64,000 nucleotides of DNA from Planctomyces sp. SH-PL62 (GTDB taxonomy: Bacteria > Planctomycetota > Planctomycetia > Planctomycetales > Planctomycetaceae). Where the stretch lies: positions 1 through 64,000 of the forward strand of contig CAMDEA010000019.1 of the NCBI GenBank assembly GCA_945893045.1, read 5' to 3'. The translations under genes were made by a program, and so were the position numbers. Positions 1 through 64,000 of this stretch are shown piece by piece (positions within the stretch are counted from its first letter, which is position 1; each line of letters starts with the position of its first letter). Under the pieces are notes generated by a model that was given only the letters and a program-made list of their open reading frames with translations, had not been told where the DNA came from and did no database searches.

Positions 1-3000
1 GAAACGCTCTGGTGCTCGTTGGAATCTCCGCAACGCCGAATCCGTCTCCGCCCTGACCAACCTCCGCGACAGCAATCAATGGCAACCCTATTGGTCAACT
101 TGCGACACCACAAAAACTTAACACCGCCAATATCTCTGGGCACACCCTCCGCGTTCAGAAGCAACAGATACACGGCTCCACGGTTCAGGCCACCGGTATC
201 ATCTCCCGTAGCGCCGACCACTAAGTCGCTCACACCATCTCCGTCGAAGTCGCCCACCGACGCCACAGAGTTGCCGAAGCGATCTCCGTTGGCGAGTTCT
301 GGAGCGCCGTTCGTGGAACTGGCCAGCTTCACTCGGTTCTTGACGGAGCCGTTGGCATTCATGAACTGAAGATAAACGGCCCCACGAAGGTTGCCACCCG
401 TGTCATCGCCATAGGCACCGACGGCCATATCGGTGATGCCGTCTCCATCCAAGTCATCCAACGACGCCACCGCAGTACCGAAACGGTCGTAGTTCGCAAG
501 CGTGGGGCCGCCGTTCGTCCCGCTGGCGATCTTCACGTTTTTCGCACTGTTGACAGTTCCATCGCTGAAAAGAGTCGGAGCGGACTGTCCGTTCGTCGTT
601 CCCGCCGAAGTCGCGCTCGTGTTCCGCAGGATCGAGATTGTGTTCGTGTTTTGATTAAGCACCGCGAGGTCCAGCGCGCCGTCGTTGTCGAGGTCGGCGG
701 CTTGGACGGCGACCGGTGTGGAGCCTCCGGCGAACGTGACTGGTGAGACAAACGTCGTGTCGCCGCGATTCAGGTGCAGCGCGAGGGACGTGCCACTGGA
801 AGACCCGTTGTTGGCGACAGCCAGATCGATGTCGCCATCGCGGTCGAAGTCGGCGGCCACGAGGGACTGCGGGTTGTGGCCCCCGGCGTTGATGGTCGAG
901 CCGGCGGTCAGCACCCCGTTCGTGTTGCGGTAGAACGTCAACGAGTCGGCGCCACGATTGGCGATCACCAGATCCAGGTCGTTGTCGCGATCAAAGTCAG
1001 CGAGAACGCTCGCTGCCGGATCGGTACTCGTGGTGAGCGTTGCCGACAGCGAGAAACCTCCCGATCCATTATTGATCAGGACCGCGGCTCCCGTATTTTC
1101 AAAGACTCCCGCGGCACCTTCGGCGGACGTGACAATCAGATCGAGCGCGCCATCCGCGTCGATCCGCCCGGCGGTCAATGACGTCGGAGCAGAACTCAAC
1201 GCGAATGTTGTGGAGGTCGTGAAGGGGGACTCGGTGGCGTTTCGCAGCAGCGTGAGTTGGTTGTCTCCTTGACTGGCGACGAGCAGATCAACAAGGCCAT
1301 CGCCGGTGAAGTCACCAGCGGTGATGGCAACCGGAGCGGCGCTGTTGGCCAGCGTGATGGTTTGCGGTGCGAGGAAGGTGCCTCGGCCGGTGTTGAGGAA
1401 AATCTGCACATCGTGCGTCAGGCGATTCGCGACGGCGAGGTCGGGGCGGCTATCGCCGTTGAGGTCGATGGCCACGACGCTGGAGGGACCGCCGTTGATC
1501 GTTGTCGTCAGTGTGCTCGACGTGAACTGCAACTCGCGCGGCGCGGTTTGTTCAAAGCCATCGCGCGGTTCTTCGAGAACCGTGTAGGCTCCGGGTTGCA
1601 AGCGAATGAAAACATAGGAGCCGTCGGCGGCGGTGACTTGGAACGGTTCGTCGGAGTCGCGGAACTGGTTGTGGTTCAGGTCGAGGTAAATGACAAAGCC
1701 AGGGAGGCCGGCTTCATTCGCGTCCTGCACGCCGTTGGCGTTTTCATCGTGGAACTTCACGCCGCGAATTTCGCCGAAGAGTTGCTCGAAGGCTCCGATA
1801 TCCACGACACCGGAGTTGTTGACGCGGCGGATGAGTCCGCGCTGGTCGGTGAGTGGTGCTCCGGAGTTGTTGCCGGCGTCGATGGCCAGGCTGCCGGGGC
1901 GCAGCTCGTGAGTGGGAGTCGGGCCTTCGTTGTCGGCGAGCGGGCCGAGGTTGGGATTGAGCGGTAGTTCGGGCGTGCCGACCTTGTTTCCGGCGACGTC
2001 GCGGTTGAAGCCGGTCGAAGAGAACGGGTTGCCGATGAAGTTGTTGCCGTCCGAGAGAAACGCGCCGTTGAGATCGGGGCCGACGTCGGCGATATTCGTG
2101 GCAATGAGCGTGTTCTTCGCGCGGGTGGTGCCACCGGCGAGGTTGATGATGCCGCCGGCGCTGCTCGTGGCCGCGTTCATGGCAACGGTTGTGCTGAAGA
2201 GGAACAGCGTGCCGATGTTAGCGATGCCGGCCCCGCGATCGGCTCGGTTGCCGGAGACAGTGACGTTGGTCAGGGTCGCGGTCGCGCCGGTGAAATTGGC
2301 GATGGCTCCGCCATCTCCGGCCGCTTCGTTGTCGTGCAGTGTGCTGGTTTCGACGATCAGTGTGCCGGCATTGCGAATGCCGCCGCCATGCTGCTCGTCG
2401 ATGGGAGCGAAGCCGCCTCGGAGCGTGATGTTTCGCAGCGTCAGGCGTGCTCCGGGGAGCACATCGAAGATGCGGTCGAGGTCGGCGGCGTCGATGATCG
2501 TGTGGCCGTCGGCGGCACCGATGATCGTCAACGCGCCGTCGATGTCGAGATCGCCGGTCTCCGCGCTGTCTTCGCCGGTCCCTTCGATCGTCAGCCGAAA
2601 GACTCCGTCGGGCAGCACGATGGTGTTCTCGCCGAAGTCGGCGTTGGCTTCGAGGATGGCGGCGCGCAACGTGTGCCGTCCGAGGTCATCGACCGCTTGC
2701 CCATCGCCGGGATCGGCGTCTACGGAATCGACCGTGCTCTCGACGTTGATCTGTCCCACGCGCGACAGCGAGGCTCGAAACGTGCCGAGCGTTTGTCCGT
2801 TGGCAAAGTTGCCGCTGCTGTCGCGGACCTGCAGATCGACCAAGTCGATGCGATAGGTGCCGTTGTCGGAGACGTCCCAACTGCCACCCGGCGGAGTGAA
2901 GGCGTAACGCACAAATCGCTCGGGAGCATTTCCGCCCGGTTCAACGAATCGCAACGTGGCGGTGAATTGTTCCGCCGTCTCGACGCGCGTCACCCGCACA

Positions 3001-4922
3001 TCGGCCGCGTCGATGCTCAAGACGTCGAGGGCGACGTTGTCGGCGTAGGTCACGGAGAACTCTTGGATGATCGCCCCGAAGTCGCCATCCGTGACGAGCG
3101 GCCCCTGAAGGGGATCGGTCGTGTCGGAGACTTCTTTCACGCGCGGGCGGAACGTGTCGATGGTGACGGCCTGAAACGCATTGAGTCTCCCGCCGGTCCC
3201 CAGGCGATGGGCCAGCGTAGGGACGACATCGACCGACGACAGAATGGCGTCGCGAATTTCGGCGGCCGTCGCATCCGGATTGATCGCGGCAATCAGTGTC
3301 GCGACGCCGCTGACCAGGGGAGCCGACATGCTCGTGCCATTCAGACGCCGAAACTGGCCGTTCGGAACAGTGCTCAGAATGCCGAGTCCCGGAGCCGCGA
3401 GATCCACCGAACGGACGCCAAAGTTGCTGAACGGAACCAGTTCATCCGCGGCATCAACCGCCGCGACAGAGATCACATTTTCCAAATCAAAGCTCGACGG
3501 GAAGAACGGACGCAGATCGTTGTCGTTCCCTTGTCCCAGCGCGTTGCCGTTTCCGGCGGCGGCGACAAACAGGATGTCCTCCGCTCCCTGAGCGGCGATT
3601 GCTTCGCGCAGTAATGCTCCGCCGCTGGTCGAGCCGCCCCAACTGTTGTTCGTGACGACGATGTTCGCACCGACGGAACCATCCACGATCTCCGAATTGG
3701 TGAACGACGCCTCGTAGTTGTGCCGCATCATCGTCGCGTAGTTGATCGCGCGAATGGCGTTGGAGGTCGAACCTTTGTTGTCCGCTCCCAGAAACCGCAG
3801 CGGCAGCAGCGAGACCGTCCAATTGATTCCGGTCACGCCCTGATTGTTGTTGCCGCTGGCTCCCAAAATGCCGCTGACGTGCGTGCCGTGCCGATGCTCA
3901 TCCAGTGGGTCATTATCGCCCGGAGCCAATTGGTTCGCCGGGGTGTTTTCCGAGACTTGCGAGAAATCCCAGCCGACCAGGTCATTCGCGAATCCATTGT
4001 GATCGTCGTCAATGGAAAGACCGTTCGCATCTCGATTGGCCCAGCGCGGATCGTTCAGCAAATCACCGGCGTCGATGAATGTGTTGCCGTCGTTGGCGGA
4101 GTCCGTGACTTGCGAAGCGTTGACCGCCGCATTGAGATCGACGAACGAAATCAAGCCGTCGCCGTCGGTGTCGCTCAGAGCGGCGCGGACGCTGGCGGGA
4201 ATTTCGCCGGGGTTGATCCAGATGTTTTGAAAGAGATCGGGATGCCGGTAGTCGATGCCCGAATCAATGACTCCGGCAACGATGGTCCGGCTGCCGACGG
4301 TCCCTGTGGTGGTCGGTTGGATTATCGAGTCCACCAAACTCCAAGCCTCCGGTGCGTCGATGTCCGCGTCGGCGGCTCCGCCGGTCTGGCCGCGATTGTC
4401 GAGTCCCGCCAACTCGCCGAAGTTCGCATCGTTCGGGAGAAGCTGCGCGGGAATCTCCTGTGGGCCGATGATGTAGGTGTCCGCCTCGAACGCGAAGATT
4501 CGTGAGTTGTGCTGCAAAGCGGACTCGGCCAGATCGCGCGTGTCGAGACTCGCCTGCACCAAGACTTGGCCCGGCAATCCCAAACCGTGCAAGACTTGGA
4601 AGTCGGCACCAAAACCGTCGAGCAACGCTTCCACCTGGGACGGCCCCTGCACACCGGCGAGCGATTCGCGCGTGAGTTGCACGATCCAGGTGCCGACGAT
4701 CGCGTCTGACGAAACGGTGCCGCTGACTCCGCTGGCTCCCTGCAAGGTTCCGCCGCTGAGTTCAGCGGGATGCACGACGCTGAACCAATCGCCGGACGGT
4801 GACGACGTCAGCACGAGTCGTGGCTCAAGTCGTTCGACGTAGCGTTGCAGACGTCGCGGGTCCATCCGTTGCGGCCGACGACGATTCGTCCGCCAATTCC
4901 TGAGCCAATTTGTAAACTTCAT
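1..4922 (-). CDS. Giant subtilisin-like (S8) secreted protein with beta-helix, SdrD-B-like and FG-GAP repeats; 3' end cut by an IS
   Basis: A reading frame on the minus strand starts at 4922 and is open to the left edge. Residues 1-40 are basic and end in LEPRLVLTS, a planctomycete N-terminal motif. A peptidase S8 domain follows with the full triad: Asp near residue 220 (VIDSGID), His near 345 (HGTHVSG) and Ser near 531 (GTSMSAP). A calcium-loop insert (DTDGDGLISFVDLN) sits between Asp and His. Downstream are a parallel beta-helix region with an LRAAILEAN signature, an SdrD-B/Cna-B-like domain (about residues 1040-1110), VCBS-type repeats and FG-GAP repeats (DLDGDGITDMAVGAYGDD). The last recognisable repeat ends near position 147; beyond it the frame is Arg/Cys-rich and overlaps an opposite-strand transposase. 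Likely secreted or cell-surface protease; the true C-terminus is probably lost. No clear ribosome binding site was seen. Confidence 0.8.
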   Translation of the reverse strand, partial: MKFTNWLRNWRTNRRRPQRMDPRRLQRYVERLEPRLVLTSSPSGDWFSVVHPAELSGGTLQGASGVSGTVSSDAIVGTWIVQLTRESLAGVQGPSQVEALLDGFGADFQVLHGLGLPGQVLVQASLDTRDLAESALQHNSRIFAFEADTYIIGPQEIPAQLLPNDANFGELAGLDNRGQTGGAADADIDAPEAWSLVDSIIQPTTTGTVGSRTIVAGVIDSGIDYRHPDLFQNIWINPGEIPASVRAALSDTDGDGLISFVDLNAAVNASQVTDSANDGNTFIDAGDLLNDPRWANRDANGLSIDDDHNGFANDLVGWDFSQVSENTPANQLAPGDNDPLDEHRHGTHVSGILGASGNNNQGVTGINWTVSLLPLRFLGADNKGSTSNAIRAINYATMMRHNYEASFTNSEIVDGSVGANIVVTNNSWGGSTSGGALLREAIAAQGAEDILFVAAAGNGNALGQGNDNDLRPFFPSSFDLENVISVAAVDAADELVPFSNFGVRSVDLAAPGLGILSTVPNGQFRRLNGTSMSAPLVSGVATLIAAINPDATAAEIRDAILSSVDVVPTLAHRLGTGGRLNAFQAVTIDTFRPRVKEVSDTTDPLQGPLVTDGDFGAIIQEFSVTYADNVALDVLSIDAADVRVTRVETAEQFTATLRFVEPGGNAPERFVRYAFTPPGGSWDVSDNGTYRIDLVDLQVRDSSGNFANGQTLGTFRASLSRVGQINVESTVDSVDADPGDGQAVDDLGRHTLRAAILEANADFGENTIVLPDGVFRLTIEGTGEDSAETGDLDIDGALTIIGAADGHTIIDAADLDRIFDVLPGARLTLRNITLRGGFAPIDEQHGGGIRNAGTLIVETSTLHDNEAAGDGGAIANFTGATATLTNVTVSGNRADRGAGIANIGTLFLFSTTVAMNAATSSAGGIINLAGGTTRAKNTLIATNIADVGPDLNGAFLSDGNNFIGNPFSSTGFNRDVAGNKVGTPELPLNPNLGPLADNEGPTPTHELRPGSLAIDAGNNSGAPLTDQRGLIRRVNNSGVVDIGAFEQLFGEIRGVKFHDENANGVQDANEAGLPGFVIYLDLNHNQFRDSDEPFQVTAADGSYVFIRLQPGAYTVLEEPRDGFEQTAPRELQFTSSTLTTTINGGPSSVVAIDLNGDSRPDLAVANRLTHDVQIFLNTGRGTFLAPQTITLANSAAPVAITAGDFTGDGLVDLLVASQGDNQLTLLRNATESPFTTSTTFALSSAPTSLTAGRIDADGALDLIVTSAEGAAGVFENTGAAVLINNGSGGFSLSATLTTSTDPAASVLADFDRDNDLDLVIANRGADSLTFYRNTNGVLTAGSTINAGGHNPQSLVAADFDRDGDIDLAVANNGSSSGTSLALHLNRGDTTFVSPVTFAGGSTPVAVQAADLDNDGALDLAVLNQNTNTISILRNTSATSAGTTNGQSAPTLFSDGTVNSAKNVKIASGTNGGPTLANYDRFGTAVASLDDLDGDGITDMAVGAYGDDTGGNLRGAVYLQFMNANGSVKNRVKLASSTNGAPELANGDRFGNSVASVGDFDGDGVSDLVVGATGDDTGGLNRGAVYLLLLNAEGVPRDIGGVKFLWCRKLTNRVAIDCCRGGWSGRRRIRRCGDSNEHQSV
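2..121 (+). pseudogene. 3' end of an ISKra4-like transposase (partial, runs off the left edge)
   Basis: Frame 2 is open from the left edge to a TAA at 119-121 and ends with a peptide containing GARWNLRNAESVSALTNLR followed by a Trp/Tyr-rich tail (QWQPYWST). This G-x-R-W...A-E-A/S...L-x-x-L-R pattern is the C-terminus expected of ISKra4-type or closely related DDE transposases. That is my recollection of the family, not a search result. The coding strand is opposite to the large protease gene, whose FG-GAP repeat pattern stops making sense at about position 147, exactly where an insertion sequence end would lie. I infer that an IS has inserted there; only about 40 residues are inside the window, so whether the element is intact is unknown. 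Confidence 0.5.
122..150. mobile_element. Probable right end of the inserted IS (junction with the protease gene)
   Basis: Between the transposase stop (121) and the point where FG-GAP coding resumes (about 147-150) lie roughly 25 bases. They include gggcacaccc at 138-147, a plausible terminal inverted repeat. The other end of the element is outside the window, so neither the inverted repeat nor a target duplication can be checked here. Confidence 0.35.
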
Positions 4923-5411
4923 GTGCGGGCGTCCGTTGCTCGGTGCGACTTGCGGTTGAGGCAGCGGCCATCGTTCCGACAAGTCAAAAATGCGCTGGAA
5001 ATGCGGCACCACGGTATCGTTGCCGCAGACGGTCAGGAAGCGTCAAAAAAAACGTCGAATGGGATTGAATGTGTGCGTTGGAAGAATCACTTGGAACGCC
5101 TGATCTACGGAGTTTGTGCGCGATCTCTCGCGGCCAGCAACGGGACAGGCGAGCGGGGATATAGAAGTCGATGGCCGGATTCAGCGGCAGCAGGCCATCG
5201 ATTCTGAACAGCGGTTTGCCGTGGCTCGGCGCAACAGGGCTTAGCAAAGCTGTGCGGATCTCGGCCTTGGAGAGCCGAGCAACCGTGTTCTCGGATCGCC
5301 GCGGAGCCTGAGTCAGCGCTCCGGCAGTCGGTGGGCGCGGCGGTTGCGCGAGATGGTTGCGGAAGAGCTTGGTCTGCCAGTCACGCCGGAATCGAAGTCA
5401 AAGTGCGAGAT
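4923..5411. other. Intergenic region upstream of the protease gene
   Basis: About 490 bases between the protease start and the hairpin repeat. Short reading frames on both strands (for example 4984-5247 minus) lack recognisable protein features and a ribosome binding site. It presumably contains the protease promoter, but no convincing -35/-10 pair was identified. Confidence 0.4.
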
Positions 5412-5566
5412 CGGCGAGCGGGGCGGCGTCAGCCCAAGGGCACTCACTTTGGCGTCAATGTAGCAGGCACATTCCATGTGCCGTCGCCGTATTCTCAGGC
5501 TGACGGCACATGGAATGTGCCTGCTACTTTCCAAAGTCAGTGCCCGTGGGCTGACGCCCGCTCACC
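5412..5566. repeat. Nested inverted repeat (GGCGGCGTCAGC outer arms, GTAG-headed inner arms)
   Basis: Outer arms 5412-5452 and 5531-5566 are imperfect inverted copies containing GGGCAC and GTCAGCCCA. Inner arms 5460-5485 and 5502-5527 match perfectly; each starts with GTAG (read from its own 5' end) and contains the self-palindrome GGCACATTCCATGTGCC. The right arm ends one base before the TonB receptor stop codon. The outer arm is nearly identical to the one at 46548-46586. Confidence 0.9.
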
Positions 5567-7978
5567 TTAATACTTCAGCTCGCTGCCAACGTAGAAGTTG
5601 ATCCCCGGCTGCAACACTCGAAAGCCGCCGGAAGAGCGGAAGTCGAGATGCTCACGAAAATCCTTATTCGTGAAGTTCTCGACACCCGCGACGACCAAGC
5701 ACGCGCGGCTGGCTTGCCATGTGCCACGCAAATCCCATGTGGTGAAGCCGGGCGTCGGAGTTTCCAGCAAGCTTCTCGCAACACGATCCTGGCGATCAAC
5801 GATTCGCGCGGAGAGTTCGGCGGACCAGCGGGCGGATTGTGAGGGTGGCCTCACGCGCACACCCAAACGGCTTTCGAGCGGCAGGATGCTCGGCAACGGC
5901 TCGGAGCTTGGTCCCGTGACGCCGCTGAAGAAGCCGCGCGGTCTCCCGGCCTCTCGGCGGCTGGGAGTCGCGCCGCTATGAATCTCGGTCGCGAAGTTTC
6001 CGTTGCGGGTCCGATCTTGTCCTTCGACGTAGTGGACTCGTCCAAACAGAGTTGCCCAATTCGTGGCGTCGTATTCGAGGTAGCATTCAAAGCCCGCCAG
6101 CGTGGCCAAGTCGGTGTTGACGTATTTCAAGCTGACCTGCTGCGGATCATTCACGGTGGGGAAGACACGCAGGTTCTCGAAGGTGATGTAGTCATTCACC
6201 CAACCGAAGTAGCCGTTGGCCCCCGCTCGCCACTGGTCACGATCCAGTTGCAGTCCCAGGTCGAGCTGCGTGAGTCGCTCGGATGACAACCGAGGATCTC
6301 CGGTGGCAGTGTTCGCACCGTTTTGCAGTAGGAATAAGAAGGACTCGGCAACGTACAACTCAGTCAAGCTCGGCGGGCGTTCCGAGTGCCCCGCGCCGAA
6401 CGTCATTGCCCAGTCGTCATTCATTTCGTAACGCCCGGTCAGAAATACCGCCCAGGGGACGAAGTCCTGCTCGAACTGGCTGGTGCCGAGAATCGCTGCC
6501 AGCGGGGCTCCAGGAGTTCCCAAAGAGGTCAACTTGGCGGGATCTTCGGTGACGTCCGTGTTGACGTAATCGACTCGCGTGCCCGCCGTGAAAGAAAGCT
6601 GCTCGGTGACGGAGTGCTGCAATTCAGCGAACAGTCCCGGATTGACCGATTCGGATTTGGGCAACGGTGAATTCACATTGCTGAAGGAGATGAACCCGGT
6701 GCTTCCCGACGAGAACTCATCGAGCGCTTGCGTGATCGCTCGCAGGTCCGTTCCGGCTGTGAGCCGCATCTGCTGGCTCAGCTCCCAAGTCCCCGCGGCG
6801 CGATAGCCCACCGAGGTCGTCTCCACGTCGGTTCGCCCGACGTAATCGGGAATCCGCGAGAAGAGTCCTGGAAACTGAATCTTCTTCGCCGGCGATTGCG
6901 AATCCCCTTTGAACCGCGTGTTGTTGTACCAGGTGTCGATCACCAGCCGATCGAAATGATCTTGATTGCGCAGCTCGTAGGTCGCTTCAAATCCATCCGT
7001 GACGAGGAAGTCCATATCGAAGAATTGGCCGGGGAACTCCACGTCCGTCTGATCGAGCCGCAGGTAATGAAACTCGATCGAACTGTCGGGCGTCAGGTCG
7101 AACCCCAACGCGAAGTCGACGTCGCGCGACTTGTAGCTCGACGGGATGCCGGTGCCGTTTCCCGATTCATAATCGTTGCCGGTCTTGTGCCCGTACCCAA
7201 TGCGGAAGCCCCAATCATTCTCGCCCCCTTCGAAAGTTTGCCGGCCATACCACTGCTCGCCGTTCGTCTGATAGTTGAGCGATGTGCTGCCTCCCAATTG
7301 CCAACCATCTTCAAATCGCGGTGAGGCCAGCAGTTCGACATCGAGGAAGCGATGGTCGGGACCATATAGCGCCGAATACGGACCCTTCACGACGATGATG
7401 TCGTCGATGATCCGCGAGTCCAACTTGTTGAGCATCGTGTCGAGGTCGATCCGCGCGGGAACCCAGTGCGATCCCGAAGCGGCAAGCTGCCCGACCCGCG
7501 ACCCGCGAACTCGTGGATCAGACACGATGGGATTTCGTCGCTGAGTGCCCACTCCCAGTGCCGTCGATGATTTCCGCAACAAGTTCCCTGCATCCGAAGT
7601 CTGCCGACTTCGCGATTCGCCACCGCTAATCACATCCGAACCCGCCCTCAGCCGCTCTTTGCGCACTGAAGACAACTGGCTCCGCGCGGATTCCGAGGAG
7701 GCGAACAACGATGTTGAGAATTCGCTGGCTGCAGAGGGCAATGGAGCCGGCAATTCTAGCGCTGGTGCCGTTGGCGGTTGCTGCGGCTGCACTTCTTGCT
7801 TCACGAGCCGGATTCGGGGCAAATCTCGGTCATTCGCCGACATCCATTCCAGCGTGACCCACGGCGCTTCCGGTCGCCGAAAGGCGTCGATCCAGGCGTC
7901 ATCGGCGAACGCACTACCGACCATCAGACAGAGGCTCAGCCCCGCCGTCCGTAGCATGATCCGCAGGCGGTCTTCCAT
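5567..7978 (-). CDS. TonB-dependent outer-membrane receptor
   Basis: 803 residues. A hydrophobic signal segment (about residues 8-26, ending SAFADD) is followed by a proline-rich linker, a plug-type segment around residue 200 (DDIIVVKGPYSALYGPD) and a long series of amphipathic strands typical of a 22-strand barrel. The last residue is an aromatic Tyr, as in BAM substrates. An internal Met at 7957 (MLRTAGL) would give a cleaner signal peptide and may be the true start. The family takes up iron chelates, corrinoids, metals or glycans using TonB energy; the substrate cannot be read from sequence. The gene is divergent from the electron-transfer operon starting at 8619, which hints at a metal or redox link. 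No TonB box was confidently located. Confidence 0.88.
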   Translation of the reverse strand: MEDRLRIMLRTAGLSLCLMVGSAFADDAWIDAFRRPEAPWVTLEWMSANDRDLPRIRLVKQEVQPQQPPTAPALELPAPLPSAASEFSTSLFASSESARSQLSSVRKERLRAGSDVISGGESRSRQTSDAGNLLRKSSTALGVGTQRRNPIVSDPRVRGSRVGQLAASGSHWVPARIDLDTMLNKLDSRIIDDIIVVKGPYSALYGPDHRFLDVELLASPRFEDGWQLGGSTSLNYQTNGEQWYGRQTFEGGENDWGFRIGYGHKTGNDYESGNGTGIPSSYKSRDVDFALGFDLTPDSSIEFHYLRLDQTDVEFPGQFFDMDFLVTDGFEATYELRNQDHFDRLVIDTWYNNTRFKGDSQSPAKKIQFPGLFSRIPDYVGRTDVETTSVGYRAAGTWELSQQMRLTAGTDLRAITQALDEFSSGSTGFISFSNVNSPLPKSESVNPGLFAELQHSVTEQLSFTAGTRVDYVNTDVTEDPAKLTSLGTPGAPLAAILGTSQFEQDFVPWAVFLTGRYEMNDDWAMTFGAGHSERPPSLTELYVAESFLFLLQNGANTATGDPRLSSERLTQLDLGLQLDRDQWRAGANGYFGWVNDYITFENLRVFPTVNDPQQVSLKYVNTDLATLAGFECYLEYDATNWATLFGRVHYVEGQDRTRNGNFATEIHSGATPSRREAGRPRGFFSGVTGPSSEPLPSILPLESRLGVRVRPPSQSARWSAELSARIVDRQDRVARSLLETPTPGFTTWDLRGTWQASRACLVVAGVENFTNKDFREHLDFRSSGGFRVLQPGINFYVGSELKY

Positions 7979-8618
7979 GACGCCCTGGCCTCATCCTGAG
8001 GAAATTCGAGTGACAACCGCAACGTCCGTGACGCAAAAGTCCTGGTTCGGTAAGCAGAAAAAAATGGAATCCACGAAGTCCAAGAACATCTTGAGCGGAC
8101 GACGACTCTTGGCCGGCGTTCCACCAGTTCTCGTGTCGGATGCTGCTTGAGTCGGCCATGATCGACATTCTCAAAAAATCAAATCCTTCAGTGGGGCAGG
8201 GTGTCTTAGACCGCCAGCCTTCACCAATTCTTCGGACAGCCACGTCCCGTCTGGGCTCGACAAATTTTTCACAATCAAAATTGTTTCAATTCGATGGAAG
8301 CTCGTCATGTTGTCATCGCGGAGGAAGAGACATCAGTTTTAATGCCCTTTCTCTTCTCGAATTCACCTGCGATCTGGAACAAATGCGAATGACCTTGGCT
8401 TCGTCTGGTCGTCACAGTCAAGAGTCTGAATTCGTAAAGGTCACGTTCCAAGTGCTCGGCAGCGCCATTCACTGAAATGATTTTTTCAATCGGAGACAGG
8501 CTGTTGAAAACTGATTGCGGATTGGTTGTTCTCTTCTGGCGTTGTTGTAGAATCCGCCCGCTGAAGTGTGTTCGTCGCATCAGACAGTCATCACCTCTCA
8601 CGACGTTTGTCACGCACC
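7979..8618. other. Divergent intergenic region between the TonB receptor and the electron-transfer operon
   Basis: About 640 bases that must hold promoters for both directions. It contains AT-rich patches near 8043-8070 and 8265-8300 (ttttcacaatcaaaattg). I looked for a cobalamin riboswitch ahead of the receptor and saw none of its conserved boxes. No operator was recognised. Confidence 0.4.
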
Positions 8619-9602
8619 ATGCTCATCCTCCGCAAGCATTTCGCAATGCACCGCAAGTGGTTCGCCACGTTCTTGGCCGGTACGGCCGCTGCGGTATTTG
8701 GTTACTTTTTTTGGGCTCACCAATACTCGACGCGTTGGCCCGGCGGAAGTAGCCCGCCAGGGTTGATCCTTGGGATCCTCGGCGGCGCGATCATTGTCTT
8801 CGAGTGCCTCTTGTGGCCCCGAAGAATGCTGAGATCCTGGCGCTGGGGCAGTGCGCGCCTGTGGATGAAAGCGCATATTTGGTTCGGCCTGCTGACGGTC
8901 CCGTTGATTCTGCTGCACAGCGGATTTGTGTGGGGCGGGTGGTTGAGCACCATCCTGGCGGCATTGTTCGCGATGGTAATCGCCAGTGGCATTTTCGGCT
9001 TGGTGATGCAACAGATCTTGCCACGCAAAATGCTGACTGATACGCCGCTCGAAACGATCTACTCGCAGATCGAGAACGCGATGCGCATGGCGATCGCGGA
9101 TGCCCAGAGCTTGGTGCTCGCCACATGCGGTCTCCCGAAAGAGAGTGCGGCAGCCTCAGTTCAGTCGCAGCCGATCGAGACGCCTGACGACCGCAATGCG
9201 GATCGAGTGGTGATCGGTGCTTCCCGCCAAGTGGAGTTAATCCCAGGGCAACTGCTGCGAACTCCGGTACCGCAAGTTCCCGTGGCGAACTCCGAAGTGT
9301 TGCGGCAGAAGTTCGTCTCAACCATTCAGCCGTTCCTTGAGGGCGGTTTGCGACTCAAGTCTCCGTTGAAAGACCGCCGTTCGTCCGCCGAGTTTTTCCG
9401 GCAGCTTCGCGCGGTTCTGGATCCTGAAGCTCATCCGGTCCTCGAGGCGATCGAGGACTGCTGCGAACAGCGCCGGCAATTTGATTTGCAAACCCGGCTC
9501 CATTGGTGGCTTCACAGTTGGTTGTGGATACATCTGCCGTTATCAATGGCCCTGCTGGTGTTGATGTTCGTCCATGCCTACGTGGCGCTCAAGTATTGGT
9601 GA
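8619..9602 (+). CDS. Membrane cytochrome b-like protein, first gene of the electron-transfer operon
   Basis: About 327 residues from the ATG at 8619; an upstream ATG at 8568 is possible but adds a hydrophilic leader. There are TM helices near the N-terminus (TFLAGTAAAVFGYFFW, LILGILGGAIIVFECLL), a pair with spaced His residues (AHIWFGLLTVPLILLHSGF) and a helix after it, then a soluble segment of about 150 residues and a last TM helix with further His residues (WLHSWLWIHLPL, LVLMFVHAYVAL). His residues inside or bordering helices suggest heme b ligands, as in ferric-reductase-like or cytochrome b561-like proteins; this is inference. It lies 84 nt upstream of the decaheme cytochrome and is a candidate membrane gate between quinone or cytoplasmic donors and the multiheme proteins. 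Confidence 0.7.
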   Translation: MLILRKHFAMHRKWFATFLAGTAAAVFGYFFWAHQYSTRWPGGSSPPGLILGILGGAIIVFECLLWPRRMLRSWRWGSARLWMKAHIWFGLLTVPLILLHSGFVWGGWLSTILAALFAMVIASGIFGLVMQQILPRKMLTDTPLETIYSQIENAMRMAIADAQSLVLATCGLPKESAAASVQSQPIETPDDRNADRVVIGASRQVELIPGQLLRTPVPQVPVANSEVLRQKFVSTIQPFLEGGLRLKSPLKDRRSSAEFFRQLRAVLDPEAHPVLEAIEDCCEQRRQFDLQTRLHWWLHSWLWIHLPLSMALLVLMFVHAYVALKYW

Positions 9603-9686
9603 CCGGTGTCGGTTGGCCGTTCCAGGTCAGCCAAATGACAACCGGGCGGCCTTGGAAGACCAACCTTACGACGATGCGAGTAACTT

Positions 9687-11144
9687 ATGGACGCGAAAGT
9701 GAAGCCTCCTGTCACTGGTAAGCAGCGGGCAGTCAAGATTTCGTTCGGCTATCACCATCGTCGTGATGACCTGAGCCGCTGGAAGTCCAAATTGTCTTTG
9801 TTCGCGATCGTGTTCACTCCGGTCGTTTGGTTGTGCTGGAGCCTGCTGGCCAGGGAGCAAGGGAACGCTCCGTACTCGCACGGCCCCGTGGCCATCGTTC
9901 ACGCCACGTGGGAAAATAAATGCGAAGCGTGTCACATAGACTTCGCGCCCATTCGAGACGACACTTGGGGGGCGTCATTGCTCAACAAGTGGAATCCGCA
10001 GCCGCGCCCTTGGGATAAGCTTGCGGATGAGAAGTGCGAGAAATGTCATCCTGGTCCCGATCACCATTTTCGACAGATCCCCGGAGAAGTGCCGAGCTGT
10101 GCCAGTTGCCATCGCGAACACAACGGACAACTCGCGTCGCTCTTGCGGATGGACGATCAGACTTGCACGGTGTGCCACAACGGTCTCGCATCGCACTTGA
10201 AAGTCGCCAATCCCGACCCGTTCAAGGACGTGACTCGGTTTGATCTGATTCACCCAGAGTTTCGCTCGTTGAAGAGTGATCCAGGGACCATCAAGTTCAC
10301 ACACGGCCGCCATCTGACGCAGGGACTGAAAAGTGACAAACCGGGCGACAAAGTCTCCCTCTCTCTGGCAGATTTGAGCGAGGAGGATCGCGAGCAATAC
10401 CGACGCCCCGGCCAAAAGGATGCGGATTTGGTGCAGTTGGATTGTGCGTCATGCCACCAACCGAATTCCGCCAGACAATATATGACGCCGGTGACTTTCG
10501 ATGAGAATTGCCGCGCATGTCACGCTTTGACGTTCGAGCCTGGATCGAAGACCAAGTTGGTTCCTCACGGTTTGTCGCCAGTTGCGATCCGCGAGATCGT
10601 CGAAGGGCACTACCTGGGCGAATATGTGAAGGAGCACCCCAGTCTGCTGCAGAAGAAAATCGAACGACTACCGGTGCCAAGCTTGACTCAGCCCGCATCC
10701 GATTCGGTCGAGGCCAAAGAGTGGGTCAAGGATAAAGTGAGTCGGGCGGAGCGGCATCTGCTGACTGTCTGTGGGCACTGTCACCAAGATGCAGCACCGG
10801 GCGAACCGCATCTGGTGCCCGTCAAGAAAGCCAACATTCCGCAAGTCTGGTTGCAGCACGCGCGATTTGATCACAACTCGCATCGCAACGTCGATCCCAC
10901 GAAACCAGCCATCGAGCAATGCAATGTCTGTCACGGAAAAGCGACGACGTCGATGAGCAGTCAGGACGTGCTGATCTTGAATCGGGAGAAGTGCCTTGAG
11001 TGCCACGGGCCATTGAGTGCTGATGGCAAACGCGGCGGCGCGCGATCCGATTGTGTTGAGTGCCATCGTTATCACGGAGCCGACCGTTCGATGCATGCCG
11101 CGAATCCACTCATCGGCCATGGTGCGCCGGAGGCGAAACCATGA
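9687..11144 (+). CDS. Membrane-anchored decaheme cytochrome c
   Basis: 485 residues. One TM helix near residues 36-55 (LSLFAIVFTPVVWLCWSLL) anchors the protein, with the rest outside the cytoplasm. I count ten CxxCH heme c sites: CEACH, CEKCH, CASCH, CTVCH, CASCH, CRACH, CGHCH, CNVCH, CLECH and CVECH. The spacing resembles the cytochrome c3/multiheme superfamily used as electron wires. The stop codon overlaps the start of the pentaheme gene (ATGA), indicating translational coupling. Partner and direction of electron flow are not determined by sequence; neighbours point to an NADH-linked chain. Confidence 0.9.
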   Translation: MDAKVKPPVTGKQRAVKISFGYHHRRDDLSRWKSKLSLFAIVFTPVVWLCWSLLAREQGNAPYSHGPVAIVHATWENKCEACHIDFAPIRDDTWGASLLNKWNPQPRPWDKLADEKCEKCHPGPDHHFRQIPGEVPSCASCHREHNGQLASLLRMDDQTCTVCHNGLASHLKVANPDPFKDVTRFDLIHPEFRSLKSDPGTIKFTHGRHLTQGLKSDKPGDKVSLSLADLSEEDREQYRRPGQKDADLVQLDCASCHQPNSARQYMTPVTFDENCRACHALTFEPGSKTKLVPHGLSPVAIREIVEGHYLGEYVKEHPSLLQKKIERLPVPSLTQPASDSVEAKEWVKDKVSRAERHLLTVCGHCHQDAAPGEPHLVPVKKANIPQVWLQHARFDHNSHRNVDPTKPAIEQCNVCHGKATTSMSSQDVLILNREKCLECHGPLSADGKRGGARSDCVECHRYHGADRSMHAANPLIGHGAPEAKP

Positions 11145-12565
11145 CATTCACCGCCGTCTTCTTGACCGCGATCTTGATGCCGGCGGCGGAGCCCTCGGTG
11201 GCTCAAGCGGCGACTCAGGTTTCGTTGGGAATGAATTCCTGCACCGCCTCGGCCTGCCACGGCGGCTCGGTGGCGGCGACAGGGAAGCAGCGGGAATGGA
11301 ACAGCTCTTACACCGTTTGGGCAACCAAGGATCCTCACGCCGATGCCTACGCGGTGCTGCTGGGTGACCGATCTCAAAGAATCGTGGCCCGGCTCGTCTT
11401 CCCTGAAAAAGTCGATCCCCAAAACAATCCCAAAGAATATCGGTCGTTTCTGGAGAAGCGATGTGCGACGTGTCATGCAACCATCGGCGAAGGCCGGCCG
11501 TCGTCTGATGGCTTCGCGGAAGATGGCGTGAGCTGCGCGTCGTGTCACGGCGTCGCGGGAGAATGGCTCGGAGACAAACATGCGGGGCGAAAGGCCGGCC
11601 AAATGAAGGTGACCCAGCAGCTCGCACCGCGAGCCAAGGTCTGCGTTGTGTGCCATGTCGGATCGCCTGCTCAAAACGGCGAGCCGGCGCGAGAGGTCAA
11701 TCATGACCTGATCGCCGCAGGGCATCCGCGCCTCAACTTTGAATTCGCAGCCTACCTGAGCAGCCTGCCGGCTCACTGGGATTTGGAGAAGGATCGCCAT
11801 CGGGTGCGCCAGCCTGAAGGTGTCAGAAAGCCGCAAGCCAATTTCGCCGCTGAGGCGTGGTTGACTGGTCAATTCGTCGCAGCCAACGCCGCGCTGGAAT
11901 TGCTTGAAGCGCGTGCCAAAGCCGACGGCGGAGTGGACAAGGAACACACTTGGCCGGAGTTCTCAGAAATTAGTTGCTATTCCTGTCATCACGAATTGCG
12001 GTCGAAGAGTTATCGTCAGAAATTGTTTCAGCGTGAAACACCAGCGAATCGTCGATCGCCGATTGGATCGTTGGTATGGGGGACTTGGTATTCCCCAATG
12101 CCTCGACAAGCATTACTGCTCCAACAGCCTGCAGTCGCGAATGACGAAGACGCATGGCATCAGCTTGAAAGAGCGATGAGTGCGATTCATCCTGATTCTA
12201 AGAACGTTCTGTTGCTCACGACCGCATTGCGTCAGAAACTCGCGCCGCCTGCCAATCCTCTGCAAACCGTCGAGCGTCTGGTGAAGAATTTGTCGGCTCT
12301 CCGAGGTGACTGGGACGAAGTGGCCCAATGGTATTTGGCCGCCACCGCGTGGCATCAGGCGCTGCGGGAAGAGCATGCGGAAAATCAGAAACAGGGAGAC
12401 CCAGCGAAGATCGGCGAACGCGAGGCGGCGCTTCGTGAAAGCCAATCCACGCTGGAGAAAATCCGCGGGCATCTTGAATCACCACTGGATTTCGACCCGA
12501 CTGGCGAGAAGTTTCAGGATGCGGTCAAACTCCTGCTGCAACAAATGGCAAGACTAGAGGGGTAG
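11141..12565 (+). CDS. Secreted pentaheme cytochrome c (cytochrome c554-like)
   Basis: 474 residues from the ATG at 11141, chosen because it overlaps the upstream stop by 4 nt and is followed directly by a signal peptide (FTAVFLTAILMPAAEPSVAQA). Heme sites are CTASACH (an unusual CX4CH), CATCH, CASCH, CVVCH and CYSCH. The order and the phrase SCHGVAGEWLGDKH resemble cytochrome c554/NrfB-like electron carriers. The C-terminal third lacks heme motifs and is helical. It follows the decaheme protein and precedes the NADH-oxidising subunit by 6 nt, so it is probably the periplasmic partner of the same chain. Confidence 0.85.
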   Translation: MTFTAVFLTAILMPAAEPSVAQAATQVSLGMNSCTASACHGGSVAATGKQREWNSSYTVWATKDPHADAYAVLLGDRSQRIVARLVFPEKVDPQNNPKEYRSFLEKRCATCHATIGEGRPSSDGFAEDGVSCASCHGVAGEWLGDKHAGRKAGQMKVTQQLAPRAKVCVVCHVGSPAQNGEPAREVNHDLIAAGHPRLNFEFAAYLSSLPAHWDLEKDRHRVRQPEGVRKPQANFAAEAWLTGQFVAANAALELLEARAKADGGVDKEHTWPEFSEISCYSCHHELRSKSYRQKLFQRETPANRRSPIGSLVWGTWYSPMPRQALLLQQPAVANDEDAWHQLERAMSAIHPDSKNVLLLTTALRQKLAPPANPLQTVERLVKNLSALRGDWDEVAQWYLAATAWHQALREEHAENQKQGDPAKIGEREAALRESQSTLEKIRGHLESPLDFDPTGEKFQDAVKLLLQQMARLEG

Positions 12566-12571
12566 CTGCCA

Positions 12572-14326
12572 ATGATCGTTCAAGCATTGCAAGACATCCA
12601 ACACCGACATGGCTTTCTGCCAACCGACGAGTTGCGATCGTTGTCGAAGCGCACGGGAACGCCACTGTATCGCCTGCATGAGGTGGCCAGCTTTTTCCCG
12701 CACTTTCGGCGCGACGCACCGCCGCAGTTCGAAGTCAAAGTCTGCCGCGACATGGCCTGTCATTTGCGCGGATCAGACGGAGTGCTTAAGCGATTGGAGT
12801 CCTTCGCGCAGGGGTTTGATAAGAAGCAGTTGCACGTTGAGGGTGTCTCCTGTTTGGGCCGCTGTGATCGAGCACCGATTGCGACCGTCGTGACAGGTCA
12901 CCATCCGCGAAATTACGTGCAGCGATCTGCGGAAGAACTCTGCGCGATCATTCAACAAACCATGGCAGGTTCGCCGCCGACACCAAACACGGACGCGTCA
13001 TTCCCCGACCAGTCACCGACCTGGCAAATCGACGTCTACCAGGGCCAGCCGAAGTATTCCGCCGTCCGGAGATTCATCGATAGTCCGGATCGAACTGCGG
13101 AGAGGACTCGGATCATCAAGGCGTTGGAATCTGCCGGCTTGATTGGTATGGGTGGTGCCGGCGGCCGAACCTTCAAAAAGTGGTCGGAAGTTCTCGAGGC
13201 CGCAGGCGATGAGAAATATGTCGTCATCAACGGTGACGAAAGCGAGCCGGGCACGTTTAAGGATCGGGAACTGCTGCTGAGGACGCCGTGGTTGGTTCTG
13301 GAAGGAATCATTCTCGGCGGCTTAGTCGTCGGAGCGAAGCACGGCTACATCTACATCCGACACGAATATGAAGAGCAAATCGAGGTGATGGAGCAGACGA
13401 TTAAGGAGGCGGAGGAGCTCGGTTTCTGCGGCAAGAACATTCTCGGCTCGGACGTGTCGTTCCCGGTTGAGGTGTTCGTCAGCCCGGGCGGCTACATCTG
13501 CGGCGAGCAGACTGCGCTGATCGAAGCGATGCAAGATAAACGTGCCGAGCCGCGGAATCGGCCGCCCGAACTGCAAACGAACGGACTGTGGGACAAGCCG
13601 ACACTGCTGAACAATGTGGAAACGATGGCCTGGGTTCCCGCAGTCGTGCTGTTGGAGGAAGGCAAATGGTACGCCTCGCAGGGGACAGGGGGCGGTGCGG
13701 GGCGAGGGCGGCGGTTCTTTTCGATTAGCGGCGACCTCAATCGGCCCGGCGCTTATGAAGTGCCCAGCGGCATCACTCTGCGGCAACTCATTGTCGACTT
13801 CTGCGGTGGCATGAAAGACGGGCAGGATCTCAAAGCATTCGCTCCATCGGGACCGTCGGGCGGGTTCTTGCCGGCGAAGCTGCCTGTCAAACACTTGCCT
13901 TCGAAATTCGTCAAAGAGAAGTTGCCAGCCGACGCGACGCACTTCGATATCTTGGATTTGGAGCTCGATACCAACATCTTCCGCGACCTGCGATTGATGC
14001 TCGGCGGCGGAATGGTTGTTTATGGCGAGAAGGCCGACATGGTTGAGCAGGCTCTGAGTTGTCAGAAGTTCTATCGCAATGAGTCGTGTGGCAAGTGCGT
14101 TCCCTGCCGGATCGGTTCTCAAAAACTGGTCGAGATCGGCACCGACTTGCATCAGAAAAAGTACACGGCAGAGACATTGAAAGCCGAACGTGAATCGATC
14201 AAGGAATTGGGCGAAACAATGGTGCTCACCGCGATCTGCGGTCTGGGCACGGTCGCTCCCAATCCACTGACCTCAGTTTTGGAACATTTCCCCGCTGACG
14301 TGGAAAGGTATCTCAATGGCCGATAA
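12572..14326 (+). CDS. NuoE-NuoF fusion: NADH-binding flavin/iron-sulfur subunit
   Basis: 584 residues. Residues 1-110 form an NuoE-type thioredoxin-like domain with the four [2Fe-2S] Cys at about 58, 63, 94 and 98 (CRDMAC, CLGRC). From about residue 150 comes an NuoF domain with the FMN/NADH-site glycine loop GMGGAGGRTFKKW, the ENGDESEPGT-type segment (VINGDESEPGTFKDRE), GYICGEQTALIEAMQ, and the N3 [4Fe-4S] motif ESCGKCVPCR near 505 plus a fourth Cys in AICGLG near 555. Such fusions act as NADH diaphorase modules in hydrogenases, formate dehydrogenases and complex I-like enzymes; here no hydrogenase or molybdopterin subunit is adjacent. It overlaps the next gene by 11 nt. Confidence 0.9.
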   Translation: MIVQALQDIQHRHGFLPTDELRSLSKRTGTPLYRLHEVASFFPHFRRDAPPQFEVKVCRDMACHLRGSDGVLKRLESFAQGFDKKQLHVEGVSCLGRCDRAPIATVVTGHHPRNYVQRSAEELCAIIQQTMAGSPPTPNTDASFPDQSPTWQIDVYQGQPKYSAVRRFIDSPDRTAERTRIIKALESAGLIGMGGAGGRTFKKWSEVLEAAGDEKYVVINGDESEPGTFKDRELLLRTPWLVLEGIILGGLVVGAKHGYIYIRHEYEEQIEVMEQTIKEAEELGFCGKNILGSDVSFPVEVFVSPGGYICGEQTALIEAMQDKRAEPRNRPPELQTNGLWDKPTLLNNVETMAWVPAVVLLEEGKWYASQGTGGGAGRGRRFFSISGDLNRPGAYEVPSGITLRQLIVDFCGGMKDGQDLKAFAPSGPSGGFLPAKLPVKHLPSKFVKEKLPADATHFDILDLELDTNIFRDLRLMLGGGMVVYGEKADMVEQALSCQKFYRNESCGKCVPCRIGSQKLVEIGTDLHQKKYTAETLKAERESIKELGETMVLTAICGLGTVAPNPLTSVLEHFPADVERYLNGR

Positions 14327-16817
14327 CGCGTATGAGGACGCGACATCCCAACTCTGGGAAGTCGAAGGTCTGTTTGCCCGCGACGTGGATGGCCAGTTGA
14401 TTCGAGTGGTTTCGGCCACGGAAAAAGACTACGCCAAAGATGTGACTCTGACGATCGACGGCCAGTCCGTGACGGTCAAGAAGGCCGTTCCGACGACCGA
14501 TTCCCAGGGCAACGTCGTGATTGACCAGGAAGGCAAGACCATCCCGCGCAGCACGACGATTTATGACGCTGCGGCCAAGCTGTTCGTGAAGAAGCCGGGC
14601 GATGTGAATCCGATTCCGGTTCTGTGCCATCAGGAGCACATGAATCCGGCGGGAGTCTGCCGCATTTGCGTGGTGGAGGTCTTCCGTACCACCGGCGGAA
14701 AACGGCGATCAGGCGGTAAACTCTTGCCGTCTTGTGCCCATCGCGCCGAGCCGGACATGGAAGTGCATACGCTGGAGTCGACCAATGAAGAGGCTCGCAA
14801 GCGTGTGCAGCGAAGCGTCAAAGTGTTGACGGAATTGTTGGCCTCAGACCATCTCCGCCCCAAGCAGGACGGTGCTCCGGGACGGGATAAAGATACGCCC
14901 AACGAACTGGAATCTCTCGTCCAGCGGGTGGGAGCCAATCCCACTCGGTTTACCTCCCACAGCCCAGTCGATCGAGGACGCGATAACTCTTCGACGCTGA
15001 TCTCGGTGGACCACAATTCTTGCATCCTCTGCAACCGCTGCATTCGAGCCTGCGACGAGATCAAGAAGAACTTTGTCATCGGCCGAGCCGGCAAGGGCTA
15101 CACGGCAAAGATCGCATTCGATCTCAACGACCCGATGGAGGATTCGAGTTGCGTGTCGTGTGGCGAGTGCATGGTTTCCTGCCCGACCGATGCGCTGACG
15201 TTCCGCAGACCGGTCGTCTCGGACTGGTGGCGCGATCTGGTCGAGAAGCCGGAGTACACCGCCATCTCGCCGCAGGAGCTGAGGCAGCACCCGCTGTTTG
15301 CCGGTGTTCCGTACAAATTCCTGCAATGGAATTCGGCTTCGGTCGTGCGTCGAAAAACCAAAAAAGGGGACGTCCTCTGCCGGCAGGGAGACTACGGTGC
15401 GACGGCGTTCATTCTCAACGCAGGAGAATTTGGCGTGTATATCGGCACGCCGCGTAAGACGGCCGACGAGGGACCGGTCGGCTTTTTCGGTCGTCTGTTT
15501 GGCCGTGGGACCAAACCAGCGAGCGGTGACACGGCTGACTACGGCACCCAAGTCAGCACAAGAACTCCCGAGCACCTCATCTTGGGTGAGATGACTTGCA
15601 TGAGCGATCACCCACGTACGGCGACTGTGGTCGCGATGGGTGACGGTGAAGTTCTAGAGATCCGGCGCAACGTGCTGTACGTCCTTCAGCGCAATCCGGC
15701 CGCGCGGGCCATGCTCGACCGCGTCTATCGCGAACGGGCCTTGCAGGATCACCTGCGAACGATCTCGTTCTTCCAGGATTTGACCAAAGAGGAACGCCAC
15801 GAGTGTGTCGAGTTCCTCCGCGACAAGGTGACGCTCTTGCGAGTCGATCCCGGCCAGAACATCTTCCGGCAAGGCGAAGCGGTGATTCAGAACGACGAGT
15901 TTGTCGGCCACTTCTACATGATTCGGCTCGGCTATGTGAAAGTCACTCAGACTCTGCATGGCACGGAGCGAGTGTTGGATTACATTGGTCCCAACCGCCA
16001 CTTCGGCGAAATCGCCCTGTTGTCGAAGATTCCCAATCTCATCGACCAACATGTTCCTGAGAGCTTGGTCGCCCGCCGCACCGCCACGTGTACTGCCCTG
16101 GACGACGTGGAACTGGTTCGCATTCGCGGCGAACACTTTTCAGAGCTGATCCTCCGCTTCGAGAAGCTGCGGAATAAGTTTGTCCAAATCTGCAAAAACC
16201 ACTTGGATCAAAATAAGCCGGTGAACCGCGAGATGGGACTGCCGATGGCGGGGTTCCTGGATCAAGGTTTGTTCAATGCCCAGACGTTGCTGGTCATGGA
16301 TCTGGAAAGCTGCACGCGGTGCGACGAATGTACGCGGGCGTGTAGCGACACGCATGGCGGCATCGTGCGACTGATCCGCGAGGGCCAGCGGATCGACAAA
16401 TTCCTGGTGGCAAGTTCGTGCCGCTCGTGCCAGGATCCGTACTGCTTGGTCGGCTGTCCGGTGGATTCCATTCACCGCAAAGGCTCGCTCGAAATCGTCA
16501 TCGACGACCACTGCATCGGTTGCGGTCAATGCGCCAAGAATTGTCCGTACGGCAACATCAACATGCACGGCTTTGACGTGATTCGGGAATACCCGCCCGA
16601 TTCCGGTTGCCAGCGGCCGGTCATACAACAAAAGGCAACCACTTGCGATTTGTGCCGGCAGGTCGTCGGAGCCAACTCAGAGGTCAGTTGCGTCTACTCC
16701 TGCCCGCATAACGCTGCTTTCCGCATGAGCGGTTCTGAGCTGCTCAAAATCGTCTCCGGCAAGGCTGACCTGCACGCCGACAAATCGACGCGCCAATTAC
16801 TTAGTCATCCCGTTTAA
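14316..16817 (+). CDS. NuoG-type iron-sulfur / double cyclic-nucleotide-binding / DmsB-type ferredoxin fusion
   Basis: 833 residues. The N-terminus has an NuoG/HydA-like [2Fe-2S] site (CHQEHMNPAGVCRIC, from about 104, with another Cys in LLPSCAHR), then two [4Fe-4S] motifs (CILCNRCIRAC near 237; CVSCGECMVSCP near 279). Residues of about 320-470 and 490-640 are two CRP-like cyclic-nucleotide-binding folds (KKGDVLCRQGDYGATAF; DPGQNIFRQGEAV...HFGEIALL). The C-terminal 170 residues carry four more [4Fe-4S] clusters in DmsB/HybA order: CTRCDECTRAC, CRSCQDPYCLVGC, CIGCGQCAKNC, and CDLC...CVYSC. It has no molybdopterin domain. I infer an electron-relay subunit gated by a cyclic nucleotide or similar ligand. 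It is the last gene of the operon. Confidence 0.88.
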   Translation: MADNAYEDATSQLWEVEGLFARDVDGQLIRVVSATEKDYAKDVTLTIDGQSVTVKKAVPTTDSQGNVVIDQEGKTIPRSTTIYDAAAKLFVKKPGDVNPIPVLCHQEHMNPAGVCRICVVEVFRTTGGKRRSGGKLLPSCAHRAEPDMEVHTLESTNEEARKRVQRSVKVLTELLASDHLRPKQDGAPGRDKDTPNELESLVQRVGANPTRFTSHSPVDRGRDNSSTLISVDHNSCILCNRCIRACDEIKKNFVIGRAGKGYTAKIAFDLNDPMEDSSCVSCGECMVSCPTDALTFRRPVVSDWWRDLVEKPEYTAISPQELRQHPLFAGVPYKFLQWNSASVVRRKTKKGDVLCRQGDYGATAFILNAGEFGVYIGTPRKTADEGPVGFFGRLFGRGTKPASGDTADYGTQVSTRTPEHLILGEMTCMSDHPRTATVVAMGDGEVLEIRRNVLYVLQRNPAARAMLDRVYRERALQDHLRTISFFQDLTKEERHECVEFLRDKVTLLRVDPGQNIFRQGEAVIQNDEFVGHFYMIRLGYVKVTQTLHGTERVLDYIGPNRHFGEIALLSKIPNLIDQHVPESLVARRTATCTALDDVELVRIRGEHFSELILRFEKLRNKFVQICKNHLDQNKPVNREMGLPMAGFLDQGLFNAQTLLVMDLESCTRCDECTRACSDTHGGIVRLIREGQRIDKFLVASSCRSCQDPYCLVGCPVDSIHRKGSLEIVIDDHCIGCGQCAKNCPYGNINMHGFDVIREYPPDSGCQRPVIQQKATTCDLCRQVVGANSEVSCVYSCPHNAAFRMSGSELLKIVSGKADLHADKSTRQLLSHPV

Positions 16818-17051
16818 CCCTAGTGCGCCGTCAAAGCTTGTTTTTGCGGGTTCGAATGCGAGTCGTGAAACGACTCGTCTTCGTAGCTCGGTCGTTCCAC
16901 GACTGAGATTCCGGATTGCGATCGAACCCCAAATTGAAGAGATGACAACGCACTCATTTGAGGCTTGTGGCGTTAGGGTTGCCAAGCGAGGAACCGTTGG
17001 ATCGCAGCGTCGAGGAGATCGACTTCAGCGTTTGGATTCGCCATCAAGAAT
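16818..17051. other. Intergenic region after the electron-transfer operon
   Basis: Holds the hairpin at 16860-16905 and no gene. The stretch just upstream of 17052 shows no strong ribosome binding site. Confidence 0.4.
16860..16905. repeat. Inverted-repeat doublet, GAGTCGT family
   Basis: Left arm 16860-16874 reads GAGTCGTGAAACGAC and is itself palindromic with the following CTC. Right arm 16891-16905 is its inverted copy with one or two mismatches. CTTCGTAGCTCG lies between the arms. Confidence 0.75.
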
Positions 17052-18008
17052 ATGCAACGCATCGCAATCACCGGCAGTTCCGGCTACTACGGTCGTAAGC
17101 TCATCGAGCATGTGCGGCGCGAGTCGCCTGACACGCAACTCTTAGGAATCGACGTCGTCCCGCCCAATGAAGTTGCCCCCCACGAGTTCGTCCAAGCCGA
17201 CATCCGCAGTCCCGGCGTCCGAACGGCGCTGGCGAACTTTCGGCCCGACACGATCGTCCATCTGGCATTCGTGGTGAACCCGATCCGCGACAACCGGCTG
17301 ATGAGCGACATCAACATCGGCGGCACGAACAATGTCTTCGAGGCTGTCCGCAGTCTGCGGCCACAACGCTTCTTGATGGCCTCCAGTGCGACGGCCTACG
17401 GCGCGTGGCCCGACAATCCCGTGCCCATTCACGAAGACTGGCGGCTCAAGCCGCGCGCGAACTTTCAATATGCCGCTGACAAGACCGCGATCGACCTGTC
17501 GATCAAGTCGCTCGCCGAGGAACTCCCGCACGTCGCGGTCTCGTGGACCCGGCCGGTCATCATCGGCGGCAAGGGGGTCAGCAACTACCTCAGCCGCTTC
17601 GTGCTCAATCTTCCATTCATTGTCTTGCCCGACGGCCAAGATGTCCCGCTGCACTTCGTTCACGAGGAGGACTGCGTCGCGGCGACGTGGATGATTCTCC
17701 AAAAAGACGCCCGAGGCCCCTTCAACATCGGTCCCCCGGATAGCGTTCTGTTGACACGACTCGCCGCCCTGACGAATCGCCGAACCGCGAAGCTCCCATT
17801 CTGGATGATGAAGCTGGCCACGACGATCTGGTGGGGTCTGCGTTTGCCAGTGTTCGACTTTCCCCCCAGCCTGCACGACTTCGCGCGCCACCCGTGGGTC
17901 GTTTCGCCAGCACGTCTGCAAAACGAACTCGGCTTCCAGTTCCGCTACACGTCCGAAGAAACACTGCTGGAGATGTGGGCGGAACATTGCCGGAAGAAAA
18001 GCGGCTGA
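17052..18008 (+). CDS. NAD-dependent epimerase/dehydratase (extended SDR)
   Basis: 318 residues. The Rossmann glycine motif is ITGSSGYYGRKL at residues 5-16; an SSATAYG segment carries the catalytic Ser, and the YAADK motif supplies Tyr/Lys. Length fits UDP-sugar epimerase-type extended SDRs. The ligand-binding C-terminal half is too divergent to name the sugar. The gene stands alone and converges with the small minus-strand gene at 18050. Confidence 0.85.
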   Translation: MQRIAITGSSGYYGRKLIEHVRRESPDTQLLGIDVVPPNEVAPHEFVQADIRSPGVRTALANFRPDTIVHLAFVVNPIRDNRLMSDINIGGTNNVFEAVRSLRPQRFLMASSATAYGAWPDNPVPIHEDWRLKPRANFQYAADKTAIDLSIKSLAEELPHVAVSWTRPVIIGGKGVSNYLSRFVLNLPFIVLPDGQDVPLHFVHEEDCVAATWMILQKDARGPFNIGPPDSVLLTRLAALTNRRTAKLPFWMMKLATTIWWGLRLPVFDFPPSLHDFARHPWVVSPARLQNELGFQFRYTSEETLLEMWAEHCRKKSG

Positions 18009-18049
18009 CAGGTATCGACGAACACCCACGTCGTCATCGCCAGCCTCGC

Positions 18050-18268
18050 TCAGTCCGTGGGCAATGGCTGGCCCAACTCGGCCGCTTCCAACTGACGCCA
18101 GTTGTGGACGAAGTCCACTCGGCCGGACGCCTGCTTCAACTCTTGCAGCCGACTACGTCGCAGAAACTCACGCGCCGCCAACGCGACCGCTTGAGCGTCA
18201 TTCGGCTCCTTCGTGATGTCCCTGATTTGAGCAATCTCTTCCTGAGTCAAATCCAAAGTCACGCCCAT
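18050..18268 (-). CDS. Small antitoxin-like protein, no toxin partner seen
   Basis: 72 residues from the ATG at 18268 (MGVTLDLTQEEIAQIRD). The strand-helix-helix arrangement and the segment AREFLRRSRLQELKQASGRVDF resemble VapB-type antitoxins that pair with PIN toxins. In such operons the toxin normally lies immediately downstream; here downstream sequence (below 18050) is the opposite-strand epimerase, so this is an orphan or a lone regulator. Family assignment rests on pattern only. Confidence 0.5.
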   Translation of the reverse strand: MGVTLDLTQEEIAQIRDITKEPNDAQAVALAAREFLRRSRLQELKQASGRVDFVHNWRQLEAAELGQPLPTD

Positions 18269-18464
18269 GGGTCGATGCCTCCTGCTTAGCCAGCGATTCG
18301 GTGGGGCAAGGTAATCGGAGGGAAGTCGAACGACGAGGTCAATTGGCGTGCATGACCCAACCGGTTGACACTCCAATTCCGACAAGAGATTCTTCAACCG
18401 TCAGCACGCGTGCTTCCAGCCAAGTTCCACCGCGTCGCGGCTGACTTCACTGCTAGGTGGCGAT

Positions 18465-19028
18465 GTGGCACACATGGAATCGCTTGGTAAGCGGTATCGA
18501 TTCTGGATCTTTTGTAGTGTCGTTCTATCCGCGGTGATCGGCGGCGTTCTCATGCTCTTGTGGCCGTATAACATTCGGAGCTTTCGCGGTGATGGAGGAA
18601 TTCAAGATACGGGGTTCTGGTCATACCCGCGTTACCACATCCGTTTTTCCGAGGTGCGGCTCGACAAGAATGGTGAATTTGGCTTCGCCTGTGACGGGTT
18701 ACCTCCAGTGCCCATGTCTTTCCAACTGAGCCTACGCGGCGACCACGAGTACGATGCTCTGAAACAACTTGAGACGCATGTTGAATTTCGCATGACGGAC
18801 GACCAAGGAACAGAGATCTGTCGGGCATCAGGACCGCTGAAAGAGTGGGTGCTACGGTGGGGAGGCTCACAAGACATTGGCGGATTCTGGCAGCCGACTG
18901 CCAGAGAATTCCAAGTCAAGCGGACCAGAAGCTACAAGCTTAAGCTGTCAATAAAAGACGCCGCCCCCGACTCGCCGGTAATTCTCGCTCGCCCCATACT
19001 TGAAGGCGGCGGGAATGAACTGCCGTGA
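18465..19028 (+). CDS. Hypothetical membrane-anchored protein
   Basis: 187 residues from a GTG at 18465; an ATG at 18474 is an equally good start. One N-terminal TM helix (FWIFCSVVLSAVIGGVLMLLW) is followed by about 150 residues predicted to be mostly beta. There are weak similarities to DUF5625-like proteins (FRMTDDQGTEICRASGPLKEWVLRW), which I cannot confirm. It is convergent with gatA downstream. No function is proposed. Confidence 0.6.
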   Translation: MAHMESLGKRYRFWIFCSVVLSAVIGGVLMLLWPYNIRSFRGDGGIQDTGFWSYPRYHIRFSEVRLDKNGEFGFACDGLPPVPMSFQLSLRGDHEYDALKQLETHVEFRMTDDQGTEICRASGPLKEWVLRWGGSQDIGGFWQPTAREFQVKRTRSYKLKLSIKDAAPDSPVILARPILEGGGNELP

Positions 19029-19109
19029 TCGAAGTCAAATCGCGCAGGCTCATGCTTGCCGCGGTATCGACACGACCGAAGAGCCACAGTCAAGCGCCTG
19101 CCATACGAC

Positions 19110-20570
19110 TCAAGCCGGCGGCGTCTTCGTATGCCACTCGGTGGCTCGTTCAAACATGCGAGCGGCGCGAAGAAGAGTTTCTTCCTCGAACGGTGCGGCG
19201 AGGAGTTGCAGGCCGATGGGGAGGCCGGTCGAGCTGAGGCCGCAGGGGAGCGACAGGCCGGGGATACCGGCGAGATTCGCGCTGATCGTGTAGATGTCCG
19301 AGAGGTACATCGCCAGCGGATCGTTGACCAGCTCGCCCAGCCGGAACGCGGGAGTCGAAGCGATGGGAGAGGCGAGGACGTCGCAACGCTCGAACGCAGC
19401 GTCGAAGTCGCGGCGGATCAGGCGGCGGACTTTCAATGCTTTCAGGTAATAAGCGTCGTAGTAGCCGGCCGAGAGCGCGTAGGTACCGAGCATGATGCGG
19501 CGTTTCACTTCCGGACCAAAACCCTCGCCGCGGCTGGCCGAGTACATGTCGATCAGGTTGTCGAACTTCGCCGCGCGATGCCCGTAATGCACGCCGTCGA
19601 ACCGAGCCAGATTGCTCGACGCTTCGGACGCCGCGATCAAATAGTACGTCGCGATGGCGTACTTCGAGTGCGGCAGCGACAGCTCGACGATCTCCGCTCC
19701 GAGCGAACGATACACGTCGAACGACTGCTTGATCGCGGCTTCGACTTCGCGGTCGAGTCCCTCGACGAAGTGCTCGCGAGCGATGCCGACTCGCAGGCCG
19801 GTCAGCGGTTGTTCGACGGTTTGCGAATACTCCGGCACCGGCCGATCCACGCTGGTCGAGTCGCGGCCGTCGTGACCGGAGATGACCTCCAACAACAACG
19901 CCGCGCTGGCGACATCGGTGGCGAATGGGCCGATCTGATCGAGCGAACTCGCGTAAGCAATCAGCCCGTACCGCGAGACTCGGCCGTAGGTCGGCTTCAT
20001 CCCGACGACTCCGCAGAAGCCGGCCGGTTGACGAATCGAACCGCCCGTGTCGGAACCGAGTGACCCCGGCACCATCCGTGCGGCGACCGCCGCTGCCGAT
20101 CCGCCGCTCGATCCGCCGACGGTGTGCTCCACGTTCCACGGATTGCGAGTCACTTGAAACGCCGAGTTCTCCGTCGATGAGCCCATTGCAAACTCGTCGA
20201 GGTTCGTCTTGCCAACGAGCACGGCGTCGGCCGCTTTGAGTTTCTCGACGACTCCCGCGTCATACGGCGGGACGAAGTTTTCGAGGATGCGGCTGGCACA
20301 CGTCGTCTTCATGCCGCGCGTACACATGTTGTCTTTGATCGCGATCGGCAGCCCGGCCAGCTTGCCGACTGGTTGGCCGGCTTTGCGTTTCTCGTCGATC
20401 GCCTTGGCCTGAGCGAGCGATGCTTCCGCGTTCGTCGATAGAAATGCGCGGATGTTTGCGTCCTGAGCGGAAATCGTTTGCAGACAGGTTTCCGTTAGAG
20501 CGAAGGAGCTTGTTTCGCCGCAGTTGAGTTGAGCGATCAAATCGACAGCCGAAGAAGTGAGAGCGGGCAT
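19110..20570 (-). CDS. gatA: Aspartyl/glutamyl-tRNA(Asn/Gln) amidotransferase subunit A
   Basis: 486 residues. Amidase-family catalytic residues are visible: Lys in PIAIKDNMC, the cis-Ser/Ser region [15 protein letters not shown] and the nucleophile loop [15 protein letters not shown]. It forms the GatCAB amidotransferase that converts Glu-tRNA(Gln) or Asp-tRNA(Asn). The start at 20570 is supported by a GAGGGG ribosome binding site and by lying 4 nt after the gatC stop. gatB is not adjacent. Confidence 0.96.
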
Positions 20571-20574
20571 GTTG

Positions 20575-20874
20575 TTACCCCTCTTCCAAAATCTGTGGCA
20601 CGACGAAGAACTTGCCGTCGGTCTTCGGAGCGTTCGAGAGCGCGGCGGCTCGCGGCAGGGACGGTCGCACTTCGTCGTCCCGGAAGACGTTGGCGATGTC
20701 CGCGACGTGCGCCATCGGCTCGACGGCGGTCGTGTCGAGTTCGTTGAGGAGTTCGACATAGCCCAGCACTTGACCGAGCTGCGTCGTGAAGAGATCTAAC
20801 TCCGTCTCAGACAGCTTCAGCCGCGCGAGGTGAGCGACCTTGGTGACGGTTTCTTTCGTGAGCGGTTCGGCCAT
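20575..20874 (-). CDS. gatC: Aspartyl/glutamyl-tRNA(Asn/Gln) amidotransferase subunit C
   Basis: 99 residues from [23 protein letters not shown], the usual GatC opening. The central segment [18 protein letters not shown] and the C-terminal [10 protein letters not shown] are family hallmarks. The small subunit wraps around GatA and stabilises GatAB. It is translationally linked to gatA. The longer frame starting at 20940 would run through a hairpin repeat and is rejected. Confidence 0.94.
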
Positions 20875-20885
20875 GCGGTGGCTCC

Positions 20886-20933
20886 GTAGGTTGGGACTCT
20901 GTCCCGACCGGTCGGGATGGAATCCCAACCTAC
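20886..20933. repeat. GTAG-headed inverted-repeat doublet upstream of gatC
   Basis: Arms 20886-20908 and 20909-20933 are inverted copies, both headed by GTAGGTTGGGA, with virtually no loop between them. It sits directly upstream of the gatC start. Confidence 0.85.
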
Positions 20934-20939
20934 ACAACA

Positions 20940-20970
20940 CAAAAACCCGGCTCCTGGAGGACCCGGGTTT
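20940..20970 (-). terminator. Rho-independent terminator of rpmB
   Basis: On the minus strand AAACCCGG, a 12-nt GC-rich loop region, then CCGGGTTTTT: an 8-bp stem followed by a T run, 30 nt after the rpmB stop. Confidence 0.7.
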
Positions 20971-21000
20971 GAGAAATTTGAGAGAAGCTCGTTCGCCGTA

Positions 21001-21267
21001 TTAGTTGTTCTCGGCCAGCGTGAACGGCTTCCGCTTCACGCTTTTGCGGACGACTCCGCTGCGGATGCACTTGGTGCAAACGCGAGACGTCATCGCTCCA
21101 CCTTCCGGCTTTTCGATATGCACGGTTTGGAGATTGATGAAGTAATGCCGCTTGCTGATGCCGGTCGTCTTGCGGCCGTTGCCACCGAGGTATTTGGCCT
21201 TCCCGCGTTCGACCTTGGAATTGCCCCGGCCGGCGATTCGATTGCAGATGTCACACTTCCGACTCAT
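21001..21267 (-). CDS. rpmB: 50S ribosomal protein L28
   Basis: 88 residues from MSRKCDICNRIAGRGN. It carries two Cys pairs (CDIC and CTKC), the zinc-ribbon form of L28. The basic core (SKRHYFINLQTVHI, SVKRKPFTL) fits. The start at 21267 matches family length; the longer in-frame extension is non-conserved upstream DNA. Confidence 0.95.
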   Translation of the reverse strand: MSRKCDICNRIAGRGNSKVERGKAKYLGGNGRKTTGISKRHYFINLQTVHIEKPEGGAMTSRVCTKCIRSGVVRKSVKRKPFTLAENN

Positions 21268-21493
21268 GACGTTTACACCCTTTTTCAAACGAAAATCAGC
21301 CCCGCGTTCCGCGATGGGAGGCGGGAGTATATGGCTGGGGCTTTGAGTTGCAAGACCGAGAAGGGAGCGACGTTCGGAGCATGGCCGGTCGAAAACGAAA
21401 GTCTTACAATTGGTCTCGCAAATTGTGGTGTCGGAACCGATGTGAGTTCCGATCAGCAACTAGAATCGTCATTCAGTTAAGGAAGGACACCCC

Positions 21494-22084
21494 ATGAACG
21501 CGCTGCTTTTGACAACTGTGTTGGCCACCCTGACTGGCTGCCCGCAACAACGCACTTGGCACTCGTGCTGCCCAAAACCCGTTTGCGCTGCCCCGACTTG
21601 CTGCCAACCGGTGGCGGTCACTTGCTGCTCGATCAATTGCACGAGCATCGCACCCGCACCGATGGCGGCTTCTGCCGTGCCAGCTCCCCCGATGGAAAAA
21701 GCCGCGTCGCTGTACGACCGGCTGGGTGGTGAGGCAGCGGTCAAGGCGGTGGTCGATGACTTTGTGGGACGAGCCGCTGGCAATCCAAAAGTGAACTTCT
21801 CCCGCAAGGGAATCAAGGAATGGGATGCCAGCGAGGCCAATGTTGCCAAGCTGAAGACGAGTTTGGTGAATCTCATCGGAGCACTGACCGGCGGACCACA
21901 AAAATACGCTGGCAAGGACATGAAGTCGTTGCACGCGGGAATGAAGATCACGACAGCGGAGTTCGGAGCCCTCGCCGGAGACCTCAAAGCGACGCTCGAC
22001 AAGTTCAAGGTTCCCGCGAAGGAACAAGCTGAGCTGATGAAGATTGTGGGTTCGACTCAGGGCGACATTGTGGAAGTCAAGTAG
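21494..22084 (+). CDS. Truncated haemoglobin fused to a cysteine-rich lipoprotein leader
   Basis: 196 residues. The N-terminus MNALLLTTVLATLTGC is a signal peptide with a lipobox (LTGC, Cys16). A Cys-rich linker follows (CCPKPVC, CCQP, CCSINC). From about residue 72 comes a group 1 truncated haemoglobin fold (SLYDRLGGEAAVKAVVDDF) with the proximal His in SLHAGMKIT. The usual distal Tyr of the B helix (DFY) is Val here (DFVGRA), and the CD-loop Phe pair is altered, so O2/NO chemistry may differ. Export of this fold as a lipoprotein suggests an envelope heme sensor or NO/O2 buffer; this is inference. Confidence 0.85.
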   Translation: MNALLLTTVLATLTGCPQQRTWHSCCPKPVCAAPTCCQPVAVTCCSINCTSIAPAPMAASAVPAPPMEKAASLYDRLGGEAAVKAVVDDFVGRAAGNPKVNFSRKGIKEWDASEANVAKLKTSLVNLIGALTGGPQKYAGKDMKSLHAGMKITTAEFGALAGDLKATLDKFKVPAKEQAELMKIVGSTQGDIVEVK

Positions 22085-22178
22085 CCGCGGTTTGATCGCG
22101 ATCTCGAGCCCAATTCATTGACCCGCCGTCGGAACGGAAGCCCGCTCCGGCGGCGTTCTGTTTCCAGGGAATCTCATT

Positions 22179-22766
22179 GTGAGCGACAACTCCGAAATAA
22201 CGACCTCCGTGGACTTGCCGCGCATCGAACGGGCGGTTCGAGAAATATTGGCGGCGGTCGGCGAAGATCCGAACCGCGACGGACTGCTCGAAACGCCCGG
22301 CCGAGTCGCGCGGATGTACGCCGAACTTTTCTCCGGTTTGCACACGGACCCGGCGCGGCATCTCCAGAAATTCTTTGTCGAGGATTACGACGAACTGGTG
22401 CTGGTGCGGGACATCGCCTTCAACAGCGTGTGCGAGCATCATCTGCTGCCGTTTATCGGGAAAGCTCATGTCGGCTACTTGCCGAATCGCAAGATCGCCG
22501 GGCTGAGCAAGCTGGCTCGTGTGGTCGATGAGGTCTCGCGCCGGCCGCAGGTGCAGGAACGGATGACGCACACGATCGCCGATCTCTTGCATCGCGAACT
22601 CGATGCCAAAGGGGTCGTCGTCGTGCTGGAGGCGGAGCATTCCTGCATGACGATCCGAGGCGTCCGCAAGCCGGGTAGCATCACGATCACGAGCGCGGTT
22701 CGCGGGTTGTTCCTCACGAACCAATCCAGCCGTGCCGAAGTCATGTCGCTGATCAATCAAAGGTAG
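22179..22766 (+). CDS. folE: GTP cyclohydrolase I
   Basis: 195 residues from a GTG at 22179, preceded by AGGGA. Zinc and catalytic motifs are present: [20 protein letters not shown] and [14 protein letters not shown]. It converts GTP to 7,8-dihydroneopterin triphosphate for folate, pterin or queuosine-type pathways. The homodecamer family is usually about 200 residues, matching this gene. The stop is followed within 5 nt by a GTAG-headed hairpin doublet. Confidence 0.96.
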
Positions 22767-22770
22767 CCAA

Positions 22771-22851
22771 CGTAGCCCGACTCTCCGAGTCGGGCCGCAA
22801 GTCATTTGGGAATTTGAAGACAAGGCACCCGACTCGGAGAGTCAGGCTACG
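22771..22851. repeat. GTAG-headed inverted-repeat doublet between folE and a membrane gene
   Basis: Arms 22771-22794 and 22828-22851 are inverted copies with one mismatch. Each carries CGTAG and the self-palindrome CCCGACTCTCCGAGTCGGG or its near copy. The right arm ends one base before the ATG of the next gene (22852). Confidence 0.9.
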
Positions 22852-23733
22852 ATGATCGCTCAGTTTGCATTGCGTCTGATCTGCGGCATGAGCCTGATGT
22901 GGGCGCTGATGCCGCGCCGGCAAGTGACGTCCGGATTCTTCCGGATTCAGATGCTGGTCGTCATGGGCTTGGGAACGCTCGCGGCATTGAGCATGGCGAT
23001 GGAGGCGCAGTCGGCCATTCGCGACGCGGGGTCGAGTGAGTTGGCTTCAACTCTTCCGTCGCCGCTGGCGGCGGCGCTGCCATCGAGCGTGATCGCTGGC
23101 TTGGGTTTTGTAGGCTCTGTCCTGTGGACTCTGGAGCGTCGAACCGGCGGTGGAGTGATCGGCTTCGGAATCCTTTTTCTTTCCGGTGTGGAGTTAATCG
23201 TTCCATTCGCCACCGCTGGGCACGACGTCTTCATTATTTTTTGGGGAGACATGTTCGTGAGAAACGCTGTTCCTGCCGTTTCCTCGGCTTGCCCAGCGTT
23301 CTTGGCAATCTTGTCCGAAGTCACGAATGCCGGGGTGCTTGGCAGTGTGGTGGTGGGCATGTTGCTCGGTCACTGGTATCTCACGGCCCCGACGATGTCG
23401 ATTGAGCCGTTGAAGCGAGTCAATCTCCACTTGGGGATCGCGGGTGTATTGCGCCTCGTGGTTTCGGCCGTCATTCTGCTGTTGTTTTTGGGCGGCGTGG
23501 AAGACGCGGATGGAAGACTCATTGGATCGTCGGCGGCGTCGAGTACGTGGCTTGGGCTTCGCTGGTTAGCGGGAATCTTTGGGCCACTGGTTGTTAGCCT
23601 GATGGTTTGGCGAATTATGAAATACCGGAATACTCAGGCCGCGACGGGCGTGTTATTTGTCGGCGTGATCTTGGCATTCATCGGAGACATGACCGCCGCG
23701 TTGCTGCTCAGCGAGACGAAGCTGCCATTCTGA
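22852..23733 (+). CDS. Hypothetical polytopic membrane protein
   Basis: 293 residues with about seven or eight hydrophobic helices (for example MLVVMGLGTLAALSMAM, VIAGLGFVGSVLW, LVVSAVILLLFLGGV, VLFVGVILAFIGDMTAALLL). No catalytic or transport motif was recognised. A following zinc-ribbon membrane gene is 29 nt away and may be cotranscribed. Confidence 0.65.
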   Translation: MIAQFALRLICGMSLMWALMPRRQVTSGFFRIQMLVVMGLGTLAALSMAMEAQSAIRDAGSSELASTLPSPLAAALPSSVIAGLGFVGSVLWTLERRTGGGVIGFGILFLSGVELIVPFATAGHDVFIIFWGDMFVRNAVPAVSSACPAFLAILSEVTNAGVLGSVVVGMLLGHWYLTAPTMSIEPLKRVNLHLGIAGVLRLVVSAVILLLFLGGVEDADGRLIGSSAASSTWLGLRWLAGIFGPLVVSLMVWRIMKYRNTQAATGVLFVGVILAFIGDMTAALLLSETKLPF

Positions 23734-23762
23734 AATCTGAGATTTGAAATTTGAGATAACTC

Positions 23763-24233
23763 ATGTGGATCGTCTTTGAATGTCCGGCGTGTCATGTCAA
23801 CAGCCTCGTGGAGGTTGTTGCCGAGACGACTGATTTGCGTTGCCCGGCGTGTTCGTGGCAGCGGCCGATTGCAGCGGAGAATCGCTCCGGTGATGAGCCT
23901 GCGAATTGTCTGGTTTGTGGCTGCGAGGACATTTGGCGGCAGAAAGATTTTCCGCAGCGAGTAGGCGTGCTGATGGTCGCGATCGGGGCGTTGGTGAGCA
24001 CGATCTTTTGGTGGTTCATGATGCCAGAATGGGCGATCGGCGTGTTGCTGCTGTTCGCGTTGATGGATGGGGTGCTCTACACTTTGATGCGTGACGTGTT
24101 GGTGTGTTATCGGTGTGGCACTCGGCATCGGTACGCGCCGCTGGATGGGCGACACGAGCGGTTTAACCTCGAAACTCATGAGCGTTACCGGCAAGAGGCG
24201 ATCCGGTTGGAGGACGCCAGCCGGCCGAAGTGA
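23763..24233 (+). CDS. Hypothetical zinc-ribbon membrane protein
   Basis: 156 residues. Cys pairs CPAC...CPAC (residues 7-29) and CLVC/CGC...CYRC suggest two zinc ribbons flanking two TM helices (VGVLMVAIGALVSTIFWWFMM, AIGVLLLFALMDGVLYTL). It could be a small membrane sensor or assembly factor; there is no closer assignment. Confidence 0.65.
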   Translation: MWIVFECPACHVNSLVEVVAETTDLRCPACSWQRPIAAENRSGDEPANCLVCGCEDIWRQKDFPQRVGVLMVAIGALVSTIFWWFMMPEWAIGVLLLFALMDGVLYTLMRDVLVCYRCGTRHRYAPLDGRHERFNLETHERYRQEAIRLEDASRPK

Positions 24234-24257
24234 AATCTTGACGTCATTCTCAAACCT

Positions 24258-27200
24258 ATGCACGAACAACGCCGGCGCATTGTCGAAGACCTGTCGGGCG
24301 TCTTTGCGGGCGAACTGGCCGTAGACGCGCTCTCGGTGGCGATGTTTGCCAGCGATGCCAGTTGGTATCAGATTGAACCGCTGGGGGTCGCGTTCCCGAA
24401 GGATCGTGACGACGTCATCGTTCTCGCGAAGTATGCGGCCGAGAAGAAAATCCCGTTGATCCCGCGCGGAGCCGGTTCCAGCGTGACGGGCGGAGCGCTC
24501 GGACGTGGGTTGATCGTGGATTGCTCGCGGCATTTGACGAAGATCGAGCAGATCGGTCCCGACACGGTGCGCGTTCAAGCGGGGGTCGTGCTCGATGATC
24601 TGAATCGCGTGTTGCGCGAGCGTGGTCAGTATTTCCCGCCGGACCCGTCGAACCCCGCGATCACAACGATCGGAAGTATGTTGGCGACCGATGCAGCCGG
24701 CTCGCGGTCGATGCGAGTCGGTTCGACGCGCGATCATGTGCGGTCGGTCGAGATCGTCTTGGCCGGCGGTCAGTGCCTCGAACTGGGCAACGAACCGCTC
24801 GAAGCCGAGTTGCCGCCGAAGGACATCGCGAAGCCGACGGTCGAATCGTTGTTGAGCGATCCGCTAGGAGCCGTCACGGACAGTGTGACTGCGTTGGCGG
24901 CGTCGTTGCTGGGCGGCAGCAGCGATGCTGGCTTGAAGGCGACCGAGTCTGAAGTGCGGCGCGGGCTTGTCAGCCGGTTGGCTCGGTTGTTGTCCGAGAA
25001 CGAAAGTTTGATTCGAGAGAAGCAGCCGCCGATCCCGCGAAACTGCTCCGGGTATTACCTGCGTGGCGTGTTGTCGCGCACGCATCTGCACGCCGCGCGG
25101 TTGCTCGTCGGATCGGAAGGGACGCTGGGGCTGTTCACGTCCGCCACACTGCACACCGCACCGCTGCCGACGGGTCGAGGCGTCGCGCTGTTGTTCTTCG
25201 CGAGCATGGACGCCGCGATTGACGCGGTCCATGCCTTGAGCGATCAGCTTCCGAGTGCGTGCGATCTGCTCGACCGGCGGTTGCTGACGCTTGCGCGTGA
25301 AGCCGACGCCTTCTTCACGCACATCATTCCGCAAACCGCCGAAGCCGCGTTGATCGTCGAGCAGACTGGTTTCAGCGAGGCACAAGCTCGCGACCGCATT
25401 CGTTTCGCGGTCGAAACGGCGAAGCGCTTCGACGGCCATCTGGCGGCGGACGCTTACGATTACGATTCCGTCGAGTTGTTGTGGTCGCTGCCGCGTAAGG
25501 TTGTGCCGCATCTGAATCGTGTGAAGGGAGCGACTCGGCCGCAGCCGTTTGTCGAGGCGATCGCCGTTCCGCCAGAGAAGCTGCGCGAGTTTCTCACCCG
25601 AATGCAACGAGTCTTGCAGAAGCACGAGGTCATCGCCTCGTTGTACTCACACGCGGCGGCCGGGCAGATTCACCTGCGGCCGTTCCTTCCGAACCCGACG
25701 CCGGCTGACGCGCCGCGGCTCGAAGCGATCGCTCGCGATCTTTATCAAGCGGTGTTCGACGTCGGCGGCACGATCAGCGGCGAGCACGGCGACGGACTGT
25801 CGCGAACCAGTTTTCTGCGTTCGCAATATGGATCGCTGTATCGAGTCTTCCAGCAGGTCAAAGATGTCTTCGATCCGCTGCATTTAATGAACCCCGGCAA
25901 GAAGGTCAGCGATGATCCGCACCTGACGGTCAAGAACCTGCGACCAGCGGCGGGGTCAGGAGACCCGCGTCAAGCGCTCGGCGCGGGTCTCCCGACCCCG
26001 CCGGTGATCGAGCTACACTTGAAGTGGAAACCAGACGAGTTGCTCGCACAGGCCGCGACGTGCAACGGCTGTGGAATGTGTCGAACGCAGTCCCCCGATC
26101 TGCGGATGTGCCCGTTCTTTCGCGCCGATCCGACCGAGGAAGCTTCTCCGCGATCGAAGGCGAACATCGTCCGCAACTTTGTGACTGGGCATGTGTCGCC
26201 GCAGGATTTCGCGTCCTCGGCGATGAAGCGGATCGCCGACTTGTGCTTCAACTGCAAGCAGTGCGAACTCGAATGCCCGGCGAACGTCAACGTCTCGCAG
26301 ATGATGATCGAGGCGAAGGCCGCCAACGTCGCGGAGCATGGACTCGACCGCGCTCACTGGCTGCTGTCGCGAGCGCATTCGTTCGGCACGATCGGCTGCA
26401 TGTTGAGTTGGTTCGTGAATCGAGGTCTCAACAACGCGACTGCCCGATGGTTGTTGGAGCGGTTTGTCGGTATTCATCGGCAACGCAAACTGCCACCATT
26501 CGCCCGCAAACCGCTGCTGGATTCGGTCTCGCGCGAGCTGACCGCATTCCCGGAAGAACTCGGTAAGAACAAGCCGGTCGTCTATTTTGTCGATCACTTC
26601 GCGAACTACCACGACCCGGAACTCGGCCGAGCGTTTCTGGCGATCCTGGAATACAACGGCGTGCGCGTGCATGTGCCGGAAGATCAAACTGTCTCCGGCA
26701 TGGCGATGATCTCGGCCGGCGACCTCGACGCCGCTCGCAAAGTTGCCGAGCAAAACGTTCGCGAGTTATCCGAACTCGCTCGTGAAGGTGTGCCGATCAT
26801 CTGCACCGAACCGGCCGCCGCGCTTTGCCTGAAGTACGAATATCCGCGACTGCTCGATCATCCCGACGTGCAGGTTGTCGCAGATCAAGTGGTCGAAGCC
26901 ACCGACTTCCTCGCAGGTCTGCTTGCGAAGGATCAACTTCGTACCGACTTCGGCCCGCTCAAGCTGACCGCCAGCTATCACACGCCGTGCCATCTGAAAG
27001 CCTTGCAGCACGGCAGCCCGGTGCTCAAGCTGCTGGAGCGAATTCCCGAACTGGAAGTTTTCAGCATCGAGAAAGGCTGCTCCGGAATGGCCGGCGCGTT
27101 TGGCCTGACGCGGGAGAACTTTGATTCGTCACTGCGCATCGGCCACGATCTGATCGAGTACATGCGCACGACCGACGTCAACATTGGCCTGACCGAGTGC

Positions 27201-27341
27201 AGCAGTTGCAAGCTGCAGATGGAACAGGGCACAACCACGCCAACACTGCACCCGATTAAATTGCTCGCCTTGTCTTACGGACTGATGCCTGAGATTCGCC
27301 AACACCTTCAGAAAGCCACCAAGAAACTCGTCGTTACATGA
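24258..27341 (+). CDS. FAD-linked oxidase fused to iron-sulfur/CCG module (GlcD-GlcF-like, D-lactate dehydrogenase type)
   Basis: 1027 residues. Residues of about 40-250 form a PCMH-type FAD-binding domain (IPLIPRGAGSSVTGGALGRG), and 300-540 the FAD oxidase C-terminal domain (GGTISGEHGDGLSRTSFL). Two [4Fe-4S] motifs follow (CNGCGMCRTQ...CPFF near 600; CFNCKQCELECP near 660), then a CCG-type domain (YHTPCHLKAL; ECSSCKLQMEQGT). The order matches D-lactate/glycolate dehydrogenases donating electrons to quinone. A palindrome (25947-26004) lies in frame at about residues 564-582, in the linker between flavin and Fe-S halves. The stop overlaps moaD by 4 nt, though no biochemical link is obvious. 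Confidence 0.9.
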   Translation: MHEQRRRIVEDLSGVFAGELAVDALSVAMFASDASWYQIEPLGVAFPKDRDDVIVLAKYAAEKKIPLIPRGAGSSVTGGALGRGLIVDCSRHLTKIEQIGPDTVRVQAGVVLDDLNRVLRERGQYFPPDPSNPAITTIGSMLATDAAGSRSMRVGSTRDHVRSVEIVLAGGQCLELGNEPLEAELPPKDIAKPTVESLLSDPLGAVTDSVTALAASLLGGSSDAGLKATESEVRRGLVSRLARLLSENESLIREKQPPIPRNCSGYYLRGVLSRTHLHAARLLVGSEGTLGLFTSATLHTAPLPTGRGVALLFFASMDAAIDAVHALSDQLPSACDLLDRRLLTLAREADAFFTHIIPQTAEAALIVEQTGFSEAQARDRIRFAVETAKRFDGHLAADAYDYDSVELLWSLPRKVVPHLNRVKGATRPQPFVEAIAVPPEKLREFLTRMQRVLQKHEVIASLYSHAAAGQIHLRPFLPNPTPADAPRLEAIARDLYQAVFDVGGTISGEHGDGLSRTSFLRSQYGSLYRVFQQVKDVFDPLHLMNPGKKVSDDPHLTVKNLRPAAGSGDPRQALGAGLPTPPVIELHLKWKPDELLAQAATCNGCGMCRTQSPDLRMCPFFRADPTEEASPRSKANIVRNFVTGHVSPQDFASSAMKRIADLCFNCKQCELECPANVNVSQMMIEAKAANVAEHGLDRAHWLLSRAHSFGTIGCMLSWFVNRGLNNATARWLLERFVGIHRQRKLPPFARKPLLDSVSRELTAFPEELGKNKPVVYFVDHFANYHDPELGRAFLAILEYNGVRVHVPEDQTVSGMAMISAGDLDAARKVAEQNVRELSELAREGVPIICTEPAAALCLKYEYPRLLDHPDVQVVADQVVEATDFLAGLLAKDQLRTDFGPLKLTASYHTPCHLKALQHGSPVLKLLERIPELEVFSIEKGCSGMAGAFGLTRENFDSSLRIGHDLIEYMRTTDVNIGLTECSSCKLQMEQGTTTPTLHPIKLLALSYGLMPEIRQHLQKATKKLVVT
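25947..26004. repeat. GGGTCRGG-headed palindrome inside the GlcD-like coding sequence
   Basis: Arms 25947-25969 and 25982-26004 match in inverted orientation with about two mismatches; each arm holds the self-palindrome GGGTC-AGGA-GACCC. It encodes the Pro/Gly-rich linker RPAAGSGDPRQALGAG and keeps the frame open. Confidence 0.8.
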
Positions 27342-27583
27342 AAACTGTTGTGAAACTCTTCGCTCGCGCCCGTGACTTGGCGGGATCGCCAGCTCTGGAA
27401 CTCGACCTTTCCGAATCCGCGACAGCCGCCGATCTGCGCCTCGCGCTCGGCAAACGAGTTCCTGCTTTGGAACCGATCCTGTCGAGCCTGCTCATCGCGG
27501 TCGGCAACGATTACGCTGCCCCCACCACACCAGTCGCCGGCCGCACGGACCTCGCCGTCTTTCCCCCCGTGAGCGGCGGCTAG
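27338..27583 (+). CDS. moaD: Molybdopterin synthase small subunit
   Basis: 81 residues, beta-grasp fold pattern (VVKLFARARDLAGSPALELDL) and the essential C-terminal Gly-Gly (VSGG) that is thiocarboxylated by MoeB-type enzymes. It overlaps the upstream oxidoreductase (ATGA). A GTAG-headed doublet begins at its stop codon. Confidence 0.9.
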   Translation: MKTVVKLFARARDLAGSPALELDLSESATAADLRLALGKRVPALEPILSSLLIAVGNDYAAPTTPVAGRTDLAVFPPVSGG

Positions 27584-27660
27584 TAGGTCAGGCTTTCCAG
27601 CCTGACCAAGTATCGTTCGACTCCCCACCCTAATGGGTCAGCCTGGAAAGGCTGACCTAC
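27583..27660. repeat. GTAG-headed inverted-repeat doublet between moaD and moaE
   Basis: Arms 27583-27607 and 27636-27660 are perfect inverted copies of 25 nt, each GTAG followed by GGTCAGGCT-TTCC-AGCCTGACC style self-palindrome. The stem is the same sequence as at 29214-29295. Confidence 0.93.
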
Positions 27661-27663
27661 GCA

Positions 27664-28107
27664 ATGATCCAACTCACTCACGCCTCCATCGACTTCGCCG
27701 CGCTGACCGAGTCTGTCCGATCGACTCAGGCCGGTGCGGTCGTATTGTTTCTCGGCACGGTTCGCGAGATGACTCAGGGACGGCAAACCGTCGCGCTCGA
27801 TTACGATGCGTACCCGGAGATGGCGGAAGCGAAGCTGAAAGAACTCGAGGCTGAAGCCCGCACACGCTGGCCGGTAATCGAGGCCGGAATCGTGCATCGG
27901 CTGGGCCATCTCGAACTGGGCGACATCAGCGTGGCGGTCGCCGTGAGTTGCCCGCATCGACATCAGGCGTTCGACGCCGGAAGATTCCTCATCGACCGGC
28001 TGAAAGAAGTCGTGCCGATCTGGAAGAAAGAAAACTGGAACGACGGCAGCACCGAATGGGTCCATCCCGGAACCGATCAACCCGTTGCTGCGCCATCAAA
28101 ACACTAA
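27664..28107 (+). CDS. moaE: Molybdopterin synthase catalytic subunit
   Basis: 147 residues. Typical MoaE segments are visible: GAVVLFLGTVREMTQGR near the start, VAVSCPHRHQAFDAGRFLID in the core and VPIWKKENW with the conserved Lys near the C-terminus. It transfers sulfur from MoaD to precursor Z (cPMP) to make molybdopterin. Confidence 0.93.
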   Translation: MIQLTHASIDFAALTESVRSTQAGAVVLFLGTVREMTQGRQTVALDYDAYPEMAEAKLKELEAEARTRWPVIEAGIVHRLGHLELGDISVAVAVSCPHRHQAFDAGRFLIDRLKEVVPIWKKENWNDGSTEWVHPGTDQPVAAPSKH

Positions 28108-28195
28108 CCCGAAGCGTCAGCGAGGGCGAACGCTTCATAACGGTCGGTTACGAATCAAGTCCGGAGAAGCGTTCGCCCTCGCTGACGCTTCGGGG
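28108..28195. repeat. Inverted-repeat doublet between moaE and moaA (CCCGAAGCGTCAGCG type)
   Basis: Arms 28108-28135 and 28167-28195 are inverted copies over about 28 nt (CCCGAAGCGTCAGCGAGG...). The loop is about 31 nt. There is no gene between. Confidence 0.9.
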
Positions 28196-28217
28196 TAGTT
28201 TTGGGAATCGTTGAGTC

Positions 28218-29213
28218 ATGACACCACAACTGGTCGATTCGTTCGGCCGCGAACATACGAACCTCCGCATCAGCGTCACCGACCGCTGCAACATCCGTTG
28301 TTTCTACTGCATGCCCGCCGAGAACGTGCAGTTCATGGATCGCAAAGATCTGCTGACGTTTGAGGAGATGGAACGCTTCACTCGCGTCTGCGTCGGCCTG
28401 GGCGTCAACAAGGTGCGGCTGACCGGTGGCGAGCCGCTCGTTCGCAAAGACTTGCACAAGCTGGTCGAGATGATTGCGGCCATCGACGGAGTTCACGATA
28501 TCGGCATCACGACCAACGGCATCCTGCTGGCCGAGCAAGCTCAAGCGTTGTGGGACGCCGGCCTGCGTCGGATCAACGTCTCGCTCGACGCGCTCGATCC
28601 CGTGAAATTCAAAGAGATCACGCGCCGCGAGGGCTACGAGAAAGTCATCGAAGGGATTCAAGCCGCTCAACGAGTCGGTTTCGATCCGGTCAAAATCAAC
28701 GCCGTGTCGGTGCGTGGGATGACCGAGGACGAGATCGTTCCGTTCGGAAAGTTCGCGCGTGAGACCGGCGTCGAACTCCGCTTCATCGAGTTCATGCCGC
28801 TCGACGCCGACAATGCTTGGGAGCGTGACAAAGTTCTATTCGCTCACGAGATCATCGAACGGCTCTCGGCAGAGATCATGCCGCTGGTCCCGATCCCCGA
28901 TCAAAACCCACATGCTCCGGCGTCCGAGTTCGTCTTCGAGGACGGCGTCGGTCGAGTCGGGTTCATCGCGAGCGTCAGCCAACCGTTCTGCATGAACTGC
29001 GACCGGTTCCGAATCACTGCCGATGGAAAGATTCGCAACTGCCTCTTCAGTCTCGAAGAGACCGACGTCCGCGGCCTGCTGCGTGACGGTGCCTCTGACG
29101 CCGCGATCGCCGACGCGATCAAAGCCTGTGTCGCTGCCAAATGGGAAGGCCACCAAATCAACACCGCCCGGTTCATTCAGCCGAAGCGAGCGATGTATTC
29201 CATTGGCGGTTAA
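28218..29213 (+). CDS. moaA: GTP 3',8-cyclase, radical SAM
   Basis: 331 residues. The radical-SAM cluster motif is CNIRCFYC near residue 24; a second C-terminal [4Fe-4S] site is formed by CMNCDRFRITADGKIRNC. The C-terminus ends in Gly-Gly, required in MoaA. It converts GTP to 3',8-cH2GTP, the first step of molybdenum cofactor synthesis. moaC is not in the window. Confidence 0.95.
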   Translation: MTPQLVDSFGREHTNLRISVTDRCNIRCFYCMPAENVQFMDRKDLLTFEEMERFTRVCVGLGVNKVRLTGGEPLVRKDLHKLVEMIAAIDGVHDIGITTNGILLAEQAQALWDAGLRRINVSLDALDPVKFKEITRREGYEKVIEGIQAAQRVGFDPVKINAVSVRGMTEDEIVPFGKFARETGVELRFIEFMPLDADNAWERDKVLFAHEIIERLSAEIMPLVPIPDQNPHAPASEFVFEDGVGRVGFIASVSQPFCMNCDRFRITADGKIRNCLFSLEETDVRGLLRDGASDAAIADAIKACVAAKWEGHQINTARFIQPKRAMYSIGG

Positions 29214-29295
29214 GTAGGTCAGGCTTTCCAGCCTGACCCGAACGCGCGAGACCGCGTCGATTCACCATCTGGTCAGCCTGGAAAGGCTGACGTAC
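29214..29295. repeat. GTAG-headed inverted-repeat doublet between moaA and xseA
   Basis: Arms 29214-29238 and 29271-29295 are inverted copies with one mismatch (GTAC in the right copy). The stem sequence is the same as at 27583-27660, so these two are true repeats of one another. The left arm begins immediately after the moaA stop. Confidence 0.93.
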
Positions 29296-29298
29296 TTC

Positions 29299-30501
29299 AT
29301 GTCCCCACACATCCAAACGGTTTCCGAGCTGACTGGCGAGATCAAAGACTTGATCGAAGGCAATTTGCCGGAGGTCTGGGTCTGTGGTGAGGTCTCGAAT
29401 TGTCTGAAGGCGAACTCCGGCCACGTCTACTTCACGCTGAAGGACGCAGGCTCGCAGCTCTCGGCGGTGGTGTGGCGGAACACGGCGTCACGGTTTCGCT
29501 TCGATTTGCACGACGGCCTGCAAGTGGTCGTCAACGGTTCGGTGGAGGTCTACGCGCCGCGCGGGTCGTATCAGGTCATCGTGCGGCAACTCATCCCTCA
29601 GGGAGTTGGCGCACTCGAACTCGCGTTTCGGCAAATGCACGCAAAGCTGGAAGCGGAGGGGTTGTTCAGTCCGAACCGCAAGCGGCCCATCCCGCGATTT
29701 CCGCGACGCATTGCGCTCATTACCAGTCCGTCCGGAGCGGCGGTGCGGGACATGATTCAGGTCATCACGCGCCGCTGGCACGCGGCCGATCTCGTGATCG
29801 TACCGGTCAAGGTACAAGGCGAGGGAGCCGCTCAAGAGATCGCAACCGCGCTGCGCAACGTGCATCGTCTGCCCGGCGTCGATGTCGTTATCTGCGGCCG
29901 AGGCGGCGGCAGCCTCGAAGACCTGTGGGCGTTCAACGAGGAAGTCGTGGCTCGCGCGATCGTTGCTTGCAAGCTGGCAGTCATCAGCGCCGTTGGCCAC
30001 GAAATTGATGTCACGATCGCCGATCTCGTCGCCGATGTCCGAGCGCTGACTCCCAGCGAAGCGGGTGAGCGGGTTGTTCCCGATCGCGCCGAGGTGCGGC
30101 GTGTCCTCGACAACTTGCAACAGCGACTTGCGAGTGGTCTGACCAATCGAGCGAAGCACGCACGGCTGAAGTTAGATGGGCTGGCAGCGCGGCGTGTGAT
30201 CGCTCGGCCGTTTCAGCGAGTGCATGATGAGCTGACTCGGTTGGATGATCTCGACGTGCGACTGCGTCGCGCGGTGCGGCAACGTGCGGTCGTCTCGAAA
30301 CAGCAACTTGAACTGGTCGCTGCGACGCTCGATGCGCTCAGCCCGCTGAAGGTGCTCGGCCGAGGCTATTCGATCACGCGGCGGGCCGAGTCTGGTGAAA
30401 TCGTCACGGCTCCGGACCAACTGGAAAACGGAGACCGAATCACGACAATCCTCGCCCACGGCCAACTCACCAGCCGTGTGGAATCTCCTGTTACCGAATG
30501 A
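29299..30501 (+). CDS. xseA: Exodeoxyribonuclease VII large subunit
   Basis: 400 residues. An N-terminal OB fold (VWVCGEVSNCLKANSGHVYFTLKD) is followed by the catalytic domain signature (ITSPSGAAVRDMIQVITRR) and GRGGGSLEDLWAFNEE; the C-terminus has the usual VLGRGYSIT segment. With XseB it degrades single-stranded DNA. The start (ATG, 29299) lies just past the hairpin arm. Confidence 0.95.
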   Translation: MSPHIQTVSELTGEIKDLIEGNLPEVWVCGEVSNCLKANSGHVYFTLKDAGSQLSAVVWRNTASRFRFDLHDGLQVVVNGSVEVYAPRGSYQVIVRQLIPQGVGALELAFRQMHAKLEAEGLFSPNRKRPIPRFPRRIALITSPSGAAVRDMIQVITRRWHAADLVIVPVKVQGEGAAQEIATALRNVHRLPGVDVVICGRGGGSLEDLWAFNEEVVARAIVACKLAVISAVGHEIDVTIADLVADVRALTPSEAGERVVPDRAEVRRVLDNLQQRLASGLTNRAKHARLKLDGLAARRVIARPFQRVHDELTRLDDLDVRLRRAVRQRAVVSKQQLELVAATLDALSPLKVLGRGYSITRRAESGEIVTAPDQLENGDRITTILAHGQLTSRVESPVTE

Positions 30502-30510
30502 GTGACTCCG

Positions 30511-30873
30511 ATGCCTGCGACTTCCACCGCCGAATCACCGACCTTTGAAGCCGCGCTTGCGGAACTGCAACGGATCGTCTCCGATCTGGAGAACGGCAGC
30601 GTTGGACTGGAAGAATCGCTGGCCCGCTTCGAGCGTGGAGTGACGTTGCTCAAGACGTGTTACGCGACTCTGGAACAAGCGGAGCAACGGATCGAACTGC
30701 TTGTCGGCGCAAAGGCGGATGGATCGCCGCTGACGGAACCATTCGATTCTAGCGCGACGGCGGATGCTGATGCGCCGACGGCGGGGCGGCGGCGGGCTCG
30801 GAAGGCGAAGCCGGAGTCGGTCTCCGATCCGGTGCCTGCGGTGGATGAATCGGATACGGGTTTTTTGTTTTGA
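30511..30873 (+). CDS. xseB: Exodeoxyribonuclease VII small subunit
   Basis: 120 residues from ATG 30511; a GTG at 30502 adjoining the xseA stop is an alternative. The first 60 residues are the canonical XseB helix pair (FEAALAELQRIVSDLENG, LEESLARFERGVTLLKTCY). The tail of about 55 residues (RRRARKAKPES...) is longer than in most XseB proteins (about 80 aa) and low-complexity. Confidence 0.93.
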   Translation: MPATSTAESPTFEAALAELQRIVSDLENGSVGLEESLARFERGVTLLKTCYATLEQAEQRIELLVGAKADGSPLTEPFDSSATADADAPTAGRRRARKAKPESVSDPVPAVDESDTGFLF

Positions 30874-30891
30874 TGAAATTGTGCGGGGTGG

Positions 30892-30962
30892 CTTCGCACA
30901 CGGATGAACCGCAAGGTTGCGAAGACTCCATCCGTGTGCGCCTCTCGCATCCGTGTGCGAAG
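30892..30962. repeat. Multi-armed inverted repeat (CTTCGCACACGGATG)
   Basis: Left arm 30892-30906 and right arm 30948-30962 are perfect inverted copies of 15 nt. A further inverted copy of the core lies at about 30928-30940, and the left half itself closes on TTGCGAAG. It lies between xseB and a convergent SDR gene. Confidence 0.8.
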
Positions 30963-30977
30963 GTTTTCGGGACCAGC

Positions 30978-31739
30978 TCACCGCGCCAACCAACCGCCAT
31001 CAATCACCACAACGCTCCCGTGCATGTAGTTACTGGCATCGGACGCGAGATACACCGCAAGCCCAGCAATCTCATCGGGACGCCCCCAGCGACCGCACGG
31101 GATGCGATCGAGGATTTGTGGTGCACGAATCGGATCGGTGCGCAGCGGACTGGCCATGTCGGTCTCGAAGTAGCCGGGGGCGATGCAGTTCACGTTGATG
31201 CCTTCGGAGGACCAAGTGACGGCCAGCGATTTTGTCATCCCGGCAATCGCGTGTTTGGCGGCGGCGTAGGCCGGAATGTTCAAGCCCGCCTCGAAGGACA
31301 TGATGCTGCCGATATTGATGATCTTCCCTCGGCCTTTGCGCCGCATGTGCGGATAAGCCTGCTGGCTGAGATCGAACATCGCCGTGACGTGCAGTTCCAG
31401 TTGCCGCCGCCAAGCCTCTTCCGGAAAGATTTCGGGACGCTGGCGGAATCCGTCGCCCGCGTTGTTGACGAGAATGTCCATAGCCCCGGCGAGCGTGATG
31501 GCCTTATCGATCAAGCCGCGCCGTTGATCCGGTTCGGACAGATCAGCTTGGATGTCGAAGAACCGCCGGCCAGTGGACTCGACCAATCGCCGCGTTTCGT
31601 CGGCTTGGCCGTGCTTCGAGACGCAGACGATGTCTGCTCCCGCTTCGGCGAGTCCCCAGGCCATCGACTGACCCAATCCGCGCCGGCCACCGGTCACGAC
31701 GGCGACTCGGCCATTCAGTTTGAAGAGATCGAGAATCAT
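30978..31739 (-). CDS. Classical short-chain dehydrogenase/reductase (KduD-like)
   Basis: 253 residues from MILDLFKLNGRVAVVTGGRRGLGQ. Cofactor motif TGGRRGLG, NNAG motif (ILVNNAGDG), catalytic Ser/Tyr/Lys (GSIMSF...YAAAKHA) and the terminal VIDGGW are all present. It is closest in pattern to 2-deoxy-D-gluconate 3-dehydrogenase/gluconate 5-dehydrogenase, but SDR substrate calls from pattern are unreliable. Confidence 0.9.
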   Translation of the reverse strand: MILDLFKLNGRVAVVTGGRRGLGQSMAWGLAEAGADIVCVSKHGQADETRRLVESTGRRFFDIQADLSEPDQRRGLIDKAITLAGAMDILVNNAGDGFRQRPEIFPEEAWRRQLELHVTAMFDLSQQAYPHMRRKGRGKIINIGSIMSFEAGLNIPAYAAAKHAIAGMTKSLAVTWSSEGINVNCIAPGYFETDMASPLRTDPIRAPQILDRIPCGRWGRPDEIAGLAVYLASDASNYMHGSVVVIDGGWLAR

Positions 31740-31779
31740 GGTGCCGCGATGATGGCAAGCGGGTTCGCGGAGGGCAAAC

Positions 31780-31833
31780 GTAGACCGGTCACCCCGTGAC
31801 CGGAATGTTCGAGTCACGGAGTGACTCGTCTAC
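31780..31833. repeat. GTAG-headed inverted-repeat doublet containing the VWA gene stop
   Basis: Arms 31780-31800 and 31813-31833 are inverted copies with about three mismatches; the left arm holds the self-palindrome GGTCAC-CCC-GTGACC and both are headed by GTAGAC. The TAG stop of the VWA gene (31830-31832) lies inside the right arm. Confidence 0.85.
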
Positions 31834-32852
31834 TTTCGGCCGAATCGCGTCACGTCGCGATAGCGGTACGTGCCGCCGTTGTCGCGGGCGAGCTTCTTCA
31901 GAAAGTTGTCGCCGGAAAGCTCCGGGCCTTTGCCGAATTCGACGCAATGAATTTTCGTGCGACCGGCGTTGAGCGTTTTGAGTTCGTTGATCTCGCGAGC
32001 GGACAACACCGGCTGATCGGCGTCGGTCAGAAAGAAGAGATGGTCCGTCTGATAGCGCAGGGCTTTCTTCAAGGCCGGCATGTGATCGGTGCCGCCATCG
32101 GGTTGCACGCTGGAGATGAAATTCCGAGCGAACGTGCGATTGATGTCGGTGGCCCATTGCATCTGCGGGCGGTCGTCGTTGCCGCTCATTTCCAGCAACT
32201 TTTGGTTGTAGAAGAGAACTTGAAACTGCTGCGTTTGTTCCAAAGCCGCGAGGCTGACGACGAGCTCTTCCTTGGCGACTCGGATGGCTCCGTGGTCGTA
32301 CATGCTGCCGGAGCGATCGACAACGTAGATGAAGCGATTCCCTTTGGCGGCGATGTCGAAGAAGGTGGTCTCGCCCAGTCCCGAAGCTTCGTCGCCACCG
32401 GCATTGCGCCGGCCGGAGGGCTTGATGAGGTCTTTCGCGTCCGAGGGAGTTCGCAGCGATGCGGGCCGGCCGGCACCGATGACCGGCAGGCGCGAGTCGG
32501 TCGGCAGGCTGAGCAAGTCATTGATCGAGGCGTCATCACCAAGCACCGATTTCTCTGGCTGCGGAAGCCCTTCGTCGCGCGTCATGGCTTCATTGGGCTT
32601 TGCTTCCGCGTTGTCAATCGGCGGGTTGACCGCGTCGCGCGCGACGTGCAATCCGATTTCGCGAAACTGGGCGTCACCCGCTTTCGGCCCGACGGATCCC
32701 GATGTCGAGCAGCCTCGCAAGATCATCGCCAGCGCGAAGAACAACACGATGTGAGTCGCGATCGACAGCAGCCAGCTCGGCACAACCACGTCGATCCGGT
32801 CGCGGCCGTCGTCTACGTCGGAGCCGAGTTTGAGTTCGGGCGCGGTCTGCAT
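31830..32852 (-). CDS. von Willebrand factor A domain membrane protein
   Basis: 340 residues. One TM helix near residues 26-47 (PSWLLSIATHIVLFFALAMIL) is followed by a linker and a VWA domain from about residue 170 with a MIDAS-type DRSGSM and a DGGTDHMPAL threonine loop. It probably mediates metal-dependent protein interactions at the envelope. The downstream end overlaps a hairpin repeat. It lies 5 nt downstream of the LolA-like gene and is likely co-transcribed with it. Confidence 0.85.
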   Translation of the reverse strand: MQTAPELKLGSDVDDGRDRIDVVVPSWLLSIATHIVLFFALAMILRGCSTSGSVGPKAGDAQFREIGLHVARDAVNPPIDNAEAKPNEAMTRDEGLPQPEKSVLGDDASINDLLSLPTDSRLPVIGAGRPASLRTPSDAKDLIKPSGRRNAGGDEASGLGETTFFDIAAKGNRFIYVVDRSGSMYDHGAIRVAKEELVVSLAALEQTQQFQVLFYNQKLLEMSGNDDRPQMQWATDINRTFARNFISSVQPDGGTDHMPALKKALRYQTDHLFFLTDADQPVLSAREINELKTLNAGRTKIHCVEFGKGPELSGDNFLKKLARDNGGTYRYRDVTRFGRK

Positions 32853-32856
32853 GGCG

Positions 32857-33795
32857 TCAATTGCTGCCGAGCTGTTTACGTTGCTTGATCTGCTCCAAGA
32901 ATTTCGGCGTCAGGTCATCGGGGAAGACGCCGTCGGGAGGCACGAATTTGAACTTGGCAGCAGGGATCGCAATGTCGGTCTCGATCTCGGTGAAGTCGAG
33001 GCTGACCATCGGACGCAGACGTTGCTCGGCATTGCGGCTGAGGTACAGGATGCGGCGGGGAAACAATGACTCGCTGTCGAAATAAATGCGGACGCGCGAC
33101 GGCACATAATCGGGGAGCGGGGCCTTCGGATTGTTCCCCTGCCAGCCCTTGAGCATGTGGGCCCGCCAACCCCCTTCGATCACGGTCAGCTTGTGGCCGT
33201 CGGCGGTGTCCTCTTTGAACTGGTCGAACTGCATCGACTGCTCGATCGACGCGAGCAAGCCGGGGAGTCCGCCGAAGCCCAGGTCCACCGTGACGAGGTT
33301 GTCGGTGTAGCCGTTGTCGGCGGCGGCTTTCAAAATCTGCCGCACGTCACGGCGCGAGATGCGGACTTCTTCGCCGATGTGATGCCGCGTCCAGAGCACT
33401 TGCCCATCGCAGACTTCCAGGACCGAGCCTTCCGTGTCGCCGAGCTTCACTTGGAAATCGAGCCGCAGCTTCAAGTCGGCTCCGCTCCCTTGCAGGTAGC
33501 TCCCGTTGACGGTGAAGCGGCGGCTGCTGAGCGCGACCGTCTCGGTCAGTTTGGCTTTGATGGATTGGTAGCGGAGCAATCGTTGCCGAGCTTGATCGAG
33601 TGCCGTCTTGGCTTCGGGCGATTCGGCACCCGGAGCATCGGTCGAGCGTTCCTTCGGAGAGCTATCCGGCTTGAGGACCGTCGTCTTCCCCTTGCCCGTT
33701 GGCTCCTGAAAACCGGGGAGCGAGGTTCCCGTCAGCCAGTAAACGGCGGCGACCAGGGTGATGGCGGAAGCTGTGAACTTGGGAAGACTTTTCAT
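32857..33795 (-). CDS. LolA-like secreted protein
   Basis: 312 residues from MKSLPKFTASAITLVAAVYWLTG, a signal peptide or anchor. The body has the LolA/LolB-like pattern of successive beta strands (VNGSYLQGSGADLKLRLDFQVKLG; VLEVCDGQVLWTRHHIGEEVRISRRDVR). The family binds lipid-like ligands in the periplasm. The start at 33795 was preferred over 33855 because it leads directly into the hydrophobic leader. Confidence 0.7.
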   Translation of the reverse strand: MKSLPKFTASAITLVAAVYWLTGTSLPGFQEPTGKGKTTVLKPDSSPKERSTDAPGAESPEAKTALDQARQRLLRYQSIKAKLTETVALSSRRFTVNGSYLQGSGADLKLRLDFQVKLGDTEGSVLEVCDGQVLWTRHHIGEEVRISRRDVRQILKAAADNGYTDNLVTVDLGFGGLPGLLASIEQSMQFDQFKEDTADGHKLTVIEGGWRAHMLKGWQGNNPKAPLPDYVPSRVRIYFDSESLFPRRILYLSRNAEQRLRPMVSLDFTEIETDIAIPAAKFKFVPPDGVFPDDLTPKFLEQIKQRKQLGSN

Positions 33796-34036
33796 ATCGC
33801 CTCGAAGATGCCGGATTTGCCAAAGATTCGGATCAGGCAGAACCGAAATTATCAATGTGTCGCGGAGAAGAGTGCCATCACGGCATTCGAGTTCAGCGTG
33901 CGGTCTTCAGTGGCAAGAACTGCCGGCGAAGAGACCGGCTCAGAGATGAACGAATCGCGGCGGGAGTTTAGTTCCAGCTTGTCAGCAGGGCGACCCCAAG
34001 GTCGGGGAGCATGACCGTCTCAGGTCGAAGGGACTC
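33796..34036. other. Divergent intergenic region
   Basis: About 240 bases between the LolA-like gene (minus) and the lipoprotein gene (plus). It should contain both promoters; no operator or hairpin was seen. Confidence 0.4.
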
Positions 34037-35170
34037 GTGATGAGATATTACTTTCTGGCTCTCGGAACGTTGGTCGTTGTCTGCTTCGGCTGCAACGTCG
34101 ATGGACAGCGATTGATCGACAAAGGGGAGTACGTTGCTCCGCCCGCGGCGATGATGGCGCGCCCCGGCCCGATGGTCGATCTGCCGCACCCGGCGATCTT
34201 CGCGTCGATGGGACAGGCACAAGCTCGCGCCTTCCAGGCGTCGAGCACGCAGGTTCGCTTCGTCGGTCCGATCGGGATGAAGATCGGCTGGAAGATTGGT
34301 CCAGGCTACGCCGAGAACCAATTGGTCTCGCCCGCTCGCTGGGAGTTCTCGCAAGGGGCAACCTTCCGGCTGAAGCTGACCAGCGTGACTGGCCGCGAAG
34401 GGCTGACGCTCTATCCGACGCTGCAAGTCTACCCCGGTCATCCGACGACCGATGCGTATCTCAGCCACAACAGCGTGCCGATCGAACTGACCGACGAAGA
34501 TCTCGATCAAATCGAATCGAACAACTTCGTGACCAAGGTCATCTATCTGCCGGACCCGAAGTTCCAAGAGCTGGCCATCGCCGGTGTCGAGACGCTGTCT
34601 TCGACGCGGCTTGATCCGGGTGTTGACCCGGTCTCCGAAGCGGATCGTCGCGGCACGATCATGGTCGTCTTGCGTGTCGGCAATAAGAACCTCGAACAAC
34701 AAGGTGCCGGCGACCAGACCGCCGAATTCGACAACGGACTGCAACAAGTCAGCTACAACGCCGACGGCGAGAAGGGTGAGATCGTCCCGCCCGTTCCCGT
34801 CGAAGTGAGTGGTAGCAACTACGCCGGAGTTCCCGGCCCGATGATCGTCGGTGGCCCCGGTGGACCGAACGGTCCCGTCGCCGGAATGAATGGCGTTCCG
34901 ATGTGGGGCATGCCAAACACCGCGACCCCGATCGGCTTGCCCGGCCCACCGCACTTGCCGTTCGGAGCACCTGCCGGACTCAAATCACACACCGTTCGCA
35001 ACCTGACCAAGACCGAACTGCCTGATCCCGTCGATCACATGCTGATCGACGTGAAACACGAACCGGGCATCCGATTGCCCAAGCCAGTTCGCCACGTCGA
35101 GTACACCGAGAACCACCCGATCTACGGACCGGGCCAAGTCTCGCAACCGAATTGGAACGTCAATCGGTAA
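34037..35170 (+). CDS. Lipoprotein of unknown function, paralogous to the next gene
   Basis: 377 residues from GTG 34037 or ATG 34040. A signal peptide ends in a lipobox (VCFGC). Residues of about 75-235 form a beta-rich domain ([15 protein letters not shown]..., [22 protein letters not shown]) that recurs in the gene at 35315 (SYRLMLSDMPEFPGIELYPSIEL). A Gly/Pro-rich stretch follows ([15 protein letters not shown]). The two genes look like a tandem duplication with different C-terminal halves; the role is probably structural in the envelope. Confidence 0.75.
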
Positions 35171-35178
35171 CGCAGATC

Positions 35179-35273
35179 GGGGTCGGGTGTACGAATTTCA
35201 GATTTCGCCGTCGGAGACTTTCCTATCTCCAAGATCTCAGTCGGCGAAATCTGAAATTCGTACACCCGACCCC
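35179..35273. repeat. GGGTCRGG-headed inverted-repeat doublet
   Basis: Arms 35179-35210 and 35242-35273 are perfect inverted copies of 32 nt, headed by GGGGTCGGG. The loop is about 31 nt. It is 9 nt past the stop of the upstream lipoprotein gene. Confidence 0.95.
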
Positions 35274-35314
35274 TCGCTTTTCCTTTCCCCTCGCACTCAC
35301 CCCACCAACCCACC

Positions 35315-37189
35315 ATGTGCGCCAGCTTGCTTCCCGAACTGTTGTGTCTGCGCCGGCTCGGCTTGATCACCGATCTGTGGGCGGCGCTGCGGAACTGCCG
35401 GTTGGTCGGCATGTTGATGGGATTGCTGCTCGCGTGCGGTTCGCTCACCGACACGGCTCACGCGCAAACGCGAGCAGACAATGCCCCGTACCCGTTGATG
35501 GACCATCGCGTCCCGCCCGGCACTTGGGCCGAGTGGGTCCGCATTGCTGGCCGAGTTAACGGTATTGAATTTCAACCCGTGCGCGTCGAGTTGCCGTCCG
35601 AAGGCAAAGTGACTTGGTTCGTCGGCTCACGCGACGATGTAAAAGAGTCGGTGCAAGTGAAGCTCGCGGTCGGTCAGTCGTACCGGCTCATGCTCAGCGA
35701 CATGCCGGAGTTTCCGGGCATCGAGTTGTATCCCTCGATCGAACTGCTCGACCGTTTGCATCCGCCGGCCGGACATGCCGACACGTTTGCGATGCCGCTG
35801 ACTTTCACGATCGAAGAGTTGGAAGCGGCGGTCGAGGGTCGCATGGTCACGAAGGTCGTGTACGTCGAGCAGCCGCAGCTCGCATTGCCGTTTGAACTGA
35901 CGAGCGACATCGCCGTCCGCACCGTCAATGCACGAGCCAACCTCATCGAAGAGGCTGACAAATCGGGCCGACCGCTTGCACTGATTCGGCTCGGAGGCCG
36001 CATACCGGCCGCGAACGAAACCCAGGGCGCATTCTTCGGCAACGGTGCGCCGGTGCTCGCAAGCAAAGGGGTCGGGAGTCTTTTTCCGAGCGGACAAACC
36101 GCGTCGAAGACAGAGACCGCGCCCAATGGCCGCTCGGAAAAAGACTCCCGACCCCGTTTCACCGCCGCGGAACCGCGCATCCAACTGGCCTCTCATGCGG
36201 ACGCCCAAGAAGCGACTCGTCCGAAGTTCCAACAGAACCGAGAGGGCCTGATCGCCGCCGATCCGTCGCTCGCCGATAAATACCCGGACGAGTATCTCTT
36301 CGACGGCGGCGATCGCGATTATCCCGTGCATTACGACAGCGACATCATGGTCGGCGTCGAGACCGAAGACACCATTGCCGAGTTCCAGGACCACAAAGGG
36401 AACCGCAAAGTCAAAGCGTCGAATCGTGTCGCGATCTACGCCCCGCGCTTCGCCGCCGTCCGCACAGTCCACGGCATTCGCGAAGGCTTCAACGTGCAGC
36501 GCGTCGCCACCAACTTGGACGACGTGCATGGGGCCGCCCTGCGTCAAAAGATGGTCAGCCAAACCGGACTGCAACGGGACCGCTTGCAAGGGGTCCGCAT
36601 GAGATCACGAGCCAGCGGCATCTTCAGCCAGACCACTCGCAAAGATGTTTCGAGTGCCAAGATCGTCACGCAGCACACCAAGCTGCTGAACGTGTACGAG
36701 GGAGTCCAGTTCCTGCACGATGGCAAAATCCGAAAGAATGAAACCGCTCGGCTGCACGGCGGCATGAACGCGGCCGCGGCCTGGACGAGAGACCTCAACC
36801 CAGTCCTCGTCGCGAATCTGTCCGCCGCTCAAGAAGTCTACGCCATGTTCAAAGTGGCCGAGTTGAATGGCTCCGACGAAGGATTCAAACAGCCCGGCCG
36901 GCTACGACTCGTCAAGCTGGCCGACAAGGACGCCGCCAAACCCGGTGATGTGATCACGTTCACAATTCGCTTCGACAATCTCGGCGACCGCGAGCTGCGG
37001 TTCGTGCGCCTGATCGACAACCTGACGCCCCGTTTGGAATACATCGACGACAGCGCGACCAGCGAGTTGCCCGGCTCGATCAACGTCGACGACAACGGCG
37101 AAGGGAGCCACATCCTGCGATTTGAACTCGACAACCCGCTGGCCGGACACACCGGCGGCGTAATTACCTTCCAAGCCAAACTGCGCTAG
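35315..37189 (+). CDS. Large envelope protein with paralogous N-terminal domain and C-terminal DUF11 domain
   Basis: 624 residues. A signal segment (LVGMLMGLLLACGSLTDTAHAQ) lies near residues 30-52. The domain at about 70-230 matches the preceding lipoprotein. Residues of about 252-281 are encoded by an inverted repeat that keeps the frame open (36068-36155). The C-terminal 90 residues are a DUF11-type domain (LADKDAAKPGDVITFTIRFDNLGDRELRFVRLIDNLTPRLEYI). The role is probably surface or adhesion; there is no enzymatic motif. Confidence 0.8.
   Translation: MCASLLPELLCLRRLGLITDLWAALRNCRLVGMLMGLLLACGSLTDTAHAQTRADNAPYPLMDHRVPPGTWAEWVRIAGRVNGIEFQPVRVELPSEGKVTWFVGSRDDVKESVQVKLAVGQSYRLMLSDMPEFPGIELYPSIELLDRLHPPAGHADTFAMPLTFTIEELEAAVEGRMVTKVVYVEQPQLALPFELTSDIAVRTVNARANLIEEADKSGRPLALIRLGGRIPAANETQGAFFGNGAPVLASKGVGSLFPSGQTASKTETAPNGRSEKDSRPRFTAAEPRIQLASHADAQEATRPKFQQNREGLIAADPSLADKYPDEYLFDGGDRDYPVHYDSDIMVGVETEDTIAEFQDHKGNRKVKASNRVAIYAPRFAAVRTVHGIREGFNVQRVATNLDDVHGAALRQKMVSQTGLQRDRLQGVRMRSRASGIFSQTTRKDVSSAKIVTQHTKLLNVYEGVQFLHDGKIRKNETARLHGGMNAAAAWTRDLNPVLVANLSAAQEVYAMFKVAELNGSDEGFKQPGRLRLVKLADKDAAKPGDVITFTIRFDNLGDRELRFVRLIDNLTPRLEYIDDSATSELPGSINVDDNGEGSHILRFELDNPLAGHTGGVITFQAKLR
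36068..36155. repeat. GGGTCRGG-headed inverted repeat inside a coding sequence
   Basis: Arms 36068-36093 and 36130-36155 are perfect inverted copies of 26 nt (GGGGTCGGGAGTC...). The intervening 36 nt and both arms are translated in frame as a Ser/Lys-rich segment unlike the rest of the protein. Confidence 0.92.
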
Positions 37190-37255
37190 ACCTGCGGCAT
37201 CGCGAGTGAGGGAGAGAGAACCGGAGTCCTCCGGTCCCCGACGTGAGCCAATCAG

Positions 37256-37286
37256 AAGAGCCTGTCGAAATTCGACAGGCTCTTTT
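37256..37286 (+). terminator. Strong hairpin with T run after the DUF11 gene
   Basis: A 14-bp perfect stem (AAGAGCCTGTCGAA with its complement), one-base loop, then TTTT. It lies 67 nt after the stop at 37189 and is likely a rho-independent terminator. Confidence 0.75.
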
Positions 37287-37303
37287 CGTTGGGCGAATGA
37301 GAA

Positions 37304-37367
37304 AAGGGTCGGGCGTTCAAATTTCAAAATTGCCGAGGCAATTTTGAAATTTGAACGCCCGACCCTT
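37304..37367. repeat. GGGTCRGG-headed near-loopless palindrome
   Basis: Arms 37304-37334 and 37337-37367 are perfect inverted copies of 31 nt with a 2-nt loop (GA). The head is AGGGTCGGGCG. It is located five bases from the convergent DUF1501 stop codon. Confidence 0.95.
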
Positions 37368-37371
37368 GGAG

Positions 37372-38823
37372 TTACACAAGGATGTCGTGAAGAACGTGTC
37401 CATGCACGTCGGTCAGTCGGAAATCGCGGCCGCTGTAGCGGTAGGTCAACTCTTCGTGATCGACGCCGAGTTGATGCAGGACCGTGGCCCACAGGTCGTA
37501 AACCGTGCATTTGTTTTCGATGGCGTAGTAGCCGAGTTCGTCGGTCGCGCCGTAGACGGTGCCACCTTTCACTCCGCCGCCGGCCAGCCAGACGCTGAAG
37601 CCATACGGATTGTGATCGCGGCCGTCGCTCCCTTGTGAGAATGGCGTGCGGCCAAACTCGCCGGCCCAGACGATCAGCGTTTCGTCGAGCAGCCCGCGGT
37701 CGCGCAGATCCTGAATCAGCGCGGCGATTGGTTGATCGACTTGCAGAGCCATCGCGCCGTGACCCTGCTTCAACGCTCCGTGTTGATCCCACGGGTTAGC
37801 GGCTCCGCCGGCACCGATGTTTTTCGTCAAGCAGCTCAGTTCGATGAAACGCACGCCGCGCTCGACCAGTCGCCGAGCCAGCAGGCATTGCCGGGCGTAG
37901 GCCGCTTTCTCCGCGTCGTTGGAATCCAATCCGTAGAGCTTGTGTGTCTGCTCGGACTCGCCGGAGATGTCGCACAATTCGGGCACGACCGATTGCATCC
38001 GGAAGGCGGTTTCATAGTTTCGAATGGCCGCATCCACTTGAGCATCGGCCGAAGTTTCCTCCAAGAATGGCTGATCGAACTGTCGAACGAATTCGAGTCG
38101 CCGGCTTTGCGTGATTCGTGAATCGCGCGGGCGGATATTGCGAATCGCTTCCCGCTGATCGGCCTTCAGGATCGAGCCTTGATGCTGCGCCGGGAGGAAG
38201 CCGTTGCTGAAGAGGCTTACGCCGCCGTGTGGTGGTACGGCGGTGCCACTTTGCAGCACGACATATCCGGGCAGGTCGCGATTCTCGGTGCCAAGTCCAT
38301 ACGCGGCCCAAGCTCCCACGCTCGGATAGCCCATGATTGGGAATCCGGTGTGCATAAAGAAATTGGCCTGAGCATGTTCGCTCAGCGCCGACGTCATCGA
38401 GCGGACGATCGCCAGTTCATCCACCACTTTGGCGACGTGCGGAAACATGCTGCTGACCGGGATGCCGCTCTGGCCCGAACGAGTGAACTCAAACGGGCTG
38501 GCCATGATGTTGCCGTTGTTGTTGAACATCGTCCGCTCGACCTTCACGGGCATCGGCTGGCCATGATCCCGTTGCAGTCGCGGCTTTGGATCGAACGAGT
38601 CGACGTGCGAAACGCCTCCGGACATAAAGCAGAAAATGACATGCTTGGCTCGCGGCGCATGATGCGTCGCCTTCAGAGCCGCACCCACCGGAAGTGCTCC
38701 CGTGGCCGACTCGGCACGCTCACCCATGAGTCCCGCGAGCGCGACGGTTCCGAAACCGGTCGAGCAGTCTTGAAGCATCTGCCTCCGCGAATAATGAGGC
38801 GGCGCGTTTCTATGATTGTGCAT
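37372..38823 (-). CDS. DUF1501 protein (sulfatase-like, Tat-exported)
   Basis: 483 residues. A twin-arginine leader ([24 protein letters not shown]) predicts Tat export. The body has the DUF1501 signatures [39 protein letters not shown] and a C-terminal [18 protein letters not shown] segment, an alkaline-phosphatase-like fold. It is 18 nt downstream of the PSD1 cytochrome gene, the standard planctomycete pairing. The biochemical role of the pair is not established. Confidence 0.92.
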
Positions 38824-38841
38824 GGTCTGTTTCGTCCGACG

Positions 38842-41800
38842 TCACTTCAAATAAATGAATTCTTGAAACGTAAACAACGCATGAGCCAGATCCGTCCAGA
38901 CCGCCTTGTCGCTCGATGATTCCGGGATCGTTCCCAACGACTCAATCTCGCCGTCCAGTTCACGCACGCGTTTTCGAGATCGCTCAATCTGTTCGCGATC
39001 GGCCGCCGTCAGCTCAGCCAAGACCTGCGCTTCGGAAACGAAGTACGGAGCCGATTGCGCGGTCGCCTGAATCTCATCCGCTGACAGGGCGCGATCGTAA
39101 AGCTGAGCTCGCAGGATGCGCCCGGCGAGCATTCGGTTGCCGCCGGCTGGAAGATGGCGAATGCCGAACCCAATCACCGCTTGGCCCGCGACGAACTCAA
39201 ACGGGCCGTTGCTCTTGTACGGCTTCCCATACGGCTGGCCGTCTCGATAGCCGGCGATCAGGCCGTCTTCGTGATAGGCGATCGCGACATGCACCGCTCG
39301 ACCGGCGGCGTCGGGATCTTGCGGAGCGTTGAACGACTGCGTCCGCGCGAAGCCGTTGCTGCCGGACATCCACTGACGCGGGTTCTGTTCGCCGAACACG
39401 ATCGAGTCAAAGATCACGCCATCGGGTGTTTGAATTGTGATCACACCCCCGCCGCGCTGATCCAGATTGTCGAGCTGCACCCAGGCTTCCAGCGTCTTCG
39501 CTTTGAGGGTCTGCTTCAGCGGAGCGGTGATGACGTGCGCCTGTTGATTGACGACGAGCGTCCCGTTCTCCAGCTTCGCACCGCTCCGAGCTTCGCCATG
39601 CGCCGCTCCGACGAGATCGCGCAGGTCCGTTTCAAATTCCCAGCGACCGATCGGCTGCGGAACAACTTGCTCGCCGGCCGCCGACTTCTTCTTCGCCTGC
39701 TCCAGCAACCGTGTGCGAGCCGGCTCGATGAGCTTCTGGATCGCCGCCTGCTGTTGATCGATTTGCTGGCGCAACTTGGCGGCTTGATTCGTCAGTTCGG
39801 TATGCCGGGTCTTCGTCTCGTTGAGGAATGTTTCAAAGCGGCGCACGTCGGCTGTCTGCGCCGGTCGTCCGAAGGCCGAGAGGAACATGTTTTGAATGCG
39901 TGCCACGTCGTTGGTCCGTTGCTGATCGGCCAGCACTCGCGTCGCCCAATGGGAGGCGAGCGCGGCCACACGCTCGTCATTCATCAGCGTCAGCGATTGA
40001 GCCGGGACGTTGGTCACATCGCGCCGGCCGGTCGTGCTGAACGGCTCCGGAAAATCGAAGGCGCGCAAGAACGGATCGAGCGCGTTGCGCGTCACGCGCA
40101 CATAGACGCTGCGCCGATTTGAGTTGCCATCCGTCAGGCCGCCGAACAGATCACGACTGAGACTGCCGGAAACCGCCAGCAACGAATCGCGGATCGCTTC
40201 CGCTTCGAGTCGCCGAATCAGCGCGTGCGACAGCAGCCGATTGTCCGCATCCAATTGCTGCGCTTTCCGCGATGGCCGCGAACTCAACTGCCAGGTCTTC
40301 GACATCACGGTGAAGCGGATCGCGTCTTTGATCGACCACCCGTGTTCCGAAAATCGAGTGGCCAGGAAATCGAGCAACTCTGGATGCGTCGGTGCCAGCC
40401 CCAGCCGCCCTAAGTTGTCCGGCGTCGGCACGATCCCACGACCAAACAAGTGATGCCAAATGCGATTCGCGATCACTCGCCGAGTCAGCGGGTTGTCGTT
40501 GCGAAGCAAGTCCTCGGCGAGCTGACGGCGACCACTTTGAGTCGTCTGATAGGGCGTCGCGTCGATCACTTCGAGGAACCGTCGCGGCACGTCGGCACGC
40601 GGTTGTTTGTGATTGCCACGTTCCAGCAACGCCTGATTGCGACCAACCGTTTCCTCCAACCCCGGCACGCGCGTCGGCACGACAATTTCTTCTTCCAACC
40701 GGCGATACTCGTTGATGAGCGGCTTCGCGGCGGCGAGTTCCTCCAACTGGTTTGGCAGCAGTCCCTGCTTGAGGCACGCATCCAGCAGATGGGCTTGAGC
40801 ATCGGTCGCGGAGCCAGCTCTCCAGGCGCGGACAGCGGCCGTCACGGCTTGGACGTAGCGATTCGCCAGATCATCGAACGATTGCGGCGCATCGGCCGTG
40901 ACTTCAAACACCGCATCGAGAAACTCGCGCGAGGCGGTCGGCGGTCCCGGCTCTCCCTTGCGCACGATCACGGCTTCGCGAATGCCGAACCACGAACGGG
41001 CCTCGTTGCCGACCATCAGCGGCGCGTCCTTACCGGCGGTGATTTCGAGATGAATCTCGTCTCCGTTCCAGTAGGTCAAATCGAACTTCTGCCATTGCCA
41101 ATCTTTCGACAACGTCGCGACCGGGAACACGGTTCCGTTCCTCGGATAATCTTCCACGACGTACCGGGTACTTGCTCCGCCCTCGCCGATGACGCGCAGC
41201 CACAGGTCGTAGTCGTCGTCGAGCCGCACCTTACCGGAGGACAGCCGGGCGGGATGCTTCGCCGAGAGACCATGTGAGTACACGCCCGCCGGATAGATTC
41301 CGGCCAAGGCATTCTCTCCGCTGGTCGCCACGGAATACTCACCTGCCGCTAACGGCTTGTCCGGCAGTCCGGTGCCCACACGAAACCAACTCGCGTAGGT
41401 TGCGTGGTCCGTCAAATTCCAACGTCGCCAAGAGGTGCGTTGAGCGTGTTCGTCACGCTGTTGCCGGTCGGTTTTCCAGGACGCCACTTGCCGCTGCCAG
41501 GCGTCGGCGAACCCAGCGCCGTCGCTCGTTTCCTTGCGCATGACGAACCACGGCTGCAACAGCAGATGCGGTTTGTCGGCCAGCTTCCACGGTCCCTCGT
41601 CGGATAGCAGAGCGGCTTTCAACTTCGTCATCGTGGCCAGCCATCCGTCGGCGACGGCCGATCGAATCTGTGGTTTGAGCAACGACAACTTCTCGCGGTT
41701 GGCGTCCAGTTTGTCGCGCGTGTCGATGGCGACTCGACCGGGGCGGCACGATCCCAGAATGCCGAACAGCGCGTAGTAGTCCTGCTGGCTGATCGGATCG

Positions 41801-42900
41801 AACTTGTGATCGTGACACCGAGCACACGACACCGTCAGACCGAGGAACGCTTTCGAGAACGCATTGATCGCGTCATCCGTGTACCGCACCTTCTCATCGA
41901 GAGCATCGGTCGGAGCGAACCCGTGAAAGACCATCCGCCAGTGAGCCGGCCCGATCAGCGACTCGTTGATTCCGAGTGCCTGATTGATGCGCGGCTTCTC
42001 CAGTAAATCGCCGGCGACATGCTCGCGGACCAGTTGATCGAAAGGCACGTCGGCATTCAGTGCTCGAATCAAGTAGTCGCGATACAGCCAACTGTTGTCG
42101 ATGGCCGGGTCACCCTCGGAACCATGCGAGTCGGCATAGCGCACCCAATCCATCCAATGCCGCGCCCAGCGCTCGCCGAAGTGCGGGCTGTCGAGCAAGT
42201 GCTCGACCAGCTCTTGGTAACCGCTCGGTTGGTGAAGCTTGACGGTCCACGCTGCGACTTCTTCAGCCGTCGGTGGAAGACCAATCAAAACGAAGAACAA
42301 CCGCCGCACCAGCGTCTGCGCATCGGCCGGATCATTGGGCTCAAGTTCGTGCTCCTCCAGCTTCGACAGCACGAAGCGATCAATCGGATGCGAGGACCAT
42401 TTCCCGTTACGAACCGCAGGCGGCGGGAGATTCCGAATCGGTTGAAAGCTCCACCACTTCTTGCGCTTTTGCAGCACGGCTTGCCAAGAGGTGGCCTGGA
42501 CCAGTTCCTCGGCCGACGGCGGCTTGTCGCGCGGATCGGGAGCCCCCATCGCAATCCACTTCTCGAAGTCCGCGATCACCGACTGATCGAGCTTGGCTTG
42601 TCCCTGCGGCATCTTCAGTCCCTCGACTTCGTGTCGCAGGATCGCCAGTAACCGACTCTTGGCCGCCTTGCCGGGAACGATGAGGACACCTCCATCGCCG
42701 CCCTTGAGCAACGCCGCCCGCTGATCCACCGCGAGTCCTCCCTCCGCTTTCTTCGCGGAGTTGTGGCACTCGTAACATTGCTCGACGAGCACCGGCCGAA
42801 TGCGCGATTCAAAGAACTCCAGTTGAGCCGGGGTGGGTGGCTCAGCCGCTGCGGCGATCAGCGGCACGGCGATCGCAAAGGCACACAACCAAGCGAGCAT
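38842..42900 (-). CDS. PSD1 cytochrome c / DUF1549 / LamG-like / DUF1553 protein
   Basis: 1352 residues from [22 protein letters not shown], a clear signal peptide. A CYECH heme site lies near residue 42 in the PSD1 cytochrome-type domain, DUF1549 follows with [12 protein letters not shown] near 360, DUF1553 at roughly 790-1010 ([20 protein letters not shown]) and a LamG-like segment near 1090-1265 ([20 protein letters not shown]). An upstream in-frame ATG (42936) lies in an inverted-repeat arm that is an insertion, so 42900 is preferred. It is co-transcribed with the DUF1501 gene. Such pairs are expanded in planctomycetes and thought to act on extracellular polymers. Confidence 0.92.
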
Positions 42901-43024
42901 CGGGGACCAGTCAGGGGTCAGGTCTTCAAATTTCATTTTTGGTGTCGCGAAGGGAGTGCGATCTGGATTGGAATGGCGGTGTGAGAAATGAGTCAGGGGT
43001 GGCTCGCCAGGCCAAAAATGAAAT

Positions 43025-43947
43025 AGTGTCACCTGGCACTTACCTTGGCGTCACTTGGCTACGTTTTTTTGTACCGTTACCGTTTTTCGTCTTCTTGAGT
43101 GTGGGCGTTGAGGACTCATTGAGGTTCGGGAGTCCGAACTCGGTGATGAGTCTGACCGACATTCCCGTGGCTTGGGAAGTATCGGCGATGGTCAGGCCTT
43201 GATCGTGGCAAAGTTGGACTCGGCGGAGGGCTTGGACGTATTGCTCGACCGCTTCGGGACTGTGGAAGGTTTCGTTGGCGACTTGGCCGGTGCTCTTTTT
43301 TTCGACCCGGCGTTTGTAGCAGATGCTGCGTTTGTGAGACACGGTTTGTCCGAGGTCGTGCAGCGAGCCGCGTGACGGCAGCAGCTTCGACTCCGGAGAC
43401 GTACGGAACTTCGCACGCATGGCTTGGCTGATCGCCGAGTTGGATTGAGTCAGCAGCAGGCCCAAGTCGGCCTGGCTGAGCAAGCCCCCTTGAGCATGAG
43501 CTTGTTCACACAGACCTGTGATGCGGGTCTCGCGCAGGTCGTTCCACTCACGGCCGTCGAGCCCGCCACGGCGGATCGATGTCGTCGCGCGTCACCAAGT
43601 CCAAGAGGACGAGAACGAGCTGCGTGTCTTCCATCCGTTCCCGTAGGCGGGCAAGTCGTCGACCGCGACCGCCAAGAAGATCAGTTGTCCGACGCGAGCT
43701 GCCTCCTCGCCGGTCTCGTCCGTGCCGACCAAGGTCTCGTGGACCTTCCCCCAAATCGCCCGCGCCACAATCGGCGAGCACCGTGCTTCCTCGATCAGCC
43801 GATTCTGAAACATCGTCTCGACCGACTTCCCATCCAATCTCTGCTTTCGCCATCGCTCGCGCACCTGCTGGCTTCGTATCATCTGAGCACTCCGGGTTAG
43901 AGGAATTAACAACCGTTAAACCCGTAAGTGCCAGGTGGCACAGTCCT
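43025..43947 (-). mobile_element. Putative DUF1670-bearing insertion element (about 0.9 kb)
   Basis: It is bounded by inverted copies of GTGTCACCTGGCACTTAC (43026-43043) and its partner (43924-43941, one mismatch) and flanked by AAAT on both sides (43021-43024, 43948-43951), a possible 4-bp target duplication. The only gene content is the broken DUF1670 reading frame. It interrupts an older inverted-repeat arm. No known transposase is inside, so movement would need DUF1670 or an outside enzyme; that is inference. Confidence 0.6.
43040..43912 (-). pseudogene. DUF1670-family gene, frameshifted twice
   Basis: The N-terminal part reads MIRSQQVRERWRKQRLDGKS...LAVAVDDLPAYGNGW (43912 to about 43612). 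The frame then shifts into KDTQLVLVLLDLVTRDDID and near 43570 shifts again into GREWNDLRETRITGLCEQAHAQ, LSQADLGLLLTQSNSAISQAM and on to a stop at 43040, which sits in the terminal repeat. The C-terminal half has two helix-turn-helix-like segments, (S)QADLGLLLTQS and (T)IADTSQATGMSVRLITEF. The DUF1670 call is from recalled family pattern. Two frameshifts suggest an inactive copy. Confidence 0.6.
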
Positions 43948-44183
43948 AAATTTGAAGACCTGACCCTGGCTCGCGCAATGTGCGTCGCACGCCCTTGCTT
44001 TTGCGGTCGCGCTGACCGGCATTGACTCGTTCGCGAATTCACGGCTACAAGCCGCCCCCCTTGAAAGCCGCCTTCGTTCTGCGAGTCGGCCTCACCTGTC
44101 TTGACCCATCTCCGGCGAGTCCTCGCCACGTTTCCTTCCCACTCACCACATCCCTCCCAGCGGATGCTCCAGGAGCGGACATC

Positions 44184-45506
44184 ATGCGCGAACAGCGTTC
44201 GTTATTGCGCGGACCCAATCGGTTCGTCGCTATCGTGACCTTGGGCCTGTGCAGCCTCGCGTGCATGGGTTGTGGCGGCTCCACACCGGTCCCCGCCGAG
44301 AAGTCGGCAGCCACTACGAACACCGCCGACAATGTGAAGTCGTTGCTGGAAAAAGCGACGGCGGCTTTGCAGCAGCGTCAGTGGCAGGCGGCTCTGCAAT
44401 CGCTCACCGAGGCGATCAAGGTCGATCCAAAATGTTCGGAGGCATACTTCCAGCGCGGCAGCTTGCTGGCGGATGCCGGCCAAACGGGGGCGGCGCTGGC
44501 TGACTTCTCGAAAGCGATCGAATTGTCGCCGAAGGACGCCAAGTTACGGCACACGCGCGGCTTCCTGCTGATGACTCAGAAGCAGATCGACGCGGCGATC
44601 GCCGACTTCTCCGCCGCCATCGAGATCAATCCGAAGTTCACACCATCGCTCAACAATCGCGGACTGGCCTGGTTGGCAAAAGACGATCGCGTCAAAGCCC
44701 GCGCCGACTTCGATCAAGCGTTGCAGGTCGATCCCAAGTACGTCGAGGCACTCATCAACCGCGGTTTCACGGCGTACCAGTCAAAGCAACACAAGCAGGC
44801 GATTGCCGATTACGACCAGGCCCTCAAGCTGGCCCCCGACAACGTCAATGCGTTCAATAATCGCGGCATGGCCTACTTTGAAATGAAGGACTTTGAGCAT
44901 GCTGCCGCCGACTTCACGCAAGCCATTGCCCATGAGCGCTACAACCCGAAGTTCTACCTGCAACGCCGAGCGTGTTATCTCGAACTCGACCGCACGGAGG
45001 ACGCTCAAGCGGATGCCGCCAAGGTCGCCTGGCTGGGCAAGCTGAATGTTCTCAACCGCACCGTCACGCAGGAACCGAAAGCGGCCGGCAATTACGTCGA
45101 ACTGGCGCAGCACCTGATCGCGGGCGGCGAACCCAAAGTCGGACTCGCCAGCTACGAGACCGCGATGCAGGTGCAGCCGGGCTACGGCCGGTCGTATTCC
45201 AGCCGCGCCGAGTTCTGGCTGTCGCAAGGCGAATTCGACAAGGCGATCGCCGACTGCGACCGCGCCCTGAAGATTGAACCGCACTTCGAGGCGTATTCGA
45301 TTCGAGGCGATGCGTACTTCCAAAAACAAGACTATGACCGAGCGATCGCCAACTACATCAAGGCCAAGCGTCTGGATGCTCAGGTCGCCCGTGCGTACTT
45401 GCAGCGTGCAAAGCAGCGTGCGGCTGCCGGTTATGCCGATGCAGCCGCGCGAGATCGCGAGCAAGCCTACGACATCGAACCGAGCCTGCAACCGGCCAGC
45501 AACTAG
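44184..45506 (+). CDS. TPR-repeat lipoprotein
   Basis: 440 residues from the ATG at 44184 with AGGAGCGG upstream. The leader ends in a lipobox-like SLACMGCGG. About ten tetratricopeptide repeats follow (WQAALQSLTEAIKVDPKCSEAYFQRG and similar, each with A-x-x-x-F/Y-N/Q-R-G). It is a protein-protein interaction scaffold at the envelope. The stop codon lies in a hairpin arm. Confidence 0.9.
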   Translation: MREQRSLLRGPNRFVAIVTLGLCSLACMGCGGSTPVPAEKSAATTNTADNVKSLLEKATAALQQRQWQAALQSLTEAIKVDPKCSEAYFQRGSLLADAGQTGAALADFSKAIELSPKDAKLRHTRGFLLMTQKQIDAAIADFSAAIEINPKFTPSLNNRGLAWLAKDDRVKARADFDQALQVDPKYVEALINRGFTAYQSKQHKQAIADYDQALKLAPDNVNAFNNRGMAYFEMKDFEHAAADFTQAIAHERYNPKFYLQRRACYLELDRTEDAQADAAKVAWLGKLNVLNRTVTQEPKAAGNYVELAQHLIAGGEPKVGLASYETAMQVQPGYGRSYSSRAEFWLSQGEFDKAIADCDRALKIEPHFEAYSIRGDAYFQKQDYDRAIANYIKAKRLDAQVARAYLQRAKQRAAAGYADAAARDREQAYDIEPSLQPASN

Positions 45507-45562
45507 CACGACGCGCAAGCGAGTGGTTCCGTATTAGCCCCCTCGCTTGCGCGTCGGGCTAG
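45503..45562. repeat. Inverted-repeat doublet carrying the TPR gene stop codon
   Basis: Arms 45503-45523 and 45542-45562 are inverted copies of 21 nt with one mismatch, headed by CTAGC and containing GCGCAAGCGAG. The TAG stop (45504-45506) is in the left arm. It lies between convergent genes, so it may also act as a two-way terminator. Confidence 0.85.
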
Positions 45563-45578
45563 TCAACATCCTCTACCG

Positions 45579-46523
45579 CTACCGATGCACGGCCCAGCCG
45601 GGCACCGTCGTGCGAGTCGAAAACAGCGTCTTGCCAGCCGTGACGTAGAGCGTCCGCAGGTCGTCACCGCCGAACGTCACATTCGTAATGACATCTTCTG
45701 GAATCGGCAGTTGCCCCAAGAGTTTGCCGTCCGGTCGGATGATCCAAATCGCGGGCGGGACGTCGGTCGATTCGTGAGGGCCTCGCGCGCGGGAAACTCC
45801 ACCGGCAATGTAGAGATTGCCCTGCTGATCGACCGTCATGCCGTCGCCACCTCGGCCCGGAGCGAAGTCGAATACCAGGCGCTGTTGGCTCGGCACACCC
45901 GCGTCCGACAAATCGAACGCCCAGATTTTGCGATTGCCTCCGGCGATCGGACAGCTATCGACCAAGTACAGTGTCTTCTCATCGGGACTGAGATGAATGC
46001 CATTCGGCCGCTGGATCGCCGGCTGTGTCAGGATGCGCTGCACCGAGCCGTCCGTGTCGATGCGATAAACTGAGTCGTGATCAAGCTCCATCGTCGTGCG
46101 ATCGTCGTAGCACGGATCGGTGAAGAAGATTTGTCCGTTCGACCGCGCGGCGATGTCGTTCGGCGAGTTGTATCGCTTCCCCTCAAACCGATCGGTGAGC
46201 ACTTCGACTTTGCCGGTCTTCAAATCGGTGCGCGTGATGCGGCGGTTGCCGTCGTTGGGGCCGAACTCATTCCCCTCGCACGCCAGCAATCGGCCTTCAG
46301 CATCAAACAACAAGCCATTCGTCCGTCCGCTGGGAGTGCGCCAGACCGCGCGTTCGTTCTTGCTCGGATCAAACTTCATGATCCGGTTGTTGAGGATGTC
46401 GCTGAAGTAGACGGTGCCGTCGGCGGCTACGGCTGGGCCTTCCAGGAACGCCACGGTGGTCGCGGGTTTGACGGCGATGTGCTCGAAGAATTCGTTGGCC
46501 AGCGGAGTGTTGTGCAGGTCCAT
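45579..46523 (-). CDS. SMP-30/gluconolactonase-family lactonase
   Basis: 314 residues of six-bladed propeller pattern (FLEGPAVAADGTVYFSDILNNRIMKFDPS; YNSPNDIAARSNGQIFFTDPCYDD; RPNGIHLSPDEKTLYLVDS; GRGGDGMTVDQQGNLYIAGG). The metal-binding Glu (EGP), Asn (SPND) and Asp (GGDGM) of SMP-30 enzymes are present. It hydrolyses sugar lactones in characterised relatives. No signal peptide is seen. It sits 23 nt past an inverted repeat from the minus-strand DUF1501 gene. Confidence 0.9.
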   Translation of the reverse strand: MDLHNTPLANEFFEHIAVKPATTVAFLEGPAVAADGTVYFSDILNNRIMKFDPSKNERAVWRTPSGRTNGLLFDAEGRLLACEGNEFGPNDGNRRITRTDLKTGKVEVLTDRFEGKRYNSPNDIAARSNGQIFFTDPCYDDRTTMELDHDSVYRIDTDGSVQRILTQPAIQRPNGIHLSPDEKTLYLVDSCPIAGGNRKIWAFDLSDAGVPSQQRLVFDFAPGRGGDGMTVDQQGNLYIAGGVSRARGPHESTDVPPAIWIIRPDGKLLGQLPIPEDVITNVTFGGDDLRTLYVTAGKTLFSTRTTVPGWAVHR

Positions 46524-46546
46524 GTCGAGTCGCTTTCATTGATCCA

Positions 46547-46711
46547 GGCGAGCGGGGCGGCGTCAGCGCAATGGCACTCACGTTGGTAGCGGCACGGCGC
46601 AAGCCGTCCGGTGAAGTGCGTGAAACTCGACGAAACCGGACGGCTCGCGCCGTGCCGCTACCAGAAATTCGCCAAAATGAGTGCCATTGGGCATTCGCCG
46701 CCTCGCTCGCC
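46547..46711. repeat. Nested inverted repeat (GGCGGCGTCAGC outer arms, GTAG-headed inner arms)
   Basis: Outer arms 46547-46586 and about 46672-46711, inner arms 46584-46611 and 46635-46662 (GGTAGCGGCACGGCGCAAG...; self-palindrome ACGGC-GCAA-GCCGT). The outer left arm matches the one at 5413-5451 with only about three mismatches over 39 nt. Confidence 0.9.
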
Positions 46712-46718
46712 AAATTTT

Positions 46719-48227
46719 TTACGCGATCAATTCGTGCCGGACCTGGCCGTCGCCGGCGATGGGGAACGGGCGGTTCTGTTGATCGTGAATAACGGAGTGC
46801 GGGTTGATGCCCAGCAAGTGAAACGTCGTCGCTTGAATATCCTTCGGAGAGATCGGCGTGTCGGCGACCGTTCCGCCGATGCGATCGCTGTGTCCGATGG
46901 CGGCTCCGCGATGAGTCCCTCCGCCCGCGAGCGACATCGAATACACCTGCGACCAATGATGCCGAGCGGCTCCGACCGGCTTCGAATCAATCTGCGGCGT
47001 GCGGCCGTGCTCGCTGAGACACAGCACCAACGTGTCTTCCAGCAACCCGCGTTGTTCGAGATCGAGGATCAGCGCGGAGTACGCGGCATCGAAGCCCGGC
47101 AGCAGGTACTGCTTCAAACGCGGATAGTGATTCTGGTGAGTGTCCCATGCTCCGCCAAAGTACGTGCCGTAAGCGTCCCAAAAAACCGAGACAAACTGAC
47201 TGCCCGCTTCGACCAGCCGCCGCGCGGCGAGGCACGATTGGCCAAACAGCGTCTGCCCGTATCGGTCTCGCAAGTTCGGAGCTTCTCGGCTGACATCGAG
47301 CGCCTCGCGAATTTTGGACGACGTCAGCAGCGATAGCGCGCGGCCTTGATTCGAAGAGTACGACCGCTCGGCCACCGTGTCGGCAGTTCGACGAGCCGCA
47401 TCAAACTGCGCGAGCAGTTCGCGGCGCAGATTGAATCGGTCGAGCGACACATGCTCGGCAAAGCGGCCCGCTCCGTCGAAAGAGAAGCGGCAGTCAGGAT
47501 CGATGGCCGAGTAGGGATCGGAGTATTCCTTCGGCTGTTCGTGTCGGACTTTCGGAGCCACCTTCAGCGACTTGCCCTCGAACTTCGCCCAGACCGGGTC
47601 GAACTGCTGGCCGAGGAATGCTCCGTAAGGCCCCGCGAGAACTCCGAGATCATCGACCTGCGAATTGAAAACCCAAGGCAAGCCGATATGCCGTGGCGTC
47701 CATTCGCTCGCTTCCGATCGCGGTGCGGATTGTGACCAGTAGTAATCAGCGATCGACCCGAAGTACGGCCAATGCGCCGGATCGCGCGGCTTGGTTTCGA
47801 GGTCGGTGGTGTAAGTCGGCATTCCGCTCAGCGCGTAGGCGACACAGTGGAGCGGGTACGGGTGCGTCATCGACCGCACGATTGTCAGCCGATCGGCGAC
47901 TTGAGCCGTCAGCGGCAAGCCTTCGCAAATCGGCACACCGGCCAGCGCGGACGAGATCGCCTTCATCTCCCCTTGAATCTCGACGGGAGCATCTGGTTTT
48001 GGATCAAACGTCTCATGCTGAGGAGCCGCTCCGAACAAAAACAGCATGATGCAGCGTTTCGCTTTTCCGAAACCACGCAGCTCGCCGCCAGAGGCCAATG
48101 ACTCCGCCGCCAGGGAGGCAGCTCGCTCGGCGGTTAGTCCATACACGCCCAGTCCGCCGATGTGCAGCAGATCGCGACGAGTCACACCGTCGCACAATTG
48201 CCGTGGAGAACCGAGCAAACGCAACAT
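46719..48227 (-). CDS. DUF1501 protein (sulfatase-like, Tat-exported)
   Basis: 502 residues. A twin-arginine leader (VTRRDLLHIGGLGVYGL) is present. Signature segments are KRCIMLFLFGAAPQHETFDPKP, LSEHGRTPQ and the C-terminal AGGGTHRGAAIGHSDRIGG. Unlike the gene at 37372 it has no adjacent PSD1 partner. A different sub-clade from the other two copies is likely. Confidence 0.9.
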   Translation of the reverse strand: MLRLLGSPRQLCDGVTRRDLLHIGGLGVYGLTAERAASLAAESLASGGELRGFGKAKRCIMLFLFGAAPQHETFDPKPDAPVEIQGEMKAISSALAGVPICEGLPLTAQVADRLTIVRSMTHPYPLHCVAYALSGMPTYTTDLETKPRDPAHWPYFGSIADYYWSQSAPRSEASEWTPRHIGLPWVFNSQVDDLGVLAGPYGAFLGQQFDPVWAKFEGKSLKVAPKVRHEQPKEYSDPYSAIDPDCRFSFDGAGRFAEHVSLDRFNLRRELLAQFDAARRTADTVAERSYSSNQGRALSLLTSSKIREALDVSREAPNLRDRYGQTLFGQSCLAARRLVEAGSQFVSVFWDAYGTYFGGAWDTHQNHYPRLKQYLLPGFDAAYSALILDLEQRGLLEDTLVLCLSEHGRTPQIDSKPVGAARHHWSQVYSMSLAGGGTHRGAAIGHSDRIGGTVADTPISPKDIQATTFHLLGINPHSVIHDQQNRPFPIAGDGQVRHELIA

Positions 48228-48410
48228 CGCGGCAGCCTCAGGCCAAGAAGAGCGGTCCAGCCGTTACTGTCGAGCAACGTAGTGTCGCGACCGCAGCCTG
48301 TCGAGCAGTTCTGGCGGTTGCCACGTTCTCCGGGCACCAGTAGACTCCCGCCCCTTCGGTTTCGACCGGTTTTCGCGACTTACTCTTGATGATATTGAGG
48401 ATCCTGCAAC
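48228..48410. other. Divergent intergenic region upstream of rpmA
   Basis: 183 bases between the DUF1501 start and rpmA. TGAGGATCC lies upstream of the rpmA ATG as a candidate ribosome binding site. No clear promoter was identified. Confidence 0.4.
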
Positions 48411-48671
48411 ATGGCTCATAAGAAGGGACAAGGCTCCAGCCGCAACGGACGTGACTCGAATTCCCAGCGGCTGGGGATCAAGAAGTTCGGCGGCCAAAGC
48501 GTCATCGCCGGCAACATCCTGGTGCGGCAGTGTGGTACCAAGTGGCATCCCGGCAAGAACGTGGGACTCGGCAAAGACTACACGATCTTTTCGCTGGTCG
48601 ACGGCACCGTTTACTTTGATCGAGAAGGCCGCCGAATCAACGTTCGATTGCCAGAGACGGCTCAGGCTTAA
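48411..48671 (+). CDS. rpmA: 50S ribosomal protein L27
   Basis: 86 residues, [29 protein letters not shown], the family's unmistakable N-terminus. Unusually, rplU (L21), its customary operon partner, is not upstream; upstream is the divergent DUF1501 gene. Confidence 0.97.
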
Positions 48672-48695
48672 TTGATACCAGACGATGGATTGTCC

Positions 48696-48723
48696 AAGGC
48701 GGGAATCATCTCCCGCCTTTTTT
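48696..48723 (+). terminator. Rho-independent terminator of rpmA
   Basis: AAGGCGGGA, 4-5 nt loop, TCCCGCC then TTTTTT; 25 nt after the rpmA stop. Confidence 0.9.
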
Positions 48724-48840
48724 CTTGCCCATTGCGAAGGGGGCGTCAGTTTGTCCTTGCCGAAAGCCACCAAAAACGGTGAGCTATGGGCCTGTTCGCG
48801 TTCGATCTCAGAGAGACGAACGAAACACAGGAGGTCGCCC

Positions 48841-50292
48841 ATGTCCACGAAATTGTCTTGGGGCCATCCCGCGCTCAGCCGCCGCACCGCTTTGCAGGCG
48901 GGTGCCGTCGGGCTGCTGGGATTGGGGACGAACCATCTGGAGTCACTGCGAGCGGCAGCGGCTCCAGGGCACGCATTAGTCGGCACCGCTAAGTCGGTCA
49001 TTTATGTCTTTTTGTCCGGAGGCTTGGCGCAGCAGGACAGCTTTGATTTGAAGCCTGACGCGCCGGACAACATTCGCGGCGAGTTCCAACCGATCTCGAC
49101 GCGCACTCCCGGACTCCAGATTTGCGAGCACTTGCCGCAGCTCGCGCAACGCAGTCACCTGTGGTCGCTGTGCCGCTCGCTGACGCATCCGTCGAACGAT
49201 CATTCGTTGGGTCATCACATCATGCTGACCGGTCGCTCGGACGCGCCGGTGGGCTTCAATCCCAGCAAGCCGGGACCGCTTGATTGGCCATCCATCGCGT
49301 CCGTTGGCGGAGCGATGACTCCTTCGCGCAACAATCTGCCTCCGGCCGTCGTGCTGCCGGATCGCTTGGTGCATTATTCCGCACGAGTTCTCCCCGGTCA
49401 GTTCGCGGGGCTGATGGGCTCGCGGCGAGATCCGTGGTTCATCGAACTTTCGCCATTCAGTTCACTCGGTTACGGAGCGTACCCGGAATACGAGTTCGAT
49501 CATCAAGAGCGGCCAAAGATGCCGCGTCGCTTTAAGTTTGAAGCGCCGAATCTCTCGCTGCCCGAAGGAGTCAGCTTCGGCCGCTTGGACCGGCGCGTGG
49601 ACTTAGTCAACTTGATCGATCAGCAGCGCATCGAATTGGATCGAGGCGGCTCGACCACGAGCTTCGACCGGCATCGCCAAACCGTGCTGTCTCTGTTGAC
49701 CGACGCCAAGACGCGGCAAGCGTTCGATGTGACGAAAGCTCCGGATGCCGACCAGGATCGTTATGGACGCAATTCGTTCGGCTGGTCGCTGCTGATGGCC
49801 AAACGGCTGGTCGAAGTCGGCGTCAATTTGATCCAAGTGAATCTCGGCAACAACGAAACGTGGGACACGCACGGCGAAGCGTTCCCACATCTCAAGGATT
49901 TGCTGTTCCCGCCGACGGATAAGGCGTTGTCCGCGCTGTTGGATGACCTGTCACAAAGCGGGTTGCTCGACAGCACGCTGATCGTGATGGCTGGCGAATT
50001 CGGCCGCACACCGAAGATCACACACCTGCCGCAGCACTACAAACTCCCCGGCCGCGACCACTGGGGCGCGGTGCAAACCGTGTTCTTCGCCGGCGGCGGC
50101 GTGAAGGGGGGCCGAGTCATCGGCTCGTCCGACAAGATCGGCGGCTATCCCGCCACCGACCCGCAGCGTCCCGAAAACATGGCCGCGACGATTTATTCCG
50201 CGCTCGGCATCCCCGACACCGCCGCATGGCGCGACGACCTCGACCGCCCGCATCACATCTATCACGCCGAGCCAATCCGCGGATTGATCTGA
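48841..50292 (+). CDS. DUF1501 protein (sulfatase-like)
   Basis: 483 residues from the ATG at 48841, chosen for the AGGAGG ribosome binding site. The leader LSRRTALQAGAVGLLGLGTNHL is Tat-like. Signatures are [54 protein letters not shown] and SSDKIGGYPATDP. It stands alone, with no PSD1 neighbour. Confidence 0.92.
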   Translation: MSTKLSWGHPALSRRTALQAGAVGLLGLGTNHLESLRAAAAPGHALVGTAKSVIYVFLSGGLAQQDSFDLKPDAPDNIRGEFQPISTRTPGLQICEHLPQLAQRSHLWSLCRSLTHPSNDHSLGHHIMLTGRSDAPVGFNPSKPGPLDWPSIASVGGAMTPSRNNLPPAVVLPDRLVHYSARVLPGQFAGLMGSRRDPWFIELSPFSSLGYGAYPEYEFDHQERPKMPRRFKFEAPNLSLPEGVSFGRLDRRVDLVNLIDQQRIELDRGGSTTSFDRHRQTVLSLLTDAKTRQAFDVTKAPDADQDRYGRNSFGWSLLMAKRLVEVGVNLIQVNLGNNETWDTHGEAFPHLKDLLFPPTDKALSALLDDLSQSGLLDSTLIVMAGEFGRTPKITHLPQHYKLPGRDHWGAVQTVFFAGGGVKGGRVIGSSDKIGGYPATDPQRPENMAATIYSALGIPDTAAWRDDLDRPHHIYHAEPIRGLI

Positions 50293-50317
50293 GGTCAGCC
50301 ACTGCGATGAGTGAGAG

Positions 50318-50393
50318 GTTTAACCGCCACGCCATCGGCGTGCGCGGGAATCGTTTGGCCCTCGCGCCCACGCCGATGGCGTTGGGGTTAAAC
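50318..50393. repeat. Inverted-repeat doublet after the third DUF1501 gene
   Basis: Arms near 50318-50348 and 50359-50393, outer ends GTTTAAC, inner palindrome CACGCC-ATC-GGCGTG in each arm. The match is imperfect. Confidence 0.75.
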
Positions 50394-50508
50394 AAACTTT
50401 CCAGAATTCTGCGGAATCTTCTTCGTCCCCGTTCGTGCTTCCGACAGAGCGGCTCGTGTGAGTCGCTCGCAACGGAAACACGAGCAACACGAACGAGGGA
50501 GATGAATC

Positions 50509-51150
50509 ATGCGGAAGATCATTGTGGCATTGGGAGTTGTCGCGAGCGGAATGGTTGGAATCTTCGCCGTCGCAGGGCGGGGCACTCACGAACTTAAAGG
50601 CTTCGTCCGAGCGTCTGCCGACCGAGCGGCGGATGGTGTCACCGAATCGCTGTCGGAAGAAATCCACGACCGGAAGATCGACCAGGAGATGAAGCAGGTC
50701 CGGCTCGATCTGATCGACCAGCAAGTGCAGATGAATCTCTCCAGTCGCAAGATCGAGGAACTCACGGGCAGCATCGAGCGTCGGCAGCGACTCTTGGCCG
50801 AGGCGTATCCGATCCTCATCCTAATGCCCGTAGCCACGTTCGCCAGAACGTGGGCGACGTCGCGAAACCCCCACGTTCTGGCGAACGTGGCTACGACGGA
50901 CTTCGGCCTTGAAACCGAGTGCCTTTGCCACCGCCAAGAAGACGAGTTCGCCCCCATGAGGTTGAACCTGAGATACAAGCACAGGGTCGAGCATCACGAC
51001 GACGATGACAACCGCAGCAACTGGGGTTTCGTAATTGGGCGGATCATCACGTCGATCGGAAGCAGCATCCCCTCTACGGTCATCACGACATTGACCGGCC
51101 GCACGTCAAAGACGCCGACTCCGTGGCCGGCGAAAGCGGCGGAATCGTAG
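50509..51150 (+). CDS. Small membrane/coiled-coil protein, 3' part replaced by a repeat
   Basis: Good start: GAGGGAGATG upstream of ATG 50509, then a signal/TM segment (IIVALGVVASGMVGIFAVAG) and a charged, helical region (DQEMKQVRLDLIDQQVQMNLSSRKIEELTGSIERRQRLLAEA). From about 50829 the frame enters a perfect GTAG doublet and loses coiled-coil character; it then overlaps the 3' end of an opposite-strand gene. I infer that only the first 105 residues are original protein. Function unknown. Confidence 0.55.
   Translation: MRKIIVALGVVASGMVGIFAVAGRGTHELKGFVRASADRAADGVTESLSEEIHDRKIDQEMKQVRLDLIDQQVQMNLSSRKIEELTGSIERRQRLLAEAYPILILMPVATFARTWATSRNPHVLANVATTDFGLETECLCHRQEDEFAPMRLNLRYKHRVEHHDDDDNRSNWGFVIGRIITSIGSSIPSTVITTLTGRTSKTPTPWPAKAAES
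50829..50895. repeat. GTAG-headed inverted-repeat doublet inside a reading frame
   Basis: Arms 50829-50854 and 50870-50895, 26-nt perfect inverted copies. Each has CGTAG and the palindrome CCACGTTC-GCCA-GAACGTGG. It interrupts the reading frame of 50509. Confidence 0.95.
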
Positions 51151-51518
51151 GCACCCAGACGTTGCACCTTAAGCTTCGCGAAGCCCTGTTCCGCGAACCA
51201 TTGGTTGATCTCGTCCCACGAGGCAGGACGACCTTTGATGTCCGGTTGACCGATGACGATGCGGCGCGACTTGGAATCGTGAGTGATGCCGACGAAGCGC
51301 ATCGCGTCGCCAAAGTATCGGTTTTGCAATTTCAGACGGGTGAGGTATTGCAGCGGTCTGGCCGGAAGCAGTGTCGGCTCTTCGCCGCTCAAATCCACCG
51401 CGTAGCCGGAAGACCAAGGCTTCGTGAACTTCCACCAGAGGCGGCCATCAGCAACCTGAGTCAGATCATGCTCGCGCCCGCCTTGTCGTTCAGGCTTCAC
51501 TCGCGCGGGCAGAATCAA
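50994..51518 (-). CDS. Polyvalent-protein kinase-like domain protein
   Basis: 174 residues starting at TTG 51518. Segments REHDLTQVADGRLWWKFTKP, YLTRLKLQNRYFGDAMRFVGITHD, IVIGQPDIKGRPASWDEINQWF and LPIDVMIRP follow the pattern of the kinase-like domain found in phage polyvalent proteins (recalled, not searched). It overlaps the upstream 57-residue gene by a few bases, suggesting coupling. Its 3' end overlaps the tail of an opposite-strand frame. Confidence 0.5.
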   Translation of the reverse strand: MILPARVKPERQGGREHDLTQVADGRLWWKFTKPWSSGYAVDLSGEEPTLLPARPLQYLTRLKLQNRYFGDAMRFVGITHDSKSRRIVIGQPDIKGRPASWDEINQWFAEQGFAKLKVQRLGAYDSAAFAGHGVGVFDVRPVNVVMTVEGMLLPIDVMIRPITKPQLLRLSSSS

Positions 51519-51688
51519 GCCTTCTTCTTGGCACCATTGCTCGACCGCTCGCTACTCCGCTCCGTATCGCTCGCCCGCAGGAATTTGTCCAACTGCGCGT
51601 TGGCGTCGGCGGATGTTCGCTTCGGCGACTGCAAGCGAGCAGCCCGCATCCGCTGAGCTTGAGCGATCATTCGTTTGGTCATCTTCAT
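51515..51688 (-). CDS. Small basic protein, coupled to the kinase-like gene
   Basis: 57 residues (MKMTKRMIAQAQRMRAARLQ...KKKA), Arg/Lys/Ser-rich. The TGA at 51515-51517 overlaps the start of the next gene. The reading frame continues upstream without a better start, so its extent is uncertain. No family recognised. Confidence 0.45.
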   Translation of the reverse strand: MKMTKRMIAQAQRMRAARLQSPKRTSADANAQLDKFLRASDTERSSERSSNGAKKKA

Positions 51689-51744
51689 GGCGAGCCAAGG
51701 TATCTCAATCCCGTAGGGTTTCAAGGCAATTTTTGCCGCCGACT

Positions 51745-54671
51745 TCAAGACCGGTAACCCGGCCCGTTTGCTTCTTCGCGGCTGCGTTCCAGGTTGAGTT
51801 CCAAGAGTTTGGCGAGCAACTCGTCGGCTGAGAGTTCGGTCGGCCAGCCGTAGGCGGCAAAGACGGCCTCGTCGAGTTTGCGGTGCGCGAGGTCGAGCCA
51901 TGTTGGGCGCTCGTTGTAGAGATTGGTCAGCGTGCGCTTTTTGAGTTGCCCGGCGCAGACGACATCGCGCGGGATAAGGCGCGGATAGCGAACGGTGCCG
52001 ATGCCGTGCGAGTCGGCATCGTGAACGTAGCGTGCCCACGGGCCGGTGGTGGAGCCGGGGAATTCGAGCGTCTCGGTTTGCGTCCACTCCGGCGGGTTGA
52101 GCCAGTTGGTCCGCAGCCGATCCAACTCCACCGCCGCCGTCCCAATCGCCTCCCGCTGAGCCTCCGTCGCCGACGGAAACGCAAACGTCTCGAAGCACGT
52201 TGACGGCGTGTATCGAAAGCCGCTCTCTTTTTCACGCAATTGCGTGCCTTGAGCCAACGCCCACAATTCATGCGCTCGCGAATGTAGGACGCCAAAGACG
52301 TAATCATCCGGAGAAGCGAACGCCACAGTGGCGTCCGTCACCAACAATGGCAGCGTTGCCCAAACAAAGATTCGGTGTTTCGAGACACGCGGCGTGATCA
52401 TGAAACGAGGCAAGCAAGCGATCGCTGCACGCATCGCTTTTTGAGGGTCTCCAAGAATCCACCAATTTCTGCGCCGCATCGGACGACGATTCTGTTCTCG
52501 TACTGGTAAAACATTCGTCCGCAGAATTCGAACGGCTTCTCGTAAAGGGCCGCTTGTTCAACGCCGACGTCGGGCGGAACGTCGATAATCCAAAGGTCGT
52601 CCTCCCGCTTGGTGATTGTCAGCGCATTTGCCCAAGAGCGAACGACGTCGCTATTTGGTTTGCCGTGTACGTTGGGTGTCGCAAGGAATTCAAGCGCGAC
52701 CCTGCGATTCAAGTCAAATGGACCGTGAATCGCAGCACCGATGAAAGACATCGACTTGTTGTCTGAAAGGGGCTTCGCTGTGGTCGAATCAGCAGCCGAT
52801 GTCAGATTTGCATTGATTGTTGAAATGACTTGCCCGTCGAGTGCGCGGTTTGTGTCACTTCCATCATCGAACCCGACCATGCTGATATGCACGGTGGCTC
52901 CGTCAAGAATCCAGTCACGGTCACTGACGGCAAAGAAAATGTCTCCAGAATTCTTGATCCGTTTCAACGTCTCTCGATTCGCTCCGCCACGAATGCCTTG
53001 TGTTGCAAGCAAACCTGCGCGTTTTGCCTTTCCCTTTTCGATTTGCCACCGTGCTTTTTCAAACCAATAGCAACACAGGTCTGACTGGCCGGGAATTCGT
53101 GTCGCAAATAGTGATCGTAACCGTTCCACATATTCATCACCCAAGCCGGTTCGCATCACCTTGTCACCCAGGAACGGCGGGTTGCCGACGATGAAGTCGG
53201 CGGCGGGCCATTCGGGTTCCAGCGGGACGGCAGGGTTGGTCAGGTCGAGGATCGCGTCCATGCGGCGGATGCTTTCGATTGGCTCCAACACCGGATTGCG
53301 ACGCGGCGAGAAGCCGTTGTCGCGCATCCATTGCAGGTAGCCAATCCAGATCACGACCTGAGCCAGCTCCTGCGCGTAGGGATTGATCTCAATGCCGCTC
53401 AACTGCGTCGGCCGGACGTGCGGCAACTGCGCGACGCCGTGGCTCGCCGCGAACGTGATGACTTCTTTTTCCAGGTTCAGCAGCAGGTGCAACGCGACGT
53501 ACAAAAAATTGCCCGAACCGCAGGCCGGGTCGAGCACCGTCACATGCGACAGCCGCTCGGCAAAGTCCTGGATCAGTCGGTCGAACTTGGCTCGCGGCTT
53601 CGAGGCCTTGCGCTTGGCGGTGCTCTTTGTCTCGCGCCGCGCGGCGGCTTGAATCTCCGGCCAGAGTGCCTCACATTGCCGCTTCACATCATCCCACTCG
53701 CGCCGCAGCGGGGCCAGCATGACCGGACGGAGCAGCGTTTCAATGTCCTCGCGGCTGGTGTAGTGCGCGCCGATCAGCTCTTCCTTGTCTGGATCGAACG
53801 ACCGTTCAAAGAGCGTGCCGAAGATCGACGGCTCCACCGCGCTCCAGTCCTCATCAGCGACTCGGCGAACGACTGCGATCTCATCGACTTGTAGTTCGAT
53901 GACGCTCGCATCGGAAAACAGTCCGCCATTGAAATACAGGATGTAGTCAGCACCGAAATTGCCGCCGTGCGCCATCGCGTTGAACAACTGAGTCATCAAG
54001 ACCGTGAATTGCGAAGGCTTCATGTACGCACTGTCCAAACAACGCTTGAAGACGTCGTTGGGCAGCAGTTCGATGTCCTCAGCAAACATGCAGAACATCA
54101 GCTTCATCAGAAAATGCGCCGCATCTTTCGCCGCGACGCCGCGCTTACGCAGGCCTTTGGCGATTTCGGCGAACGACTTGGCCGCCTCTTTGGTGACCGT
54201 CTCCGTGGTCTTCAGCGGTCGCAGTTCATCGGGAGCCGTGAATACTCGCCGCAAAACGTTGAGGTTCTCCGGTTCGGTCAGTCCGTCGAGATTGAACGCA
54301 TAGACCTTCTTGGCCGTGCCGGTGAAGTTCGTGTGAATCTCGAACCGGTCCATGTCGCAGACGACCAGCAGCGGCGGGTTATCCAAGTCCTCGCGATATT
54401 GCAGCAACTGGTTGTACGCGGCCTTCAGGTCTTTGCGCTTGCCTTTGTACTCCCAGCCGAAATGGCCGCGCATCCAAACATCAGCCCAACCTTCGCCGCC
54501 ACCAACTCTGCTGACGCCTCGCTCGAAGGTGTAAAACGCTCCGTCGGGGTCGGAAGCGGCCGGCTTCGGTTGATTCAATAACTCGCAGACATCGAGGAAG
54601 TGCTCGTGACACGCCGACCGTTCGGACAACGTGACCTGCTTCCATTTGGCGATGAATACCTGGGGACTCAT
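51745..54671 (-). pseudogene. Type IIG-like restriction/DNA methyltransferase with one frameshift
   Basis: From MSPQVFIAKWKQVTL (54671) the frame encodes an N-terminal nuclease-like PD-(D/E)xK signature (ADVWMRGHFGWEYK), a helical connector, SAM motif I (DPACGSGNFLYVAL) and catalytic NPPF (FIVGNPPFLG). Near 52525 the homology switches frame: in the other frame TNVLPVREQNRRP leads to WWILGDPQKAMRAAIACLPRFMITPRVSKHR and a target-recognition/C-terminal part ending at 51745. A single-base indel in the raw sequence explains this; the full span is not a multiple of three. It could be phase variation, decay or an assembly error. There is no separate restriction subunit nearby. Confidence 0.85.
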
Positions 54672-54805
54672 GGGCGACGTCTTGTCTCGGCGCGGGCGTG
54701 ATGAACGATCGGAAAGCTCAAAGAGCGAGCCGCTGATACTACAGCCGGACCAGTCGTCCGTCTCTCCTGACTCGCTAATCGCGAGACAGACAACGACAAC
54801 GAGCC

Positions 54806-55090
54806 ATGCCCGCATCGACGAAAACCGTGTACGACCTGCGCCGCCAATGGAACCCCCACAAAGAACGGCTGGCGATCGAACGCAGCGAGCATTCCACCGC
54901 GATTCGTTTTCATCGAGCGTGCAGTTCGATGAGCGAAGTCGAACAGCTTGATCCGATCCGCCACTCCGCCATACTCGGCAGCAAGTTATGTGGATGGAAT
55001 TCGAGCTTGAATCGGCGGGTGTCACGCCGACTTCTCACGGAACGACCTCAACATCTTCGACCACGGCAAGCCGCGCACGGTCGGCGGTAA
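54806..55090 (+). pseudogene. 5' fragment of a small planctomycete gene, 3' end diverged
   Basis: The opening MPASTKTVYDLRRQWNPHK...SEHSTAIRFHRACSSMSEVEQLD looks like a conserved hypothetical (possibly HEPN-like) N-terminus that I recall from planctomycetes. After about residue 50 the sequence becomes Arg-rich shadow coding. Low confidence; it may be a remnant truncated by recombination. Confidence 0.35.
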
Positions 55091-55213
55091 GCCCGGCCGA
55101 GCGACCTTCGATCCGCGTCGCTTCAGCGGAGCGGCCGTTGGCTGGACGCTCAACGAGTTCACGCTGCCAAAACCAAAAGCCTTCGAGAGATCAACGCCGA
55201 ATGTCTTCGCCAT
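55022..55213 (-). CDS. Possible small protein downstream of the aspartic-protease-like gene
   Basis: 63 residues (MAKTFGVDLSKAFGFGSVNSL...), ATG 55213, 13 nt below the stop of 55226-55612. It is basic and Pro-rich, with no motif. An opposite-strand frame through the same bases looks equally protein-like, so this call is weak. Confidence 0.3.
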   Translation of the reverse strand: MAKTFGVDLSKAFGFGSVNSLSVQPTAAPLKRRGSKVARPGLPPTVRGLPWSKMLRSFREKSA

Positions 55214-55225
55214 GATTGCCTCTGG

Positions 55226-55612
55226 CTATTTGAGGTCCATCGCCTTTGCGTGCAGCAGCCGATGTCCGACCATATCCACGGCAGCCTGGCACTGCTCAAG
55301 CACGATGTAGCCGACGAGCGACTCGTACAGGCCGTCCGCAGGTTGCATATCGAGGAAGAGGACTTCGTTGAAGATGGCATCGAAACCTTCGACCTCGATT
55401 CGCACCGGACCGCAGACTTCGCCGAGCACTCGGCTTTGGGTGGCCGTTTCTAATTCCACGCTACGTTCGGCCACAAATGTCCCGAAGCGATTCTTCCAGG
55501 CTTTCGGCAACACCATCATCGACGCTTCCGTATCGACGAGGGCATCGCACCTCAAACCTTTGTCGAGTTCGAGAGCGTTGTCGATACGAACGGAAGTCAC
55601 GATGCGGCCCAT
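55226..55612 (-). CDS. Clan AA aspartic-protease-like protein with altered active site
   Basis: 128 residues. The retropepsin-like flap/active-site region reads CDALVDTEASMMVLP where DTGA(S/T) is expected; the Gly is Glu. The rest (VGYIVLEQCQAAVDMVGHRL) fits the single-domain clan AA proteins common in planctomycetes. The Glu substitution may abolish activity. It lies 30 nt downstream of the acsA 3' end, on the same strand. Confidence 0.6.
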   Translation of the reverse strand: MGRIVTSVRIDNALELDKGLRCDALVDTEASMMVLPKAWKNRFGTFVAERSVELETATQSRVLGEVCGPVRIEVEGFDAIFNEVLFLDMQPADGLYESLVGYIVLEQCQAAVDMVGHRLLHAKAMDLK

Positions 55613-55641
55613 GAGATATCCTCAGTTTGCGATGTGCTCCA

Positions 55642-57585
55642 TTATTCATCCGACTCGCGCAGCTTGGCCAGCACGTTGTAGTCTTCGAGCGTGGTTGTGT
55701 CTTGAGTTTTTTCGCGGCCGGCGGCGATGTCGCGCAGCAGGCGGCGCATGATTTTTCCGCTGCGCGTCTTCGGCAATGCGGCGGCGAAACGGATTTGATC
55801 CGGCGTGGCCAACGCTCCGATTTGCTTGCGGACGTGAGCGATCAGCTCCTTCTTCAAAGCATCGTCACCGTCCAAGCCTTTGAGCGAGACGAAGCAGCAG
55901 ATGCCTTCGCCTTTGAGGTCGTGTGGGAAGCCCACGACGGCGGCTTCGGCGACTCTGGGATGCGAGACGAGGGCGCTTTCCACTTCCATGGTGCTAAGCC
56001 GATGGCCGGCGACGTTGAGGACGTCATCGACGCGGCCCATGACCCAGTAGTAGCCGTCTTCGTCGCGGCGTGCTCCGTCTCCCGCGAAGTAGGCTCCCGG
56101 AATCTCGCTGAAGTACGTTTGCACGAAGCGGTCGTGATCGCCGTACAGAGTTCGCAACATGCTCGGCCACGGTTGCTTCATCACCAGCAAACCGCCGTTC
56201 GTGCCGGGGACCGTTTGACCGTCCTTCGTGACGATGTCGGGGACGACACCAGGCAACGGTCGCGTGCAACTGCCGGGCTTCGTCGGAGTGATGCCGGGCA
56301 GCGGGCTGATCATGATTCCGCCGGTTTCGGTCTGCCACCAAGTATCGACGATCGGGCAACGCTCCTGACCGATGATCTTGTGGTACCACATCCAGGCTTC
56401 GGGATTGATCGGCTCGCCCACGGTGCCGAGCAGGCGGAGGCTCGACAGGTCGTGGCGGTTCGGCCAATCGTCGCCCCATTTGACGAACGCGCGGATCGCG
56501 GTTGGAGCGGTGTAGAAGATCGACACGCGATACTTCTCGATCAGCTCCCAGAAGCGGCCTTCATCCGGCCAGTTCGGAGCGCCCTCGTACATGACGGTCG
56601 TCGCGCCGTTCGCGAGCGGGCCATACACGACGTAGCTGTGCCCCGTGACCCAGCCGATGTCGGCGGTACACCAATACGTGTCCTCGTCCTTGAGATCGAA
56701 GACCCACTTCGAGGTCATCGTCGCGCCGAGCAGATACCCGGCAGTCGTGTGCAGCACGCCCTTCGGTTTGCCGGTGCTGCCGGACGTGTAGAGGATGAAC
56801 AGCGGATGCTCGGCGTCGAGTTGCACGGGATCGCACTCGGCGGAGACGTCCTTCATCAGGTCGTGCCACCAGTAGTCGCGATCGGGCACCATCTCGACTG
56901 GCGAGCCGGTGCGGCGCACGACGACGACCTTCTGCACTGACGGAGATTTCTCCAGCGAAGCATCGACCGCCGATTTGAGAAACACTTCCTTGCCGCGCCG
57001 CCAACCGGCATCGGCGGTGACGATGAGCTTCGCCTGCGCGTCGTTGTTTCGGTCAGCCACCGCTTCCGCGCTGAAGCCGCCGAAGATGATCGAGTGGATC
57101 GCCCCGATCCGAGTACAGGCCAGCATCGCGATCGCCAATTCTGGGATCATCGGCATGTACAACGTCACGCGGTCGCCGGTCTGCACGCCGAGCTTCTTCA
57201 GCACGTTGGCGAACTTGCAGACTTCGCGATGCAGGTCTTGATATCGCAAGACGCGCGTGTCGCCCGGTTCGCCTTCCCAGATGATCGCGGCCTTGTTCTT
57301 GTTGGGGCCGAGCAGATGCCGGTCGAGGCAGTTGTACGACAGATTGATCTTTCCGCCGACGAACCATTTCGTGTTCGGCATCGCTCCGTCGAGCACCGTG
57401 TCCCACTTCTTGAACCAGTCGAGATTCGCGGCCATGTCGCCCCAGAAACCGGCGGGGTCTTCTTTAGCTCGCGTCCACATCTGCTGGTATTGCTCTTCAC
57501 TGCTGATGTTGGCTTGAGCCGCGAAGTCGCTCGGCGGCGGGAATTTGCGGGTCTCATTGAGGACGCTTTCAATGGCTTCGGACAT
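55642..57585 (-). CDS. acsA: Acetyl-CoA synthetase (AMP-forming)
   Basis: 647 residues from [18 protein letters not shown]. The adenylation core [31 protein letters not shown] and the C-terminal acetylation site [11 protein letters not shown] are all present. It activates acetate to acetyl-CoA, possibly regulated by Lys acetylation at the SGK site. The start at 57585 is preferred over the upstream frame, which lacks homology. Confidence 0.96.
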
Positions 57586-58008
57586 GCGATGGCTCCTGTC
57601 GATCACGGGTTGAAACAAGCCGGAGCATGATGCCGTTTCAGGAGCGAAGTCTCCAGTGATGGAACGGACTTGTGATGAGCGGCGGCGGCGGCAGCCCAAT
57701 GGCACTGAATTTAGTGAGCCGCAAGGCGCTAGCCGCGGGTTCTGGATTCATTCAGAACCCGCGGCTAGCGCCCTGCGGCTCACCGGCGGTTTCGGCCGGA
57801 GTTGCAAGGTCTGGTTAATCGGAAAAGTAATCCCAATTTGCACAGTCTTCGCTGAAGGAATTGCTTCACAAAGAACGATCTACCTCCGTGACTTGAGCTG
57901 TCGCGCTCGTGGAGCGCTTAACGACCCCGAAACGTAGCGGAGTTGCTCGGCGACTCCGGTCCGAGTTGCGGAGCAACTCGGCTACAAAAAACTGGCATGG
58001 AGGCCAAC
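57586..58008. other. Divergent intergenic region with a nested hairpin
   Basis: 420 bases between acsA and the giant surface protein. It contains the repeat at 57676-57783. GGAGG sits at 58000-58004, 5 nt before ATG 58009, as a good ribosome binding site. Confidence 0.5.
57676..57783. repeat. Inverted-repeat doublet with GGCGGC...CAGCCCAATGGCACT flank
   Basis: Arms 57714-57744 and 57753-57783 are inverted copies of about 31 nt (GTGAGCCGCAAGGCGCTAGC...), near-perfect, 8-nt loop. The 5' flank 57680-57705 resembles the outer module of the repeats at 5412 and 46547, but no matching right flank is present. Confidence 0.85.
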
Positions 58009-61000
58009 ATGGTTCTGCGAAAGTGGCTGAGTTCTTTGATCAATGGACGTCCTCAAGCGGATCGCCCGCGACGCAGGAGCCTCAATCAGCCACAGCGGGA
58101 GATGCGGGCGGCGGCTCAGCTTTCGGCCGAGCCACTCGAACAGCGGCAACTTCTGACCGCCTCGATCACGGGGATTGATCCCGATCAGGGTGTCGTTGCC
58201 ACGGACGAGGTGACGAATGTCGGCACGTTCGATTTGCACGGGACGGCGGCCGGTGATTCGGTGTTGCAGATCACTCGCAACGGCAACTTTGTCGGAGCGA
58301 TCCTGGTCAACAGCGACGGGGTCTGGCGGTTCGCTCAGACTGGATTGGCTGAGGGGACATACGCCTTTGCCGCGACAGATGGTGAAGGGGACGCTTCATT
58401 GTTGACGGTGCAGGTCGATCAGACCGCACCGACGGCGACACTCTCGACGGTGTTATCAACGTCGCAGCCGACGAATGCCGCGACGTTGCCGATCAGCTTG
58501 AACTTCAGCGAGGCGGTGGATGGCTTGTCGCTGGGCGATCTGGCGATCGGCAACGGGACCGCGAGCAATCTGTCGGGGAGCGGATCGAGCTACTCGTTCG
58601 AGGTGACTCCGACGGGCGACGGCGAGGTGACGATTGCTTTGAATGCGAGCACCATCAGCGACCTGGCTGGCAACAGCAATGCGATGTCCGCAACGCTTTC
58701 GATCACCAGCGATCGCACGGCTCCCGCAACACCGAGCGTCAGCAATCCCAGCGGCAGCAGTCTGACGAATTCCAATAGCATGACGATTGATGGCTCGGCC
58801 GATGCAGGCAGTCTCGTGCGGCTGTATCGCGATCAGGACGGCAGCGGAACGCTCAGTGACGGCGATACCCAAGCGGATCAGCAGCAGTTGAGTGGCGGCG
58901 AGACCAGCTTCTCGTTTAACGCCTCGCTGACGGCGGACTCGTCCAATCGCTTTCTGGTGACGGCGACGGATGCCGTGACCAACGAATCGGCGGCGAGTTC
59001 CGTGCCGACGATCACTCAAGATTCAACAAGCCCGTCGGTGTCGATAGAGGTCGGCGTCGCAAACCCGACGAATGCGACCAGCATTCCCGTGACGGTGAAC
59101 TTCTCGGAAGTGGTGACCGGTTTCGATGTGAACGATGTTTCGGTCGGCAACGGCGCGATCAGCGATTTCGTGAGCGTGAACTCGACGCAAGCGACGTTCA
59201 ATGTGACTCCGGCGGCCGACGGCAGCGTGACGATCGACATCGCGGCCGGAGCGGCAGCGGATCTCGCCAGCAATGCGAGCAACGCGGCGACTCAAGCCAG
59301 CGTCGTCAGCGACACGATGAAGCCGACGGTCACCTTCACACCCTCGATCGACGGCGTATCGAACGTCTCCGTCATCGGCGTGACGGTGGCCTTCAGCGAG
59401 AGCGTTTCCGGTTTCGATCTGTCCGACTTGGCGATCACGAATGGCAGCGCGAGCGAGCTGACGGGATCGGGATCGTCGTACTCGTTCAATCTGACTCCGG
59501 CAGCGGATGGCGAAGTGCTCGTCTCGCTGGCGGCGGGATCGGTGGCCGATGCGGCGGGGAACTCGAACGACGCGGCGGAACTTCAGATTCGCTCGGATCG
59601 CACGGCCCCGTCGGCTCCGAGCGTGACGTCTCCGGCGGCGGATACGCCGACCACCGCGACGACGTTCGATATCACGGGCACGATTAATCCGGTCGAGGAC
59701 ACGCTGGTGCGTGTCTATCGCGACGACGACAACAGCCTGGCCGGCGAGCAATTGTTGTTGGGTGGCGACGGCTTCTCGATCACGGTGCCGCTGACGTTGA
59801 ACGGGACGAATCGCTTCCGCGTGACGAGCACCGACGCGGCCGGCAATGTCTCGGTGGCGACGACGACATCCGTGATCACGCAAGACTCGATCGCACCGCA
59901 GACGAGCATTTCGGTGACGAGTGCCGCGTTCACCAACGTGGCGAGCATCGCCGTGGCGGTCAGCTTTACCGAGGACGTCATCGGGTTTGACGCGAGCGAC
60001 GTGTCGGTCAGCAACGGAACCGTCGGCGATTTCGTGGCGGTTGATGGTTCGCACTACACGTTGAACGTGACTCCGAACGGCGATGGGCTGGTCACGATTG
60101 ATGTGGCGGCCGGTGTGGCTGCGGATGCCGCGGGCAACGGCAATGAGGCGGCGACGCAACGCTCGTTTGTCAGTGATCGCACCGCACCGGCGATTACGCT
60201 CACGCCGAGCTTGGCCAAGAACGAAAACGGTTGGAACAACACCGACGTGACCGTGTCTTACTCGGTGGTCGAGTCCAACATTGATGCGGAGGCCAGCGAT
60301 TCTGCGGACGACGTGCTCACCGCCAGCGGCACTGCCAGTGCGACCGTGACCGATCTTGCGGGGAACTCAACCACGGTCAGCTACGAAGTGTTGATCGACA
60401 AGGTCGCTCCGACGCTGACCGCCAGCCGTGACATCGAAGCGAATGAGAACGGTTGGAACAACAGCAACGTGACTGTCACGTTCGAGGCGAGCGATGATCT
60501 TTCCGGCGGCGTGAGCAGCCCGGACGCACAAGTCTTCAGCGACGGCTTCGATCAGACCGCCAGCGCGACCGTGACCGATCTCGCCGGCAACTCGACGTCG
60601 GTCAGCATCGAGCACATCAGCGTCGATAAGGTCGCGCCGACGTTGACCGCCAGCCGCGTTATCGAGGCGAACGAGAACGGCTGGAACAACAGCGACGTGA
60701 CTGTCAGGTTTGAGGTCGACGATGCGCTCTCTGGCGGTGTGAGCAGCCCGTTTTTTCAAGAACTTGGCGAGGGCTTCGATCAAACCGCCAGTGCCACGGT
60801 GACCGACCTGGCCGGCAATTCGACGAGCGTCAGCGTTGAGCACATCAACGTCGATAAGACAGCTCCGGCAGTCGCAGTCGTTGCCGCGCCGACCGACGGA
60901 CAAGAAGGTTCGCAACTGCATTTTGAACTGTCCGTCAGTGACAGCTTGTCGGGCATCAATTCCACCAATTGGAGCGTCTCTGGAGTCCCGCAGGCCACCG

Positions 61001-63900
61001 GCAGTGTGAGCGATGCGTCGCTGAACTTCACGCCGTTGGACAATGGTTTGTATTCCGTCGCTTACTCCACGACCGATGCGGCGGGGAATTCGTCGAGCCT
61101 CTCCTGGGAGCTCAACATCGCCAACATCGCTCCCACGGCAGGTGACGACAGCATCAGCCTCACTGGAGATGCCGGAGACGACTCGCTCTCGTTGATCATG
61201 GAAGACGATGTTCTGGAAGGGGAAGAGTTGCTCGACAACGACAGCGATCCGGCCGGAGCGAACGATCCGCTGACGGTCATTGAGTATGACGCCGTCAGCG
61301 AGCACGGCGCTGCGGTGACCGTCGAGAGTGACGGCAGCTTCACCTACGACCCCACGGTCTCGGAGGATGCTCAGTCGCTCGGAGCGGGTGAAGTCGGGAT
61401 CGATACGTTCGGCTACACGATCTCGGACGGAGACGGCGGGACGAGCCACGCCACGGTGAGCGTTGAAGTTCACGGAGTCAACGACGCTCCGGTGCTGAAC
61501 GACACCGCGGCGGTGCGACTCGAAGCGATCGACGCGAATGACATCTACGGCCAAGGCGTGGACATCGAGACGTTCGCTCTTGACCGCATCGACGAAGTGG
61601 ATGCCAACGACACGATCGGCATCGCGGTGATCGGCTTCAGCCGAGCCACGACGCGCGGCGATTGGCAGTTCTCCACGAACGACGGAGCCTCGTGGACGAC
61701 GATCGACAGCATCGATGAATCGCACGCTCTGCATCTCGTGGCAGATGGACACACTCGCCTGCGATTGCGTCCCGATGGATCGCACACCGGGACGGCTCGG
61801 CTGACCCTGCGAGCCTGGGATGGCTCGAATGGCATCGACGTCCATAGCGGCAGCTACGGCACCGGAGGCACAACGGCTTACAGTTCGGCGACGTTGACGG
61901 TGCGCCAGACCGTGCTGTCGGCCGCAAAGGATGCGACGATCGCCGTCTCGGATACGTTCGATGTGGACGAGTATGGCCAAGTGATCGACAGTGTGTTGTC
62001 GAATGACATCGACCCGGATTCACAATTGCCACAGGGAGTCGGAGTTCACTTCGCCGGCAATCTGGAGCTGGGATTGCTCGGCCAGTTGTTTGGTGCTCCC
62101 GGCGAAGTGCCGGATGTGGCGATCACCCATTTCGGCGCGCTGACGCACAACATCGACGGCAGTTTCAACTATCAGGCGGAACCGACTTTCTTTGCCGCGC
62201 TGCCGGAAGGTGAATCGGTGCTCGACGGCTTCACCTACTTCGTGACCGACGGGAAAACGACCAGCAACGTCGCAGGGGTCTCGATCGTTCTGACCGGAGT
62301 GAATGATGCTCCAGAGTTCACGGCGACGATCGAAGATCAGGTCGCCGCCGTCGGCGAAGAATTCGGTGTCACGTTGCCAGAGCACTTCTTCCAAGATGCG
62401 GACAACGGCGATTCGCTGACGATCACCGTGACCCAAGCGGATGGATCGGAACTGCCAAGCTGGCTGGAAGCCGTTGAAGAAACCTACTTTGATGAGAACT
62501 ACTTGACTCTCTTCGGCGTTCCCTCTGAGTCCGATCTCGGTGCCATCACGGTGCGAGTGACCGCGACCGACTCGCATGGAGCCTCGGCGTCAGTCGACTT
62601 CGATCTCGAAGTGATCCTCGTCAACCACGCTCCGACCGCCGGCCTTCTGGAGGACGTCTCGGTCAACGAAGGGGAAACGCTGTCGCTGACTCTGCCGGAA
62701 GGTCTATTCCATGATCAGGATGCCGGAGACCACCTGAGCCTGTCGATCAGCGATCTTTATGGCGACGCACTGCCGAGCTTCTTCGCGTTCAACGCGGAGA
62801 CCGGCAGTTTGACGGCCAGTCCCTCCTGGGACTCGGCCGGGATCTACACCGTTGTCGTCACAGCGACGGATGCCTTGGGAGAATTCGATTCGACCGCGTT
62901 TAACGTCGAAGTGATCGACAGCCTGATCACGATCCATGTGGCTGGCCAAGCCGAAGATCCGAACGAAGCGTGGTCGCTGTTCGCCGACGATCAAGGCTTC
63001 CTGCATATCACTCGCAACGGAGCCGCGGCGATCCTTCCGCTGCCGATTGAAGAGGTGCTCGCCGTTTATCTTGATGCGGGGGACGGCAACGACACGGTCG
63101 CTCTGGCCGCGTCTCTCAACAGCGTGGTTGAGGATGAAGGCGACAGTGAAGACGAGAACGACGATGACGGCGGACTGTTCATCAATCTGGGAGACGGCAA
63201 TGACTTCGTCGATGCGTCGCTCGTGCAATTCCGCGTCGTGGTCAGTGGCGGTGACGGGGCCGATTTCGTCCTGGGAGGCTCGGCGGCCGATGTGATCAGC
63301 GGCGGAGCGGGCAACGACACACTGCTCGGATCGGGCGGAGAGGACCTGCTGCTCGGTGGCGACGGCAACGACACGCTGCGTGGCGGCGCGGGTGCCGACC
63401 TGCTGGATGGCGGCATCGGCAATGACCTGATTTACGGTCAAGGGGGCACCGATCTGCTGAGCGGCGGCGAGGGTGAAGATTATCTCGATGGCGGCGTCGG
63501 CAACGATCTGCTGTTAGGCGGCGCAGGAAACGATTACGCCCAAGCGGGTAGCGGCAATGACTCCGTCTTCGGCGGCGAGGGGGATGATATTCTCGATGGT
63601 GGTTTCGCCAGCGATGTGGTCAGCGGCGGAATGGGCAATGACACCGTCGCCGGCAACGACGGCAACGACACGCTGATCGGCGGCTTTGGTGCCGACTTCT
63701 TCCGAGGCGGCAGCGGGGCTGACGTGGCCGTGGGAGGACAAGGCGGAGCCAATCGAGGTGGCAACAGCTCTGCGGATGATGGAGACCGCATCAACGCCGG
63801 CATCTTCGATATCAACGTCGGCTTCTTCGATGCAGAAACGATCGACGAGAACTTCAACACGGGCTTTGATTGGGAGGTCGCCAGCTTCGGCGTGGTCTGA
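58009..63900 (+). CDS. Giant Ig/cadherin-like surface protein with C-terminal RTX repeats
   Basis: 1963 residues from MVLRKWLSSL. An LEQRQLLTAS motif near residue 45 is the planctomycete N-terminal LEPR type. Four bacterial Ig-like repeats follow (pattern FSEAVDGLSLGDLAIGNG...SDRTAPATP), then three repeats of ENGWNNSDVTV, a VCBS/cadherin-like part (NDAPVLNDT, VNDAPEFTATIEDQ, NHAPTAGLLEDVSVNEGETL), and from about residue 1690 hemolysin-type calcium-binding nonapeptides (GGxGNDTLxGG) over about 180 residues. RTX repeats predict Ca-dependent folding after secretion. No catalytic domain; the role is probably adhesion or surface layer. A terminator follows. Confidence 0.9.
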   Translation: MVLRKWLSSLINGRPQADRPRRRSLNQPQREMRAAAQLSAEPLEQRQLLTASITGIDPDQGVVATDEVTNVGTFDLHGTAAGDSVLQITRNGNFVGAILVNSDGVWRFAQTGLAEGTYAFAATDGEGDASLLTVQVDQTAPTATLSTVLSTSQPTNAATLPISLNFSEAVDGLSLGDLAIGNGTASNLSGSGSSYSFEVTPTGDGEVTIALNASTISDLAGNSNAMSATLSITSDRTAPATPSVSNPSGSSLTNSNSMTIDGSADAGSLVRLYRDQDGSGTLSDGDTQADQQQLSGGETSFSFNASLTADSSNRFLVTATDAVTNESAASSVPTITQDSTSPSVSIEVGVANPTNATSIPVTVNFSEVVTGFDVNDVSVGNGAISDFVSVNSTQATFNVTPAADGSVTIDIAAGAAADLASNASNAATQASVVSDTMKPTVTFTPSIDGVSNVSVIGVTVAFSESVSGFDLSDLAITNGSASELTGSGSSYSFNLTPAADGEVLVSLAAGSVADAAGNSNDAAELQIRSDRTAPSAPSVTSPAADTPTTATTFDITGTINPVEDTLVRVYRDDDNSLAGEQLLLGGDGFSITVPLTLNGTNRFRVTSTDAAGNVSVATTTSVITQDSIAPQTSISVTSAAFTNVASIAVAVSFTEDVIGFDASDVSVSNGTVGDFVAVDGSHYTLNVTPNGDGLVTIDVAAGVAADAAGNGNEAATQRSFVSDRTAPAITLTPSLAKNENGWNNTDVTVSYSVVESNIDAEASDSADDVLTASGTASATVTDLAGNSTTVSYEVLIDKVAPTLTASRDIEANENGWNNSNVTVTFEASDDLSGGVSSPDAQVFSDGFDQTASATVTDLAGNSTSVSIEHISVDKVAPTLTASRVIEANENGWNNSDVTVRFEVDDALSGGVSSPFFQELGEGFDQTASATVTDLAGNSTSVSVEHINVDKTAPAVAVVAAPTDGQEGSQLHFELSVSDSLSGINSTNWSVSGVPQATGSVSDASLNFTPLDNGLYSVAYSTTDAAGNSSSLSWELNIANIAPTAGDDSISLTGDAGDDSLSLIMEDDVLEGEELLDNDSDPAGANDPLTVIEYDAVSEHGAAVTVESDGSFTYDPTVSEDAQSLGAGEVGIDTFGYTISDGDGGTSHATVSVEVHGVNDAPVLNDTAAVRLEAIDANDIYGQGVDIETFALDRIDEVDANDTIGIAVIGFSRATTRGDWQFSTNDGASWTTIDSIDESHALHLVADGHTRLRLRPDGSHTGTARLTLRAWDGSNGIDVHSGSYGTGGTTAYSSATLTVRQTVLSAAKDATIAVSDTFDVDEYGQVIDSVLSNDIDPDSQLPQGVGVHFAGNLELGLLGQLFGAPGEVPDVAITHFGALTHNIDGSFNYQAEPTFFAALPEGESVLDGFTYFVTDGKTTSNVAGVSIVLTGVNDAPEFTATIEDQVAAVGEEFGVTLPEHFFQDADNGDSLTITVTQADGSELPSWLEAVEETYFDENYLTLFGVPSESDLGAITVRVTATDSHGASASVDFDLEVILVNHAPTAGLLEDVSVNEGETLSLTLPEGLFHDQDAGDHLSLSISDLYGDALPSFFAFNAETGSLTASPSWDSAGIYTVVVTATDALGEFDSTAFNVEVIDSLITIHVAGQAEDPNEAWSLFADDQGFLHITRNGAAAILPLPIEEVLAVYLDAGDGNDTVALAASLNSVVEDEGDSEDENDDDGGLFINLGDGNDFVDASLVQFRVVVSGGDGADFVLGGSAADVISGGAGNDTLLGSGGEDLLLGGDGNDTLRGGAGADLLDGGIGNDLIYGQGGTDLLSGGEGEDYLDGGVGNDLLLGGAGNDYAQAGSGNDSVFGGEGDDILDGGFASDVVSGGMGNDTVAGNDGNDTLIGGFGADFFRGGSGADVAVGGQGGANRGGNSSADDGDRINAGIFDINVGFFDAETIDENFNTGFDWEVASFGVV
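60220..60860 (+). repeat. Three tandem ENGWNN repeats inside the giant protein
   Basis: The coding segment for ENGWNN(S/T)DVTV recurs near 60220, 60435 and 60670, about 215-235 nt apart, with strongly conserved DNA. The linker ATVTDLAGNST is conserved too, indicating recent internal duplication. Confidence 0.85.
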
Positions 63901-63946
63901 TTCTTTTGTGGAGACGAATCTCCTCAGAGATGACGGCCCATTCTTC

Positions 63947-63984
63947 AAACTTCCGAAGCCTTCAACGGCTTCGGAAGTTTTTTC
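63947..63984 (+). terminator. Rho-independent terminator of the giant surface protein
   Basis: AAACTTCCGAAGCC, 6-nt loop TTCAAC, GGCTTCGGAAGTTT then TTT; begins 47 nt after the stop at 63900. Confidence 0.9.
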
Positions 63985-64000
63985 GTTTCTCGATTCCATG

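Follow-up and report, generated by a model that had tools for sequence, protein, structure and literature searches.

The GTAG-headed inverted doublets of this planctomycete are, with a probability that we put at about 93%, pairs of REP elements (BIMEs/REPINs), nonautonomous mobile palindromes with a separate RAYT to copy each family. The planctomycete is a new, family-rich member of an already known REP kind. The original prediction offered a choice between many REP families in one genome and some other generator of such palindromes. The first option is borne out by 13 dispersed stem clusters under one enriched head, compensatory stem changes, stem-matched RAYTs that lie outside the window, and presence or absence of doublets at orthologous sites. 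A different generator is not needed for three of the stems, A, B, and D.

RESULTS

Doublets in the window. The window, the whole 64-kb stretch analyzed, contains all eight doublets originally described, and each folds as stated, although the heads had been placed 1 to 2 nt off in three cases (true starts 22772, 46586, and 50830 versus 22771, 46584, and 50829). A ninth GTAG doublet had been missed. Given without strand, the features are as follows. Stem A (CAGGCACATTCCATGTGC) forms the doublet at 5460..5527, enclosed by an outer palindrome at 5425..5558, and the composite is a dispersed repeat. Stem B (GTTGGGACTC.GTCCCGA) lies at 20886..20933 and stem C (CC[CT]GACTCTCCGAGTCGG) at 22772..22850. 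Stem D (GTCAG[GC]CTTTCCAG[CG]CTG) occurs twice, at 27583..27660 and at 29214..29295; the latter has one GTAG and one GTAC arm, as had been noted, and was excluded from GTAG/GTAG counts. Stem E (AC[CG]GGTCAC / ACGAGTCACTCCGTGACT) is found at 31780..31833, stem F (CGGCACGGCGC[AG]AGCCGT) at 46586..46661 within an outer palindrome at 46547..46711, stem G (CCACGTTCGCCAGAACGT) at 50830..50894, and stem H (CCGAGTTGCTCC.CAACT), the ninth, at 57934..57985. An inverted-repeat search of the window returned six of the eight among the 25 longest of 28 pairs, and the 29214 and 31780 doublets were seen by other analyses. The window gave no Rfam match to a structured RNA at the gathering score. PSCyt1, PSCyt2, and PSD1 domains were also detected, pointing to Planctomycetota.

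Head enrichment and stem families. The doublet count took in only head-outward pairs, over a sample made up of the window and 20 stretches, each of 20 kb, from this genome (464 kb out of 7.83 Mb). GTAG was the most enriched of 256 tetranucleotide heads, first by both count and rate, with 35 outward doublets under an outer-side filter. Next came TAGC (13), which is GTAGC in a shifted register, followed by CGTA (12) and GGGG (11). Hence, the lack of GTAG excess over other heads that had been named as counting against the prediction can be set aside. Without the filter there were 47 GTAG doublets, or 46 once an overlapping duplicate was dropped, and all 20 block shuffles had none. Moreover, perfect hairpins headed by GTAG numbered 27, versus 0, 1, and 1 in three shuffles, and these comparisons rule out chance palindromes.

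The 46 doublets fall into 13 stem clusters, of which 9 have at least two members. For 6% of a genome, 13 clusters would seem a large number. The largest is that of stem E (10/46), to which the stem H doublet was linked in doublet clustering; the 464-kb sample has a single doublet of stem F and a single one of stem H. Copies were counted genome-wide for stem D and within the sample for the other window stems. At up to 3 mismatches, stem D gave 112 + 116 = 228 matches across the genome, versus 0 + 1 for the backwards pattern. Compensatory change was seen within it, as pair 10-19 is G-C in 31, C-G in 28, and A-G in 1 of 60 copies. The spacers of stem B doublets vary widely (4, 17, 39, and 40).

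Nesting and stop codons. Two of the eight doublets, at 5460 and 46586, sit inside a larger palindrome, a feature that the original prediction did not mention. Nesting as a general rule was considered and rejected, as flank pairing exceeded the 99% threshold, set by a null built from flanks of different doublets, in only 5 of 46. Four of these five carry stems A and F, and nesting is therefore mainly a trait of those two stems. The TAG of GTAG is the exact end of 13 of 25 open frames (at least 120 codons, ending no more than 30 nt from one of 92 heads), a count that includes frames that are not genes. Pfam was run on nine of the 13 and found a domain in six. GTAG REP termini often supply a stop codon, according to PMC3733652.

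RAYT genes flanked by matching stems. No RAYT was found within the 64-kb window, in agreement with the earlier observation, and the proposed search for Y1/RAYT genes with matching stem flanks found them elsewhere in the genome and in congeners. The assembly (89% complete, 251 contigs) holds 13 distinct Y1 places, 2 of which have GTAG doublets on both sides. One, on contig C27, is a RAYT whose two flanks are exactly the stem of 27583 and 29214, stem D. Its protein is borderline for the NCBIfam model REP_Tyr_transpos (79 bits alone and 80.2 in the genome search, with a cutoff of 80) and exceeds the Y1_Tnp cutoff. Among PDB sequences up to E 1, its only match was a weak one to TnpArep 4er8 (E 0.026), in which the HUH, WQ, and Y motifs line up. 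The other, on contig C11, is a Y1 gene broken by one internal stop, with GTAG stem GTAGCCCGACCCCTTG on both flanks. The remaining 11 places are not flanked on both sides by GTAG-type arms.

Congeners gave 82 RAYT-like hits, of which 54 places were read and 28 were not; 80 loci of more distant RAYTs, kept from a contig scan, were left out of the flank analysis. REP arms of one stem were present on both sides in 13 of the 54 places and on one side in 4; the other 41 are not flanked on both sides by GTAG-type arms, and several of the own and congener places of this sort have other inverted repeats. The flanking stems include B, D, J, and A-like. Congener G004 has RAYTs with stem B on both flanks, and in congener G006 (locus L329) a RAYT is flanked by an A-like stem, 2 to 3 mismatches from stem A. 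Only frames with an HUH motif were used further as RAYT proteins. In a tree of 18 RAYTs, the two associated with stem D form a clade (100/100), as do the two associated with stem B (100/99). An RAYT of the same stem is thus present in the genome itself for stem D, and congeners supply RAYTs for stem B and for an A-like stem. In this assembly no RAYT matches stem A or B, and for C, E, F, G, and H no cognate RAYT turned up in the 13 own and 54 congener places.

Orthologous sites in relatives. Comparison of orthologous intergenic regions, as had been proposed, revealed both presence and absence of doublets, and the stems at a site were not always identical. Insertion polymorphism was seen between relatives at 20886, 22772, 27583, and 46586, and at two of these, 20886 and 27583, a relative carries another stem family. 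At 20886, where this genome has stem B, G002 and G004 have stem D, with the same first base and ends within 2 nt, and G008 has a gap without a doublet. The 22772 doublet is present in one of eight relatives (G004); six have a gap of 3 to 8 nt, and G008 has an unrelated 427 nt. At 27583, one of nine relatives has a doublet of the same stem, and a relative has a GTAG doublet of a different stem. The stem F doublet at 46586 is absent from nine relatives, where an N-like doublet (G008), another palindrome (G003), or an outer palindrome bare of any GTAG doublet (G004) was found; these states were reread by eye, as the automatic label "empty-like" had covered all three. The 29214 doublet is also in G008 and the stem E doublet in G002. 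The stem H doublet is the same in G002 and has a decayed left head in G008. The stem G doublet fell outside the comparison, as none of the relatives compared had both flanks. Several relatives have unrelated sequence at doublet sites rather than a clean empty site, and no target-site duplication was established for the doublets.

DISCUSSION

How these palindromes relate to known systems is best judged against the GTAG REP superfamily, with families GTAG-1 to GTAG-24 and their REPtrons (Di Nocera et al. 2013, PMC3733652). Planctomycetes are among its hosts, and the superfamily and our doublets have in common a GTAG at one end, a short stem (8 bp in stems D and G), a loop of 3 to 5, and head-outward dimers no more than 20 to 100 bp apart. 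In both, a genome holds several families, RAYTs (here those of some of the stems) have the same repeats on their flanks, dimers occur within larger palindromes, and the TAG of the head serves as a stop codon. The membership traits found here are a GTAG palindrome, in a class defined by GTAG, GTGG, or GGAG at one end, inverted pairs, dispersed copies (stem D), and insertion polymorphism. The comparison with GTAG-1 to GTAG-24 covers head and architecture. The original prediction had regarded one head with many stems as unusual; in PMC3733652, this is the norm for GTAG REPs. Between them, that source and Nunvar et al. 2013 (PMC3686654) report stem divergence under a single head, genomes with several families, families without a RAYT, nesting, and the head as a stop codon. 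The latter describes REP classes of fluorescent pseudomonads and stenotrophomonads, RAYT loss, and "orthoswitch." It shares with our data a stem lacking a RAYT in one strain and having one in a relative, and one RAYT lineage per stem; it differs in that orthologous RAYTs there have different REP classes, whereas here different stems occur at orthologous non-RAYT sites. Finally, PMC3733652 describes TIRYTs and TIRtrons, Y1 genes with long inverted repeats unrelated to GTAG, some of them with GGGGWSAS. Repeats of this kind flank our Y1 genes on contigs C155, C8, C2, and C31, and the one at C155 starts GGGGTCAG. These TIRtron-type repeats are other families, distinct from the GTAG doublets. Palindromes resembling them by eye also occur in the window.

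Each family's RAYT, a Y1 HUH transposase, would recognize two features jointly, the GTAG head and the family's own hairpin. By analogy with published work on other RAYTs, the enzyme may cleave single-stranded REP DNA and move the doublet; the head would be kept for its role in cleavage-site choice, and the stem would be free to diverge with its RAYT. That many stem families coexist is probably the work of several RAYT lineages, active in this genome or in its ancestors, each spreading its REPs. Certain of these RAYTs may be gone from the assembly, or may never have been in it, and their REPs persist.

Might the doublets be something other than mobile? Intrinsic terminators or attenuators with a common head, immobile, would suit doublets at gene ends, in which hairpin formation is obligatory if transcribed, and of the 16 terminator-like sites in 20001-35000, two are doublet arms (22827-22847 and 31810-31828). 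Those 16 sites, however, are at the level of shuffles (14.9 +- 4.1), and a T-run (at least 6 T in 8 nt, either strand) follows only 1 of 46 doublets, so the terminator reading was rejected. Dispersal of the families, their position on the flanks of transposase genes, and their absence at orthologous sites also speak against it, and we regard this reading as exceedingly improbable. A narrower doubt concerns stems C, E, F, G, and H, which a non-RAYT agent, or an RAYT of broad stem preference, might have made. It would fit the failure of any RAYT in the 13 own and 54 congener places to be flanked by them even though the stem E cluster is the largest. Yet these stems match the RAYT-bearing families in head and architecture, and stems A and B also lack an RAYT in this assembly and have one in congeners. 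Moreover, 28 of the 82 congener hits were unread, the assemblies are fragmented, and other genera often have REPs whose missing RAYT is put down to loss (PMC3686654). A separate generator for these five stems is thus distinctly improbable.

A further reading would add to the REP reading rather than compete with it, namely, that a doublet of another family takes the exact place of a resident one by way of the GTAG heads that both have, such that site and architecture persist and stems turn over. The shared first base of stems B and D at 20886, with ends within 2 nt and G008 free of a doublet, agrees with it, as do GTAG doublets of a different stem in a relative at 27583, L044:18135, L051:10250, and L059:16266, near L051:9004, and, by eye, at L059:574. 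L044:10754 versus G008 was left off this list because its flanks align poorly. Except at 20886, however, positions agree only to some 2 to 25 nt, in short intergenic gaps. Among 46 doublets in the relatives' stretches, 8 have a different stem (two sites being counted in two relatives each), versus 13 with the same stem (one of them, G008 at L178, with poor flank alignment), 10 with none in our genome, and 15 unmapped; the stretches were picked around our own doublets, which inflates co-location. Addition occurs too; at L044:18135 in G004, one arm of the first doublet contains a second doublet. We consider exchange in place unlikely, and its RAYT-driven form, cassette replacement through the common heads that would turn over the stem at a site between species, quite unlikely.

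REP pairs copied by family-specific RAYTs remain our reading, and nothing known is overturned by these doublets. What they add is a genus of planctomycetes with many coexisting REP families, of which several are pairable to an RAYT by its flanking stems, and in which eleven congeners with alignable flanks present sites that are filled, empty, or differently filled. The genus lends itself to asking what portion of an RAYT recognizes the stem, how gain and loss of families proceed, and whether sites are reused.

GTAG-headed doublets in the genome

GTAG doublets, REP pairs made of two inverted hairpin arms headed by GTAG, are a real and strongly non-random repeat system. All eight that the original prediction claimed (named by start position: 5460, 20886, 22772, 27583, 29214, 31780, 46586, and 50830) are present in the window sequence, and an inverted-repeat search and a head search of the window found a ninth at 57934-57985. 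Inverted arms were sought for each of the 256 tetranucleotide heads in the window plus 20 further 20-kb stretches of this genome (464 kb in all), and the anticipated enrichment of GTAG over other heads was borne out. With a filter by which arms must end at the head, GTAG was top of the 256 with 35 doublets versus 13 for the runner-up, TAGC, and it ranked first by rate too. TAGC is itself a register shift of GTAGC. The unfiltered search gave 47 GTAG doublets, or 46 once one overlapping duplicate was dropped, and none in each of 20 shuffles.

The 46 doublets fall into 13 stem clusters, 9 of which have at least two members in the 464 kb, at a threshold of 14 of 18 identity that linked 0 of 20,000 random 18-mer pairs. 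Spacers are narrow for stem E of 31780 (7-14 nt) and stem G of 50830 (21-24 nt, plus one of 30) and wide for stem B of 20886 (4, 17, 39, and 40 nt). A genome-wide search allowing up to 3 mismatches gives 228 matches to stem D, which 27583 and 29214 carry, and 1 when the pattern is read in reverse. Pair 10-19 of stem D is G-C in 31, C-G in 28, and A-G in 1 of 60 copies in own-genome stretches; thus, the hairpin is kept while its letters vary. The head may be kept while stems diverge because, for one RAYT (the Y1 HUH transposase of REPs), an altered GTAG is reported to shift the cleavage site (PMC8266576).

Presence and absence at orthologous sites

Intergenic comparison with congeners (G001 to G011) whose flanks align at roughly 70 to 95% covered window sites and sites in three other stretches; it took in no relative with both flanks for 5460 and 50830. 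This comparison, which the original prediction proposed, showed presence and absence, and the stems at an orthologous site were not always identical. The stem C doublet at 22772 is the same in G004, with 3-8 nt at the site in G002, G003, G005, G007, G010, and G011 and an unrelated 427 nt in G008. At 27583, G002 has the same doublet, G001 another GTAG stem, G005, G007, G010, and G011 14-16 nt, and G003, G004, and G008 other sequence. The doublet at 31780 is the same in G002, with a different palindrome in G004; that at 29214 is the same in G008, with other palindromes in G002 and G004; and that at 57934 (stem H) is shared with G002 and also with G008, where one head has decayed. At 20886, stem B is found here and stem D, from the identical start base, in G002 and G004, such that the difference is base-exact, and G008 has a 14-nt doublet-free gap. 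Stem F at 46586 is found in 0 of 9 relatives: G004 has an outer palindrome without a GTAG doublet, G008 stem N-like arms, G003 a different palindrome, and the remaining six 10-25 nt. Further sites that hold different stems in different genomes were seen outside the window, at L044:18135, L051:10250, L059:574, L059:16266, and near L051:9004. When 46 doublets of relative stretches were mapped back, 13 were the same, 8 were different, 10 had no doublet in the own genome, and 15 were unmapped, but because these stretches had been picked around own doublets, the mapping does not show site re-use beyond convenient gaps.

Doublets also adjoin gene ends, and some lie within larger palindromes. The stop codon of a MoaA-like protein gene comes immediately before the head of 29214, and 22772 occupies the gap from a GTP cyclohydrolase gene to the next start codon. 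On either side of 27583 are gene ends that, from a reading of the sequence, look like moaD and moaE. The TAG of the head is the stop codon in 13 of 25 open frames ending within 30 nt of a head (window 31830-32852, L052:883-1917, and others), with a Pfam domain in 6 of 9 such frames tested; such use of the head is already published as a general feature of GTAG REPs (PMC3733652). At L044:10833-11999, a gene with a reverse transcriptase domain (RVT_1) takes its stop codon, TAG, from a stem B head. Larger palindromes, for instance with arms of GGCGAGCGGGGCGGCGTCAGCCCAATGGCACTGACTTT, enclose doublets of stem A (5460) and stem F, and 20 such composites, being chosen as matches to one of them, are uninformative on how often stem A is nested. 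At L044:18135, G004 has a palindrome-borne doublet within one arm of a stem E doublet. Enclosed doublets have been described in A. variabilis, T. roseum, and H. neapolitanus (PMC3733652).

RAYT genes and matching stems

As originally noted, no RAYT was found in the window: no Y1 or RAYT match of the genome falls on it. Genome searches with the Y1 profile PF01797 (11 places) and the RAYT profile NF047646 (10 places) together give 13 distinct Y1 places, with places matched by both counted once. The proposed search for Y1/RAYT genes flanked by matching stems found GTAG doublets on both flanks at 2 of the 13, of stem D on contig C27 and GTAGCCCGACCCCTTG on C11, where the gene has one internal stop. 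Four RAYT-like genes among the other eleven places are bounded by non-GTAG inverted repeats, beginning GGGGTCAGG on C155 (L062) and being AGCACGACGCGCCAGCGAGTGG on C8 (L067), GGCGGCTAGCGCCGTGCCGCTCA on C2 (L010), and GCGCACGCGGCTCGCGTGCG on C31. The C155 gene and its repeats form a TIRYT-like arrangement. The Y1 gene on C110 has a single stem N arm on one side, and the remaining places are mostly IS200-like with their own inverted repeats.

Other repeats were seen in passing. Window palindromes at 35179-35273, 36065-36158, 37304-37367, and 25941-26010, starting GGGTCGGG or GGGTCAGG, resemble the C155 flanking repeats by eye, as those at 45502-45563 and 57714-57783 resemble the C8 and C2 flanks. 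The palindrome at 28100-28202 (AACACTAACCCGAAGCGTCAGCGAGGG...) has similar ones downstream of the C110 gene (L065:2159-2238) and in L341. L059:17498-17637 and L059:4480-4690 are dispersed repeats, about 140 and 200 bp long, that match many places in this genome and congeners and, as far as looked at, are not GTAG doublets.

Among congeners, NF047646 gave 82 matches, and the surroundings of 54 were read. Arms of one REP stem lie on both sides at 13 of the 54 (L140, L146, L154, L155, L164, L168, L169, L314, L322, L326, L327, L329, and L330), with GTAG heads, GGAG in L146 and L322, and GTGG in L326, though not each head was inspected. Arms lie on one side at 4 of the 54 (L148, L321, L323, and L328), two of which run to a contig end. 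The two-sided stems that match the own genome are B (L327 and L330, both G004), an A-like stem (L329, G006), D (L169, G008), and J (L146, G001), and the one-sided are K (L328, G009) and N (L321 in G006 and L323 in G001). The pair of stem D RAYTs and the pair of stem B RAYTs each form a clade in an 18-protein tree, with support of 100/100 and 100/99; long branches leave the deep branching order unsure. RAYTs closely related to that of stem B, at 81-97% identity and some in pieces, occur in G004, G006, and G008; in the own assembly, the match that scores best reaches 35% identity. No RAYT matching stem A or B was found in the own assembly, and congener RAYTs are flanked by stem B and an A-like stem, so the RAYTs of these stems are lacking here but present in the genus. 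No RAYT flanked by stem C, E, F, G, or H was found among the 13 own and 54 congener places, and five window doublets (22772, 31780, 46586, 50830, and 57934) are without a matched RAYT.

Divergent stems among GTAG REPs, the presence of several families in one genome, and one RAYT per family have already been published, as have RAYT-less families, put down to loss, and Planctomycetes as hosts (PMC3733652, PMC3686654, PMC6006769, PMC12306157, PMC8266576, and PMC2817692). We conclude that the doublet system carries marks of mobility, belongs to a known kind, and is itself rich in families.
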